Program-made: the position numbers and the translations under genes
Notes under the pieces: generated by a model
What the model saw: only the letters and a program-made list of their open reading frames with translations
What the model was told of the DNA's origin: nothing
Databases searched by the model: none
In this document: piece by piece, positions 1-64,000 of the stretch
Layout: each line of letters opens with the position of its first letter
How positions within the stretch are numbered: position 1 is the stretch's first letter
Source of the DNA: Sipunculus nudus
Taxonomy: Eukaryota > Annelida > Sipuncula > Golfingiida > Sipunculidae
Direction: 5' to 3'
Length of the DNA stretch: 64,000 nt
Assembly: GCA_026874595.1 (NCBI GenBank)
Contig: CM049314.1
Location: forward strand, 51,071,812-51,135,811

Positions 1-1640
1 TTGGGATGGGGTTAAATATGTAGTAACATCGCATTGAGTGTTAAGACTGCCGCCAGGGGGAGTGGACATGAGAGCTGGCAGACAGAGGGGCCCCCATGAG
101 TCGCACGCGCAAATAGCAGCAATTTGCTACCCTAAAAAATTAGGAGGGGGTAAAATTTATAGTAGCATCGCATTGAGTGTTAAGACTGCTGCCAGGGGGA
201 ATGGACTTGAGACAGAACTGCCACATGGGCCCCATGAATCGCACGCGCAAATAGCAGCTATTTGCTACCTTAAAAAAAATTGGGAGGGGGTAAAATTTAT
301 AGTAGCATCGCATTGATTAATAAGACTGCCACCAGGGGGAGTGGACATGAGAGCGGGCAGACAGAAAGGCCCGCATGAATCGCACGCGCAAATAGCAGCT
401 ATTTGCTACCTTAAAAATTTAGGAGGGGGTAAAATTTCTGGTAGCATCGCATTGAGTGTTAAGACTGCCGCCAGGGGGAGTGGACATGAGACAGGACTGC
501 CACAGCTGCCCTACGAATCGCACGCGCAAATAGCAGCTATTTGCTACCATAAAATGTGTCAAGACTGCCGCCAGGGGGAGTGGTCATGAGAGTGGACAGT
601 CAGAGCGGCCCCCATGAGTCGCACGCGCAAATAGCAGATATTTGCTACCCAAAAAATTAGGAGGGGGTAAAATTTATAGTAGCATCGCATTGAATGTTAA
701 GACTGCCGCCAGGAGGAGTGGACATGAGAGTGGGCAGAGAGAGGGGCCCCGTTGAGTCGCAGCGCAAATAGCATCTATTTGCTACCCTAAAAAATTAGGA
801 GGGGGTAAAATTTATAGTAGCATCGCATTAGGTGTTAAGACTGCTGCCAGGGGGAGTGGACATGAGACGGCACTGCCATAGGGGCCCTATAAATCGCACG
901 CGCAAATAGCAGCTATTTGCTACCCTAACAATTAGGAGAGGGTAAAATTTATAGTAGAATCGCATTGAGTGTTATGACTGCCGCCAGGAGGAGCGGACAT
1001 GAGAGTGGGCAGACATAGGGGCCCCCATGTGTCGCAAGCGCAAATTGCAGCTATTTGCTACCCTAAAAAAATAGGAGGGGGTAAAATTTAGAGTAGCATC
1101 GCATTGAGTGTTATGAATGCTGCCAGGGGGAGCGGACATGTGAGCGGCAAGCATCAGGGGCCCCATGAATCGCACGCGCAAATAGCAGCTATTTGCTACC
1201 CAAAAAATTAGGAGGGGGTAAAATTTATAGTAGCATCGCATTAGGTGTTAAGACTGCTGCCAGGGGGAGTGGACATGAGACGGCACTGCCATAGGGGCCC
1301 TATAAATCGCACGCGCAAATAGCAGCTATTTGCTACCCTAAACAATTAGGAGAGGGTACAATTTATAGTAGAATCGCATTGAGTGTTAAGACTGCCGCCA
1401 GGAGGAGCGGACATGAGAGAGGGCAGACATAGGGGCCCCATGAATCGCAAGCGCAAATTGCAGCTATTTGCTACCCTAAAATATTAGGAAGAGGTAAATT
1501 TTTTTGGTATCATCGCATTGAGTGTTAAGACTGCCGCCAGGGAGAGTAGACATGAGAGCGGGCAGATAGAGGGGCCCCCATGAATCGCACGTTTGCTACC
1601 ATAAAGGGTGTTAAGACTGCCACCAGGGGCAATTGTTTGT
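1..1640. repeat. 138-bp satellite array, about 13 units, open at left edge
   Basis: The landmark GCCAGGGGG recurs at about 51, 190, 330, 469, 569, 707, 845, 982, 1121, 1258, 1396, 1535 and 1621, giving a period of 137-140 bp. Two units (469-569 and 1535-1621) are shortened by internal deletion. Each unit carries the near-perfect palindrome GCAAATAGCAGCTATTTGC (9-bp arms around one central A), then a G-rich AGGAGGGGGTAAAATTTAT block. The array continues past position 1, so its true size is unknown. Units differ by a few percent. Because 138 is divisible by 3, open frames with a 46-residue period appear on both strands; 137-, 139- and 140-bp units break them, so coding is unlikely. Confidence 0.95.
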
Positions 1641-2195
1641 CACTATTAATATATGCAATATCTGGGATACGGGTTACCCTAACCCTTCGGGCATGAAATA
1701 CTGTGGTTGCCTTTATATCGGCAGGGCTGAATTTTCGCGGTTTTTGTATTTTTAAAGTTTCACGGGGTTCCATTTCCGCGCTCTCATTAGTCTAGTAGTA
1801 TATTTTTTTTATCAAATATGAAACTATGAACTGTAATGACCAAATTATTTCATAAACCGCGGATTTCACTATTATCTAGGTTTACTATTTCTCTGTCCGG
1901 ATGCCGCATGTTCGAACAGTCACGGACGGCTGAGACGACAGGTGCGGGAGGACAGGTGACCCAGCTGGTTGTAATTAGTTTAGGGTCAAGGCTAATTCTA
2001 AACAACTCTTTTTCTACTGTTATACGGCAATTTGGCCCCATAATGAACTGTGACCTTTATACGTTCGGGCCTTACCCGATTAATCCGTATCAATATTATA
2101 ACACTGAAACAATTTCGTCAATTTAAATACACCAGTAAGTATTTACTCAGTGTTTGTCACTATGAATATATGGTATATCCGGGATACGGGTTGCC
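1634..2195. repeat. Segment flanked by about 45-bp imperfect direct repeats
   Basis: A block beginning TGTTTGTCACTAT and ending GGGATACGGGTT occurs at about 1634-1677 and again at about 2152-2195. The roughly 475 bp between them has no recognisable coding sequence or transposon end. It includes two adjacent telomere-like units (TACCCTAACCCT near 1675), too short to mean a telomere. The second direct repeat runs straight into the family A copy. The duplication could come from an insertion or from unequal exchange; the sequence does not decide. Confidence 0.55.
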
Positions 2196-2834
2196 GAGAT
2201 ATGAGTGATTTTATCCAACGGCAGACAGACGGACGCTGTGCAAAAATGGTTGCAGGTGACGCCACCAGTTTTGCGTATGGTAAAGAGCTATGTGAGGAAG
2301 ATATGTCAAACCTGTCCGGAGATATAAGCATGAATGTCTGCAGCTTGAACGTGAATGTAGGTGGCGCCACCTGTCATAAAATCAAGAAAGCTATCCAGGA
2401 TGTATAAGCATGCCAAATTTCAGGTGAATTAGTCAAACCATTGCGAAGATATGAGTGATTTTAACCCAAGGCAGACGAATAGATGGACACTGTGCAAACA
2501 TGGTTGCAGGTGGCGCCACCATTTGTGTGTGTGTGTTATAAAGCTATCCAAGGGCTACATTTGTACAACAATTTTTTCCTGATCGATCAAACGGTTCCCG
2601 AGATATGTGGGTTTATGTGGTGAAACAGGCGCACAAATGGACGTTGGGCAGAGAGGAAAGGTCAGAGGTCAACGCAAATTGGTTAGGCACCAGTTCACAT
2701 GTGACCCGATAATTGGTGTTTCGTAAAAAATCCGTCCAGTAGTCTCAGAGGAGTTCTCCGGAAACGAACGCGGCGGCGGCGGCGGAACCCGTTCAAAAAC
2801 ATAGTACCCGCAAAACTTCGTTTTGGCGGATACA
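2190..2834 (-). mobile_element. Helentron-like element, family A, copy 1 (3'-truncated)
   Basis: Read on the minus strand it starts TGTATCCGCC at 2834 with the family A 5' hairpin (GTATCCGC-CAAAAC pairing with GTTTTGCGGATAC), followed by a CCGCCGCCG run and a direct repeat of AGGTCA (2659-2671 on the plus strand). Two internal units contain the palindrome GGTGGCGCCACC (2360-2371 and 2509-2520). The family's 3' hairpin and CTAG end are missing; similarity fades near 2190. No transposase or helicase is encoded. Confidence 0.75.
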
Positions 2835-3117
2835 ATAATGGTAATCCTAATATATGGTTTACATGTGTTAGGTATTGGACTGTATAATGCAAAATGTAGG
2901 AAACTGTGTATTATAAAATGAACCTTTCCAGTTGTAATGTATGTATAGTGTCCGCATACCATTAGCGTTTAGGAAGATGGCTGTATGGGTAAATTAAACA
3001 ATATATTTAGAACTGATGTCAACAGTAGAGAGACAAAATGAACATGAAGTTGATAAGATTGGGATTGGGGGGGGGGGGCTCGAGAGGTTCGTGCGACCCC
3101 CCACCCCCACCCCCCCT
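2835..3117. other. Unassigned intergenic stretch with G and C runs
   Basis: No gene or known repeat was recognised here. A G run (about 3067-3079) and C runs (about 3098-3117) lie close together and could pair with each other; they abut the stop codon of the possible exon that follows on the minus strand. Confidence 0.6.
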
Positions 3118-3276
3118 TTAATTTTCAGCAATGGTTCCAGCAATGAGTCCTAAGATTTCTCCTTGCCAATTCATATAAACTACGAGAAGAATGATGTAGC
3201 GAAAGTATCCCTGGTATGTGCTTTCTGCCAAAAGCTGTCTATGGACGATTGCATTTAGGGCATGTCCTAAAGAACT
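3118..3276 (-). CDS. Possible terminal coding exon (52 residues), function unknown
   Basis: On the minus strand a long pyrimidine tract (TTTCTTTCTTCTTGTCAG, ending at 3277) looks like a good 3' splice site. It is followed by 52 codons and a TAA at 3120-3118. The predicted peptide has a hydrophobic stretch (YFRYIILLVVYMNW, about residues 24-37) and then a small-residue GLIAG motif near its end, so it could be a membrane segment of a multi-pass protein. The hydrophobic segment followed by a GxxxG-type motif faintly recalls the C-terminal part of Ctr-type copper transporters, but a polar QGE in the last helix argues against this. No upstream exons were recognised. An open frame of this length is common by chance. 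Confidence 0.2.
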   Translation of the reverse strand, partial: SSLGHALNAIVHRQLLAESTYQGYFRYIILLVVYMNWQGEILGLIAGTIAEN

Positions 3277-3685
3277 CTGACAAGAAGAAAGAAACTGAAA
3301 TATGACATTCCTCAATGAGGTTGCGGTCTTAGATAAGGACTTGGATTAGGTATAACTTTACCAATATAAGAATCACAACAGTTGTTCTAATGGTAGGCCA
3401 ATTCATGCGATTTTGTGCACTTTATTAAATGAGACTTTAGACTGCTCATAGGTATCAGTGTCCATAATGTTTCAACTAAAGCCCGATTCACATGCAGACA
3501 TTTACTCGGCTAAGCCGCTTCAGAAAATGAAACCTGACAAACAACAAACGGAACAAACCGCCCAAGTGTTCCACGACATTGACGGGACTTATCTGAACAT
3601 TGGTTCTCCGCAAACTGTGCCCTAAAATTCGTATTCGTGACTCTTACTGAAATCACCCTTTAAATTAGACATGTGGTCGATGTAC

Positions 3686-3752
<67 letters not shown>

Positions 3753-5301
3753 CTGCTGACTTTGCACGTAATCTGTTTTTGGATCAAAGCAGTGTTTACG
3801 CAGTGTGTAAAAAAATGGAGGGGGCAATATCTTCTTCTAGCCAATCATCACCAAGAAACCAGCATTAAAATATTTTTTTTTCCAGTTGGGCGTTTATGTT
3901 GAATGGTTTCACAAAATGGACTTAACATTGTATTTAATGGCACCATTAAAATAGTGCCAGATCATCCTGACTTATACGCGATGGAAGACATTCGAAGGTG
4001 ACTACTGTGAATTATTACGGTACAAGCGCAGAGTCAGTTAAATACGAGACATTGCAAACAGCTTATAGCATAATCAAGAAAATGAATCCTAAACGCATAC
4101 AGCTATGTTACAACTGATCCGTTCATATTCCAGTTAACAACTTAAATGCATTCGACTCCAAATTGGACTTGAAAAAAATAAATGTGATTGCGCATTGTAT
4201 AACTTACGAGACAACGTAACATCCGAAACCGAGTATGGGAAAACGCTATATTTCTAGCGTTGAATAACCGGTGAATATACAAAGTTTTCATTAAAGGTCC
4301 CCTTTTTACACACTAACAAATCTGGATTGTGTATTTTAAAACAATCTACAAATATTACCCAGATAAAAATGTGTTTAGGTAACATTACAAGATGACGTTT
4401 TTCTGTAAAATATAATCGCAGTTGTGCATTTTTCATTTGTAAGTAACGTTTTTCCTCGTATTAACGAATAATGTCCACATTCTAACACAAAAAACCATTA
4501 ACATTTAATGTCTATGAATCTCTCTAATATATAAAGCATTTCTGTTATGGGATGTCACTAACGACACTTAAACATTTCAGCCTGGTTGCCTTTTTGGCTG
4601 AAATCAAAAAGTTTCCTCTACTATCGCATTTTAAAGTTAATGGGAGAATGTTTTTCTTTATGTTGTATCCTATCAACTTTCTGAGCTTATGACATCAAAT
4701 TAAAAAGATAGTTTTGTAGTTGTGTACTTTAACTTAGACGAAGAAACATATTTTTTTCTGACATGTACCATATCAAAGATGCTCGCCTCATTCATAGTCA
4801 AACATATGACTTAATGTCAGTGTTGGTACGCAGATGTCGGTGAAAATTTTGATTTAAAAAAATCTCGTTTGTTACACTCTCGTCTGTTATATCACTGTGA
4901 CTTTGACACGTTTCAATCTGCGCTCAAGAGTTTTTGCCAGGGGCGAAAGAAGTAAATAAACTTTATTCTAATACCTTTCCCAAAAAAAATTGTTTGATAT
5001 TTTTAAAAAGCGCGTGCACACAAGTATCTCTTTCTCTTAGATTACAGGAAAATGTTGTATTTTCTGAGTTGTTGAGCTGTAACATCTCTCATTTTATCGA
5101 GTTCTTGTCCCATTTATTCGTAATTAATTTTCTCATTTCTTTTTTTATTCTCTAGCAATTAGATTATCAAGTTTATTACTTTCAGATTCATAAGCTGATG
5201 ATATTAATAAACAGCTTTGTCATTTACTGACTCTAAATTTTATCAATATATTCCATACGATGAATTATATTGCTTAATTAATAATAATATATAGGCCTGT
5301 A

Positions 5302-5304
<3 letters not shown>
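3277..5304. other. AT-rich non-coding stretch
   Basis: No gene, transposon end or tandem array was recognised apart from the TA microsatellite listed separately. Short open frames here lack protein-like composition. A small perfect palindrome CGGCTAAGCCG lies near 3510. Confidence 0.6.
3689..3751. repeat. (TA)n microsatellite
   Basis: About 31 uninterrupted AT dinucleotides. It gives rise to an Ile-Tyr repeat in one frame that is not a gene. Confidence 0.98.

Positions 5305-5356
<52 letters not shown>
5305..5356. repeat. (TA)n microsatellite
   Basis: About 26 uninterrupted AT dinucleotides. Confidence 0.98.
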
Positions 5357-5359
<3 letters not shown>

Positions 5360-6129
5360 CGATAATAAATAATTTACAAAAACAAAAAATGAGAACTTAG
5401 TTTCATAACAGACCTACCCACTGACCGTCCATTAAGCCTAGAGCCCCCCTAGAATTCTCGAGAATTTCGGGATCCGCCACTGGTAGGTCCAACAGTTTCA
5501 AAACGGAGGCATACCAACCTTTTTCCTAATTAGCAATTCCCTGAAACTAAAAAAGACTTAATCATTAATGATAAACATTGGCATCAATGCAGGGAATGGG
5601 GGTTATATATCCCCCCCCCCACTTTTTTAACAAGGGGGGATTGGTCAATGTAATCATCCCCAACACTGATATTGAGCAAGTAACAATTACTTTTATATAT
5701 TGGACATGTAATATATTAATAATTAGAAAACTTGACTTTGTTTCCATTTCTGAGTTAACTGAAATATAAGGTTATCTAATAATCTAAACATGGTTTAGAG
5801 TTGCCATTTAATGGAAACATAAAACCTGCACTTAATTAATATATAATATAAACATCACACAAATGTCACACATTATAAAATGTGTATATATATAATATAT
5901 ACACACATATATAGCCTACATAATATATATTTCCAACTCAATCACTCTTCTACCTCTGCGAGTGACAATCCCCCCCCCCCCCCCCCAAACACTGAGGGAA
6001 CACATGAACGAGACTAGCCTCGTACCACAATACCATTACCAACGTACACTATTACACAGTATTAAAATAACAACTAACACAGTATACAGATTTATGGCTA
6101 CATATTAAAGAAGAACATTTTACCAATAA
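5357..6129. other. Non-coding stretch with possible hAT-type terminus and poly-C tracts
   Basis: Near 5468-5485 the minus strand reads CCAGTGGCGGATCCCG, resembling the CAGTGGCGGATC termini common on hAT-type elements; no matching second end was found, so this is at most a fragment. C runs lie at about 5611-5620 and 5970-5986. No gene was recognised. Confidence 0.35.
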
Positions 6130-6420
6130 AGATGCTGGGTAACTTCTGTGACTTTCAGCAGCCAGCGGACGGACAAAAATGGCTTCTCTTCCCGCCGTGG
6201 AGTCAAAAGTTCCAGGATGTTGACGTCATAAGTAGCCACGCTGATCACATGACGCGCGGTTTATTTCATCTGTACCGTCTGCTTTACACACGTGTCACAC
6301 CATTTTCACAGACGCTCATCATTTGACGTTGCATTTGCGCGTTATTCAACGCACAAGAGCGTCTACATTGCAAAGCGGCGTAAATTTACAGTCTTATGCG
6401 CCGTTATTTTACGGCAATTT
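6130..6420. promoter_or_regulatory. Promoter-like block with perfect CRE
   Basis: This stretch is richer in G+C and CpG than its surroundings. It holds a perfect cAMP-response palindrome TGACGTCA at 6221-6228, an E-box-like CACATGACGCGCG just after it, and ACACGTGT near 6288. The clustering suggests a promoter or enhancer, but no adjoining exon can be shown on either strand. The composition could also come from an old mobile element. Confidence 0.3.
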
Positions 6421-7130
6421 TTAACAGTGTGCCATATTGGAGCCATATTGAATTCCACTTTAGCCCGGAAAGAAATCGGCCTGATGATGATTTTGGAAGT
6501 TTTTTTTACCATCAAAATACAACAAAAGACAACAAAATCAATCCCGTCTCGATTCTAAAGTGAGTTACTCATGCAGCTGCTATATTGGCAACTATAATGG
6601 AAACCATGTTGAATTTTACCATAACCCAATACGGTAGCCTATTGTCTTAAAAATGGTTTCAATAGATTCTTTGACCCTGAACACATAGGCAAAGACATCG
6701 AAATATCAACCCCTACCTTAATTCCTTGAATTGTCATACATGATCCAATGGTAGGCCTACATTAGCAGCCATATTTGCAGCCATATTAAATATCCCTATA
6801 ACCAAAAACAGTATAGTCTTTAAAATAATTTAAATAGACTTCTGGGCACTTAAAACATAGGCAAAAACACGAAAATCAACCCCTACCTTAATTTCTTGGT
6901 TTGTCATTCGCGATTCAATGGTATGGCGGCCATGTTGGTAGCCATATTATATATCTCCAATACCAAATACGGTATTGTCTTGGAAATGGTTTCAATAGAT
7001 TCCTTGACCCTGAAAACATAGGCAACGACACCAAAATCAATCCCCTACCTCAATTACTTTTCGATATATGTATGATTCAATGGTTTAGCGGCCATCTTGG
7101 ACGCCATCTTGAATTTCACCCTTTCTGCCC
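6421..7130. repeat. About 160-bp tandem repeat, 4-5 diverged units
   Basis: The landmark GCCAT(A/G/C)TT followed by an A/T-rich tail recurs at about 6441, 6602, 6780, 6941 and 7100 (spacings 159-178 bp). Units share phrases such as TTGACCCTGAA, CATAGGCAA and CAACCCCTACCT. Divergence between units is high, so the array is old. It may be the core of a non-autonomous transposon, but no terminal structure is visible. Confidence 0.8.
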
Positions 7131-7322
7131 TCGATCCAGGAGGTCTACCCAAGTATTTTTTACTCTCCTAAGGTTGTCCTACCTGGATCAGAAGTCAAAA
7201 TTAGGGGACATAAGATTGCACACAGGACCCCCCTCAGCCCCAGCACTAATATGAACATATCTATAAGGTCTGTCATGTCGGAACTGTAATGATACACGCA
7301 AAATTAAAGTGTGTGTATATAA

Positions 7323-8512
7323 CAGCACTTGGCGGATCAAAAGGGGGGGGGGGGGGTGGGGTCGCAACAACCTATTTTGAAGGTTTCATACCAATTGTTG
7401 CGACCCGAACCCCCTCCTTTCAGGACCAGAGGTTTTCTTTAAGGAAGTGCTTATTTCCACTCCCCCAGGGAGTGGAAATAAGTGATGCTTATTTCCACTC
7501 CCCCTATATGAGTTACCAATCCCTATGATGTTAGATGGAACAGGTAAGGGTTTTTTAGAATAGATATTCATTTACAGCAGCTCTTGCCTCTGTAGGATAA
7601 CACTGATGAACTATATATAAAAATAAAACATGAGTGTTAATAATTGTTATAGGGCTTACCTTTGAGATGCATATCTATCTAATCAGTATAGTGACAATGG
7701 TCTAAAAGCACCCCATGTTACATTTATAGTTTTAATTTTTCTTTAAATCTATGTTCTAGTAATTTTTGCCAATTTTGACACCACAGTAACATCACTCAAA
7801 ATGTTTAAGATGAAATCAGTGGTATGGTAAATTACTGAAACAACCTACCAGAGGTGCCAGTCCAGTTTAACTGTCTGGGCTTTACCTGGTATTCTGAGCC
7901 AAGAGCTGATGCACTAATCTGTGCATATGGACACAAAACCAGAGCTCACTAATGAGGTGCCAATAGTCTACTGATAAGGACTCTCAGCCAGTTTATCAAG
8001 TAATGTCGAAATCTCTTACTCTTTATGTGCTACTTTAAGTTACTTCTCATGATCCACATATAAATTTTCAAAATGATGAAACATCTAGACTGAAAAATCT
8101 ATGCGGCACTGCAGAAAAAATATAAATCTATGTCTTTTAAATTTTTTGTCACACATAATTGTAATATAATTGTTAGGGGTAACTGTTTTAGACTTTGATG
8201 TTAAATGCATTGAAATAAAAATTAATTTCAATATAAAAATTGAAAAACTTAAATGTTTAAAGAACTACGTTTAACACTGAAAAGCATAAACACCCAAGTT
8301 TTGGTCACTTAAACTGCCAAAATACTCTAGACTTTACAAGCTTTCATCACAAGGGGGAGTGGAAATAAGCATCCCTTATTTCCACTCCCCTAGGGGGAGT
8401 GGAAATAAGCATTCCTTATTTCCACTCCCGGGGAGTGGAAATGAGGCCTGCCTTTCTTTAAAGTCTTTCTAGGTCGGACCCTCCCCTTTCCAAAATCCTG
8501 GATCCGCCCCTG
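7323..8512. mobile_element. Family E element, hAT-like ends, about 1.2 kb
   Basis: Left end CAGCACTTGGCGGATC and right end (minus strand) CAGGGGCGGATCCAGG resemble each other and the CAG...GGCGGATC termini seen on hAT-type elements. An 8-bp target duplication is not evident, so superfamily assignment is tentative. Just inside the left end a perfect 12-bp stem (GGGTCGCAACAA at 7359-7370, its complement at 7395-7406) encloses 24 bases. Both ends carry tandem inverted copies of a block GGGGAGTGGAAATAAGCA (7447-7503 and 8351-8446) that can form stacked hairpins. The 850-bp interior is AT-rich with no transposase. Fragments of the same family lie at 34790-34837 and 36736-36895. Confidence 0.65.
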
Positions 8513-9599
8513 TATTACTTGACAACCGAAGTGCTTGTATTTTTGTAAAGTCAGTCTGAAGCAGTGTCGGATGCGCAAGGTCTGCAACGCGAAGAGTCGA
8601 GGCAGCCGAAAATGGCAACCAACAATCAGTTGTGACAATGTTGGCTACCTAGACTTTTCCCACATTCTGATGATCCGCAGTCGACATTGTCGGCTGCCCA
8701 GACACTTCCTATCCTTAAACACTGCTTCAGTAAAACAATTAGAAGCACAAGGGCCAATAACTAATAGTGACAGGTGAGATGCTGGGCTGCGGCGAGGTTT
8801 GTCCACGTTTCAACGCGGACTTCGCCGGGGAAACCCCTTGGTGTGGAATTCCCGAACGTCACAAATTTATGGTTGTCACGTGACCCCCCTTCATGTCAGA
8901 GTAAAACAGACAACACGGAGCGAATGTCGTCTCTGGTTATATTGCATTTTATTATGTTTCCGGCCAGAAAACACCCTCATCGAAGGTAGTTATTTTTATC
9001 GATAACATATCTAAATTTTATTATGGATGCAGTGACCACAGCCTTTAAACTTGTATGAACGCCATATTTTTGTGTATTTGTTAGGTGCTGAGTGATTGAG
9101 CCGGCAGAACTGAGAAGAGCTGAACTTGCCCGAGAATACGAGTGCTGCAGACATATGGACCAATAAACACTGGTCAGTTCCTATTTAACAGTCACCAGTT
9201 ACGAAACAGGTATTAGGATTGTGACCACGCCCAGTAACTTGGGACACGGGAGCCGTGCAGCCACACCTTGTTGATCTGGCCGTCTGGCAGCGGATGTTTT
9301 AACATTATCGGGCACAGCGCTTCAGCCTGGCTCAGCCTGAGCCTGTGGAATAAACTACTCAAGGCACACTAGTACACCGATATACTACCTGCTCTTGCTA
9401 AGGATAAGCTCTGAACCACTGCTTTATACATGGTTAGGTGTCTGAGACCAGATTCGTCTGCAGCACAGAGGGCTGTTTGTTGCACGAAGCGACTGTGACG
9501 GGTATCGATCATCATCAATACCTCTTCACCTGTAAACAGCAGCCGGATCACTGCCGATACAAATACACCACCACCAGGACAAACCAGCATCCACCTAAC
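8513..9599 (+). promoter_or_regulatory. Low-repeat, G+C-richer block upstream of a possible first exon
   Basis: No transposon family seen elsewhere in the window matches this stretch. It holds a perfect 10-bp E-box palindrome GTCACGTGAC at 8875-8884, several CpGs around 8795-8850, and a CCAAT motif near 9157. Together with the ATG at 9600 this is consistent with a promoter and 5' untranslated region. Transcription evidence is absent, so it remains a proposal. Confidence 0.3.
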
Positions 9600-9676
9600 A
9601 TGGCAACAAACCAGGGCCACAATGGACCCACTGGCACGGAGGCTGGGGATGCAGAGACCAAGAAACAAGGCACTAG
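9600..9676 (+). CDS. Possible first coding exon of a host gene, product unknown
   Basis: AACATGG at 9597-9603 is a good Kozak context. The frame encodes 25 residues beginning MATNQGHNGPTG, rich in Gly, Thr and charged residues (no signal peptide or membrane segment), and leaves AG just before GTAACC at 9677, a plausible splice donor in phase 2. The upstream block is promoter-like and free of known repeats. If real, the rest of the gene lies beyond a very long transposon-filled intron, since no matching plus-strand exon was recognised downstream. A short upstream ATG at 9430 opens a separate small frame. It could equally be chance. Confidence 0.3.
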
Positions 9677-10096
9677 GTAACCATAGCAACTATATTGCTT
9701 GTTATTCTGTCAGTGGAAGGATAATGGTTAAATGAACAGGTCCACTTGACTAAGTAATTTTAACAGATAAAGAGAACGCTCATCAGGCCGTGAACCTGGT
9801 AGCCATGTCATGAGTAAAACATTATGGTTCTTCTTAATGTAACATGTCTTTAAAGCTATTTTGATGTATGTTTTCACCTTCATTACAAAATACAAATGGC
9901 CGTCTTCATTTGGTGATTTTTGATCTAGTAGTGAAGGAGCATTGAACTGAAGAGTAGCCTGGCTGGTCCACATAAACCGATTCTGTCCTTGTCATGGCGT
10001 CCTCTATGTAAATGATTATGAAGTGGCAATATCCAAATATAATGAACATTAAAGGACATGGGATATTGGTCTACTCTAAATGTTACGTGTAATTTT
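9677..10096. other. Unassigned non-coding stretch
   Basis: No gene or recognised repeat. If the exon at 9600 is real this is the start of its first intron. Confidence 0.5.
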
Positions 10097-10762
10097 TATG
10101 CCCCCGCCACAAAGTGGCCGGGGCATATTGTTTTACCCATGACTGTCCTTCCGTCATTCCGAAATCAAACAGTTGTACGGACTTTCTTTCGCAGTGCCTG
10201 CAGATATTGGCCTGATTTTTGGTGTGTAGGTAGATAATGACCAGATATAGATCAAGTTCGCTTTTCGTCCTGGTTGACCTACTTTTGACCATTTAACAGC
10301 TCCTTAACTTAGAAAATTTCATGAAAAATAGAAATTTTCATGACAAATACACATGTACAGACTTTTTTTTTGCAGTGCCTGCAGATATTGGTCTGATTTT
10401 TGGTTTGTGGACAGATAATGACCAGTTACAGATCGAGTTTGCGTTTCGTCACCATTGACCTACTTTTGATTGTTTTACGGCTCCTAAACATAGAAAATTG
10501 CATGAAAAATATAAATTTTCATGACAAATGTACATGTACAGCCGTTTTTAGCCTTCAGCTCATAGGCTGATGGGCTATTGTCGTCACCCAAGCTGTCCGT
10601 CTGTCCGTCCGTCTGACGTCCGTCCGTCCGCGTCGGTTAACTTTTACCTTGTGAGCAGGATTTCTCTAAAAGGATTCATGGTTGGAATTTTATTTCGTCA
10701 GTGAAGATGTGTATCGATAAAATCTCAGTCAAGTTCGAAGATGGGTGATCTTGACCCATTTG

Positions 10763-13700
10763 TAGCTCAGCTGACTGAAAGTCATCTGAGCTATAGCGAT
10801 CACTCTTTGTCCGTCGTCTGTCTGTCTGTCCGTTAACCAGGCACAAATCATAACCGCTAGAACTGGAATCTTCTTACTTGACATCCTGGGAGGTCCATGA
10901 AAAATCTCCTTGGAAACCAGAAATTAGGTCTCTGTTACCCATATCCTTCGAGCTATGGGGCCCCAAAGTACCCCCCAGAAAAGTCCAAAATTTCATACAA
11001 AAACTTCAATATCTCATTAAATACTTGACTGATGGTCATGATTTTTGGCATACATATTGATCATGAGAGGTTCCATCAGTTCCTGAAGACTGGTGGCGCC
11101 ACCAGTATTTTTCGATTTTTTACGAATTTTTTTCTCTATTTTTGAGACCTTTAAAAATGTGAACATGTATCTGTTAACAAGGCACAAATCGTAATGACTG
11201 GACTTAGAATCTTCATTCTCGCAGACTGAGAGACCTATGAAAAGTCTCCGTGGAAATTAGAAATTAGATCTCTGTTACCCATATCCTTCCAGCTATGGGG
11301 CCCCAAACTACCCCCCAGAAAAGTAAAAAATTTCAAACAAAAACTTCAATATCTCATTAAATACTTGACTGATGGTCATGATTTTTGTCATACATATTGA
11401 TCATGAGAGGTTCCATCAGTTCCTGGAGACTGGTGGCGCCACCTGTATCGTTCAATTTTTTACGAATTTTTTTCTCTATTTTTGAGACCTTTCAAAACGT
11501 AAACATCTGTTAACATGGCACAAATCGTAAAGACTGGACCTAGAATCTTCATTCTTGACACACTGAGAGACCTATGAAAAGTCTCCATGGAAACCAGGAA
11601 TTAGGTCTCTGTTACCCATATTCTTCCAGCTATGGAGCCCCAAAGAACCCCCAAGAAAAGTAAAAAATTTCATACAAAAACTTCAATATCTCATTAACTA
11701 CTTGACTGATGGTCATGATTTGTGGCATAACTATTGATCATGAGATGTGTCATCACTTCCTGCAGACTGGTGGTGCCACCTTTATTGTTCGATTTTTTAC
11801 GATTTTTTCCTCTATTTTTGAGATCTTTAAGGATGCTGTCATCTGTTAGCATGGCACAAATCGTAACGACTGGACCTAGAATCTTCATTCTTGACACACT
11901 GAGAGGTCCATGAAAAATATCCTTGGAAACCAGAAATTAGGTCTCTGTTAACCATATCCTTCGAGCTATGGGGCCCCAAAGTACCCCCCCCCCCCGAGTA
12001 GTCAAAAATTTCATACAAAAACTTCAATATCTCAAAAAACTACATCACTGATGGTCATGATTTTTGGCATACATATTGATTATGAAATGTTCCATCAGTT
12101 CCTGCAGACTTGTGGCGCCACCTGTATTGTTTGATTTTTTACGATTTTTTCCTCTATTTTGAGACCTTTAAGGATGCTTTCATCTGTTAACGTGGCACAA
12201 ATCATAACGACTGGACCTAGAATCTTCATTCTCAACACACTAGAAGACCTATGAAAAGTCTCCATGGAAACCAGAAATTAGGTCTCTGTTACCCATATCC
12301 TTCGAGCTATGGAGCCCTAAAGTACCCCCAAGAAAAGTAAAAAATTTCATACAAAAACTTCAATATCTCATTAACTATTTGAATGATGGTCATGATTTGT
12401 GGCATAACTATTGATCATGAGATGTGTCATCTGTTCCTGCAGACTGGTGGCGCCACCTGTATCGTTCGATTTTTTACGATTTTTTCCTCTATTTTTGAGA
12501 CCTTTAAGGATGCTGTCATCTGTTAGCATGGCACAAATAGTAACGACTGGACCTAGAATCTTCATTCTCAACACACTAGAAGACCTATGAAAAGTCTCCA
12601 TGGAAACCAGAAATTAGGTCTCTTTTACCCATATCCTTCGAGCTATGGGGCCCCAAAGTACCCCCACAGAGTAGTCAAAAATTTCATACAAAAACTTCAA
12701 TATCTCAATAACTACATCACTGATGGTCATGATTTTTGGCATACATATTGATTATGAGATGTTCCATCAGTTCCTGCAGACTGGTGGCGCCACCTATGTT
12801 ATCTATCAAGAGGGTACAAATTGCAACAACTGGACCTAAAAACTTCATTCTTGTCATGCAAGGAGGCCCATGAAGAGTACCTGTGGAAACTTGAAACTAG
12901 GTCTCTGTTACCCATATCCTTCAAGCTATAGGACTCTGAAGTATCCCTCAGAATAATGGACAATTTGATACAAAAGCTGAAGTATCTGAACAACAAATAC
13001 GGAGATCATCATGATTCTTTGCATGGATATTGACCATTAAGTGTTTTTAGCTCAGCTGACTGTAAGTCATCTGAAGTATCCCTCAGAATAATGGACAATT
13101 TGATACCAAAGCTCAAGTATCTAAACAACTATTGCAGTGATCACCATGATTCTTTGCATGGATATTGATCATGGAATGTGTCATCAGTTTCTGCAGTATG
13201 GTGGCGCCACCTGTATTTTTTTTATTTTTACGAATTTTTTTCTCTATTTTTGAGACCTCATAAGATGCAGTCATCTGTTAACATGGCACAAATCGTAACA
13301 ACTGGACCTAGAATCTTCTCTCTTGACATGCTGAGAGGCCCATGAAAAGTTTCCTTAAAAACTTGAAATTAGGTCTCTGTTACCCATAACCTCTGAGCTA
13401 TGGGGCTCCGAAGTACCCCCCAGAATAATGGAAAATTTGATACAAAAGCTCAAGTATCTAAACAATTATTATATTGATCACCATGATTCTTTGCATGGAT
13501 ATTGATCATGAAATGTTTCATCAGTTTCTGCATTCTGGTGGCGCCACCTGTATTTTTTCAATTTTTAGCTCAGCTGACTGAAAGTCATCTGAGCTGTAGG
13601 GATCACCTTTTGTCCGTCGTCCGTCTGGCCATCCAGGCGTCTGTCTGTTAACAGGGCACAAATCGTAACCGCTAGACCGGGAATCTTCTTACTTGAAATA

Positions 13701-14596
13701 CTGGGAGGTCTATGGAAATTCTCCTTGTAAACCTGAAATTAGGTCACTGTGACCTATATTCTTCGAGCTATGGGGTTCTGAAGTACCCCCCAGAATAATG
13801 CAAAATTTAATACAAAAGCTCAAGTATCTGAACAACTAGTGCATTAATCACCATGATTCTTTGCATGGATATTGATCATGGAGTGTTTCATCAATTTCTG
13901 GAGATTGGTGGCGCCACCTATATTTTCTTTATTTTTTACGATTTTTTTTCTCTACTTTTGTGATCTTTAAACAATTGGTCATCTGTAAACAGGGCACAAA
14001 TCATAATGACTGGACCTAGAATCTTCTGTCCTCACCTCCAGGGAAGCCCATAAAAGGTCTACATGGAAACCCGAAATAAGGTCCCTGTTACCCATACTCT
14101 GTGAGCTATGGGGCTCTGAAGTACACCCCAGAATAAAGATTTGGTCATATATTAACAGGGCACAAATTATAATGACTTGACCTAGAATCTCCTTTCTTGA
14201 TATGCTGGGAGGCCCCTGAAAAGTCTCCTTGTGCACCTGAAATTACATCTCTGTTACCCATATCCTTCATCCTATGCGGCTTTGAAATTCCCCCCAGAAT
14301 AAACATTTGGATTTGTTAACAGGGCACAAATCATAATAACTGGACCTAGAATTTTATTTTTTAACATGCTGGGAGACCCCTGATAAGTCATCTTGTAAAC
14401 CTTGAAAATAGGTGTCTGTTACCCATATCCTTCATGCTACAGAGCTCCATAGTACCCCAATGAATATTGGATGATTTTATACAAAAGGTCAAGTTTGGAA
14501 AAAGTATTTCATTCAAATTTGACATTCAGATGATAAAATTACTTTTGTCAATGTCTTCCTGGTCAGCTGAGCGTCATGACCCCTGGGTCACTTGTT
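10763..14596 (+). mobile_element. Helentron-like element, family B1, with 338-bp internal satellite
   Basis: The 5' terminal hairpin pairs AGCTCAGCTGACT (from 10764) with AGTCATCTGAGCT. The inverse subterminal motif TCAGCTGAGC is at 14563-14572, followed by the 3' hairpin TGACCCCTGGGTCA (14577-14590) and CTTGTT. Between them is a tandem array of about 338-bp units. Two more 5' ends of the same family occur inside, at about 13049 (partial) and 13567, but only one 3' end, so this is a compound of several copies. No coding capacity. Confidence 0.8.
10840..13920 (+). repeat. 338-bp satellite inside family B1, about 9 units
   Basis: The palindrome GGTGGCGCCACC or a one- or two-base variant occurs at 11092, 11432, about 11772, about 12110, 12446, 12783, 13200, 13537 and 13907. 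Spacing is 336-340 bp for most; the larger gaps (417 and 370 bp) coincide with the extra 5' ends at 13049 and 13567. Each unit also carries GGACCTAGAATCTTC and TCTCTGTTACCCATAT. The pattern indicates expansion within a transposon, a known habit of non-autonomous Helitron-group elements. Confidence 0.9.
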
Positions 14597-17500
14597 AGCT
14601 ATAGTCGTGGTCCTTTGTCCGTCGTCAGTCTGGCCGTACGGCCGTCCGGCCGTGAACAGGGCACGTTTTAGATGTCCCCAAAATCTCCTACCATACTGAA
14701 AAATTGGGTCATTAGGACTCCGTTTTCCATAAAAAAGCCATTGTAACAATTCAAGGCTGCCTAATGTCAAAACCACTGATCTGTTTTTGATCATATTTAG
14801 TATTCATATTCTTCCATACATTTTCTATGAACATACCAAAAATTAGGTCAGTATTAGGTATTATTTTGAAGTTATGGGCCCAAATATAATGCAATTTTTA
14901 AAAAATCAGGAAATATATTTACTCACCTAACATGAGAATTACTGAAGCTGGAGACTTTTTTTCAGGAATATAACTTTATTTAATCAAGATTCAATGGTTT
15001 ACCCAAAATCAGATATGAATTTTGCAAATTTTTCAAGTTATTAGCATAAATAAAAAATCAATACCTTAAATTTTGTCCAACTTTGGCAATGGCACATTTA
15101 TTCCCAGTAAGCACTGTTGATTTAATTTTCACAGCATATATACATAAGGATTTAATCTTTTAAAATCTGAAATTTCAAAGGAATTGTCTAAAAAAGAGTA
15201 GCTTTTATTCAAGTTTTCATACACCATGTCAAGTGTTGTTTACATCTAGCCCACCTAGTAACACAGCCTTCACTTGCATTATGTTACCCACCCCAGGCAG
15301 CTTGCCTTGGCCCAGCTTGGCCACTACTAGCAGACTTCCACTCTGCCCTGCACTCCCCCCCCCCCCCCCCCGGATGGTGTATTAACTAGATGAATGTTAT
15401 AATTTTCTGTATTTTCTTTTATTCTTGGCTATGCTACATTTTAGATTTTGAATTGTACCACCAGGGTTACAATGATTAAAGTGCACATTTAATTGTGTCC
15501 ACAAAGTGGTGTATTGCTATGAAAGTGTGGATGTTTATCAGATAAGTAAATTCTTACTTCAGAAGAGTAAAAACTTCACCAGATGTGAAATTGACTATTA
15601 ATTCCAGTAATAAACTAGAATACGGGTAGTCGACAAGCGACTACTTGTATCCGCCTAAATCAGAGTGGAACGGGTGAAGTGTTGCATATTAGCATGGATG
15701 TCTGCAGCCAAATTGTGTATGTAGGTTGCGCTACCTACGAAAAATCCAGAAAGCTCTATACACATGCAAAACTTTGGCCCAATCGGTCAAACAGTTCCCA
15801 AGATATGAGCTTGGATATCTGCTGCATAAACTAGAATGCAGGTGGCGCCACCTGTCATAAAATCAAGAGAGCTGTCGGGGATGTATAAACTTGCAAAATT
15901 TTAGGCAGATATGTCAAACCACTGCCGAGATATGAGTGATTTTATCCCATGGCAGACAAACAGATGGGAGCTGTGCAAACATGGCTGCAGGTGGCGCCAC
16001 CAGTTTTGCATATGATAAAGAGCTATGTGAGATTTATACACATGCAAAATTTTGGCCCAATTGGTCAAACGGTTCGCTAGATATGAGCTTGGATGTCTGC
16101 AGCGTAAACTTGATTGTAGGTGGCGCCACCTGTCATAAAATCAGAAAAGCTATCCAGGATGTATAAGCATGCCGAATTTCAGGTGAATTAGTCAAACCAC
16201 TGCAGAGATATGAGTGATTTTAACCCAAGGCAGACGAACAGATGGACGCTGTGCAAACATGGTTGCAGGTGGTGCCACCATTTTCAGTGTATGTAATAAA
16301 GCTCTCCAAGGGCTACATTTGAGCAAAAAAATTTTCCTGATCAGTCAAACAGTTCCTGAGATATGAGCTTGGATGTCTGCAGCGTAAACCTGAATGTAGG
16401 TGGCGCCACCTGTCATAAAATCAGAAAAGCTATCCAGGATGTATACGCATGCCAAATTTCAGGTGAATTAGTCAAGTCACTGCAGAGATATGAGTGATTT
16501 TAACCCAAGGCAGACAAACAGATGGACACTGTGCAAACATGGTTGCAGGTAGCGCCACCATTTTTGGTGTATGTTATAAAGCTCTCCAAGGGCTACATTT
16601 GTGCAAAAGAATTTTCCTGATCGGTCAAACGGTTCCCGAGATATGAGCTTGGATGTCTGCAGCGTAAACGTGAATGTAGGTGGCGCCACCTGTCATAAAA
16701 TCAGAAAAGCTATCCAGGATGTATACGCATGCCCAATTTCAGGTGAATTAGTCAAGTCACTGCAGAGATATGAGTGATTTTAACCCAAGGCAGACGAACA
16801 GATGGACACTGTGCAAACATGGTTGCAGGTGGCGCCACCATTTTTGGTGTATGTTATAAAGCTCTCTGAGGGCTACATTTGTGCAAAAAAATTTTCCTGA
16901 TCGGTCAAACGGTTCCCGAGATATGTGGGTTTATGTGTGGAAACAGACGCACAAACGGACGCAGAGCGCAAAGGAAAGGTCAGAGGTCAAAACAAAATCG
17001 GGGCGCAGCAGTTCACATGTGACCCGAACATAATCCCGGGTTTCGGAAAATTCCGCCCAGCGGTTACGGAGGAGTTCTCCGGACACCTACGCGGCGGCGG
17101 CGGCGGCAGCGTGCAGCTGAAAACATAGTATCCGCAAAACTCTGTTTTGGCGGATACAATTATAGCCGAGATAGTAATTAGCACAATGATTTTGTTTGCC
17201 CCTCATTCAACCAACAGTGTGTATATTTTATTTGAAAAGATGTTTTTATTTTATCAAATTTACTGAATCTTTTATTTTATTTCAGTGAATAAAATAAAGC
17301 ATGTACTGAAAACTCCAATATGCAAAACTTTTAAATAGTGATTCAAGGAATAGTCTTGTAGATGCCATGTTGTGGCATTAGTTTCTTTTAATTTCAGTTC
17401 AAACATTTGTGATTTAAAAATAATAAAATATATGTGTATGCATAATATGACCCAATATGAGCTACACTCTGGATAAATAATGATTGCAACTTAGAAATTT

Positions 17501-17853
17501 TATAAAACTTGTAAATAAAAAAAAATGAATCAGATAAAAACTGTTAATGGAAAAAGTTGATATGCTTAAAAAAATAGGCTTATATATAAACTTAAATGCA
17601 TTATTCCATTGAAAGTGAAATAAAGGTATTAGTCCATTCTGTCCACTTGCCTGTCCATCCGTAAATTTTTCATATGCATCACAGTATCTCAACACTTTTA
17701 CTGTTTTTCTTCATGACAGTCTTGTCAGAGTATTAGTTTGCAATCATATATATTTATATAAATGAAAAACATTACAATAGAATATTTTGCATATTTTGCA
17801 TTTGCAAAAATTTCAAACTTCAGCTGAGCGCCTTGACCCATGGGTCCCTTGTT
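14597..17853 (+). mobile_element. Helentron-like element, family B2, missing its 5' hairpin, split by A
   Basis: It begins AGCTATAGTCGTGG directly after the B1 end, so the outer half of the B2 5' hairpin is missing and the two elements are fused head to tail. The body matches the B2 copy at 20.2 kb. It has the B-type 3' end: TCAGCTGAGC at 17820-17829, hairpin TTGACCCATGGGTCC, then CTTGTT. A C run sits at 15355-15371, the same place as in other B2 copies. The family A element at 15615-17158 is inserted in it. Confidence 0.75.
15615..17158 (-). mobile_element. Helentron-like element, family A, copy 2, full length
   Basis: Minus-strand element with both ends. The 5' end TGTATCCGCC at 17158 has the family hairpin; the 3' end has GCGGATAC (subterminal inverted repeat), hairpin GTAGTCGCTTGTCGACTAC, then CCGTATT and CTAG (15615-15618). 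The interior is roughly 280-bp tandem units, each with one or two GGTGGCGCCACC palindromes (15841, 15990, 16119, 16399, 16679, 16828). A CCGCCGCCG run near the 5' end and AGGTCAGAGGTCA at 16977-16989 are shared with the other copies. No protein is encoded. Confidence 0.85.
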
Positions 17854-18982
17854 CTACATTTTAGAGCTGATTATAGAAAAATACTCAGAAGCTTATATCT
17901 CAGGAACCATTGTGTGGATTTTCGCAAAACTTACTATGATCATTGGGACTGGTGGTCTGTACTTGCTGCACAATTTTGGTGGCTCCACCCGCAATTTCTG
18001 ATTTTTTAATCAATTTTTATCGGATTTTTCAATTTTGGCCTTGTGAGCGGGATATCTCTAAAAGGATTCACTGTTGGAATTTTATTTCATCAGTGAAGAT
18101 GTATATCAACAAAATCTTGGTCAAGTGCAAAGATGGGTGACCTTGACCTATTTTTCTTTGTTTTAGGGCTGATTATACAAAAACACTCAGAAGCTTATAT
18201 CTCAGGAACCATTGTGTGGATTTTCACAAAACTTACTATGATCATTTGGAATGATGGTCTGTGCGTGATGCACAATTTTGGTGGCACCACCTACAATTTC
18301 TGATTTTTTAATGAATTTTTATCAGATTTTTCATTTTTGGCCTTTTGTGCAGGATATCTCCAAAGGCATTCAACACAGGAACTTAATTTCTTCAGTGCTA
18401 ATGCATGATATTTACAAAATTTTGGTCAAGTTCAAAGATGGGTGATCTTGACCTACTTTTCAAGGTCACAGAGCTTAGTATAGAAAAAAACTTAGGAGCT
18501 TATTTCTCAGGAAGCATTTGGTGGATTGTTATGAAACATGGTACATACCTCTCCAATTTAAATTTATAACTGATTATCAGCTTTTGCTAATATTCTAGTT
18601 TTGCAATGCAATGCTTACAGATACTAGCCTAATGTTTGGTCTGTTGGCGCATAATGACCACTTACAGATCAAGTTCGCGTTTCATCCCAGTTGACTTATT
18701 TTTGACCATATGACGGATCCTGAACATAGAAAATTTCATGAAAGACTGAAATTTTTATGAAAATGCACGTATGGACTTTTTTTCACAATGCCTGCAGATA
18801 CTGGCCTGATTTTTGGTGTGTTGCTTGATAATGACCCGTTACAGATCGAGTTTGCATTTTGCCCTTGTTGACCTACTTTTGACCATATGACACCTCCTGA
18901 ACTTAAAAATTTTTTACAAAATTTAACAAATGTTTCTAATTTGCCCCAGGCGGGGGCATTCGTGTCGTTCCGACACATTTAG

Positions 18983-20152
18983 TTATATCTGCAATCCTTA
19001 AAATATTCTGATATCTTTAGTTTACACAGATTATCTGGCCACAAAACAGGGGAGTTACTCGAGAAAAATACAGCTATGGGCAAATGCCAAGTAGGCTTCT
19101 CTTTTTTAAATTTTGGTACATATATGTAGCAGACATAACAGCTGGCCCTGCATTTGTTGGTGAACACACGATGGCTTGGATTCAACCTAAAAGATGGCTA
19201 GATGATCAAATGGTTGTAATGTCATAATATGTCAATCATGGGAACAGAATTTAATGATGTCAATCAAAGGTCCCCCCCACCCTCGGTAAAAAGATTTTAA
19301 GAACTTTGATAATACAGAGGACAAAAGCACCCCACCCCTCTAAAAAAAATGTAAGAATAAATATTATTCCTATCGAAAATTATAGGAATTCTGTGCTACA
19401 TGTACACAAAGCATACCTTGTAAAATACATAATATGCTCCTGAAAATAAAATCTTGAATACTGGTATAACAGACCACATTCCAAACTGAGCACCCAAATA
19501 AATATATAATATTTATGAATGTCACTAATATATGAATGATATATGAATATAATATGGACAAATTCCCATATCCACTGAATCAAGACTTGCTATATATTAT
19601 AAAAAGGGTACTTTTCATGTAAGAAAAGATTTGTGGGTTTAAAATGCTGGAATGAATGTTAATTGTTATTGCAGTATACATAGATAATGGCATTTTGTGT
19701 TGCACAGTGTAAGCTTAAAAAAAATTAGTATGCTTTCTGTAAAGCATACATCTGTATAGCTGTTTGTCAGGCATGGGGTCTATTACAGTTGTTCTATTAC
19801 TATTACTATTACTTTCAATTTCTGATATTACTATTACCACTTTTTCCATCTATTACTATTACTATTACTTTGGTATCTATTACTATTACTATTAGTCTAT
19901 TACTTATGCTGATTAGAGGATTTGAGACCTTGCGCAGTCAACAATGCCATAACAATCCCAAGCATAAACTAATATTACAAGCACCCATATCCTAAGTTAT
20001 ATATACAATTTTCTTATATTCTTAAAGATAAACTGTGTCTTTAATAGGAAGCCTAATGATACTGGGGATCATAATTATTTCAGCATCTTTAATTCTGTTC
20101 ATTTATATATTGAAACCTAAATGATCAATGTCTTCATTACATTGGGTAATTT
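18983..20152. other. Non-coding stretch, AT-rich
   Basis: No gene recognised. Apart from the TATTAC-type repeat it looks unique within the window. Confidence 0.6.
19783..19912 (+). repeat. Imperfect (CTATTA)n simple repeat
   Basis: Runs of CTATTACTATTACTATTA separated by short interruptions. A related block with the same hexamer lies at 37217-37345, and both are near similar flanking words, so they may belong to one old dispersed repeat. Confidence 0.85.
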
Positions 20153-22066
20153 TTAGCTCAGCTGACTATAAGTCATCTGAGCTATAGTCGTGGTCCATTG
20201 TCCGTCGTCCGTCCGTCTGTCCGTCCGTCCGTCCGTCCGTCCGTCCGTCCGTAGATGTGGCACGTTTTGAAACCGTAAGACCTAGGAATCCAAAATTCAG
20301 CATAATGTTAGATGTCCCCAAGATCTCCTACCAAGCCGAAAACTGGGTCTTTGCGACTTCGTTCCTTTGAGAAATTAAGGAAAAACCTCAATTTTTTATT
20401 AAAATCCTATATTCACACTTCAGGACTGCCTATTATCAAAACCACTCATCTGATTTTCCTCATATTTACCATAAATATTCCTCTATATAGTTCCTATGTA
20501 CATGCCAGAAATTAAGTCTGTAAAGTATAAATTCTTTAAGTTATGGGCCCAAACATAATGGACTTTGTAAAAAATCAGGAAAAATAATAACTCACTTAAC
20601 ATGAAAAATATTGAAACTAGAGTCTATTTTCTCAAGTATATAACTATGTTTAATTAAGATTCAATTGTTTACCAAAAATTAGATCTGAATTTTGTAAATT
20701 TTTTAAGTTATTAGCATAAAAAAAAAATCAGTACCTTAAATTTTGCCCAACTTTGACCATGGCACGTTTTTTTCCTGTAAGCACCATTGATTTAATTTTC
20801 ACAGCATGTAAACATAAATATTTAGTTTGTCTAAATCTGAAATTTGAAAATAAAAGCTTGAAAATTAAGCTAGTTATTGATTTTTTTCCTGTAGTCACTT
20901 GCTTTGATTACAGATGCAGGGTCCCACTCCAGGTCACTGGAAGCAGCTATGCCAGGGTTTCTGATTTGTTACAGTCACTGGGGGAGATCCCCTGCTGTGA
21001 CAGGTGTACAGTTATTCTCATATCACCACCCCAATCACCCCCCCCCCCCCCCCCCCCCCCCCGCAAACCCGACCCACCAAGTGTTATGCACTAATTGTTA
21101 TTGTTTTCACTGTATCTCCTTAATTGTAATGCTGTTTCCACTCCGATATGCAAAAACTTTCCTTGAAAAAATAATTCAAGGTGTAATCAAGAAGATGCAA
21201 TGTTGTGTAATGTAGCATTTTTAAAGAAATCAATTTTCTTTTAAATGATTTTAACAAATATAATTGAACCCATCAGTATGCTTATATTATTATTATATAT
21301 GAAGCACATTATGGATAAATAAAGACACAATTAAAAATTGTGAAATCTAAATCAAGTATTATTTTTAGATATTTATTGTTTTGCAAATTTAAAAAGATAT
21401 ATTTTTGTGGTAAAAAATAAATAAACATTTGTATGCATGATGTGGTGTTATCTGACAAGATTGAGATTTATGATGATGCAATTGAGAATTATGAATCAAC
21501 TTTTATATTCAGATATATATGTTAAATTGGAAATGTATAGAAATATAAACTTAAATTAGAAAATAATTGATGTGATAAAAAAATGAGGATTTAATACAAA
21601 CATTTGTTCATTATTTTCCTGCCTCAGCAGAATTTGAGATCAGGCTTTGTTTGCCCTGTTTTATGTTGTATATTAGCTCTTTTTCAACTGTATACATTTC
21701 ATAAAAAAATTACATATATATTTAATAATATATATTATACAAAAAAATAGATTCAATTGAACAAATGTGTAAACTACTGAAATGTCAACAGTTAATCAAA
21801 AAACCAACTAATGATCATGGTAATAGTACAGATCATTTGTTCACAAACTGCTCACATGCTTTAGTTTCAACATTAGGAAACACATGGTCAGGTCACAAAA
21901 TATTTTTTGCAACAATTTCTTGCTCATCAATACAAACCAATCATATAAACCAACCATGGCCTTTATTACCTCTTCCTCTTACACTTTATCTCCATTTGAT
22001 ATTATTTTAGATTTTTACCTTCAAGGTTAACATCAGCTGAGCACAGTGACCCATAGGTCCCTTGTT
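20153..22066 (+). mobile_element. Helentron-like element, family B2, copy a, full length
   Basis: The 5' hairpin starts AGCTCA at 20155; a (GTCC)n microsatellite follows at about 20200-20252. The 3' end has TCAGCTGAGC at 22033-22042, hairpin TGACCCATAGGTCC and CTTGTT. The interior of 1.9 kb includes GCACGTTTTGAAACC, GATGTCCCCAAGATCTCC, TATGGGCCCAAAC and a C run of about 25 bases (21038-21062). Open frames of 65-110 residues in it are by-products of the repeat. Confidence 0.85.
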
Positions 22067-22943
22067 TATATGTTAATGTACACTATTTATATAAATTACA
22101 AGACAATGCAATTTCCTTGCAAACTGCAAAGGAACTAAAAAAGTACTATATATTATCTAATCATTCAGGATTAGCATGCATTATATTGAAGCATGTATTA
22201 TACCATATATGTACTACATAAACTATATCACATAAAGGTCATTCCTTTATGTAGGGCTATCAAATTCCCAAGCCTCATTGATAAAAATATTGTTTACATC
22301 AACACTCTGGACAGAACCAAACTGAGGACAGGAATACTTGTTTTGGATATGATGCTATATTTTATTCCATTCCAATGATCATCTTGTGTGTGGACAAAGA
22401 GGTGGTAATCTTTACAATATTTGTAGCATGCATGGCCTGTTTTCCTCAGGCATGTCATTTAAATTTACACTGAAGTAATCCCTTTTATCATTTCCCATTC
22501 TTCAGGTGTTAGAAATGTTCTTAGCATGTCAATATCCAAATTTCCTATGTCAAAACCAGCATAATAATATTTTCAAAAAAGTTCATTAAATTTTCAAAAT
22601 ATAAATTAATATATTTAAAGATGCTGAAAGGAGGTGTGCAAAATTAGTACTGTAATATTACAGAAAAGTTTCAAGAATAAAAGAATAATTTTAAAAGGAT
22701 ATGTAAACAAGTTAAATATATAATTAATGTGCTAATAATATGAGTTTATTCAAGTGATTGTAGTACTTTTATGAGTTTATAGCGTTGTAGGCTGCTCATG
22801 TTCGAGAACGTCAAAAGTCTAGGTTGCTGACAATGTTGTATGCAGATTATCTGAGTCTAAGCAGCTGGCTGCCCAGACACTTCCTTTATAAAATGGAAAG
22901 ATTAAAATTGTTATCTTGTTTATTTCATACAAATTGAATGACT
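22067..22943. other. Non-coding stretch between B2 copy a and the L1 remnant
   Basis: AT-rich, no gene. A phrase GCTGCCCAGACACTTCCT near 22870 is shared with 8690-8715, suggesting an old dispersed repeat. Confidence 0.55.
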
Positions 22944-23253
22944 TTTTTTTATTGAAACAATAACATTACATCTTGTTAACAGTTACAAACATAAAAACAT
23001 ACAATTACATACACAGGTGCTTGTAACACATGATATGAAATCTTGACAGCCAGTTCTTCATTTGGGAAATTAGGTTTTGTGTTTCTCTACACTCATAAAA
23101 CAGATGTAACAAAGTTTCCTCTTCAGACATGCATAAAGAGCAAAGTATGGTTTCTTTTTTTCCGATAAGATATAAAAAAGGGTTTAAGGCTATGCATCTA
23201 TGAAGTAATTTAAACTGGAACATCCTTAAATCTTCTGGTATTGTTATGTTTTT
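22944..23253 (-). pseudogene. L1/Tx1-type retrotransposon, 3' end of ORF2 (zinc-binding C-terminus)
   Basis: The minus-strand frame at 23223-23005 encodes the C-terminal zinc-binding region typical of L1-type ORF2 proteins: FQFKLLHR, then CSLC, then HLFYEC, a Cys/His cluster. A short 3' tail follows, ending with AATAAA merged into a poly-A run (the T run at about 22944-22951 on the plus strand), which marks the element's 3' end. Upstream codons continue at 27906 after a 4.65-kb insertion; FKNIT at the far side joins NITIPEDLR here. Enzymatic function is lost. Confidence 0.85.
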
Positions 23254-26200
23254 TCGCTCAGCTGACTGTAAGTCATCTGAGCTATAGCAATCACCCTATG
23301 TCTGTTGTCTGTCTGGCCGTCCGGCCATCTGTCCGTTAACAGGGCACACATCCTAACCGCTGGATCTGGAATCTTCTTCCTTGACATCCAGGGAGGTCAA
23401 TGAAAATTCTCCTTGAAAACCTTGAATTAGGTCTCTGTTACCCATATTCTTCGAGCTATGGGGCTCCGAAGTACCCCTCAGAATAATGGAAAATTTGATA
23501 CAAAAGCTCAAGTATCTGAACAAATAATGCATTGATCACCATGGTTCTTTGCATGGATATTGATCAAGGAGTGTTTCATCAGTTTCTGCAGACTGGTGGC
23601 GCTACCTGTATTTTTAGCTCAGCTGACTATAAGTCATCTGAGCTATAGTCGTGGTCCATTGTCCGTCTGTCCGTCCGTCTGTCCGTAGATGTGGCACGTT
23701 TTGAAACCGTAAGACCTAGGAATCCTAAATTCGGCATAGTGTTAGATGTCCCCAAGATCTCCTACCAAGCCAAAAACTGGGTCTTTGTGACTTTGTTCCT
23801 TTGAGAAATTAAGGAAAAACCTCAATTTTTTATTAAAAACCTATTTTCACACTTCAGGGCTGCCTAATATCAAAACCACTCATCTGTTTTTCCTCATATT
23901 TACCATAAATATTGGTAACAAAATGCATTTTGTAAAAAATTGGTAAAGAAATTTGATCACTTAACACAAAACTTGTTAAAGCTATGGACTTTTTTTCAAG
24001 TAATATAACTTTAATTAATCAAAATTAAATTGTATACCCAAAATTAGATCAAAATCTTTTAAATTTTTAAAAATATTAACAAAAATAAAAAATTGGTACC
24101 TTAAATTTTGCCTAACTTTGACCATGGCACGTTTTTTTCCTGTAAGTACTGTGGATTTAATTTTCTCAGCATGTTGTTGTTAGCATTTTGTCTGTTAACA
24201 CCAAAAATTTGAAACCAGTTGATCAAAAACTGTAGATTTTATTCAAGTTTTCAAGCACCATGTAACATATTGTTTACATCAGGCTAGTGTTATGCAGTGT
24301 GCAAGAGCTCAGCTCCCCAGCTTAAGCTCTAAGTTCCTAAAATTTGGCATACAATTAGATGTCTCCAAAATTCCCTACCATGCCAAGAATTTGGTCACTA
24401 GGACTTAATACCTTTGAGATATTAATGAAAAACTTCATTTTTCAATTAAAAACCCATTGTTACACTTCAATACTGCCTAATATCAAAACCACTGATCTGA
24501 CTTTAATCATATATAATATACATGTTTTTCTATACATTCTCTGTGCACATGCCAGAAATGATGTCAGTATTGCGTAATTGTTTTAAGTTATGGGCCCAAA
24601 CATAATGCACTTTGTAAAAAATCAAGAAATATATTTACTCCCTTAACAAGGGGCTAGCTGAAGCTAGAGATTTTTTGTCAGGGATGTAACATTATTTAAT
24701 CAAGATTCAATTGAATACCCAAAATTAGTTCTGAATTTTTAAAATTTTATAAGTTATTAGTATAAATAAAAAATTAGTACCTTAAATTTTGCCCAACTTT
24801 GACCATTTCACTTTTGTTTCATGTGAGCTCTGTTTATATAATTTTCATATCATGCACACATAAGGATTTCAGCGTTTTAGTTTAGAAAGCTGAAAGAAAT
24901 TGGCCAAAAATTGTAGCTTTTATTTATGTTTTTATGAGACCATGTCAGACCTTGGCTCTCTCCAGCCCTTCTTGAGTCACCTGTATGTTGACCTTGTTGA
25001 ACTTTTAGCAAATTATGCACACTTGAGGCGAGGCATATACTTGGCAGCAAGGCAGGTTATGGCCAGCCACAGTTGATCCAGGTGTCCAACCCAACTCATC
25101 TAGTAGTTTTAACCAACAACACAACAATGAACAATAAATTAAATATATTTTTATTGGTTTTTAATAACAAATTAAAGAAAAATAGAAAAGGAATATGTTA
25201 GTTTATAATAACAGGAAATTAACTTGCAGTTACTGATGATATAAGAATCTTGTATCTATGGATAGAATGTCACCTATTCCAAATAACACCATGCAGTCAC
25301 CTATGGTATTTTTCAGTTCAATTTTAATAATAAAAAAGTAAATCATATTATTCATTACTAATCATTAGGGATCATATGAAGGAAATTAATGATAGACAAA
25401 GATGCGGTTGATAATATTAATCTAGATTCCCACTGTGTCTAGTGTGTACATTGATGTGAAATTAGTCCAAAATGAGTATATTATATTTATTTTTTTTTTT
25501 AATATAAATAAAAGCCATAAAACCAGGTAATTATGATCATTATTTAAATGTGTGAATTTTCTATATTCTGCATTCTCAACATCATTGTTTGGTGAAAACT
25601 GAATAAATACCAGACATGGTGCGAATACTTTGCAATTGTATTTAAATACAAATATGAATATGTACTCCATTATAAAATTTCTTGCATAAAGAATGGGAAT
25701 TCAGGTAAAAATGAAAGTATATGAATACCAGTGCAAATACTTTCAAAATGTATTCATGAATGCATTCATGAATATATTCTTTAATATTATTTTAATAATC
25801 ATTTCAGTTATATTTCATTTTAAAAAATCATACGATTCTCCTATTATTTAAAAAAAAAAATATTTGGGACAATATTTGTAATTTTTTTTAATAAATAGTT
25901 AAACTCTTATATTATACGTTCTGCTTATAAGTTATATGGCCAAGTCAAAATCTGTGTGACAATAGTACTCCGTTTGTTAATAAAATAAATGAAATCAATC
26001 CTCTTTCCTGTCTCCAAAGGTACTATCAAAATCCTACATAAGCTCAACAAAAACAACTCATAATACAGCTTATATTTATTACCACACAAAACCAGCATGT
26101 GCCTCATTTCTAAATCATATTTTTTTATCATATTTAACAGCTGAGCGCCGTGACCCATAGGTCCCTTGTTTATAAAACTTAATGTAAGTTCATTATGTAA

Positions 26201-27905
26201 ATATATTTAGATGATATGGATAGTCAAGATTTTTATTAGTTCTAAATGGACAGTATTTTTAATGCTAGTTTTAGGTCAGTATTATAATATTCAGTAGCTT
26301 AAATCCAAGTATCTGGTTGGTTAGTCAGGTTTAGGAACATGTACTTAAGGGCTTTACAGGCCTCTGATGGACAGGCACTTTTAGACATCACAGGACTCTG
26401 TTCTGTTTTTATTTAAATTCATAAGGTCTCATATTATTAGATTAGAAACTTTTTAAAGGAAGATCTTATGATCATTTTTGTAGTTAGAAATGTCAACCTT
26501 CAATATTTTGGATACATATTTTAATTGGTGAACTAAGAAGAAAATAAACTTTATTATTACCATATAGATGGACTTTATCATGATTGGTGGGGAAAAGTGA
26601 ACAAGAAAACATGGATGTATATATGAAATCTACATGGAGCTAATTCCCCCGTTTTCTTGGATGCCCAAAACTGAATAAATACCAGACATGGTGAAGTACT
26701 TTGCAAATGTATTTGAATGCAAATATGAATATTTACTCCATAATTTCATGCATAAGGATAGGAATACAGGTAAAAATGAAAGTATTTGAATGCAAATGCA
26801 TTCATGAATATATTCTATAATATTATTTTAATAATCATTTATTTCGAAAATATTATTAAAAAATCTTTGCTGAAAGAAACAGATGATACTGCTATTATTT
26901 TTAATTTTAATTATATTTGACAAAATATTTGTTATTAATTTTTAGTAAATAGTTTTAACTTTTCAAATAATTCTGCTACAATGTAGGTAAAGTTTTATGG
27001 CTAAGTCAAAACCTGTGTGATAATAACACACCATTTCCAACTGTAAATAATATAAAGGACATCAATTCTCTTCCCTGTCTCAAAGGGTATCATCAAAATC
27101 TTACATAACTTGAGTTAAACACTGTCAACTCATAATAGAGCTTAAATTACCACACAAAACCAGCCTTTGCCTACCTCCTCATCCAAATCATATTTTGTGA
27201 TCATATATAACAGCTGAGCTGTGACCCATGGGTCCCTTGTTTAAAAGTTTTAACACATTTTTTTCTCTATTTTTTGAGACCTTCAAAGATGAGGTCTTCC
27301 GTTTATAAGGCATAAATTGTACCCATTGGTCCTAGAATCTTCTAACTTGACATCCAGGGAGGTCTGTGAAAAATATTACCCATATTCCCTGAGCTAAGGG
27401 GCTTAAAAGCATCCCCCAGCATAATTAAAGTTTTGATACCAAGCAGTGCAGAAATCATAACCACTGGACCTGAAATCTTCTAACTTAAAATCCAGGGAGG
27501 TCCATGAAAAGTCTCCTCGGAAACGTGAAATTAGATCTCTGTTACCCATATTTTCTGAGTTATGGGGCTTATAATCAACCCTCAGAATAATTGAAAATTT
27601 AACCAAAATAGGGCACAAATCATAACCATTGGTCCCAGAATCTTCTTACTTGATATCCTGAGAGTTCCTCAAAAGTTCTCCCCAGAAACCTTAAATTCTG
27701 TCACTGTGACCTATATTCTGGGGTTTTTGGGTATGTTTAATGCAAAAATTGCCGGATACCTCAGGAAAGATTGGTTGGATTGTCATCAAATTTGTTGTGC
27801 TTATGGGTCTTGATGAACTTAAGCTAATATACATGAACAATGATGCCACCTACATTATTTTAACAAGTTGCCTGTGCAAGGACATATTGTCAACATGTCA
27901 GTCGG
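23254..27905 (+). mobile_element. Compound B-type Helentron insertion inside the L1 element
   Basis: Starts with CGCTCAGCTGACTG and the B1 body (23254-23612, with decayed palindrome GGTGGCGCTACC), is interrupted by a B2 element (23613-27241), then returns to diverged B1 sequence (27242-27900). Its right limit reads GTCAGTCGGCTGAC rather than a normal B 3' end. TGTTATGTT stands on both sides (about 23241-23249 and 27910-27918), a 9-bp repeat that T-T insertion does not predict. Confidence 0.65.
23613..27241 (+). mobile_element. Helentron-like element, family B2, copy b, with duplicated 3' region
   Basis: 5' hairpin from 23616; then GTCCGTCC microsatellite and B2 body. Two successive B-type 3' ends occur: CAGCTGAGCGCCG...CTTGTT ending near 26170 and CAGCTGAGC...CTTGTTT ending near 27241. 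The 580 bp before each (about 25590-26170 and 26670-27241) are diverged copies of one another. The element also repeats a roughly 650-bp internal block (GATGTC(C/T)CCAA... at about 23747 and 24359). Very similar to the copy at 31.35 kb. Confidence 0.8.
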
Positions 27906-29170
27906 CTGACTGTTATGTTCTTAAAGGCCTCAAATAGAAGATTATGGTAGTCACTGTTCATATCTCTATTCCATTTTTCTATAATTTTCAAGGGTTTGGT
28001 ATATATATTTAGAACTAATTCTGTATATACTGCTTATGTAACCCTTTTCATTTCAATGATTCTTTCAAGACTTCATTTATATGCTGGATTTGAATGAAGT
28101 TCATTCATGGTTACCATTTTCCTCCAATGAGATGGAATTGCATCTACCGTATAATTCTCATGTACTGCATTTTATTTATACTTATATGAAACTTCTATTT
28201 TAATTCAGTGTGGGATAAAAACAGATATTTATTTCCAATTTGCTTAGTGATGTCTTTAATAGATGGTATTCCTGCTTTATGCCAAGTTTTGTTATAAACA
28301 ATATTATTGTCTACTTTAAAATGTGAATTAAAGAATATTACTTCTGATAGTATTTCATCACATTTACATATTTAAAGTTATATTTCCTCCGCATCTCAAG
28401 TACTTCTTTCCAGAATGTATTGCATGTATTCCTTAAATAACCTAAATCTTGTGATTTTAAGTTGCATTTGAATATAAACGGGCCTAATTTTTTGAGCTGC
28501 AGATTAACTATTTGTCTCCATCCATCATCAGTTGTCCAGAAACAAATCTTTTGATCCATCCAATTTTTAATGCTGCCATTTTGGATTTTAAATGAGTCAT
28601 ACTTAGCCCCCCTTTATCTAATGGTGCAATTAAGGTTGATCTTTTTATTTTTTCCTGCTTTCCCCATATAAACTTATACAACAAATATTCAATTTCTTTA
28701 ACATAACTTAATGGAGGATTTGGCAGAACTTGTAAGGCATATGTTAACTGTGATAAGATGTGAGTTTTTATGATAGCTATTTCACCTGATAGTGTCATTG
28801 ATCTTGTCGACTATTTATATACAGTTGATTTTATTTTAATCAGAATTTCCTTGTAATTGATATCTTTCAAATATCTGCCAATCTGGATGTAAATAAATAC
28901 CCAGAATTTTAATTGGATCTGTATACCATTTCAGTCCCAAATTCTGTATATCCTGATTTAAATTATTAATTTCATCATCTATTACTGGAATAATCACAGT
29001 TTTGTCTAATTTATTCTTAAGGCCTGATATTTCCTGAAAATGTTTAAATGTTGAAATAGCTTCCTTTTTTGAATGGTAACCCCGTGTCAAAAACAGAGCA
29101 GTATCATCAGCATTTTGAATTAGTTTGTGTTCTCTCCCTCCAACAGTAATCCCAATAATTTTTTAATTAT
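27906..29170 (-). pseudogene. L1/Tx1-type retrotransposon, ORF2 middle part
   Basis: Minus-strand coding remnant. From 29165 downward it carries the RT catalytic region with NADDTALFL where the family has Y/F-x-DD, so the first motif residue is Asn, then the palm-connection region (GLKWYTDPIKILGIYLHP) and the downstream L1 segment with LTYALQVLPNPP, KFIWG, KIKRSTLIAPLDKGGLSMTHL (read in pieces) and, nearer 27920, EKWNRDMNSDYHNLLFEAF. Frameshifts and stops separate these pieces (breaks near 28830, 28550 and 28200). It continues upstream beyond the D element at 29171-30131. Confidence 0.85.
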
Positions 29171-30131
29171 TGTATCGCCAGACATAGTCTGGAGATACTA
29201 TGGTTTAGGCATGGTTGCACCGCCGCTGCCGCCGCAGAGATTTCTTTTGGACACAATAACTCAAAAAATATTTCACGGATCTTTAGCAAACTTGGTATAT
29301 GTATAGATATGGGTGAGAGGACGACGCCTATTTAAAATGAGGTCATGACCTCAACTAGGAGAGTGACCTTGACCTTGAATAGGTTCAATTTTGGGGAAAA
29401 TCACACAAATTCTTGAATATCTCAAGAAAACTTGCATGGATTGATCCCAAAATCAAGTTGATCGAAGATCATGGATAGGGTTGTCATGTTCCAGAAACTG
29501 GTGGCGCCACCTATTATTCTTTACTTGTTTTCATGCCGTTTAATATCCCCAAAATAGCTACTTGACAGTACTGTGAGCATTATAAGTCAAAAACTAATGG
29601 ACAGATTTCTTTCATATTATGCAAATACATAGATATGGGTTATGGGATGATGTTAATTTAAATTGGGGTCATGACCTTTCCAATGAGTGGCCTTGACCTT
29701 GAATATTGCCATATATGGTGAAAATCACACAAAATCATTAATTTCTCAATAAGGGATGCATTGATTGGTCCAAAAATCAACTTGAACGAAGATCTTGGAT
29801 AGTGTTGTCATGAACAGGAAACAGGTGGTGCCACCTGTTATTCTTTTACTTGTTTTCGTGCCGTTTCATACCCCATCATTGCCACTTAACAGTATTGTGA
29901 GCATTATAAGTCAAAAACTAATGGACAGATTTCTTGCATATACATAGACATAGGTTAGGGGATGATGTATATTGAAATTTGGATCATGACCTTTTCTATG
30001 AGAATGACCTTTTTCATGAGTGTGGTCTGATATTAATTGTTGCTGAAGATGGGGGGCCTATTCTTAAAGGGGGGGGGGGGGGATTAATTGTCTGGCGATA
30101 CTATGGCACCTGCGGTGCCAAGAAATATCTA
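29171..30131 (+). mobile_element. Helentron-like element, family D, copy 1
   Basis: The 5' end TGTATCGCCAGAC pairs with GTCTGGAGATAC to form a hairpin. The exact inverse GTCTGGCGATAC is at 30090-30101, followed by a perfect 3' hairpin GGCACCTGCGGTGCC (30105-30119) and AAGAAATATCTA. It splits the L1 RT frame between two Ts. Two internal units hold GGTGGCGCCACC (29500-29511) and a variant (about 29826). TGACCTTGACCTTGA motifs occur near 29363. A G run precedes the 3' end (about 30069-30082). Confidence 0.85.
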
Positions 30132-30788
30132 TTTCCGAATTTGGATTGCTAATATTTCTGAAGCTAAAATAAATAAATATGGAGACAAAGGACATCCTTG
30201 TCTAAAGCCACGAGTTATTGTGAAATAATCTGATGCCCAACCTCTGTTTATTATACAACTGCTCATATCAGAATAGAGATTATTTATCCATTTTTTAAAT
30301 GTATTTCCAAAATTAAATAAATCTAAATTTTTTTATGGGTCCATTCTAAAAAATGGAAAGCTTTTTCAAAATCTATAGATATAAAGTAGCTTTCTATATT
30401 GTGTTTTTTTGAATAGGCAAATAAGTCTGTAATTTTTAAAATATTTTCTTCAATGTATCTGTTTTTAATTAATCCTGTTTGGTCCGGGCTTATTAATTTT
30501 TCTAATACATTTTTTAGTCTGTTAGCTAGAGTTTTAGCGATAATCTTATAATCAGTATTTAACATTGAAAGGGGACGCCAATTCTTTAAAAGTAGTGTTT
30601 CCTTTTCCTTTCTTTGGAATAAACAAAGAATGTCTTGTTGCATGGTAGATGGTGGAATACATATATTGAAGGAATGAGTTAATTCATTTATATAATATTC
30701 TTTTATTTCCTCCCAAAAGACTCTGTAAAATTCTGCTGGGAGACCATCAGGTCCAGGTGTTTTATTGAGCTGAATAACTTTATATATA
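30132..30788 (-). pseudogene. L1/Tx1-type retrotransposon, reverse transcriptase N-terminal part
   Basis: The minus frame from about 30785 to 30335 encodes NKTPGPDGLPAEFY, NWRPLSMLNTDYKIIAKTLA, ISPDQTGLIKNRYIEENI and ISIDFEKAF, in the order expected for fingers and palm motifs of an L1/Tx1 RT, including the Asp of FEKAF's block. Downstream (30330-30140) are FGNTFKKWI, GFRQGCPLSPYLFILASEIL, with one stop after a DP pair near 30330. The upstream part (endonuclease, ORF1) is absent: a B element abuts at 30789 and L1 sequence does not resume on its far side. Confidence 0.9.
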
Positions 30789-33700
30789 CTTTTTAGCTCA
30801 GCTGACTTAAAGTCTCTGTTACCCATATCCTTCGAGCTATGGGGCCCCAAAGTACCCCCCAGAATAGTCAAAAATTTCATACAAAAACTTAAATATCTCA
30901 CTAACTACATCACTGATGGTCATGATTTTTGGCATACATATTGATCATGAGTTGTTTTATCAGATCCTTCAGACTGGTGGCGCCACCTGTATTTGTTCGG
31001 GTGTTTATACGAATTTTTTTCTCAATTTTTTAGACCTTTAAGATATGAACATCTGTTAACAGGGCACAAATCATAACAACTGGACCAAGAATCTTAATTC
31101 TAGACACACAGGGAGACCCATGAAAAGTCTCCATGGACACCTGAAATTAGGTCTCTGTTACCCATATTCTTTAAGCTTTTTGGCTCCAAAATACCCCCCA
31201 GAATAATGAAAAATTTGATACAAAAACTGCTGCATCTCAATAACTACAACACTGATGTTCATGATTTTTGGCATACATATTGATCATGAGGTGTTTCATC
31301 AGTTTCTGCAGACTTGGTGCGCCACCTCTATTTTTTTTTCAAATTTTTACTAATTTTTAGCTCAGCTGACTATAAGTCATCTGAGCTATAGTCGTGGTCC
31401 ATTGTCCGTCGTCCGTCCGTCTGTCCGTCCATCCGTCCGTCCGTAGATGTGGCACGTTTTGAAACCGTAAGACCTAGGAATCCAAAATTCGGCATAATGT
31501 TAGATGTCCCCAAGATCTCCTACCAAGCCGAAAACTGGGTGTTTGCAACTTCTTTCCTTTGAGAAATTAAGGAAAAACCTCAATTTTTTATTAAAAACCT
31601 ATTTTCACACTTCAGGACTGCCTAATATCAAAACCACTCATCTGTTTTACCTCATATTTACCATAAATATTCCTCTATATAGTTCCTATGTACATGCCAG
31701 AAATTATGTCTGTATTATTTAATTTAAAAAAGTTATGGGCCCAAACATAATGCATTTTGTAAAAAATCAGAAAAGATATTTGATCACTTAACACAAAAAA
31801 TGTTAATGCTATGGACCTTTTTTTCAGTAATATAACTTTGATTAATCAAAATTTAATTGTATACCCAAAATTAGATCAAAATCTTTTAAATTTTTTAAAA
31901 TATTAATAAAAATAAAAAATTGGTACCTTAAATTTTGCCCAACTTTGACCATGGCACGTTTTTTTCCTGTAAGTACTGTGGATTTAATTTTCACAGCATG
32001 TTTTTGTTAGCATTTCAACTGTTAACACCAAAAATTTGAAACCAGTTGATCAAAAACTGTAGATTTTAATCAAGTTTTCAAGCACCATGTAACATTGTTT
32101 ACATCAAGCTAGTGTTATGCAGTTTGCAAGAGCTCAGCTCCCCAGCTTCAGCTCTAAGTTCCTTAAATTCGGCATACAGTTAGATGTCTCCAAAATGCCC
32201 TACCATGCCAAGAATTTGGTCACTAGGACATTCGAGATATTAATAAAAAACTTCATTTTTCCATTAAAAACCCATTGTTACACTTCAAGACTGCCTAATA
32301 TCAAAACCACTGATCTGACTTTAATCATAAATAATATACATATTTTTCATTCTCTATGCACATGCCAGAATGATGTCAGTATTGTGTAATTGTTTTAACT
32401 TATGGGCCCAAACATAATGCACTTTGTAAAAAATCAAGAAATATATTTACTCCCTTAACAAGAGCATTGCTGAAGCTAGAGATTTTTTTGTCAGGGATGT
32501 AACATTATTTAATCAAGATTCAATTGAATACCCAAAATTAGTTCTGAATTTTTCAAATTTTATTTAGTATAAATATAAAATTAGTACCTTAAATTTTGCC
32601 CAACTGTGACCATGGCATGTTTGTTTCCTGTGAGCACTGTTGATATAATTTTCATATCATGCACACATAAGCATTTCAGCTTTTTAGTTTAGAAAGCTGA
32701 AAGAAATTGGCCAAAAATTGTAGCTTTTATTAATGTTTTTTATGAGACCCTGTCAGACTTTGGCTCTCTCCAGCCCCTCTTGAGTCACCTGTATGTTGAC
32801 CTTGTTGACCTTTCATCAAATTATGCATGCTTGAGGCGAGGCATACATGGAATCCAGGCAGCTTATGGCAAGCCACAGTTGATCCAGGTGTCCAACCCAA
32901 CTCATCTAGTAGTTTTAACCAAGAACATAACAAAAACAATAAATTAATAAATTTTTATTGGTTTTTAATAACAAATTAAAGAAAAATAGAAAAGGAATTT
33001 GTTAGTTTATAATAACAGGAAATTAACTTGCAGTTACTGATGATATAAGAATCTTGTATCGATGGGTAGAATGTCACATATTCCAAATAATACCATGCAG
33101 TCACCTATGGCATTTTTCAGTTCAATTTTAATGATAAAGAAGTAAATCATATTATTCATTACTAATCATTAGGGATCATATGAAGGAAATTAGACAAAGA
33201 TGCAGTTGATAATATTAATCTAGATTCCTGCTGTGTCTAGTGTGTACATTGATGTGAAATTAGTCCAAAATGAATTTTTTACAGTTATTTTTTAATATAA
33301 ATAAAAGCCATAAAACCAGGTACTTATGATCATTATTTAAATGTGTGAATTTTGTATATTCTGGATTCTCAACATCATTGTTTGGTGAAAACTGAATAAA
33401 TTCCAGACATGGTGCAAATACTTTGTAATTGTATTTAAATATGAACATGATTTTGTACTCCATTATAAAATTTCTTGCATAAAGAATGGGAATTCAGGTA
33501 AAAATGAAAATATATGAATACTCGTGCAAATACTTTCAAAATGTATTCATGAATGCATTCATGAATATATTCTTTAATATTATTTTAATAATCATATCGG
33601 TTATATTTCATTTTAAAAAATCATATGATTCTCTTATTATTTTTAATAAAAATTATATTTGGGACAATATTTGTATTTTTTTTAATAAATAGTTAAACTC

Positions 33701-34694
33701 TTATATTATATGTTCTGCTTATAAGTTATATGGCCAAGTCAAAATCTGTGTGATAATAGTACTCCATTTGTTAGTAAAATAAATGAAATCAATCCTCTTC
33801 CCTGTCTCCAAAGGTACTATCAAAATCATACATAAGCTAAACAACAACAACTCATAATACAGCTTATATTTATTACCACACAAAACCAGCATGTGCCTCA
33901 TTTCTAAATAATATTTTTTTATCATATATTACAGCTGAGCGTCGTGACCCATAGGTCCCTTGTTTTCTGTTTTTTTGAGTCTTTACAGATGTTGTTATCT
34001 GTCAACAGGGTACAGATTGTAACAACTGGACCAAGAATCTTCATTCTTGTCATGCAAGGAGGCCCATGAAAAGTGTCTATGGAAACCTGAAATTAGGTCT
34101 CTGTTTCCCATATCCTTCAAGCTATAGGACTCCGAAGTATCCCTCAGAATAATGGACAATTTGATACAAAAGCTGAAGTATCTGAACAACTAATGCAGAG
34201 ATCACCATGATTCTTTGCATGGATATTGATTATGAAGTGTTTCATCAGTTTCTGCAGACTGGTGGTGCCACCTATATTTTATTCAGTTTTTTGAATTTTT
34301 TCTTTATTTTTGAGACCTTTAAGGATGCTGTCATCTGTTATCCTTCAAGCTATAGGACTCCAAAGTATCCCTCAGAATAATGGAAAATTTGATACAAAAG
34401 CTGAAGTATCTGAACAACCAATGCAGAGATCACCATGATTCTTTGCATGGATATTGACCATTAAGTGTTTTTATTAGTTTCTGCAGACTGGTGGAGCCAC
34501 CTTTATTTTTTTTTTAAAGTTTAGGCATTTTTTCTCTATTTTTGAGATATATAAATACAGACACGATCTTGGCCTGTTGGTTAATCTGTTTGATGCTTCA
34601 GTTGAATGGGTATATACTACCATTCAGATGATAAAATTTCCTTTTGCGAATCTCTTCCCAGTCAGCTGAGCGTCACGACCCATGGGTCACTTGT
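30789..34694 (+). mobile_element. Helentron-like element, family B1, copy c, split by B2
   Basis: 5' end AGCTCAGCTGACTT from 30795, with the rest of the hairpin and the GTCC tract deleted. Satellite units with GGTGGCGCCACC at 30976 and decayed versions at about 31315 and 34261. A B2 element occupies 31353-33964. The 3' end shows TCAGCTGAGC (34662-34671), hairpin TGGGTCA and CTTGTT near 34694. Confidence 0.75.
31353..33964 (+). mobile_element. Helentron-like element, family B2, copy c, 2.6 kb full length
   Basis: 5' hairpin from 31359, (GTCC)n at about 31400-31443, body with two diverged 650-bp blocks, and 3' end ACAGCTGAGCGTCGTGACCC...CTTGTT at 33931-33964. Closely matches 23.6-26.2 kb, including the TTCATGAATGCATTCATGAA palindromic stretch near 33546. 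No coding capacity. Confidence 0.85.
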
Positions 34695-34789
34695 TAGGTA
34701 GTGAAAGCACCATTAGCTTAAGAACATTATTGGTCTGCTCTGTATCCAGTTCATATATTATAATTTTGTGTGTGTGTGTTTATTGCAAT
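34695..34789. other. Short unassigned stretch with (GT)n
   Basis: Contains a short GT repeat near 34768-34780. No gene. Confidence 0.6.
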
Positions 34790-34837
34790 GGCAGGCCTTA
34801 TTTCCACTCCCCGGGAGTGGAAATAAGGAATGCTTAT
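34790..34837 (-). mobile_element. Family E terminal fragment, cut by a D element
   Basis: GGCAGGCCTTATTTCCACTC and the inverted GGGAGTGGAAATAAGGAATG match the right end of the family E element at 8.4 kb, read in the opposite direction. The D element starts exactly inside the next repeat, at CTTAT/TGTATCC. The opposite end of family E lies at 36736. Confidence 0.75.
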
Positions 34838-35694
34838 TGTATCCCCAGACAAAGTCAGGATACTGTGGCTTCACGACGGTCCCGCCGCTGCAGAAAAATC
34901 TTGTTAGCTGGATAACTCAAAAAATATTTTACTGATCTTTTTCAAACTTTACATTTGTATAGATATAGGTAAGAGAACGAAGCCTATTTAAAATTGGGTC
35001 ATGACCTTTGCTAGGAGAGTGAACTTGACCTTGAATAGGTCTATTTTTGCTGAAAATGACACAAATTCTTAAATATCTCAGGAAAGTTTGCATGAATTAG
35101 TCCAAAAATCAAGGTGACTGAAGATCTTGAATAGCCTAGTGATATGCTGGAAACTGGTGGCGCCACCTATTATCCTTTTCTTGTTTTTATGAAATTTAAT
35201 ACCCCCATAATTGCCACTTGACAGTACCGTGAGCATTATAAGTCAAAAACTAAAGGACAGATTTCTTTCATATCATGAACATGTAGAGAGATGGGTTATA
35301 GGATAAGGTCTATTTAAATTTGGGTCATGACCCTTACCGTTAGAGTGGCCTTGACCTTTAATATTTCCTTATTAGGTGAAAATCACACACCTCTTATGAT
35401 ATCTCCAGTGTTGATAGCCATATGGATTTCAAATGTGACTTATGTATGGCCTGCTACTAAAGTAAGAACCCTATAGGTTCTAGGGTAATGAGGTCAGAGG
35501 TCAAGGTCACTGGACTCACATCTTTAAAGATATTATGGAAGCATTTTAGGCCAAACTTTTCATTTCCAATCTTCCAACTTGAACATATAGCTCAATTGCC
35601 AAAAGTGGATGATCCATATCAAATTAGGGGGTCAAAGGTTAAGGCCACAGGAGCTATCTGTCAAAAATTAGTTTCCAGATGATAATTCCAGCTT
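34838..35694 (+). mobile_element. Helentron-like element, family D, copy 3, 5' part
   Basis: 5' hairpin TGTATCCCCAGAC with GTCAGGATAC, GGTGGCGCCACC at 35156-35167, TGACCTTGACC-type motifs and AGGTCAGAGGTCAAGGTCA near 35490-35508. It matches the first 1.0 kb of the intact copy at 50.7 kb, including a skip over part of the second unit. No D-type 3' end is found; the sequence passes into a B-type element. Confidence 0.75.
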
Positions 35695-36735
35695 TTTAGC
35701 TCAGCTGACTGTAAGTCAACTGAGGTATAGGAAGGGTGATTTATCATAGTCCGTCCCGGCTTCCCGCTGTCCGGCCATCTGTTAGCAGGGCACAAATCGT
35801 AACTGCTGGTCCTAGAAATTTCTAAATGAACATCCAAGGAGGTCAATTAAAATCTCCTTGGAAATCTGAAATTAGTTCACTCCGACCTATATCCTACGAC
35901 CTATGGGGCTTGAAAGTACCCCCCAGAATAATAAAAAAATTGATACATAACCTCCAATATCTTGATAATTAATGCATGGATTGTCATGAATCTTTTGTTG
36001 ATATTGACCATGACTAGTTTTGTCAGTTAAGTGGTGGTGCCACCTGTATTTTAATGTTATTTTAACAAATATTTTTCTATTTTTTTTACTATAAAATGAC
36101 AACAATCATGTCAGTTTCTCAGCTGTGATAACATCTAGTGTCAGTGAACCTGGTGTATGTCTATTGATCAAAAGTGGATGCCCTATAGTAATCACCCTGT
36201 CCTCTGTTTGTCTGTCTGCCCATCTGTCCATCCACACAAATTTGTTTTCCAGATGATAACTCCAGGTTGTGTCAACACATGGAATTCCCACTTGACTTAC
36301 ATATGGCCTACCACTAAAGCAAGAACTTGTATGATTTTGGGATCACAAGGTCAAAGGTCGCAGGGCTCACTTATTTAAAAAAAGATTATGGCTGCATTTT
36401 AAGCCAAGCTTTTCATCCCAAACTTTCCATTTTGCCCATTAAGCTGACTTGCCAGTATGGGGAGAGCATCAGTGAATTTGGGGTCACAAGGTCAAGGTCA
36501 CAGAGGCCATCTGTTCACAAATTAGTTTCCAGATGATAACGCCAGTTTAGTTTAACATATTGGTTTCAAACTTAACTTTTATATCCATGGCTCACCACTA
36601 AAGTAAGAACCATGTTGATTTTGGGGTCCAACAGTCAAAGGTCAAGGTTACAGGACCCATTTCTTTAAAAGGAATATGTATGCATTTCAAAATATCCTTA
36701 TAGACAAATACAGCTGAGCGTTGAGACCCCTGGGT
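35695..36735 (+). mobile_element. Chimeric element: B-type ends with D-like interior
   Basis: 5' hairpin AGCTCAGCTGACTGTAAGTC at 35698 and B1-type body with GGTGGTGCCACC near 36032; then D-like sequence (AAGGTCAAAGGTC near 36348-36360, ACAAGGTCAAGGTCACAG near 36485-36502, ATCCATGGCTCACCACTAAAG near 36580); then a B-type 3' end CAGCTGAGCG at 36711 with hairpin and CTAGTT near 36740. Either a B element ended up carrying D sequence, or B and D insertions were rearranged together. Confidence 0.6.
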
Positions 36736-36895
36736 CCCTAGTTTTATATATATATTCATCAATGTTATCCTTTTGAGCTGCTGTAAATGAATATCTAATC
36801 TTAAATGCTTATCTGTTCCATCTAACATGGGGATTCGGAAATCCTTGGGGGAGTGGAAATAAGCACTTCCTATAGCAATCTGCATCATTGAATGC
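36736..36895 (-). mobile_element. Family E, opposite-end fragment in reverse orientation
   Basis: The minus strand matches 7447-7615 (ATGTTAGATGGAACAG, ATATTCATTTACAGCAGCTC) and reaches GGGGGAGTGGAAATAAGCA at 36845-36863. With 34790-34837 it probably is one family E copy split by the D/B insertion, with part of its interior lost. Confidence 0.7.
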
Positions 36896-37820
36896 TAACT
36901 AGCTGGCGAAAACATGGCTAGGTGCATATGTATTCATTTTTGTGGGATAAGATGTACATGTCACAATAATATCACCAATTTATCTGTCTCTTAACAGCAA
37001 TCATGCCTGTTTATCCATGTTTAAGTAATCACAAGTGAGGTGGTGCTAGGGTGCTTATTTGGCTGAGACCTGCTCTGTCCAGTACTCTTTATGTTATAAG
37101 CACCAGTGGTCACCATGCATGCACCTGTATAACAGCAAGCCCCTGCTTGCCTTAACAATAGGCACATGCTGGACTGAGTGTGTCCAGCATTATTTGCTGA
37201 TATGCTTCATGACTAAGTAATAGAAAAAAATATGTATTACTCTATTACTTTGCATTCAGTTTCTATTACTATTACTATTACAGCTCAAATGCTTGAGTCT
37301 ATTACTGTTACATTGAAAAAGCTGTAATAGTCTATTACTATTACGATGATGTTTGTTCATCTCCCAACTCAAGGTAACAAACTAACAGTGCCATGTACAC
37401 TTTATTGTCGGTCCTGTACAGTACAAATTTTCATAAATAGATTATGCACATAAATGTTTATCAAATACAGTACATTTTCTTATACACTTGATTGTCAATA
37501 CAATACAGTTTCATTACGCAGTTGATTTTCAGTACTTTGCAGAACTCAGTTTCATCATACATGTCATAGTCAACAGGCTTGGGTTAAGTAAATTTACTAA
37601 AAAATTTGTTTAAAATTTCTAATACCTGACCTGTTCTTGTAATTGGCATCATAACCAAAGTACAGTACTTATAGTCTACTTGTACTTGCCACCAATGTAC
37701 TTGAAATAATCAAGTACAATTCAAGCACTGGTCAAGTACAATGCAGAACTACCAGTAACTATGCATTTCCGAATGCCATTACAGTTCTTAAAGTGCTATC
37801 TAATATTTTGTGACCTAAGT
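36896..37820. other. Unassigned stretch with (CTATTA)n repeat
   Basis: No gene. 37217-37345 contains TATTACTATTACTATTAC and its inverse GTAATAG words. 37380-37780 has phrases with GTACA and TCAAGTACAAT repeated irregularly. Confidence 0.55.
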
Positions 37821-39197
37821 GCTATCTAATATTTTGTTGGTCCATCTTGACCGGCTAATTTTAAAACTGTTAGACCTACAAATCCAAAATTCGGCGTACT
37901 GGTAGATGTCCCCAAGAACTCCTACAAAAGCGAAAACCAAGTCAATGCGACTAAATCCCTTTGAGAAATTAAGGAAATGCCTCAAATTACCATTAAAAAC
38001 CTATTATCACACTTTAGGACTGCCTAATAGCAAAACCACTTATCTGTTTTTCTTAATATTTATCTGAACTATTCTCCTACATATTTCCTATGTACATACC
38101 AGAGATAAGGTCAGTATTATGTAAATTTAAAAGTTATTGGCCTGAACATATGGACTATGAAAAAAATCAGGAAAATTGTTTACTCACTTAACATGAAAAT
38201 ATTGGAAGCCAGAGATTTTTTGTCCAAGTATATAACTTTGTTTAATTAAGATTCAATTGTATACCCAAAATTAGATCTGATTTTAATATTTTTTTAAATT
38301 ATTAGCATAAAAATAAAATCAATACCTTAAATTTTTCCCAACTTTGACAATGGCACTATTTTTTGTAAGAAGTGCTGTTTTAATTTTCACAGCATGTAAA
38401 CATAAGTATTTAATTTGTTTAAATCTGAAATTTGAAAAGAAAAGCTTGAAAATGAGGCTTGTTATTGAATTTTTCTTGAGGCTCTATTGAAGTCATTTGC
38501 TTTGTCCAGATGCCGGCAGCCAACTCCTGGTCACTAGAAGTCCGCTTTGCCAAGGTTCCTGATTTGTAACAGCCACGGGGAGGGGGGGGGGGGATCTCCT
38601 GTGACAGGTGTACTGTTATTCTCATATCACTACCCCCCCCCCCTTCCCGTCAAGTGTTATGCAGTAATTGATTTTGTTCTGTATTTCTTTAATTGTTATG
38701 CTGTTATCACTCATATAATCAAAACTTTCCATGAAAAAAGAAATCGAGTAATCCAGAAGATGCCATATTGTGTTAATTTAGCATTTTTAAAGAATTCAAT
38801 TTTCTTTTAAATGAATTTAACAAATTAAAATATAATTAAACCCATCAGTATGCATTTATAAAATAGGAAGCAAATTATGGATGAATAAAAGCACAATTTA
38901 AAATTGTGAAATCTGAATCAAGTTTTATTTTTAGATATTTATTGTTTTGCAAATGTAAAGAATTATTAAAAAATAAATATACATTTGTATGCATGTCGTG
39001 GTGTTATATGACAAGGTTGAGATTTACAATGATGAAATTAAGAACTATGAATCAACTGTTATATTCAGATATAAATGTTATATTGGAAATATATAGAAAT
39101 ATAAACTTAAAAAAAATTGATGTGATAAAAAATGAGAATTGAATGCAAACATTTGATCATTATTTTCCTGCCTCAGCAGAATTGGAAATCAGGCTTT

Positions 39198-40231
39198 TTT
39201 AGCCCTCAGCCCTTAGGCTGATGGGCTATTGTCGTCACCCAAGCTGTCTGTCCGTCCGTCCGTCCGGCGTCCGTTAACTTTTACCTTGTGAGCGGGATAT
39301 CTTGAAAAGGATTCGCCGTCAGAATTTCATTTCCTCGGTAAAGATGTATATTGACAAAATCTCGGTCAAGTTCGAAGTTGGGTGACCTTGACCTATTTTT
39401 CTACATTTTAGAGCTAATTATAGAAAAACACTTAGATGCTTATTACTCAGGAACCATTTGGTGGATTTTCACAAAACTTACAATGATTATTGGGACTGAT
39501 AGTCTGTACCTGCTACACAAGTTTGGTGGCGCCACCTACAATTTCTGATTTTTAATGAATTTTTATCGGATTTTTCAACTTTGGGCTTGTGAGCGGGATG
39601 TCTCTAAAAGAATTCATCGTAGGAATTTTATTTTTTTGGTGAAGATGGATATTGACAAGATCTCGGTCAAGTTCGAAGCTGGGTGACCTTGACCTATTTT
39701 TCTACGTTTTGGAGCTAATTATAGAAAAAAATCTAGAAGCTCATTTCTCTGGAACCATTGGCTGGATTCTCACAATACTTACTATGATTGTAGGGACTGA
39801 TAGTCTGTAACTACTGCAAAAGTTTGGGGGCACCACCTGCAATTTCTGATTTTTAATGAATTTTTCTTGGATTTTTCAATTTTGGCCTTGTGAGCGGAAT
39901 ATCTCTTAAAGTATTCACAATAGGAATTGTATTTCTTTGGTGAAGATGTTTATCGACAAAATCTCGGTCAAGTTCGAAGATGGGTGACCTTGACCTACTT
40001 TTCAAGGTCACAGAGCTTATAATAGAATAAAACTTAGAAGCTTATTTTTCAGGAAGCATTTAGTGGATTGTTATGAATCATGGTACATACCTCTCCATTT
40101 TAAATTTATAACTCAGACATGTACAGATATACATCCATGTGAGAACAGATATTTAGTACTTTTTACTGTTACCACCTCTAAACACTGTTCTTTTGGCTGA
40201 GGGCTTTTGTCAGCTTCTGCTGATATTCTAG
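39198..40231 (+). mobile_element. Helentron-like element, family C, copy 2, full length
   Basis: 5' hairpin AGCCCTCAGCC (39201-39211) with GGCTGATGGGCT; GTCCGTCC microsatellite at about 39247-39275; three diverged 300-bp units carrying CTTGTGAGCGG, GGTGACCTTGACCTA and the palindrome (exact at 39525-39536, decayed at about 39827). The exact inverse GGCTGAGGGCT lies at 40195-40205, the 3' hairpin TCAGCTTCTGCTGA at 40210-40223, then TATT and CTAG (40228-40231) followed by T. This is the cleanest C copy and shows the full plan. Confidence 0.9.
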
Positions 40232-40702
40232 TTGGCTCTGTATGTATATGCAGAAGTGTTGTAAATCCCACCATGCCCCCCCTCCCCCCCCCCCCCCCCC
40301 CCCCCGCCATTGATTCCTTTGCACCTGTGCACTGAGACATTAGTTTTTATTGCAAATGTGTAAAATTTATTTAATTTAAAAATAAATTGGATAAGAAAAA
40401 AATTAAGATCTAATTTAAACACATTCTTGCCTCAGGAGAATGGAACATAAAGTGATAAGCTCTGTCTGTCCATTGTCTCTTTGTTATCATTAAATTTATA
40501 TTAATTATGAAATTTTTCCTATAAGCACTGTTAAAATAACTCTGTACTGTATGTGTATGGATTTAAGCAACTTATATATTCAGTTATGTAATATTGCAGA
40601 TGTTAAACTTTAAAACAGTTTGATATGTAATAAAAAAAAAAGAAATAATTGAAACTTCATATATTATCAGCTCTGTCTGCTGTAACCAGTCTGTCTGTCA
40701 TT

Positions 40703-41117
40703 TTTAGCGAACCTGTGAGCTTATGAGATGGTGCGGCATCGTGAGGCATCTGTACGTTAACCATAGCTATCTCAAAAACGGCAGGAGCTAGCATCACCAA
40801 ATTTTTTGCAAATAATCAGTCATCCAAAAAACTATATCTCATTATTTTTTTAGATTTTATAGGGAAAAAGCTAAAAAAGCTTTAAAAATCTTCTTCTCAG
40901 AAACTGTCCAGTCAAATTGTCCAATATTTCACAGAAATGATCCCTTGAACAAGCTTTCTCAAGTTTGTTCGAATGGTTCCAGTTCAGAGATTTTTGGCCG
41001 AGTTACAGGAGGTTGAACTTTGTTAACTGTGCAAAATAGCATAATAAAATTTAAATCTCAGAAACGGCTTGAGCTATCATCACCAAATTTTATGCCAATG
41101 TTGGTCACATAGGTCAG
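40703..41117 (+). mobile_element. Family F repeat, copy 1 (start to A insertion)
   Basis: Begins TTTTTAGCGAACCTGTGAGC in a T run, like the other families. It contains AAACGGCTTGAGCTATCATC and ATGCCAATGTTGGTCACAT, which match copy 2 near 49770-49825. A family A element is inserted at 41118. The 5' hairpin is weak and the 3' end was not identified, so membership in the Helentron group is inference. Confidence 0.5.
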
Positions 41118-42432
41118 AATTTTGCGGATACTATGTTTTCAGTCGGACGCCGACCCTGCCGCCATCGCCGCATAGATTTCCGGAGAACTCCTCCATAACC
41201 ACTGGGCAGAATTTTTTAAAATTCAGAATTATGATCAGTCACATGTGAACTGCTGTGCCCTCATTTTTGGTTGACCTCTGACCTTTCCTCTCTGCCCAGC
41301 GTCCATTTGTGCGTCTGTTTCCACACATAAACCCACATATCTTGGGAACGGTTTGACTGATAAGGCTAAAGATTTTGCACAAATGTAGCCCTTGGAAAGC
41401 TTTATAACATACACTAAAAATGGTGGCACCACCTGCAACCATTTTTGCACAGCGTCCATCTGTTCATCTGCCTTGGGATAAAAACACTCATATCTCTGCA
41501 TTGGTTGGACTTATCCAACTGTAATTTTGCATGTGTATACATCCTTGACAGCTTTCTTGATTTTATGACAGGTGGTGCCACCTACATTCAAATTGACGCT
41601 GCATACATCTAAGCTCATATTTCAGGAACCATTTGACCGATTGGGCAAAAATTTTGCATTTACATAGATCTCACATAGCTCTTTATCATACGTAAATGCG
41701 GTGGCACCGCCTGCAATCATTTTTGCACAGCATGCATCTGTTTGTTTGACGTGGGATAAAATCACATATCTGCCTAAAATTTTGCAGGATTATACATCTT
41801 GGATAGCTTTCATGATTTTATGGCAGGTGGCGCTGCCTACATTCAAATTTACGCTGCAGACATCCAAGCTCATATCTCAGGAACCATTTGACCGATTGGG
41901 AAAAATTTTGCATGTTTATAGATCTCACATAGCTCTTTATCTTACACAAAACTGGTGGCGCCACCTGCAATCATTTTTGCACAGCATACGTCTGTTTGCT
42001 GTGGGATAAAATCACTCTTTTATATCAGTACTGGGATATGTCAGGACTGGTTTGACATATCCCCCTTGAAATTTTACATGTGTATAGATCTCGCATATCT
42101 CTGAATCATAAACAAAATTGGTGGCGCCACCTGCCACCATTTTTGCACGGTGTCCTTCTGTTTGTCTGCCGTGCGCTAAAATCACTCATATCTCAGGAGT
42201 CGTTTGACTTATCTGCCTAAAATTTTGCATGTTTATACATCTTGGATAGCTTTCTGGATTTTTTGGCAGGTGGCACCACCTACAATTATGTATATGCTGC
42301 AGACATTCAGGCTTATATCTCAGGACTGGTTTGACATATCCCCCTGAAATTTGCATGTGTATAGATCTCACATAACTTTTAATCATACACTAAATTACAC
42401 TGTCGTCGCTTGTTGACTACCCATATTCTTAG
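41118..42432 (+). mobile_element. Helentron-like element, family A, copy 3, slightly 5'-truncated
   Basis: The outer arm of the 5' hairpin is missing; it starts at TTTTGCGGATACTATG. TGACCTCTGACCT at 41272-41284. Tandem units with the palindrome exact at 41954-41965 and 42120-42131 and decayed elsewhere (about 41430, 41570, 41700, 41825, 42267). The 3' end keeps GTCGCTTGTTGACTAC and CATATTCTTAG. Confidence 0.8.
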
Positions 42433-43172
42433 TTTTTGAGTTGTGTGCACCCATGCTAGAATTGCAGCAGTGATGTTTGTTTATTTGTTTCTTGTTCTAA
42501 GTGTTTAGTACTTGCATTGTTCATATACATGTTACACATGTTCTTGAAAAGTAATGGTCCAGTATTGAAGCATTATACCTGGTGTAATCTCATTGCACAG
42601 TATGGCATTAGGCCTGTAGGCCTTGTTTAAATATAATGTAATTGTGAATGAACTTTTAATTCTGGAAGCATTGTTGAATTAAATGAAAAACAATGTATAT
42701 ACACTATAATAATACAGAGATGTTGTAACTCCCATCATTCCAACACCCATCCCCCACCAAGTCCTTGCGCCTGTGGACTGGGGAAATTAGTCTTATTTCA
42801 ACTGTTTACATTTTATAAAATAAAAAATAAATATATTTGATAATATATATTATAAACAATAGATCCAGTTGAACAGATGTGGAAACTACTGAACTGTCAG
42901 TGTCAACAATAAATCAAAAAGCCAACCAATGATCATGGTAATAATTTCCATCATATGTTCACAATGCTTCAATTTTAACATTAGAAAAGGCATTGTTTGG
43001 TCACAAAATATTATTTGCTACAATTTTTAACTCATCAATACAAACAAATTATGTCAATCAGCCCTGGCCTATATTACTTACTCATCGACTTTATCTCCAT
43101 TTGATATTATTCTAGATTTTTACCTTTCAAGTTCAACTTCAGCTAAGCACAGTGACCCATGGGTCCCTTGTT

Positions 43173-43956
43173 TGCTGAGAAGTGCGCAGGACTTTTTCAT
43201 GGGGATTCCCCCATTTCAAGTGACCTTGGTACCGCCGACGGGTTTATTACTGTGGCATTTAACCTTTTCCACGACGAAATGCCATGAAAATGTAAAAGAT
43301 TGACATTGCCAGCACTTTGTTAGACCTGGTTATGATTTTGATGAGACTTGGTCATTCAAGGTGCTTACAGCCCTTTTTATGAATGTGGATAATTTGCTTT
43401 GCTAAAAATAATTACAAATATTTTGCTCTCTGATCCACGGTTCATGAAAGCTATCATGTCAAACCCACCGATGCGGGAACCGGATGTTGTCAGTGCCAAA
43501 AGACATGGTTCAGGCAGTTACACCAGCGGGGTTAGATGACGTCTATGCAAAATAAAGTCGAGGTCAACCAATGGTTGCATTGGTCAAATGATATCGATGC
43601 AATGTCAGCCAATGGGTGTGTGGGTCAGATGTCACAGGTGCCAACAGGATTAGTTTGCTGGGAAACATGCAGCAAGCACGTGGTAGTTACATAGTTCAAT
43701 GAGGCCCACTCACACAAGAATTAACGGAATGCCTGTGGTCTTTTGTCAACAACCTGCACTTTTGTGTACCAAGAAATAAGACAATAAATAGATCTTCTTG
43801 AAACCTTGTGCGTACTATTGTTTAAGGCTGCATATCAACATGCATTAGGCTAAGAATTCTGCCCGACTGGAGGTCCATGGTGGTAGACATTCTGCCGGAA
43901 GTCTGTGAGTTTAACCGGAAATTTTTCACAGTCTAGCACTAATTTTGGACCACATA
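43173..43956. other. Unassigned stretch, possibly a solo LTR at about 43450-43830
   Basis: More G+C than its surroundings and not matched elsewhere in the window. AATAAA at 43782 is followed by GATCTTCTTGAAACC and CTTGTGCG, resembling the polyadenylation end of an LTR; TGACGTCTATGCAAA lies upstream near 43537. Without a matching partner or target duplication this is a guess. A small hairpin ACCAATG/CATTGGT is near 43568-43586. Confidence 0.25.
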
Positions 43957-44020
43957 TATATATATATATATATATAAAAGGAGACCCTAGTAGAGAAGAT
44001 TTTGTACATATATATATGTA

Positions 44021-44070
<50 letters not shown>
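43957..44070. repeat. (TA)n microsatellites with GGAGACCCTAG words
   Basis: (TA)n at about 43957-43975 and 44023-44068. Each is followed by AAAGGAGACCCTAG or AAGGAGACCCTAGG, the same core that forms the array at 46.5-46.9 kb. Confidence 0.85.
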
Positions 44071-44071
<1 letters not shown>

Positions 44072-44290
44072 AGACCCTAGGTTCATTGATATACAGTGAC
44101 ACTTCTCTAAGTCGTACACTCTAGGGACTGGTAGATTTAGTCCTGTATAGTTAGTTGTCCTCATTAGAGAAGTTGTGTTAATTTGTCATTTATTAATACT
44201 GGTATTTTAATTAATTGCACAGTTAATTTGAAATTTATCAATTATATTTAAGGTATATTCTGAAAGGATCAAATATATATTTGTGACATA

Positions 44291-45605
44291 TGTCACAGGA
44301 CAAACTCCAATCTAGAAGAATCGTCGATCTTACTTGGACAAAGTCCGATCGGATTTTCTACTAGGAGAAACTCTGATCAGACTTTCTACCAGACAAACTC
44401 TGATCATAGCCTCTACTAGGACAAACTCCGATCAGCCAGAGACCACAACATAATTAGACTTTTTACTAGTAGAATTGGACTAGGATAAACTCCGATCGTG
44501 TTCTCTACTAGGAAAAACTCCAATCATATATAAATGTACTAGTTGGATCAGAGCTTCTACTAGGACAAACTCTGATTGTAGTCCCCACTAGGACAAACTT
44601 ACCATAATGGTCTAATTTCTGAAATCTGAGATTATGAAAAAATTAAACACGGTAATATGGATGTATATATTACAATTTTTCTCTGTGATTTTAGGACAGG
44701 ATGTGAATGTAATATTTTAGATCTATCCTTAAATTAAGGAATTTTACATATATACATGTAGATAAACAGTTTGTGCTTATATGTGCTTGTGCTTTTATTT
44801 GTATTTTTTAGAATATGAACTTGTATGAATTATACTTAACCAAGGGATGTGTATTTCTGAGGATCCAAGTTCTATTAAAAAATACCAACATTCTGTATCA
44901 GTGGTTTAATTGATAAACATAAGTACAGGTGGATGTATATATTGCATTTTTTTGCTGTGAATTTAAGACAGGATGTGAATGAAATATTTTAAATCAATAT
45001 TCAGGAATTTTACATATATACAGGTAGATAAACAGTTTGTGCTTACATGTGCTTGTGCTTATATTTGTATTTTTTTTTATCAAATAAAATTGTATGAATA
45101 AGTTTGAATGAAACATTTAGATATATATCTGTGACTTGTATATATAATCGTAGGATATTGTGTTTTATCATATGTGCTTGTATTTATTTTCTTTATTTTT
45201 TTCAAATACATAAATAAAACATTTGGTTAAAATATTACTGTGTTTTATTCATTTTTAATCACAGGTTTCAGAAATTAGGTAAATTATGGTAAGTTTCTCC
45301 TTGTAGAGACTACAATCGGAGTTTGTCCTAGTAGAGACTACAATCAGAGTTTGTCCCAGTAGAGACTACGATCGGAGTTTGTCCTAGTAGAAATGCTGAT
45401 TCTACTAGTAGTAGAAAGTCTAATTATGCTGTGGTCTCTGGTTGATTGGAGTTTGTCCTAGTAGAGGCTATGATCAGAGTTTGTCCTAGTAGAATTGCCG
45501 ATCCTACCAGTAGAAAGTCTGATCGGATATTCTCCTAGTAGAAAGTCCGATCGGACTTTGTCCTAGTAGGATCGACGATTCTACTAGATTGGAGTTTGTC
45601 CTGTG

Positions 45606-45608
<3 letters not shown>
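44291..45608. mobile_element. Foldback/MITE-like element with 340-bp inverted arms of subrepeats
   Basis: TGTCACAGGACAAACTCC at 44291 is mirrored by GGAGTTTGTCCTGTGACA ending at 45608, and both sides are flanked by TA. The inverted arms (about 44291-44630 and 45262-45608) consist of 30-40-bp subrepeats built on CTACTAGGACAAACTCCGATC. The 630-bp core contains two diverged direct copies of a roughly 140-bp block (44660-44810 and 44935-45075; ACAGTTTGTGCTTA(C/T)ATGTGC). No transposase. A TA target duplication fits Tc1/mariner-like mobilisation, but the ends are not diagnostic. Confidence 0.8.

Positions 45609-45683
<75 letters not shown>
45609..45683. repeat. (TA)n microsatellite
   Basis: TA tract interrupted once by AAAA near 45650. 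Confidence 0.97.
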
Positions 45684-45686
<3 letters not shown>

Positions 45687-46499
45687 AAAAAAATAAAAAA
45701 AACATGAATAATTATCTTGAGCTCTGGTTGTTGTGATCATGAAGCATAGAATGAATGCCTATCCCATAGTTCACTTTACATAGGCTCCAGATAGAAATGA
45801 TCCTTCTTTTTAAGGGTGGCATGTGTTGAAAAAGTCCTTAATGCTGCTACCCGGGGTAGGAAGTTTAAACTGTGAAAATCAACAGCCTTGAAGTTGAAAA
45901 ACAACGATACTAACAAGGTATGTGAGTTGATTAATGAATCGTGAGTAACACCTCACCATGCATTCACCACAACAAAGTGCAATCTGTCGCATACTAATTA
46001 ATGCTACATGAGCATGACGCAGATCACAAAGTATGGACGGTAGACTTAGGTGGTTGTAGTGTTGATTTAAAAGGGGTATAAGATCCTACAGTTATTTTTG
46101 TTTGGTTGACTGGCCAATCCTTATCAAATAATAATTGTGAAGTCTACACTCAATTGCAATATTTCTGTAATAAACAACAAGTTTTACTGTTTATTCACAT
46201 TGTAACATCACAATGGTTCACCAAGTTACGCTTGTCCTCAGGCTGTCGCTTTGACCAGAACAGGTCATACAAGGTCAGGACCTCAGAGCACAGTCGCCTG
46301 GCAGATATATGAACAAAAATAGAACTCGCAAGGTCTGTCCTCTTTAGAAGGTCGTAATATGTACTGGATATGCAGATTGGATGGGAAACTTTGTCTGAGA
46401 TCGTGAGTTGTCCACCTTACTAAGTTTACTTTAAACATGATATAGAGGCAAAGTTGAAGGGATTGAGATTTATTGTCTGGATTAGTGAGTTGTCCGCCT
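45684..46499. other. Unassigned non-coding stretch
   Basis: No gene recognised. GTGAGTTGTCC(A/G)CCTT occurs twice about 85 bp apart (near 46402 and 46486), a weak direct repeat. Confidence 0.55.
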
Positions 46500-46866
46500 T
46501 GCGCAGTTACAAGGAGACCTTAGGTGAGAGGGTTTATGTCATAGATATATATAAAATGAGACCCTAGGTACATTGATATATATAGAAGGAGACCCTAGGT
46601 ATTGGGTTTAGTATGTTGATATATATATATATATATATATAAAGGGAGACCGTAAGTGAAAGAGTTAAGTACATTCATATATATATATATATATATATAA
46701 AAGGAGACCCTTGGTGAGAGGGTTTAGTTAATTGATATTTTAAAACGGGAACCCTATAAGTATTTGAGAGAGTACATTGATTTGTATAAGGAGACCCTAA
46801 GTGAGAGGGTTTAGTACTTTGATTTATATATAGTAAATAAAGGAGATCTTAGATGAAAGCGTTTTG
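46500..46866 (+). repeat. Tandem repeat built on GGAGACCCTA(A/G)GT
   Basis: Six to seven diverged units of about 45-75 bp: AAGGAGACC, CTAGGTGAGAGGGTTTAGTA, CATTGATATATATA. (TA)n tracts inside the units vary in length (46618-46640, 46678-46699), which explains the uneven period. Confidence 0.85.
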
Positions 46867-47576
46867 TGAATTTTTACAGGACGCCATGCGTTGATATTTA
46901 GGTAGCTTCCTTGGCTGAGAACATATAAGGTTGGAAACACAGATTTTTGGTCAGTTTTAAGTGGTCTGGTTCACAGTTTGATACACATATGAATTTGCAC
47001 AGGTGTCCAGTGGAAGCCTTTTTTGTGAAGCTCCTGAATACCATGGTACAATGCTTCCTCTGCTAATTGTTGATAGCAGGGCTGACAGGCTGTGGAGATG
47101 CAGTTGCCCAGCTTTCAAAATAGCAGAAGATAAAAATCAATATTGCGTGTGACATGCTTGTTTTGGTGCCTGGGCAGGAAGGCTACATATTAACGCAGTA
47201 TTGATGCATGGTGCTGCATCAGAAATGTTATGTTTCCATTGTTGCTTTTAGCCCTCAGCTCATGGTAATGGGAATGCATTGTGAGAATGCTAAACTAAGT
47301 ATTGTTACAAATTAACCTCTGTTAAAGGCAAGTTTGAACAGATTATGAGTGTTCATGCAGCTGGGTTACCTTGGAATTTGATAATGGTTAATAACAAAGC
47401 TGACTGCATCCAGTTGTATAGTTCAGGGGCATTGCCTATTATATTTAGAGTTTAAATTACCAAAACAGAAATTAGGGTATTGTGTGATCAGATTTCTATA
47501 AGCCATAAGTGGATACCATTTTCATCATTTAAACCAGTCATGATAATTCAGTAGGTTTAATATCATTAATTCTATT
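46867..47576. other. Unassigned non-coding stretch
   Basis: No gene or recognised repeat. Confidence 0.55.
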
Positions 47577-49550
47577 GTCCATTCACTCAGATTATCATAT
47601 ATATGTCACAGAGTCAGTATTGTAAATACCATTGCCTATTCACTCAGATTAGTATACATATGTCACAGAGTCAGCATTGTAAATACCATTGCCTATTCAC
47701 TCAGATTAGTATACATATGTCACAGAGTCAGGATTGTAAATACCATTGCCTATTCACTCAGATTAGTATACATATGTCACAGAGTCAGCATTGTAAATAC
47801 CATTGTCTATTCACTCAGATTAGTATACATATGTCACAGAGTCAGCATTGTAAATACCATTGTCTATTCACTCAGATTAGTATACATATGTCACAGAGTC
47901 AGCATTGTAAATACCATTGTCTATTCACTCAGATTAGTATACATATGTCACAGAGTCAGCATTGTAAATACCATTGCCTATTCACTCAGATTAGTATACA
48001 TATGTCACAGAGTCAGCATTGTAAATACCATTGTCTATTCACTCAGATTAGTATACATATGTCACAGAGTCAGTATTGTAAATACCATTGCCTGTTCACT
48101 CAGATTAGTATTCATATGTCACAGAGTCAGCATTGTAAAAACCATTGTTTATTCACTCAGATTAGTATACATATGTCACAGAGTCAGCATTGTAAATACC
48201 ATTGTCTATTCACTCAGATTAGCATACATATGTCACAGTCAGCATTGTAAATACCATTGTCTATTCACTCAGATTAGCATACATATGTCACAGAGTCAGC
48301 ATTGTAAATACCATTGCCTATTCACTCAGATTATCATACATATGTCACAGAGTCAGTATTGTAAATACCATTGCCTATTCACTCAGATTAGTATTCATAT
48401 GTCACAGAGTCAGCATTGTAAAAACTGTTGCCTATTCACTCAGATTAGTATACATATGTCACAGAGTCAGCATTGTAAATACCATTGTCTATTCACTCAG
48501 ATTAGCATACATATGTCACAGAGTCAGCATTGTAAATACCATTGCCTATTCACTCAGATTAGTATACATATGTCACAGAGTCAGCATTGTAAATACCATT
48601 GTCTATTCACTCAGATTAGCATACATATGTCACAGTCAGCATTGTAAATACCATTGTCTATTCACTCAGATTAGTATACGTATGTTGTCACAGAGTCAGG
48701 ATTGTAAAAACCATTGTCTATTCACTCAGATTAGTATACATATGTCAAAGAGTCAGCATTTTAAATACCATTGCCTATTCACTCAGATTAGTATACATAT
48801 GTCACAGAGTCAGCATTGTAAATACCATTGTCTATTCACTCAGATTAGCATACATATGTCACAGTCAGCATTTTAAATACCATTGCCTATTCACTCAGAT
48901 TAGTATACATATGTCACAGAGTCAGGATTGTAAATACCATTGCCTATTCACTCAGATTAGTATACATATGTCACCGAGTCAGCATTGTCAATACCATTGT
49001 CTATTCACTCAGATTAGCATATATATGTCACAGTCAGCATTGTAAATACCATTGCCTATTCACTCAGATTAGTATACATATGTCACAGAGTCAGCATTGT
49101 AAATACCATTGCCTATTCACTCAGATTAGCATACATATGTCACAGTCAGCATTGTAAATACCATTGCCTATTCACTCAGATTAGCATTTAATGTCACAGA
49201 GTCAGCATTGTTAATACCATTGTCTATTCACTCAGATTAGTATACATATGTCACAGAGTCAGCATTGTAAATACCATTGTCTATTCACTCAGATTAGTAT
49301 ACATATGTCACAGAGTCAGCATTGTAAATACCATTGTCTATTCACTCCAGATAAGCATACATATGTCACAGTCAGCATTGTAAGTACCATTGTCTATTCA
49401 CTCCAGATTAGCATACATATGTCACAGTCAGCATTGTAAATACCATTGCCTATTCACTCCAGATTAGCATATATATGTCACAGAGTCAGCATTGAAAATA
49501 CCATTGCCTATTCACTCAGATTAACATATATATGTCACAAGGTCAGCAAT
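47577..49550 (+). repeat. 57-bp satellite array, about 34 units
   Basis: Unit contains TTAGTATACATATGTCACAG, then AGTCAGCATTGTAAATACC and ATTGCCTATTCACTCAGA. Most units are 57 bp; variants lacking AG (CACAGTCAGC, first near 48235) are 55 bp. Units alternate between TTAGTATAC and TTAGCATAC and between TTGCC and TTGTC in blocks, a sign of recent higher-order amplification. Because 57 is divisible by 3, one frame stays open for up to 215 codons with a 19-residue period; the 55-bp variants break it. Confidence 0.97.
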
Positions 49551-49629
49551 GTAAATCTGTTGTCAAGTCACCAGATAAGCATTTATTTTAGATCCCTTTT
49601 TATGGCTGCACATCTACTAATAGCTGCAC

Positions 49630-50460
49630 TCTGAGTGCAAGGTCCCCTTTAGGAGCTCAGAGATAATCTCAGAAACAATCGAATGGTTCTAGTTCGGTGA
49701 TTTTTGGTGGAGTTACAGGAAGTTGAACTTAGTCATCTCTCCAAAAAAGCATATTAAAATTTCAATTTCAGAAACGGCTGGAGCTATCATTAACAAATTT
49801 TATGCCAGTGTTGGTCACATGAGTCATATCTGAAATTGAGGTCTTGGTGGTTCCACCTGTATCGGCCTTTCTTGTACAGCATCATCAGTGCCTGTATCAC
49901 ACTGAGGGCTACAAAAAATTCTTCTCTGAAACCATATGGCTAAATTGTTTAATATCACACAGAAATGATCCTAGGTAGTGCCTTCTGAAATTTGTTCAAT
50001 GGTCACTGTTCAGTGAATTTTGGCTGAGTTATAGGAAGCTGAATTTAGTCATATGCCATTACAGCCCATTTTTGCTCAGTGGCTACAAAGATCTTCTTCT
50101 CAAAAACCACTGGGCCAAATACTGAAATCTCACACATTAATTATCCTCAGATTCTGATTATTCAGCTTTGTTCAAATGGTTTTGGTTCAGGGCTTTTTGG
50201 CTGTGTTACGGGAAGCTGAACTTAGCTAGTTTGCTGTATCTTCCTATATGAGTTATAAACCTGCAAAATGTTTTTCGACTGACACCACTGAAGCGATTTT
50301 TTAAAAATATTTTACAAGAATCATCCCCACAATAATTCTTATAATATTTGTCTTATTGGTTCCACATGTATGATTTTGGTTGAATTATTGAGCTTGAATG
50401 GAGTCATTTTACCATATATGTTAGCTGTGTGATGCTGTCACATCTAGCCTGACACTAGTT
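49630..50460 (+). mobile_element. Family F repeat, copy 2
   Basis: Shares AAACGGCTGGAGCTATCAT and ATGCCAGTGTTGGTCACAT with copy 1. Three to four diverged units with GGTTC(T/A)(A/G)GTTC and TTGG(C/T)(T/G)GAGTTA(C/T)AGGA. It has a decayed palindrome GGTGGTTCCACC near 49853. Just upstream, GCACTCTGAGTGC (about 49627-49639) is a perfect small hairpin. Ends are unclear. Confidence 0.5.
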
Positions 50461-50683
50461 TAGCAGCATCTATTACATCATGCCACTGGACATTTAGATT
50501 TCAGGTTTTCTGTGGTTAATATTGATAAGAATGTTTTTTAAAAGCTTTTAAAAAATTAGATTAATGATTTAAATTATTCATCAAACCAGGCAGTGTTAAA
50601 ATCACAGATATGCAGCTCTTTGTGGCTATATAAAGATGGCTCTACATGGAATATAAATGATTGGTATCCATACTTAGATTAAT
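50461..50683. other. Short unassigned stretch
   Basis: AT-rich, no gene. Confidence 0.6.
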
Positions 50684-52591
50684 TGTATCCCCAGACAAAG
50701 TCGGGATACTATGGTTTCACGACGGTCCCGCTGCCGCCGCCGCAGAAAAACCTTGTGAACGGGATAACTCAAATAATATTTCACTGATCTTTTTCAAACT
50801 CTACATTTGTATAGATATAGGTAAGGTGACAAAGCCTATTTAAAATGGGGTCATGACCTATGCTAGGAGAGTGACCTTGACCTTAAATAGGTCCATTTTT
50901 GCTGAAAATAACACAAAATCTTAAATATCTCAAGTAAGCTTGCATGGACTGGTCCAAAAATCAAGGTGACCAAAGATCTTGGATAGCCTTGTGATATACC
51001 GGAAACTGGTGGCGCCGCCTATTATCCTTTTCTTGTTTTTACGCCTTTTAATACCCCCATAATTGCCACTTGACAGTACTGTGAGCATTATAAGTCAAAA
51101 ACTAATGGACAGATTTCTTTCATATTATGCACATGTAGAGAGATGGGTTATGGGATGAGGTCTATTTACATTTGGGTCATGACCTTTACCATGAGAGTGG
51201 CCTTGACCTTTAATGTGTCCATATTTGGTGAAAATCACACACCTCTTATGATATCTCCAGTGTTGATAGCCATATGGATTTCAAACGTGACTTATGTATG
51301 GCCCACCACTAAAGTAAGAACCCTATAGGTTCTAGGGACATGAGATCAAAGGTCAAGGTCACTGGACTCCCATCTTAAAAGATACTGTGGATGCATTTTT
51401 AGCCAAACTTTCATCCCAGGTCTTCCATCTTGAATATATAGCTCACTTGCCAATAGTGGATGATCCCTATCAGTTTTGGGGTCACAAGGTCAAAGGTCAA
51501 GGCCACAGGAGCTATCTGTCAAAAAATTAGTTTCTGGATGATAATTCCTGCTTTTATTTATGTATTGATTTCAAACTTGACTTGTATATGTCCCATTGAA
51601 AAAGCAAGACTCCATTTGATTTTGGGGTCATGAGGTCAAAGGTCAAGGTCACAGGACACAACTTAAAAAAGATTGTGGATGCATTTTCAGCCAAACATTT
51701 CATCTCAGACCTTTCATCTTGCACATATAGTTCATCTGCCAATAGAGGAAGACCCCTATCAATTTTGAGTTCACAAGGTCAAAGGTGAAGGTCACAGGAT
51801 CCATCTGTCCAAAAATTAGTTTCTGGATGATAATTCCTGCTTTTATGGATGAATGGATTTCAAACTTGACTTGTATATGTCCCATTGGAAAAGCAAGACC
51901 CAAATTGATTTTGGGGTCATGAGGTCAAAGGTCAAGGTCAGAGGACACATCTTTAAAAAGATTGTGGATACATTTTCAGCCAAACATTTCATCTAAGACA
52001 TTTCATCTTGCACATACAGTTCCCCTGCAAATAGAGGAAGACGCCTGTCAATTGTGAGGTCACAAGGTCAAAGGTGAAGGTCACAGGAGCCATCTGTCCA
52101 AAAATTAGTTCCAGAGATGATAATTCAAGCTTGGATTAATATATGGATTTCAAACCTGACTTATATATGGCCCATCAATAATCTAGACCTCTATTGATTT
52201 ATATATAAAAGTGGATGATCAATATCAATTTTGGGGTCACAAGGTCAAAGGTCAAGGCCACAGGAGCCATTACTGGATGATAATTCCCTTTGCTAAGAGA
52301 GTGACCTTGGACTTGAATAGGTCCATTTCTGCTGAAAATTACACAAACTCTTAAATATCTCAATATTGTTTGCATGGATTGGTCCCAAAATTAAGGTGAC
52401 AGAAGATCTTGGATAGCCTTGTGATGTACCAAAAGTCAAGGCCACAGGACCAACATCTTCAAAAAGATTGTGGATTGATAGATGGAAGAAACAATAATTG
52501 CTTGCCAAGTGTCAGTATATGCTGCTGGGGGGGGGGGGGGCCGACTATGTCTGGAAATACTCTGGCACCTGGGGTGCCAAGAAATGTCTAG
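50684..52591 (+). mobile_element. Helentron-like element, family D, copy 2, full length
   Basis: 5' hairpin TGTATCCCCAGAC with GTCGGGATAC; CCGCTGCCGCCGCCG near 50729; 3' subterminal inverse GTCTGGAAATAC (52549-52560), perfect hairpin GGCACCTGGGGTGCC (52564-52578), AAGAAATGT and CTAG (52588-52591), then T. The 5' part has the palindrome once (decayed, GGTGGCGCCGCC at about 51007). The 3' part is 270-bp units carrying AGGTCAAAGGTCAAGGTCA (51633-51651, 51922-51940) and variants. A G run of about 14 precedes the 3' end. No protein. Confidence 0.9.
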
Positions 52592-52596
52592 TTAAT

Positions 52597-54042
52597 TGTA
52601 TCTGCCAAAACGAAGTTTTGCGGATACTATGTTTTTGACCGGGTTCCGCCGCCGTGTTCGTTTCCGGAGAACTCCTCTGAAACTACTTGACGGATTTTTC
52701 CGAAACTTATACAGATTTTTCGGGTCACATGTGAACTGGTGCCTTACCAAGTGACCTTGACCTCTGACCTTTCCTCTCTGCCCAGCGTCCGTTTTCCACA
52801 CATAAACCCTCATATCTCGGGAACCCTGAAAGACCAGGGGAAAAAATTTACACAAATGTAGCCCTGGGATAGCTTTATAACATACACAAAAAAGGTGGCG
52901 CCACCTGCAACCATGTTTGCACAATGTCCATCTGTTCATCTGCCTTGGGTTAAAATCACTCATATCTCTGCAGTGGTTTGACTAATTCACCTAAAATTCT
53001 GCATGTGTATACATCCTAGATAGCTTTCTGGATTTTATAACAGGTGGTGCCACCTACATTCACGTTAACGCTGCAGACATCCAAGCTCATATCTCGGGAA
53101 CCATTTGACCGATCAGATAAAAAAATTTTACACAAATGTAGCCCTTGGATAGCTTTATAACATACACAAAAAATGGTGGCGCCACCTGCAGGCATTTTTG
53201 CACAGTGTCCATCTGTTTGTCTGCCTTAGGTTAAAATCACTCATATCTCTGCAGTGGTTTGACTAATTCACCTAAAATTTGGCATGCGTATACATCCTAG
53301 ATAGCTTTCTGGATTTTATGGCAGGTGGTGCCACCTACATTTACGTTCACGCTGCAGACATCCAAGCTCATATCTCAGGAACCGGACAACCAATCAGGAA
53401 AAAAATTTTACACAAATGTAGCCCTTGGATAGCTTTATAACATACACCAAAAATGATGGCGCCACCTGCAGGCATTTTTGCACAGTGTCCATCTGTTTGT
53501 CTGCCTTAGGTTAAAATCAATCATATCTCTGCAGTAGTTTGACTAATTCACCTGAAATTCGGCATGCGTATACATCCTGGATAGCTTTCTTGATTTTTTT
53601 ACAGGTGGCGCCACCTACCTTCACGTTCACGCTGCAGACATCCAAGCTCATATCTCAGGAACTGTTCGACCAATCCGGAAAAAAATATACACAAATGTCG
53701 CCCTTGGATAGCTTTATAACATACACAAAAATGATGGCCCCACTTGCAGCCATTTTTGCACTGCGTCCATCAGTTTTTCTGCCTTGGGTTAAAATCACTC
53801 ATATCTCTGCAGTGGTTTGACTTTTCCACATGAAATTTTGCATGTGTATACATCTTGGATAGTTTCTCGTTCAAATAACAGGTGGCGCCACCTACAATCA
53901 TGTTTATGTGGCAGAGATCCATTCTAATATGTAACACATGTAACTCTATTTCCCCTTGCCACTCAATCCATGCCTCACTTCACCCGTCCTTCTCTGATTT
54001 TTGCGGATACACGTAGTCGCTTGTCGACTACCCGTATTCTAG
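52597..54042 (+). mobile_element. Helentron-like element, family A, copy 4, full length
   Basis: 5' end TGTATCTGCC at 52597, five bases after the end of the D element, with hairpin; TGACCTTGACC merging into TGACCTCTGACCT (52758-52770); tandem units with exact palindromes at 52894, 53175, 53604 and 53881 and decayed ones between; 3' end GCGGATAC, hairpin GTAGTCGCTTGTCGACTAC, CCGTATT and CTAG (54039-54042), followed by TT. This copy and 15615-17158 define the family. Confidence 0.9.
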
Positions 54043-55690
54043 TTAAATAAATTAATGATGAAAGTTTTTCTTAAAAGCTAGAGATTCATGCCTTTGAGAC
54101 CCAGTGAGAGCATTATTAATTGTGACTGGCAAATATATATTAAATTATGATGAAAATAGACTGTTTCTCTCCATCTTATAACATGTACGTGTCAGACGGC
54201 ATGGACGCACAGGATACTTGCAGCTCATCTTTAGCTATACATGGTCATAGTAGGGAATATTGAATTCAAAACACTTCCAAAAGAATGTTTATATCTCAGT
54301 CATTGCTTATTTAACTCAAACAGGCATCAACAGTATCCATTAATAAAATAATTATTAGAATTGCACTACTTTTCCCACCTCCGCCATCTGGGCGGATATG
54401 GCGAAACCGAAACCATCTCTGAAGATGGTTTTGCAGTTTTTCTAAAACCAGTTTCAGTTTCACTATTAGTAAGTGAATGGTTTTGCTGAACCGAAACCAG
54501 TTTCACACTCTCAAGTGGGGCCAAGGTTTGCCAACAAGTGCAGTGTTTCAGCTGACCGTGCCATGTTGTTATGACAATAATTCATATAAAACTTCCACAA
54601 AAGATTGGTATCTGTCTAAATTATTATCATTTTGTACTTAAAATGTGAATATTTCTCATTCCTAAAGACATTTTCAATGTTTCTGATGCCTGTTATGAAG
54701 GTCGAGCTATGTCACCAATTTTCATGATGGCAGCCGTTGGACTTGCTGCTCGATAGACCTCGTGCTTTGACAACTTTCAGAATATGTTTTTAACAAAATA
54801 ATATGAAAAGATGTTTAATAAAGCTTAGTTACTGATATTCGAGAATGTTTATTATGTCTGAAGATAAAAAAAGACGTCTAACATCGTTTTGACACTGTTA
54901 ACCATCATGTAATTCCACTGGGATTCCCTGAAAAAATCTCACTGGGCGACAAAAAGGGAAATACACACTTTACCGGGAGTACCAAAACAATCTAAGTTAA
55001 CATTACATAGGTTGAAATACATATATAAATGTTAGATTTAACTATTCTGGCAAACTTCTGGCTATTTCCATGGGGTTTTATACATATTTGATGGATAAAT
55101 CTGTGAATTTGCCTTTTTTTGTCACCTTTCTTTGAAGTTCACCTGGTCTTAATAAGTTCTTCATACCTGAACAGGTAGGCAATTGCAGTTTATCCTTATT
55201 TGAAATCAACATGATATTTTATGTCAAATATACAAGCATTATTGTTATTAATTTCGATTTAATTCAGATTTATTTCAGAACTCCCCACCTATAATTACGT
55301 GAATAACCTTAATCATATTTCATTAACCTGCTTTACCTAGATCCTCCATGACATTACACCTGGTACAGCAGATGGTAATACCCTTATTGTTCCTAAATTC
55401 TACTATATAGATGTCTTTTCTGGGATATACTGCAGACATTCCATGTATCAATAAGCTTTATAACATAGACACTATACTTACCTGAATTTACCTGATTTAC
55501 CTGGTGCTGTAATAGATATATGTGAAATTTATGATTGATTAAGTATTCAACCTCTTGCTTGGCATCTCTGTATAATCTGTTTAAAATTTAAAAAAGATCA
55601 AACAAAAACTGATCAGGTTATGAGTTATAACATTAATGTACAAAGTGTCAAAAATTAGAGTGTGAAAACCTAAAATAAATCTGAATAAGA
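54043..55690. other. Non-coding stretch, no repeats recognised
   Basis: No gene. A run of AAACCGAAACC-type words and an imperfect inverted repeat (CCATCT...AGATGG) lie at 54400-54510. Confidence 0.5.
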
Positions 55691-56130
55691 AAGGGGGTGT
55701 TTTGTGACAACCTATGTAAACAGGGTTAAACAAAATGTAACAAAACTCTTTCTAATCCAATTAGTGGGGCCCACAGTGGCCACAGAGGAACGCTGTCAAA
55801 ATGTAATACATGTCCCCGCTGGCAAAAACAATCCCAACGATTATTGTGTTGGCGATTTAACAATGGCTTAGGCCTTAGGGACGGAATACACATATTCTAG
55901 GTCTGTCATCCGGGCACTATCCATTACAAAATTTGTGTTCATCACGCATACATGATCTGTTTATATTAGGTTCCGTAACATAAAATGCTTAATAGTTTTC
56001 AAATTTATTAGGCCTTGACCTGGACACATTGTTTTATCATACATTGTTTACAAGATTACATATTGTTTACAGTTCATTGTTAACAGGATTTATCTCAGTG
56101 GTTTTTTGTTATTTTTTTTTACATCTTAAC
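55691..56130 (+). other. Probable 5' leader/LTR region of the gypsy element
   Basis: Lies directly upstream of the gag start. An LTR or primer-binding site would be expected here, but neither a terminal TG...CA pair nor a second copy of the sequence can be seen in the window, so LTR limits are not called. Confidence 0.3.
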
Positions 56131-56625
56131 ATGGCAGATTTCAAACCTGAGACATTTGTTGACTATCCCGACCCTGATCAACTTGAATAGTTGTCAAAAG
56201 ATCAGTTGTTGCGTTTGGGACAACACTTAGGTCTAAGTGTGAAAAAAGCTTTGAGAAAGCCTGATATCATTGCTAAAATCATGCAAGATCTAGTTAGCAA
56301 AGGTTTAGTTGAAGAGAGTGGAGTTGAAACATCAAGAAATGACAGCCATGCTATGCAACTAGAATTAAAAAAGTTGGAAATGCAACATGAGCTAGCATTA
56401 AAACAGTTAGAAACAGAAAAACAAAGAGAAGAGAGGGAAGAACATGAAAGGTTAGAAAGAGAAAGATAAGAAAAAGAAATAGAAAGAGACAGACTAGAAA
56501 AAAAAAAGAAATTGAGTTAAAATGACTGGAGTTAGAAGGACTTAAAGTAGAACATAGTCTACGGGCTGCCCCAACTCACAGTTTTGATGTTACTAAACAT
56601 GTTAAACTTGTCCCATCTTTTTAAG
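56131..56625 (+). pseudogene. Ty3/gypsy gag, N-terminal part (broken)
   Basis: ATG at 56131 (context AACATGG) begins the gag frame. The N-terminal region has LLRLGQHLGLSVKKALRKPD, a short helical motif common at the start of gag in this group, followed by a long charged coiled-coil-like stretch (Glu/Lys/Arg-rich, about 56340-56510). Breaks seen: TAG at 56188, TAA at 56467, a frame change in the A run near 56503, TGA near 56524 and TAA near 56623. The protein would coat the retrotransposon RNA; this copy cannot make it. Confidence 0.8.
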
Positions 56626-57688
56626 AAAAAGAGGTTGATAAATATTATTTACACTTGGAAAAGGTAGCTGAAAATTTAAAATGGCCTAAGGAAAATTGGA
56701 CTATGCTGTTACAAAGTGTATTGACTGGCAAGGCCAGAGAAATTAATACAGAGCTTTCAGTAGAAGCTGCTGCTGACTATGACCTAGTAAAACGGTTAAT
56801 CCTAAAAGGTTATGAGTTAGTTCCAGAGGCTTACCGCCAGAAATTCAGAAATTGGGAAAAGCGCAAAAATCAGACCTATGTCATATTTGCTAGGACAAAA
56901 GAGCAGTTGTTTGATCGCTGGTGTAGTTCTAAAAATGTAATGAAAGATTATGACAATTTGCACCAGTTGATTTTGCTTGAAGAAATTAAGCGCTGCATTA
57001 ACGCAGATGTTAAAACTTTTCTCGATGAGAAAAGTCCTGAAACACTTGACATTGCTGCTCAATTAGCTGATGATTATTCATGGACACACAAAATGTCCTT
57101 TACTAGCAAATCAAACCAGTCATTCACAAATAAGAATGTAAAACAGTATGGTCAAAAGAAGTTAACAGCACAGTCACCCAGTACTAGTAGTCCTGATAGT
57201 TCAGCAAAGCCCATAGCTACATCTCAGTCCACGTTCACTGTGTCTAAGTCCAAGAAAGACCAGTCATTTTCAAAGAAAATCTGTAATTACTGCAAGAAGG
57301 AAGGTCATCTAATATCTGACTGCCGGAAACTTGCGAATAGACCAAATAGCAAACCTTCTGGTTTTGTTTCAAAATCTATTCACAGCATAGTACAAGAGCC
57401 AGGCTCTTTTCATGTAAATAAGGGGTACAACTCCTTTACAGCTGACTGTAGTAAAGAGTTTGATGCTACGGAGGCCCATGTGCTGTCTAAATCCAAAGAA
57501 GAATCCATAGCTTGTGGGGTAAAAACCTCAGTTGATTCCTGCAAGGATTTAAATAAGGCTAGGTCCTTTCAAGACTCCTGTGAGGAGTATTCTCTGGATA
57601 AGGCTAAGTCAAGCCAAAAGAGGTATAGGCTCATCGAGCAGCTACAGGTTGCTGCGGTCAAGACATCAGCCCTGTGCGCTCCTTAAGC
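56626..57688 (+). pseudogene. Ty3/gypsy gag, capsid (SCAN-like) and zinc knuckle
   Basis: Longest transposon frame in the window, open from 56626 to TAA at 57684-57686. Capsid part: VAENLKWPKENW, LLQSVLTGKAREI, YELVPEAYRQKFRNWEK, FDRWCSS, LILLEEIKRCI and TFLDEKSPETLDIAAQLADD. This layout is that of the capsid domain from which vertebrate SCAN domains are thought to derive (Gmr1-like gypsy elements). A CX2CX4HX4C knuckle (C210, C213, H218, C223 counted from 56655) at 57282-57323 would bind RNA. After residue 314 the frame enters foreign sequence (see 57611-58005). Confidence 0.9.
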
Positions 57689-58020
57689 ATGTTCTCTGAG
57701 CCAACAGTCACAGTGCCACGCCAAGCCAAGCAGGGAGCCGCAAAGGCCGCCATCATCCATCCCGAGCCGGTGACCTTTTTAGAAAGCTTCAGCATCCACA
57801 GCCACAAAGCCAGAAGCAACCCACATTCCCTCTACCGATCCCAGCAGTGGAGACCCAGCCATGCCATTCGAGAGCCGAACTTGATCTTGTGAATGACACT
57901 GTTTCGAGACCCATAGCCCTAGTACTTTGCAGTTTCGGCCATTTGGACCGTATTAACCAGGTTTCCCAGTTATACAAGTTTTAGCAAGTTTTTTCGTCAT
58001 CTGTAGGATAAGGCTTAGTC
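57596..58020. mobile_element. 395-bp insertion in gag-PR flanked by 15-bp direct repeats
   Basis: GGATAAGGCTAAGTC at 57596-57610 and GGATAAGGCTTAGTC at 58006-58020 flank 395 bp of G+C-richer sequence without similarity to gag. Removing one repeat plus the insert leaves the upstream and downstream coding pieces in the same phase, as expected of a target-site duplication. The insert has no A/B box, poly-A tail or terminal inverted repeat that was recognised, so its class is unknown; a retrocopied transcript fragment is possible. Confidence 0.65.
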
Positions 58021-58680
58021 CTTTTATGACTCTTGCGAGAGTCCAGGTCCTCTAATGACAAACAGAAGTTTTGTTTCTGCCAAGGAAAATTCCTCTGTTG
58101 ACTCCCATGAGGAGTTTGATGATAAAAAGGATGTAGATGACTCTGAAACAGAGTTTATGACTGACAGTGTCAGTGTCAGTTCTTTGTTTGATGAGGCTGA
58201 GGTATTAGATTCCTCTCTTGACTCAGAAATGGAGTTATTTGAGCCATTCATACATGATGGTTTTGTATCACTTTTGAGTGATTTTTCAGATTCTACCCCT
58301 ATTAGAATTTTGAGGGACACTGGTTCAGGCTAGACTCTCATGTTAGCAAACACTTTGAAATTTTCTGGTAGGTCCTTTACTGGTGCACATGCACTTGTTA
58401 ATGGTGTGTTTTCAGACAGGCACACTTCAGTTCCGCTTCACAGTATCCATTTAAAGTCAGATATGATTTCTGGGAATATTACTGTGGGCATAAGAACTAC
58501 TTAATCCTTTAAGGAAATCAGTTGCTACTAGGCAATGATGTTGCAGGTGATAAAGTGCAGCCTGTACCAATAGTGACAGAAAAGCTGTCACTTGATCAGG
58601 ACACTGATTGGAAAGTCAGGAAATTCCTGGTTTGTATCCTTCATGTGCTGTAACTAGATCTTTGGCCAAGAAATACTCAC
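58021..58680 (+). pseudogene. Ty3/gypsy spacer and aspartic protease (broken)
   Basis: An acidic Ser/Asp/Glu-rich stretch (58055-58290) leads into RILRDTGSG, where DTG (58316-58324) is the catalytic aspartic protease motif; TAG at 58331 stops the frame two codons later. Protease-like sequence continues in frame (LMLANTL..., then a block ending near 58500 with a TAA). The protease would process Gag-Pol. It sits between gag and integrase. Confidence 0.75.
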
Positions 58681-60021
58681 ATGAAGATAATGGTCCAGAT
58701 CTCTAACACTCTGGGAGTCACTAGTGACTCGTCTAACAACTCGCCCGTACAGGATGCAGCATTCTCAAGGTCAGAACTTATTGCGGAACAGCATAAGGAC
58801 CCTGATATTTCATGTTTGTTTCCCAGGGCAGTTTCTAAAGATGAACTGTCACAGAACCCAGTTTGTTTCTATGTCAAAAATGGAGTGCTTTTGCGTAAAT
58901 GGCGACCATCTGATGTATGCGCTGATGATGAGTGGGCCATCAACCGTCAAATAGTAATGCCCAAAAGTTTTAAGCATGGCACATGAGGCTCCTTTGTCTG
59001 GCCATTTAGGTACAAATAAAACTTATCAGAAAGTTAGTACACACTTCTATTGGCCTAACCTCAAGAAAGATGGTGTACAATATTGTAAATCATGCCGTAC
59101 ATGCCAGATGGTAGGCAAGCCCAATCAGAATCCTCCTAAGGCCCCACTGAGGCCTATTCCTGCTTTTGAGTAACCATTCAGTAGGATTATTGTTGATTGT
59201 GTTGGACCACTGCCCAAAACAAAGTCTGGATATGTGAATACTTGCTGACAATTATGTGCGCATCTACCAGGTTCCCTGAGGCAATACCATCGCGCAAAAT
59301 TAATGCCAAAAGTGTTGTCAAAGCTCTGACCAAGTTTTTTACAACTTTTGGATAACCAAAATCTGTTCAGTCTGACCAAGGGTCTAATTTTATATCTGGC
59401 TTATTCCAACAAGTTATGCTTGAGCTAGGTATAAAACAGTACAGCTCTTCGCCATACCCTCCTGAAAGTCAGGGCGCCCTTGAGTGTTTTCACCAGACAT
59501 TAAAAAACATGATCAGGACTTATTGCTATGACACACAGAAAGACACGGACGAAGGAATCCACCTATTGCTGTTTGCTGTCAGAGAATCCTTTCAAGAGTC
59601 TATGGGTTTCTGTCCCTCTGTATTAATTTTCGGACATGGACCTCGAACGGAACTTCCATGGAAACTGCTAAAAGAAAAATTCTTGTGTGAAAATCCTGAT
59701 TCTCTTGGTTTACTGCAGTATGTCTCAGACTTTTGCACCAAACTACACAATGCTTGTGAGATTGCAAAGTCAAATCTAAAATCTGCACAAAGTAAAATGA
59801 AAACAAAGTATGACAAGCACACTGTAAGTAGGATGTTTGAGCCTGGTGAAAAGGTCCTTGCCTTACTTCGCATCCCTGGCAGACCTCTGCAAGCTAGGTA
59901 TTTTTGTCCTAACATTGTTGACAAGAAAGTCAGTGATTTAAATTACATACTGTTGAGACCAGATAGATGTAAGAAGATACAACTGTGCCATGTTAACATG
60001 TTGAAACCATATATATTATGA
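58681..60021 (+). pseudogene. Ty3/gypsy integrase (DDE), frameshifted and with stops
   Basis: Pieces in order: pre-integrase region (58681-58986), HHCC zinc finger (HEAPLSGHLG...CKSCRTC, 58982-59112) one frame over, and the catalytic core. The three acidic residues are all readable: Asp at 59195-59197 (VDCVGPL), Asp at 59374-59376 (SDQGSNF) and Glu at 59482-59484 (SQGALECFHQ), with 35 residues between the last two (D,D35E). The C-terminal part (59416-60021, 201 codons open) includes a MKTKYDKH...FEPGEKVLALL GPY-like region. Breaks: frame change near 58980, TAA at 59171, TGA near 59247 and further stops to 59355. Confidence 0.9.
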
Positions 60022-60402
60022 CAGAAATAGCACATCAGATGTTGTACAAAATGTTACTGCTGTTAATTGTGTAAAAACTGACCCTGACCCAGTTAAAGTA
60101 GATTCTGATTGAAAGTGTGATGTAGACATTCAGTGTGGTACAGTACCATTAAAAAACTCAGACGTGCTTAAAAACCTGGATGCCAAACTGTCACACCTTA
60201 CCGCACACAACAAGACCTCAAGAACCTGCTGCGGAATTATGAACATTTGTTTAGTGACATTCCAACGCAAACTAACATGTTGTGCCATGATGTCGATGTT
60301 GGTGAGGCAAGCGCAGTCAAGCAACATCGATATAGACTGAGTCCAGAAAAGCAAAAGTATCTACAGGATGAGATTCAGTATTTGCTGGACAATGATTTTA
60401 TT
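60022..60402 (+). pseudogene. Ty3/gypsy linker and start of reverse transcriptase, cut by B2
   Basis: After the integrase the frame moves on to LFSDIPTQTN and HRYRLSPEKQKYLQDEIQYL (60247-60402), the N-terminal RT segment of gypsy elements (protein primer-grip approach before the fingers). RT lies downstream of integrase, the reverse of the usual Ty3/gypsy order. The frame is cut at 60402 by a B2 hairpin; the remaining RT and RNase H would lie beyond the right edge if they survive. Confidence 0.85.
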
Positions 60403-63400
60403 AGCTCAGCTGACTATAAGTCATCTGAGCTATAGTCGTGGTCCTTTGTCCTTCGGCTGTCCGTCCGTCCGTCTGTTAAACTGGCACGTTTTGAAACCAT
60501 AAGACATAGGAATCCAAAATTCGGCATAATGTTAGATGTCCCCAAGATCTCCAACCAAGCCGAAAACTGGGTCTTTGCAACTTCGATCCTTTGAGAAATT
60601 TAGGAAAAACCTCAATTTTTTATTAAAAACCTATTTTCACACTTCAGGACTGCCTAATATCAAAACCACTCATCTGTTTTTCCTCATATTTACCATAAAT
60701 ATTCCTCTATATAGTTCCTATGTACATGTCAGAATTTAGGTCTGTATTATGTAATTTAAAAAAGTTATGTGCCCAAACAATGCATTTTGTAAAAAATCAG
60801 GAAAGATATTTGATCACTTAACACAAAACATGTTAAAGCTAAGGACTTTTTTCCAGTTATGTAACTTTAATTAATAAAAATTAAATTTTATACCCAAAAT
60901 TAGATCAAAATCTTTAAAACTTTTTTTTAATATTAGGAAAAAAAAATTGATACCTTAAATTTTGCCCAACTTTGACCATGGCACATTTTTTCCCTGTAAC
61001 TGCTGTGGATTTAATTTTCACAGCATGTTTTTGTTAGCATTTCATCTGTTAACACCAAGAATTTGAAATCAGTTGATCAAAAACTGTAGATTTTATTCAA
61101 GTTTTCAAGCACCATGTCACATATTATTTACATCAAGCTAGTGTTATGCAGTTTGCTAGAGCTCAGCATACAGTTAGATGTCTCCAAAATACCCTACCAT
61201 GCCATGAATTTGGTCACTAGGACTTAATTCCTTTTAGATATTAATGAAAAACTTCATTTTTCCATTAAAAACCCATGGTTACAATTTAACGTGGCAGGAC
61301 TGGTCCCCCACCTGACCTGACTTTGTTTCAGTTTTTCCTTTGCATTGAACAATCTAATGCTTTAATACCCCCTAAAGTATACATTTTCTGAAAGGTAAGA
61401 AAATTCTCCATAGTTTGGTGATAATAAACTTTGTTTCTGAGGAACAGGTTTGAATTTGTAAGAATTTTAATTTAATTTTAATATTTATAAAAAAAAAACC
61501 CTTTATTCCAGCACAACTGAAGCAGATACAGAAAATCTTCTTAAATAAATTTGAGAATTTAGATAATAATCCCCATTTTTTTTTTTGTTTTGTGAGATAA
61601 GTTTAAAAATTATGATTTTACAGAGTATTTAATTTTGAAATCTTCACAAATCATTTAATTTTTTACTTTTACCTTAATAAAATCCTTCAAATTTAGTATA
61701 GGCGTAAAATAAAAAAAAACACTTTTTAGAAGACATATTTACTATTACATATATCAAAGATGGTATGTTTCTGACAAGTACTTACTGAGAAATAACGCTC
61801 TAAAGATAAGGTGTTCAGGTGAAATGATGTTTCGAGAAAATGGCCAAAAACTATATTCGTAGAGATCATTTGTCCTACACACGTAACTAACCACAACTAC
61901 ATGTTTGACAGTCACATGAATTTGGTCAAGACGGTGGTTCTTATCAAACCATGCTATAATAACATGGATTAATTGACTATTTTGCTTTAAAAATGTATTA
62001 AAACAATAAAAGTTTGACCTGTCTCACCAGCAAACTGTCAAACACCACGTGCATGGACTTCAGTAGGCGGAGCTTACAGTTTTGGCCGAGTGCCAAGGTG
62101 TGCTGAGCACCCGACAACCGGGACCCGTGGCTGAACAGATGCATAGTCGGGCCTAATAGGTAACCGCGTGTTTACACAGGAACAAGGGGATCTGTGGCCA
62201 TTCAAGGAGAACGAAGATTGATTTACTTTTCACGGTTTACATACATTATAGGTATTTGGGAGTTGACAATAGAGACGAGTTGATAACAATCATACAAATC
62301 TTGCATACACCTACAAAAGATATATGTGAAATCTGGACTTATTGTTTATTGGAGGTTTGAATAGGAAGAAGATGGTTTGTAACATTCATACATCATGCAC
62401 ACACATTCAAGTCACAGAAGGAGCCCGATTATCTTATAAGAAGGTTTATTTACATGGAATCTATAAATGGCAACAAATTAAACAATCAACGTAGTAATAA
62501 CTGTTTGTATAGTAATTAGTGTCCAATAGTAATTAGTCACTAGATCCTTCTGGTTGAATGCACATATCCGAAGGTGCATCTAAATGAAATGGTATGTTGT
62601 TACAACAGCGGCTGACAATAGCGTGTTTAGTTGATAACACTGCCAAAGTCGATTGGGGTCGGCCTCCGGTTTTCCTTCACGCGTAAACATAGAGATGCCG
62701 TCATCTGACGATTCATCGTTGCTGGCCATCAGTTTGATCACGGAAGTAGGTTCGGCCCGCTGAGACTTCTTGATAATATTCAAATGCTGCAGTTTATCAA
62801 GTGACATTCGGGATTTGTGTCGTCGGCCTGTCGTAGTTTTGTCTGGTATTGGCGTAATATTTATTTGTTGCGGTGTTGACAGTATGAATATCATAGACGT
62901 TATAGTTGGGATATGAAGCAGCTTATTGTAAAGTTATTTTACGTATCTGTCGATAGGCTCAGGATATAGCAGAAATAACATGATGTCAAGTGAAAATTTG
63001 TGTTTCGGCGTAACATAGACAGAAAGGCCAATGACACTAACAGATCATTCACAAGGACGGATTTGTTTGCACACTAATTAGTTGTATGCTCAGCTAATTA
63101 GATTGGGCTATCAAACGTCAACCGTCAGTTCTTGCCACCTCTTGTACGGAGTTACTTGGCCCATGCATTAATTAAACACTTGCACCTCGCAATTGGCTGA
63201 ATGACCCAGGTGAGGGCAGGGGGCAGAGTGATTGACAGGCCTGTGGCAGGGCTGGAGTTAGTTTACAAACACCCTGTCAACATATCTTGGTGTTTACTGA
63301 ATAGAAATAACCCTTTTCCACAAAATGTAACCGGTGACCCAAAATGGGCTCAGCTGCATTAGATCTGCCCAGTATTCAATATTACGTAAACCTTTTATTG

Positions 63401-63554
63401 AAAAAACACAAATTTTTTTGGATTTTGACCAGTCCTGCTACCTTAAGACTGCCTTATATCAAAACCACTGATCTGACTTTGATCATATATAATATACATA
63501 TTTTTCTATACAATTGCTATGCACATGCTAGAAATGATGTCAGTATTGCGTAAT
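60403..63554 (+). mobile_element. Helentron-like element, family B2, copy d, split by a TTAA element
   Basis: 5' hairpin from 60403, GTCCGTCC at about 60460-60475, B2 body to 61289, then a 2.15-kb insertion, then B2 sequence resumes (GACTGCCTTATATCAAAACC at 63447) to the family A insertion at 63555. The 3' end is beyond the window. Confidence 0.85.
61290..63442. mobile_element. 2.15-kb element with TTAA target duplication (piggyBac-like)
   Basis: TTAA stands at 61286-61289 and 63443-63446, and the flanking B2 sequence is continuous once one TTAA is removed. Ends are CGTGGCAGGACTGGTC (61290-61305) and GACCAGTCCTGCTACC (63427-63442), a 16-bp inverted repeat with two mismatches. TTAA duplication is the hallmark of piggyBac-type transposition, although the usual CCC start is absent. 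No transposase is recognised; a minus-strand frame (62894-62580, 104 codons, with DESSDDG) has no assignable function. Confidence 0.7.
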
Positions 63555-64000
63555 TGTATCCGCCAAAACAGAGTTTTGCGGATACTATGTTTTCAGCTGC
63601 ATGCCGCCGCCGCCACCGCCGCCGCAGCCGCGGCGTAGGTGTCCGGAGAACTCCTCCTTAACCGCTGGGCGGAATTTTACGAAACCCAGGATTATGTTCG
63701 GGTCACATGTGAAATGCTGCGCCCCGATTTTGTTTTGACCTCTGACCTTTCCTCTGCGCTCTGCGTCCGTTTGTGCGTCTGTTTCCACACATAAACCCAC
63801 ATATCTCAGGAACCGTTCGACCGATAAGGAAAATTTTTTTGCACAAATGTAGCCCTTGGAGAGCTTTATAACATACACAAAAAATGGTGGCGCCACCTGC
63901 AATCATGTTTGCACAGCTCCTGTCTGTTTGTCTGCCATGGGATAAAATCACTCATATCTCGGCAGTGGTTTGACATATCTGCCTAAAATTTTGCAGGTTT
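63555..64000 (+). mobile_element. Helentron-like element, family A, copy 5, open at right edge
   Basis: 5' hairpin TGTATCCGCC...GCGGATAC, a long CCGCCGCC tract (63603-63635), TGACCTCTGACCT at 63736-63748 and GGTGGCGCCACC at 63896-63907. It sits in B2 copy d at TAAT/TG, matching the uninterrupted B2 sequence GCGTAATTGTTTTAAG at 24.57 kb, so the insertion point is between two Ts. Confidence 0.85.

Follow-up and report, generated by a model that had tools for sequence, protein, structure and literature searches.

The closest described systems are the Cg_HINE elements of Crassostrea gigas, non-autonomous Helentrons in which excerpts of PMC7492417 describe a 5′ subterminal repeat with an inverted copy, GTCC-type microsatellites in several elements, a 3′ subterminal repeat with a palindrome, and central tandem repeats mostly of 140–180 bp, the subterminal repeats, the palindrome and the central tandem repeats having their likeness in the elements and monomers reported here. 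According to the same excerpts, oysters are rich in satellite-like repeats internal to Helentrons, and one Cg_HINE group (CL1, 2, 10 and 13) has two conserved segments in common with the otherwise dissimilar CL4 monomer, a situation that is alike by description (PMC7492417). The BIV160/Cg170 satellite superfamily is similar at the same level of description, motif letters aside: its diverged monomers carry two well-conserved motifs in several bivalves, and Cg170 arrays sit inside Helitrons (excerpts of PMC5139131). Also alike by description are the Pearl/DTC84 elements, with short internal arrays of ~160-bp repeats and, in DTC84, a palindrome near the repeat junction (excerpts of PMC5139131 and PMC7492417).

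The subject of this report is a 12-bp palindrome, GGTGGCGCCACC, in monomers of this kind. A literature search with the 12-mer returned only an unrelated match, and we do not claim that the palindrome is unpublished; searches for GGCGCCACC together with satellite and mollusc and for AGGTGGCGC together with CTCF found none. The source cited there for the BIV160 motifs is probably Plohl 2010. Mobile elements can multiply short regulatory-looking words across a genome, and we know of no explanation for the retention of the internal satellite-like repeats of Helentrons. There was no match in Rfam at gathering scores and none in a scan of prokaryote genomes; in a viral collection, a pattern of box 1 (see below) plus palindrome had one match, in contig L001, which by eye is not the monomer, and two other patterns had no match.

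The window, i.e., the whole 64-kb stretch of DNA that was analysed, contains the following features (v denotes a variant site):

2192–2626, minus strand: family A monomers, 2255v, exact palindromes at 2360 and 2509; 5′ hairpin at 2820–2833 (minus strand)
10545–10762, plus strand: family C 5′ end, hairpin at 10545; partner monomer without palindrome at 10650–10762
10763–14598, plus strand: family B element or elements, 5′ hairpin at 10763–10793, more B 5′ ends at 13044 and 13562; sites 11092, 11432, 11769v, 12111v, 12446, 12783, 13200, 13537, 13907
13741–13755, plus strand: partner-monomer slot in family B with AGGTCACTGTGACCT, AGGTCA as a perfect inverted repeat around a 3-bp spacer
14563–14590, plus strand: 3′ end of the same B element or elements, subterminal repeat and hairpin
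15626–17159, minus strand: family A element with nine sites, 15724v, 15841, 15990, 16119, 16268v, 16399, 16548v, 16679, 16828, spacing alternating between 149 and 129–131 after the first site
17868–18600, plus strand: family C monomers, 17978v, 18280v; C 3′ end at 18577–18600
23485–23644, plus strand: family B monomer, 23595v, broken by a B 5′ end at 23611
27756–27854, plus strand: diverged monomer (masked profile E 1.5e-4) whose word survives chiefly in its right half (AATGATGCCACCTACA)
29170–30131, plus strand: family D element with both ends, 29500 exact, 29824v
30866–31366, plus strand: family B monomers, 30976 exact, 31316 with a one-base deletion
34151–34690, plus strand: family B monomers, 34261v, 34490v; B 3′ end at 34662–34689
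34914–35363, plus strand: family D, one palindrome monomer (35156 exact) plus two partner monomers that carry GGGTCATGACC
35931–36086, plus strand: family B-like monomer, 36033v
39196–40233, plus strand: family C element with both ends, 39525 exact, 39826v; partner slots GGTGACCTTGACCTA, e.g., 39381–39395
41314–42420, plus strand: family A element, 41422v, 41571v, 41700v, 41826v, 41954, 42120, 42269v; 3′ hairpin at 42405–42420
49765–49861, plus strand: probable family F monomer, 49846v (GGTGGTTCCACCTGTA); the masked profile matches weakly (E 0.55) and places the slot within one base
50683–52590, plus strand: family D element, 51008v; GGTCATGACC in a partner slot at 51175; 3′ subterminal repeat plus hairpin, 52548–52590
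52596–54040, plus strand: family A element with both ends, 5′ hairpin at 52596–52627, 3′ subterminal repeat and hairpin at 54002–54031; sites 52894, 53043v, 53175, 53324v, 53455v, 53604, 53733v (3 mismatches), 53881
63554–64000, plus strand: family A element truncated at the edge of the window, 5′ hairpin at 63554–63585, 63886 exact

The monomers that hold the palindrome are internal tandem repeats of elements with HINE-type ends. A 5′ subterminal repeat with a complementary inverted repeat is present in A, B, C and D, and a 3′ subterminal repeat is followed by a palindromic hairpin in A (54002–54031), B (14563–14590 and 34662–34689), C (40193–40233) and D (30089–30131 and 52548–52590). Central tandem arrays, which many but not all HINE elements contain, occur in A, B and C, and D has about two units. 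The scan of element ends placed a GTCC-type microsatellite at 10809–10832 in B, GTCC runs are found also at 20200, 23661 and 31404, and no left-part microsatellite was seen in A or D in the window. HINE elements insert between two Ts without target duplication; the 5′ ends of B and C start in TTTTT. By eye, a shorter GTCC-type run follows the C 5′ end at ~39245. As possible candidates for the Rep/Helicase-bearing autonomous partner with which HINE elements would share their ends, the genome has 143 Helitron_like_N matches, seven of them in open frames of more than 2,000 aa.

Exact copies of GGTGGCGCCACC number 26 in the window and none in 100 dinucleotide shuffles, so that the recurrence reported in the initial annotation holds while its figure of about 28 is slightly too high; its example positions at 2360, 11092, 29500 and 39525 are all correct. 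With up to two mismatches allowed, 50 sites are found where 0.35 would be expected. The 1.43-Gb genome has 111,729 exact copies (~78 per Mb), compared to 14 of the reversed control, and a further 45,683 copies with one CpG change. The 12-mer forms the symmetric portion of a longer word that has an orientation, GGTGGCGCCACCTRYA, with a T directly 3′ of the 12-mer in 49 of 51 window sites and directly 3′ of the slot in 181 of 184 monomers of a second sample, which was collected by a slot-masked search. A second conserved box, box 1, consists of TATCTC and its neighbours; TATCT lies 79–85 bp upstream of the palindrome in 41 of the 51 window sites, and TATCTC precedes an exact palindrome by 70–82 bases at 65,992 places in the genome (control 0). 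Site spacings in A, B, C and D bear out one palindrome per repeat unit, as had been proposed: there are two per 280-bp period in A, where neighbouring sites are mostly 126–166 bp apart, and one per 301–342 bp in B, C and D.

As a side observation on orientation, 43 arrays between 0.14 and 1.54 Mb of C1 fall into five orientation runs among the matches listed, and all 184 monomers sampled from C1 are on one strand. Partner slots of B have an orientation bias below about 50–100 kb among the matches listed. The A 5′ ends over 40 Mb have no orientation bias (47 runs, 49.9 expected), again among the matches listed.

The palindrome is the best-kept segment of the ~150-bp monomer. In family-balanced agreement it scores 0.95, compared to a mean of 0.64 outside and 0.84 for the most informative outside window, and the five family consensuses are identical at 11 of the 12 palindrome columns and at 18 of 117 other columns. 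Among the 184 monomers of the slot-masked search, agreement is 0.917 in the slot, 0.677 in the flank and 0.798 in the best flank window; this sample escapes selection bias only partially because 20 of the 25 stretches had been chosen for holding palindromes, the other five being without a monomer.

We propose, with a probability of roughly 0.55, that the palindrome is the core of box 2, the oriented word GGTGGCGCCACCTRYA, of the ~150-bp monomer in the internal arrays of HINE-like non-autonomous Helentrons and that box 2 is kept as a putative double-stranded protein-binding site that would aid propagation. A sequence-specific protein, encoded by the host or by the element, would bind box 2 as double-stranded DNA, and the binding would help the element propagate, for example through chromatin opening, germline transcription, or recruitment of replication or transposition proteins. 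Truncated transposons are mentioned as possible factor-binding sites in excerpts of PMC12628747.

At the offset of box 2, the alternate monomers in B, C and D have a different word of the AGGT...ACCT type, and box 2 may therefore be a slot for DNA-binding proteins, an idea that was formed post hoc. The broader reading, which we offer tentatively as a possible one, is an old rolling-circle superfamily with a modular protein-binding slot that holds GGTGGCGCCACCTRYA in one monomer type and nuclear-receptor-like inverted or direct repeats (AGGTCACTGTGACCT, GGTGACCTTGACCTA, GGTCATGACC) in the alternating type, the slot being selected for element spread. Genome-wide, the partner slot in the AGGTCACTGTGACCT form has 2,643 + 2,760 copies (5,403), its control 13 + 12. 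Homology between palindrome and partner monomers is weak: the best score in 15 anchored pairs was reached by 45 of 2000 shuffles, slid controls often outscore the anchored pairs, and masked-profile matches among partners are limited to D (five of seven, at E from 2e-4 to 1.9).

Descent alone, i.e., a single ancestor or homogenisation with a palindrome that has no function, is an unlikely explanation, with the homology of all tested families in its favour. The initial annotation had treated the carriers as unrelated; this does not hold, since the masked flanks match in register and one ancestral monomer is common to all the families tested. With the palindrome masked, blastn of the 90-bp flanks joins 45 of 50 sites in one group, the four D sites cluster separately and 49846 belongs to neither group, and masked family profiles cross-match other families in register, D included. 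The best cross-family E-values of these profiles are 0.16 (A1 on B), 0.006 (A2 on C), 6.7e-5 (B on D), 1.8e-4 (C on A) and 0.018 (D on B). Compared pairwise, the family consensuses score higher than the shuffle mean in all ten cases, and 0 to 72 of 2000 shuffles reach their scores. The monomers of A, B, C and D share common descent, and the carriers comprise at least these four related families, probably together with F and one more diverged family; the presence of box 2 in a minimum of four and probably six families and the alternation of two monomer types in B, C and D are unlike Cg_HINE as described in excerpts of PMC7492417. By eye, exact palindromes in L013, L015 and L025 have F-like flanks.

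What descent alone leaves unexplained is that the 12-mer is almost unchanged while the flanks are only 52–64% identical between families, and that an AT-rich genome with CpG decay would be expected to lose a G+C-rich word faster. Changes were counted in 50 monomers, most of them picked by palindrome match, which tilts the counts toward palindrome conservation. Central CpG decay is common and other palindrome changes are rare: at the ten non-CpG positions, shared changes affect 2 of 500 letters compared to 523 of 5,912 outside, and private changes 12 of 500 compared to 269 of 5,912 (p 0.022), while all 12 columns together have 11 shared changes and 95 other windows have 30–85. Outside the central CpG, shared changes are thus nearly absent whereas private ones are only halved; the latter would suit descent alone, and the combination points to selection acting mainly on propagating lineages. 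In the small families taken alone (four copies each) the palindrome is unexceptional, with equally conserved windows amounting to 33 of 117 in C and 10 of 118 in D. The comparison of rates inside and outside the 12-mer, suggested in the initial annotation, therefore favours differential conservation across families and does not do so within C or D. Family-balanced agreement, the consensus comparison and the 184-monomer sample disfavour descent as the only cause.

Quite improbable in our view is that the word acts as a single strand, in a hairpin or cruciform used in rolling-circle replication or transposition. The core is perfectly symmetric, and the element class has terminal hairpins and is classified as rolling-circle (excerpts of PMC4067079). 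However, among 30 changed pairs in the window, 28 are one-sided and none is compensated, and the second sample has 155 one-sided, 8 compensated and 2 neither (n = 165), the central pair being the changed pair in three of the eight compensated cases. The hairpin of the 12-mer is a 4-bp stem at -1.3 kcal/mol, and four folded sequences were matched by 90, 72, 21 and 25 of 200 shuffles (z from -0.2 to -1.1). The one-sided variants and the weak hairpin therefore argue against a strand fold, and so does conservation that reaches beyond the core on one side only (TRYA).

We give a similarly small chance to a CTCF-type insulator, in which the reverse-strand form of the oriented word, TRYAGGTGGCGCCACC, would be bound by CTCF. 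The 11-bp core YAGRKGGCRSY and the 14-mer CCASYAGRKGGCRS are what we take to be the CTCF consensus. Of the 51 sites, 35 hold the core, and its 42 matches in the window all fall at palindrome sites, but these matches lie nearly inside the palindrome by construction. The full site CCASYAGRKGGCRS was rejected, with 3–5 mismatches at 48 of the 51 sites, two at one site and one at two sites, and the far-side CACC is equally conserved though it is no required part of that consensus. A separate array at 1–1591 of the window has CCGCCAGGGGGAG-type words, and CTCF orthologs are reported in molluscs (excerpts of PMC10658182).

Very doubtful is a recombination or array-junction signal, by which the palindrome would guide monomer exchange and array breaks. 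Junctions of the clam satellite phBglII400 lie at palindromes, 13 of 16 at a 12-bp one, and DTC84 has a conserved palindrome near its repeat junction, whereas the grouping of BIV160/Cg170 junctions near conserved blocks is without statistical support (all from excerpts of PMC5139131). The B array changes at 12795, directly 3′ of a palindrome (by eye); however, three B 5′ ends (13562, 23611 and 31354) start in T-runs after the palindrome, and the usual Helentron target is T-rich sequence (excerpts of PMC4067079). A coding remnant, considered by eye, appears unlikely: B spacings of 340, 337, 342, 335 and 337 differ by amounts that are not all multiples of three.

Of the three mechanisms put forward in the initial annotation, protein binding appears to fit best, the strand fold is disfavoured and the recombination or junction signal has little in its support. 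If box 2 is a protein-binding site, a fixed oriented word in a drifting monomer makes the retention of Helentron arrays testable through a search for the protein. Binding by an element protein would show the reason for which the arrays exist, and binding by a host regulator would mean that one regulatory word has been dispersed by elements on a very large scale. If the modular-slot reading is true, the elements have spread over 150,000 copies of the first word and thousands of the second through one animal genome, and a host regulator would have an extremely large binding platform already in place.

The window has 26 exact copies of the palindrome GGTGGCGCCACC, compared with none in shuffles, and 50 sites when up to two mismatches are allowed; the runner-up among perfect 12-bp palindromes, low-complexity ones excluded, is GACCCATGGGTC with 4 copies. 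In the whole assembly (1,426,538,692 bases) the exact word is found 111,729 times, compared with 14 for a control consisting of its letters in reverse order. The form with a CpG-decayed centre, GGTGGTGCCACC, is found 22,806 and 22,877 times on the two strands (control, 14 and 14); for the centre with both changes, GGTGGTACCACC, the count is 633 (control, 64).

The initial annotation regarded the families that share the palindrome as unrelated, which was not borne out. One profile was built per family with the palindrome masked and searched in the 64 kb, and every profile matches other families in the register predicted by the palindrome.

Best cross-family match of each masked family profile
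A1 profile: on B, E 0.16
A2 profile: on C, E 0.006
B profile: on D, E 6.7e-5
C profile: on A, E 1.8e-4
D profile: on B, E 0.018

Anchored alignment of the five family consensuses over 79–86 bp gives identities of 52–64%, with 10 of 10 pairs above the shuffle mean and scores reached by 0–72 of 2000 shuffles (A1–C being the weakest pair). A second conserved segment, box 1 (TATCTC and its neighbours), lies upstream in the same monomer: TATCT is found 79–85 bp upstream of the palindrome at 41 of 51 sites, where 0.04 per site would be expected in the 26-bp search interval, and TATCTC stands 70–82 bases before an exact palindrome at 33,267 + 32,725 places in the genome (control, 0; palindrome total, 111,729). 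Among 20 stretches of chromosome C1 selected for containing palindromes, 85 of 92 exact palindromes match the masked window profile in register with a score of 8 bits or more; by eye, the remaining seven lie in five F-like and two A-like monomers, the top profile matches of the latter two being out of register by 21 and 150 bp. On the basis of the in-register masked matches, the consensus alignments, the TATCT spacing and the C1 monomers, the families form one superfamily carrying two conserved boxes.

Family-balanced agreement is 0.95 in the palindrome, compared with a mean of 0.64 outside it and 0.84 in the most informative outside window. The five consensuses are identical at 11 of 12 palindrome columns versus 18 of 117 others, and they differ at a single palindrome column, which belongs to the central CpG. 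The excess conservation within single families is mixed.

Other windows as conserved as the palindrome, within families
A1: 0 of 118
A2: 3 of 116
B1: 0 of 116
C (four copies): 33 of 117
D (four copies): 10 of 118

Because the window sites were mostly selected by their palindrome match, the test was rerun on a second sample of 25 stretches elsewhere in the genome, where monomers were detected solely by a masked profile. The palindrome's position in the monomer (the slot) is covered in 184 monomers: 82 are exact, 53 have a single mismatch, 30 have two and 19 have at least three. Agreement averages 0.917 in the slot, 0.677 outside and 0.798 in the best outside window, figures that carry a residual bias since 20 of the 25 stretches were selected for palindromes and the five placed irrespective of them gave no monomer. 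The proposal that the palindrome outlasts its flanks is supported across families and in the second sample, and is not supported within the small families C and D by themselves.

The conserved word is not purely palindromic. At 51 sites it is followed on the 3' side by T (49), R (49), Y (51) and A (44), and the base on the 5' side is variable (T 35, A 15, C 1); T also follows in 181 of 184 second-sample monomers. Of the 111,729 copies in the genome, 41,719 extend to the fully symmetric 14-mer AGGTGGCGCCACCT. Changed pairs in the window are one-sided in 28 of 30 cases, two-sided without pairing in 2 and compensated in none; the second sample has 155 one-sided, 8 compensated (3 of them at the central pair) and 2 neither. 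When the 12-mer and three versions with flanks are folded as single strands, 90, 72, 21 and 25 of 200 shuffles, respectively, fold at least as well. The one-sided changes and the performance of the shuffles favour reading the word as double-stranded DNA, and the suggested fold in single-stranded DNA is accordingly disfavoured.

One candidate binder is CTCF, whose core includes the eleven letters YAGRKGGCRSY. The reverse strand of the word is TRYAGGTGGCGCCACC. These letters are satisfied at 35 of 51 sites, but at 48 of 51 the full consensus is missed by 3–5 letters. A separate tandem array (1–1591, period ~139) has units that independently carry CCGCCAGGGGGAG-type words, which resemble the vertebrate CTCF consensus core; on its + strand CCRCCAGGRGGVR is matched 7 times. 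Given a core that fits, a whole consensus that does not and the words of this array, we keep CTCF as a long shot.

In B, C and D, palindrome-free partner monomers alternate with palindrome monomers and carry other words ~83–84 bp from where a box-1-like segment begins, a point set by profile plus eye.

Words in partner monomers
C: GGTGAYCTTGACC, 6 of 6, one at 87
D: GGTCATGACC or GGATCATGACC, 7 of 7, one at 74
B: GGTCTCTGTTACC-like, 11 of 18 by a loose pattern, 7 of 18 without a match (2 partial copies among the 20 excluded)

The perfect B form, AGGTCACTGTGACCT, stands at 13741 and occurs 2,643 + 2,760 times genome-wide (control, 13 + 12). These words are arrangements of the nuclear-receptor half-site AGGTCA, a likeness observed post hoc. 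Anchored alignment of 15 pairs does not support homology between partner and palindrome monomers over their full length: 45 of 2000 shuffles attain the best score, and the anchored alignments are often outscored by slid controls. The masked profile finds 5 of 7 D partners (best E 2e-4). We consider a slot holding alternative words in partner monomers to be a lead. A separate repeat at 51272–52260, also at 35498 and 36489, has a period of ~289 and is rich in GGTCAAAGGTCA and AGGTCAAGGTCA, nuclear-receptor-like direct repeats.

The palindrome sites lie within tandem monomers in the interior of elements, and the ends of these elements fit those of HINEs (non-autonomous Helentrons): the 5' end has a hairpin formed by a subterminal repeat together with an inverted copy of it, and the 3' side has its own subterminal repeat and a near-terminal hairpin. 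Such ends are present in each of families A, B, C and D, and a GTCC-type microsatellite was detected in B. The genome probably contains autonomous relatives, since Helitron_like_N has 143 matches, 7 of them in open frames >2,000 aa. Three B 5' ends (13562, 23611, 31354) start in a T-run directly 3' of an older B monomer's palindrome, an arrangement that looks like nesting of B elements in T-rich targets of their own family.

Oyster Cg_HINE elements are built in the same way, most of their central repeats being 140–180 bp long, and otherwise dissimilar oyster monomers have two conserved segments in common (PMC7492417). Judging from the element types and the literature, the host is probably a bivalve or other mollusc. 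The bivalve satellites BIV160 and Cg170 likewise form a large family of diverged monomers with two well-conserved motifs in common, and element DTC84 has a conserved palindrome close to the repeat junction (PMC5139131). Going by these descriptions, boxes 1 and 2 are likely the published motifs. Judging by our searches of the texts of papers, four things are new: the oriented word spelled out, the number of its copies, the constraint on it compared with the flanks, and the alternating slot.

On C1 at 0.14–1.54 Mb, and in stretches L010–L029 outside the window, monomers hold one orientation over long distances. Among the matches listed, C1 is minus at 0.14–1.08 Mb, plus at 1.10–1.48 and minus at 1.49–1.54, its 43 arrays forming 5 runs versus 17.4 expected; a lone plus match at 0.84 Mb, next to an F monomer on the minus strand, probably arose by chance. 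Among the matches listed, B partner slots agree in orientation in 21 of 23 pairs 5–50 kb apart and show no agreement beyond 100 kb, and no comparable pattern is seen over 40 Mb for the A 5' ends listed. The runs possibly come from local replication direction or from insertion into oriented T-runs.

Other features of the window
30323–30901 (-): reverse transcriptase fragment (RVT_1 E 1.6e-15), open frame overlapping a B element start
44331–44435: array of a 28-bp unit (TACTAGGACAAACTCCGATC...)
45292–45391 and 45509–45569: arrays of the same unit, apparently reverse complement
47574–49556: ~35-copy array, 57-bp unit, 93% matches
56655–57686 and 59416–60021: open frames, possibly remnants of a single retroelement (SCAN match E 1.5e-11; zinc-knuckle matches weak, below cut-off; integrase C-terminal match weak, E 2.4e-5, below cut-off)

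The central CpG decays freely: in the window it is changed in 18 of 102 letters, compared with 14 of 510 in the rest of the word. Changes in 50 window monomers were classed as shared (in at least two copies of a family) or private (in one copy). At the ten non-CpG palindrome positions, shared changes affect 2 of 500 letters versus 523 of 5,912 in the flanks, and private changes 12 of 500 versus 269 of 5,912 (Fisher p 0.022, with related copies non-independent). Over all twelve columns there are 11 shared changes versus 30–85 in the 95 other windows, none of which is as low; 4 of the 95 have equally few private changes. Such a pattern would be expected if the word is important to multiplying lineages and far less so to a copy after its insertion.
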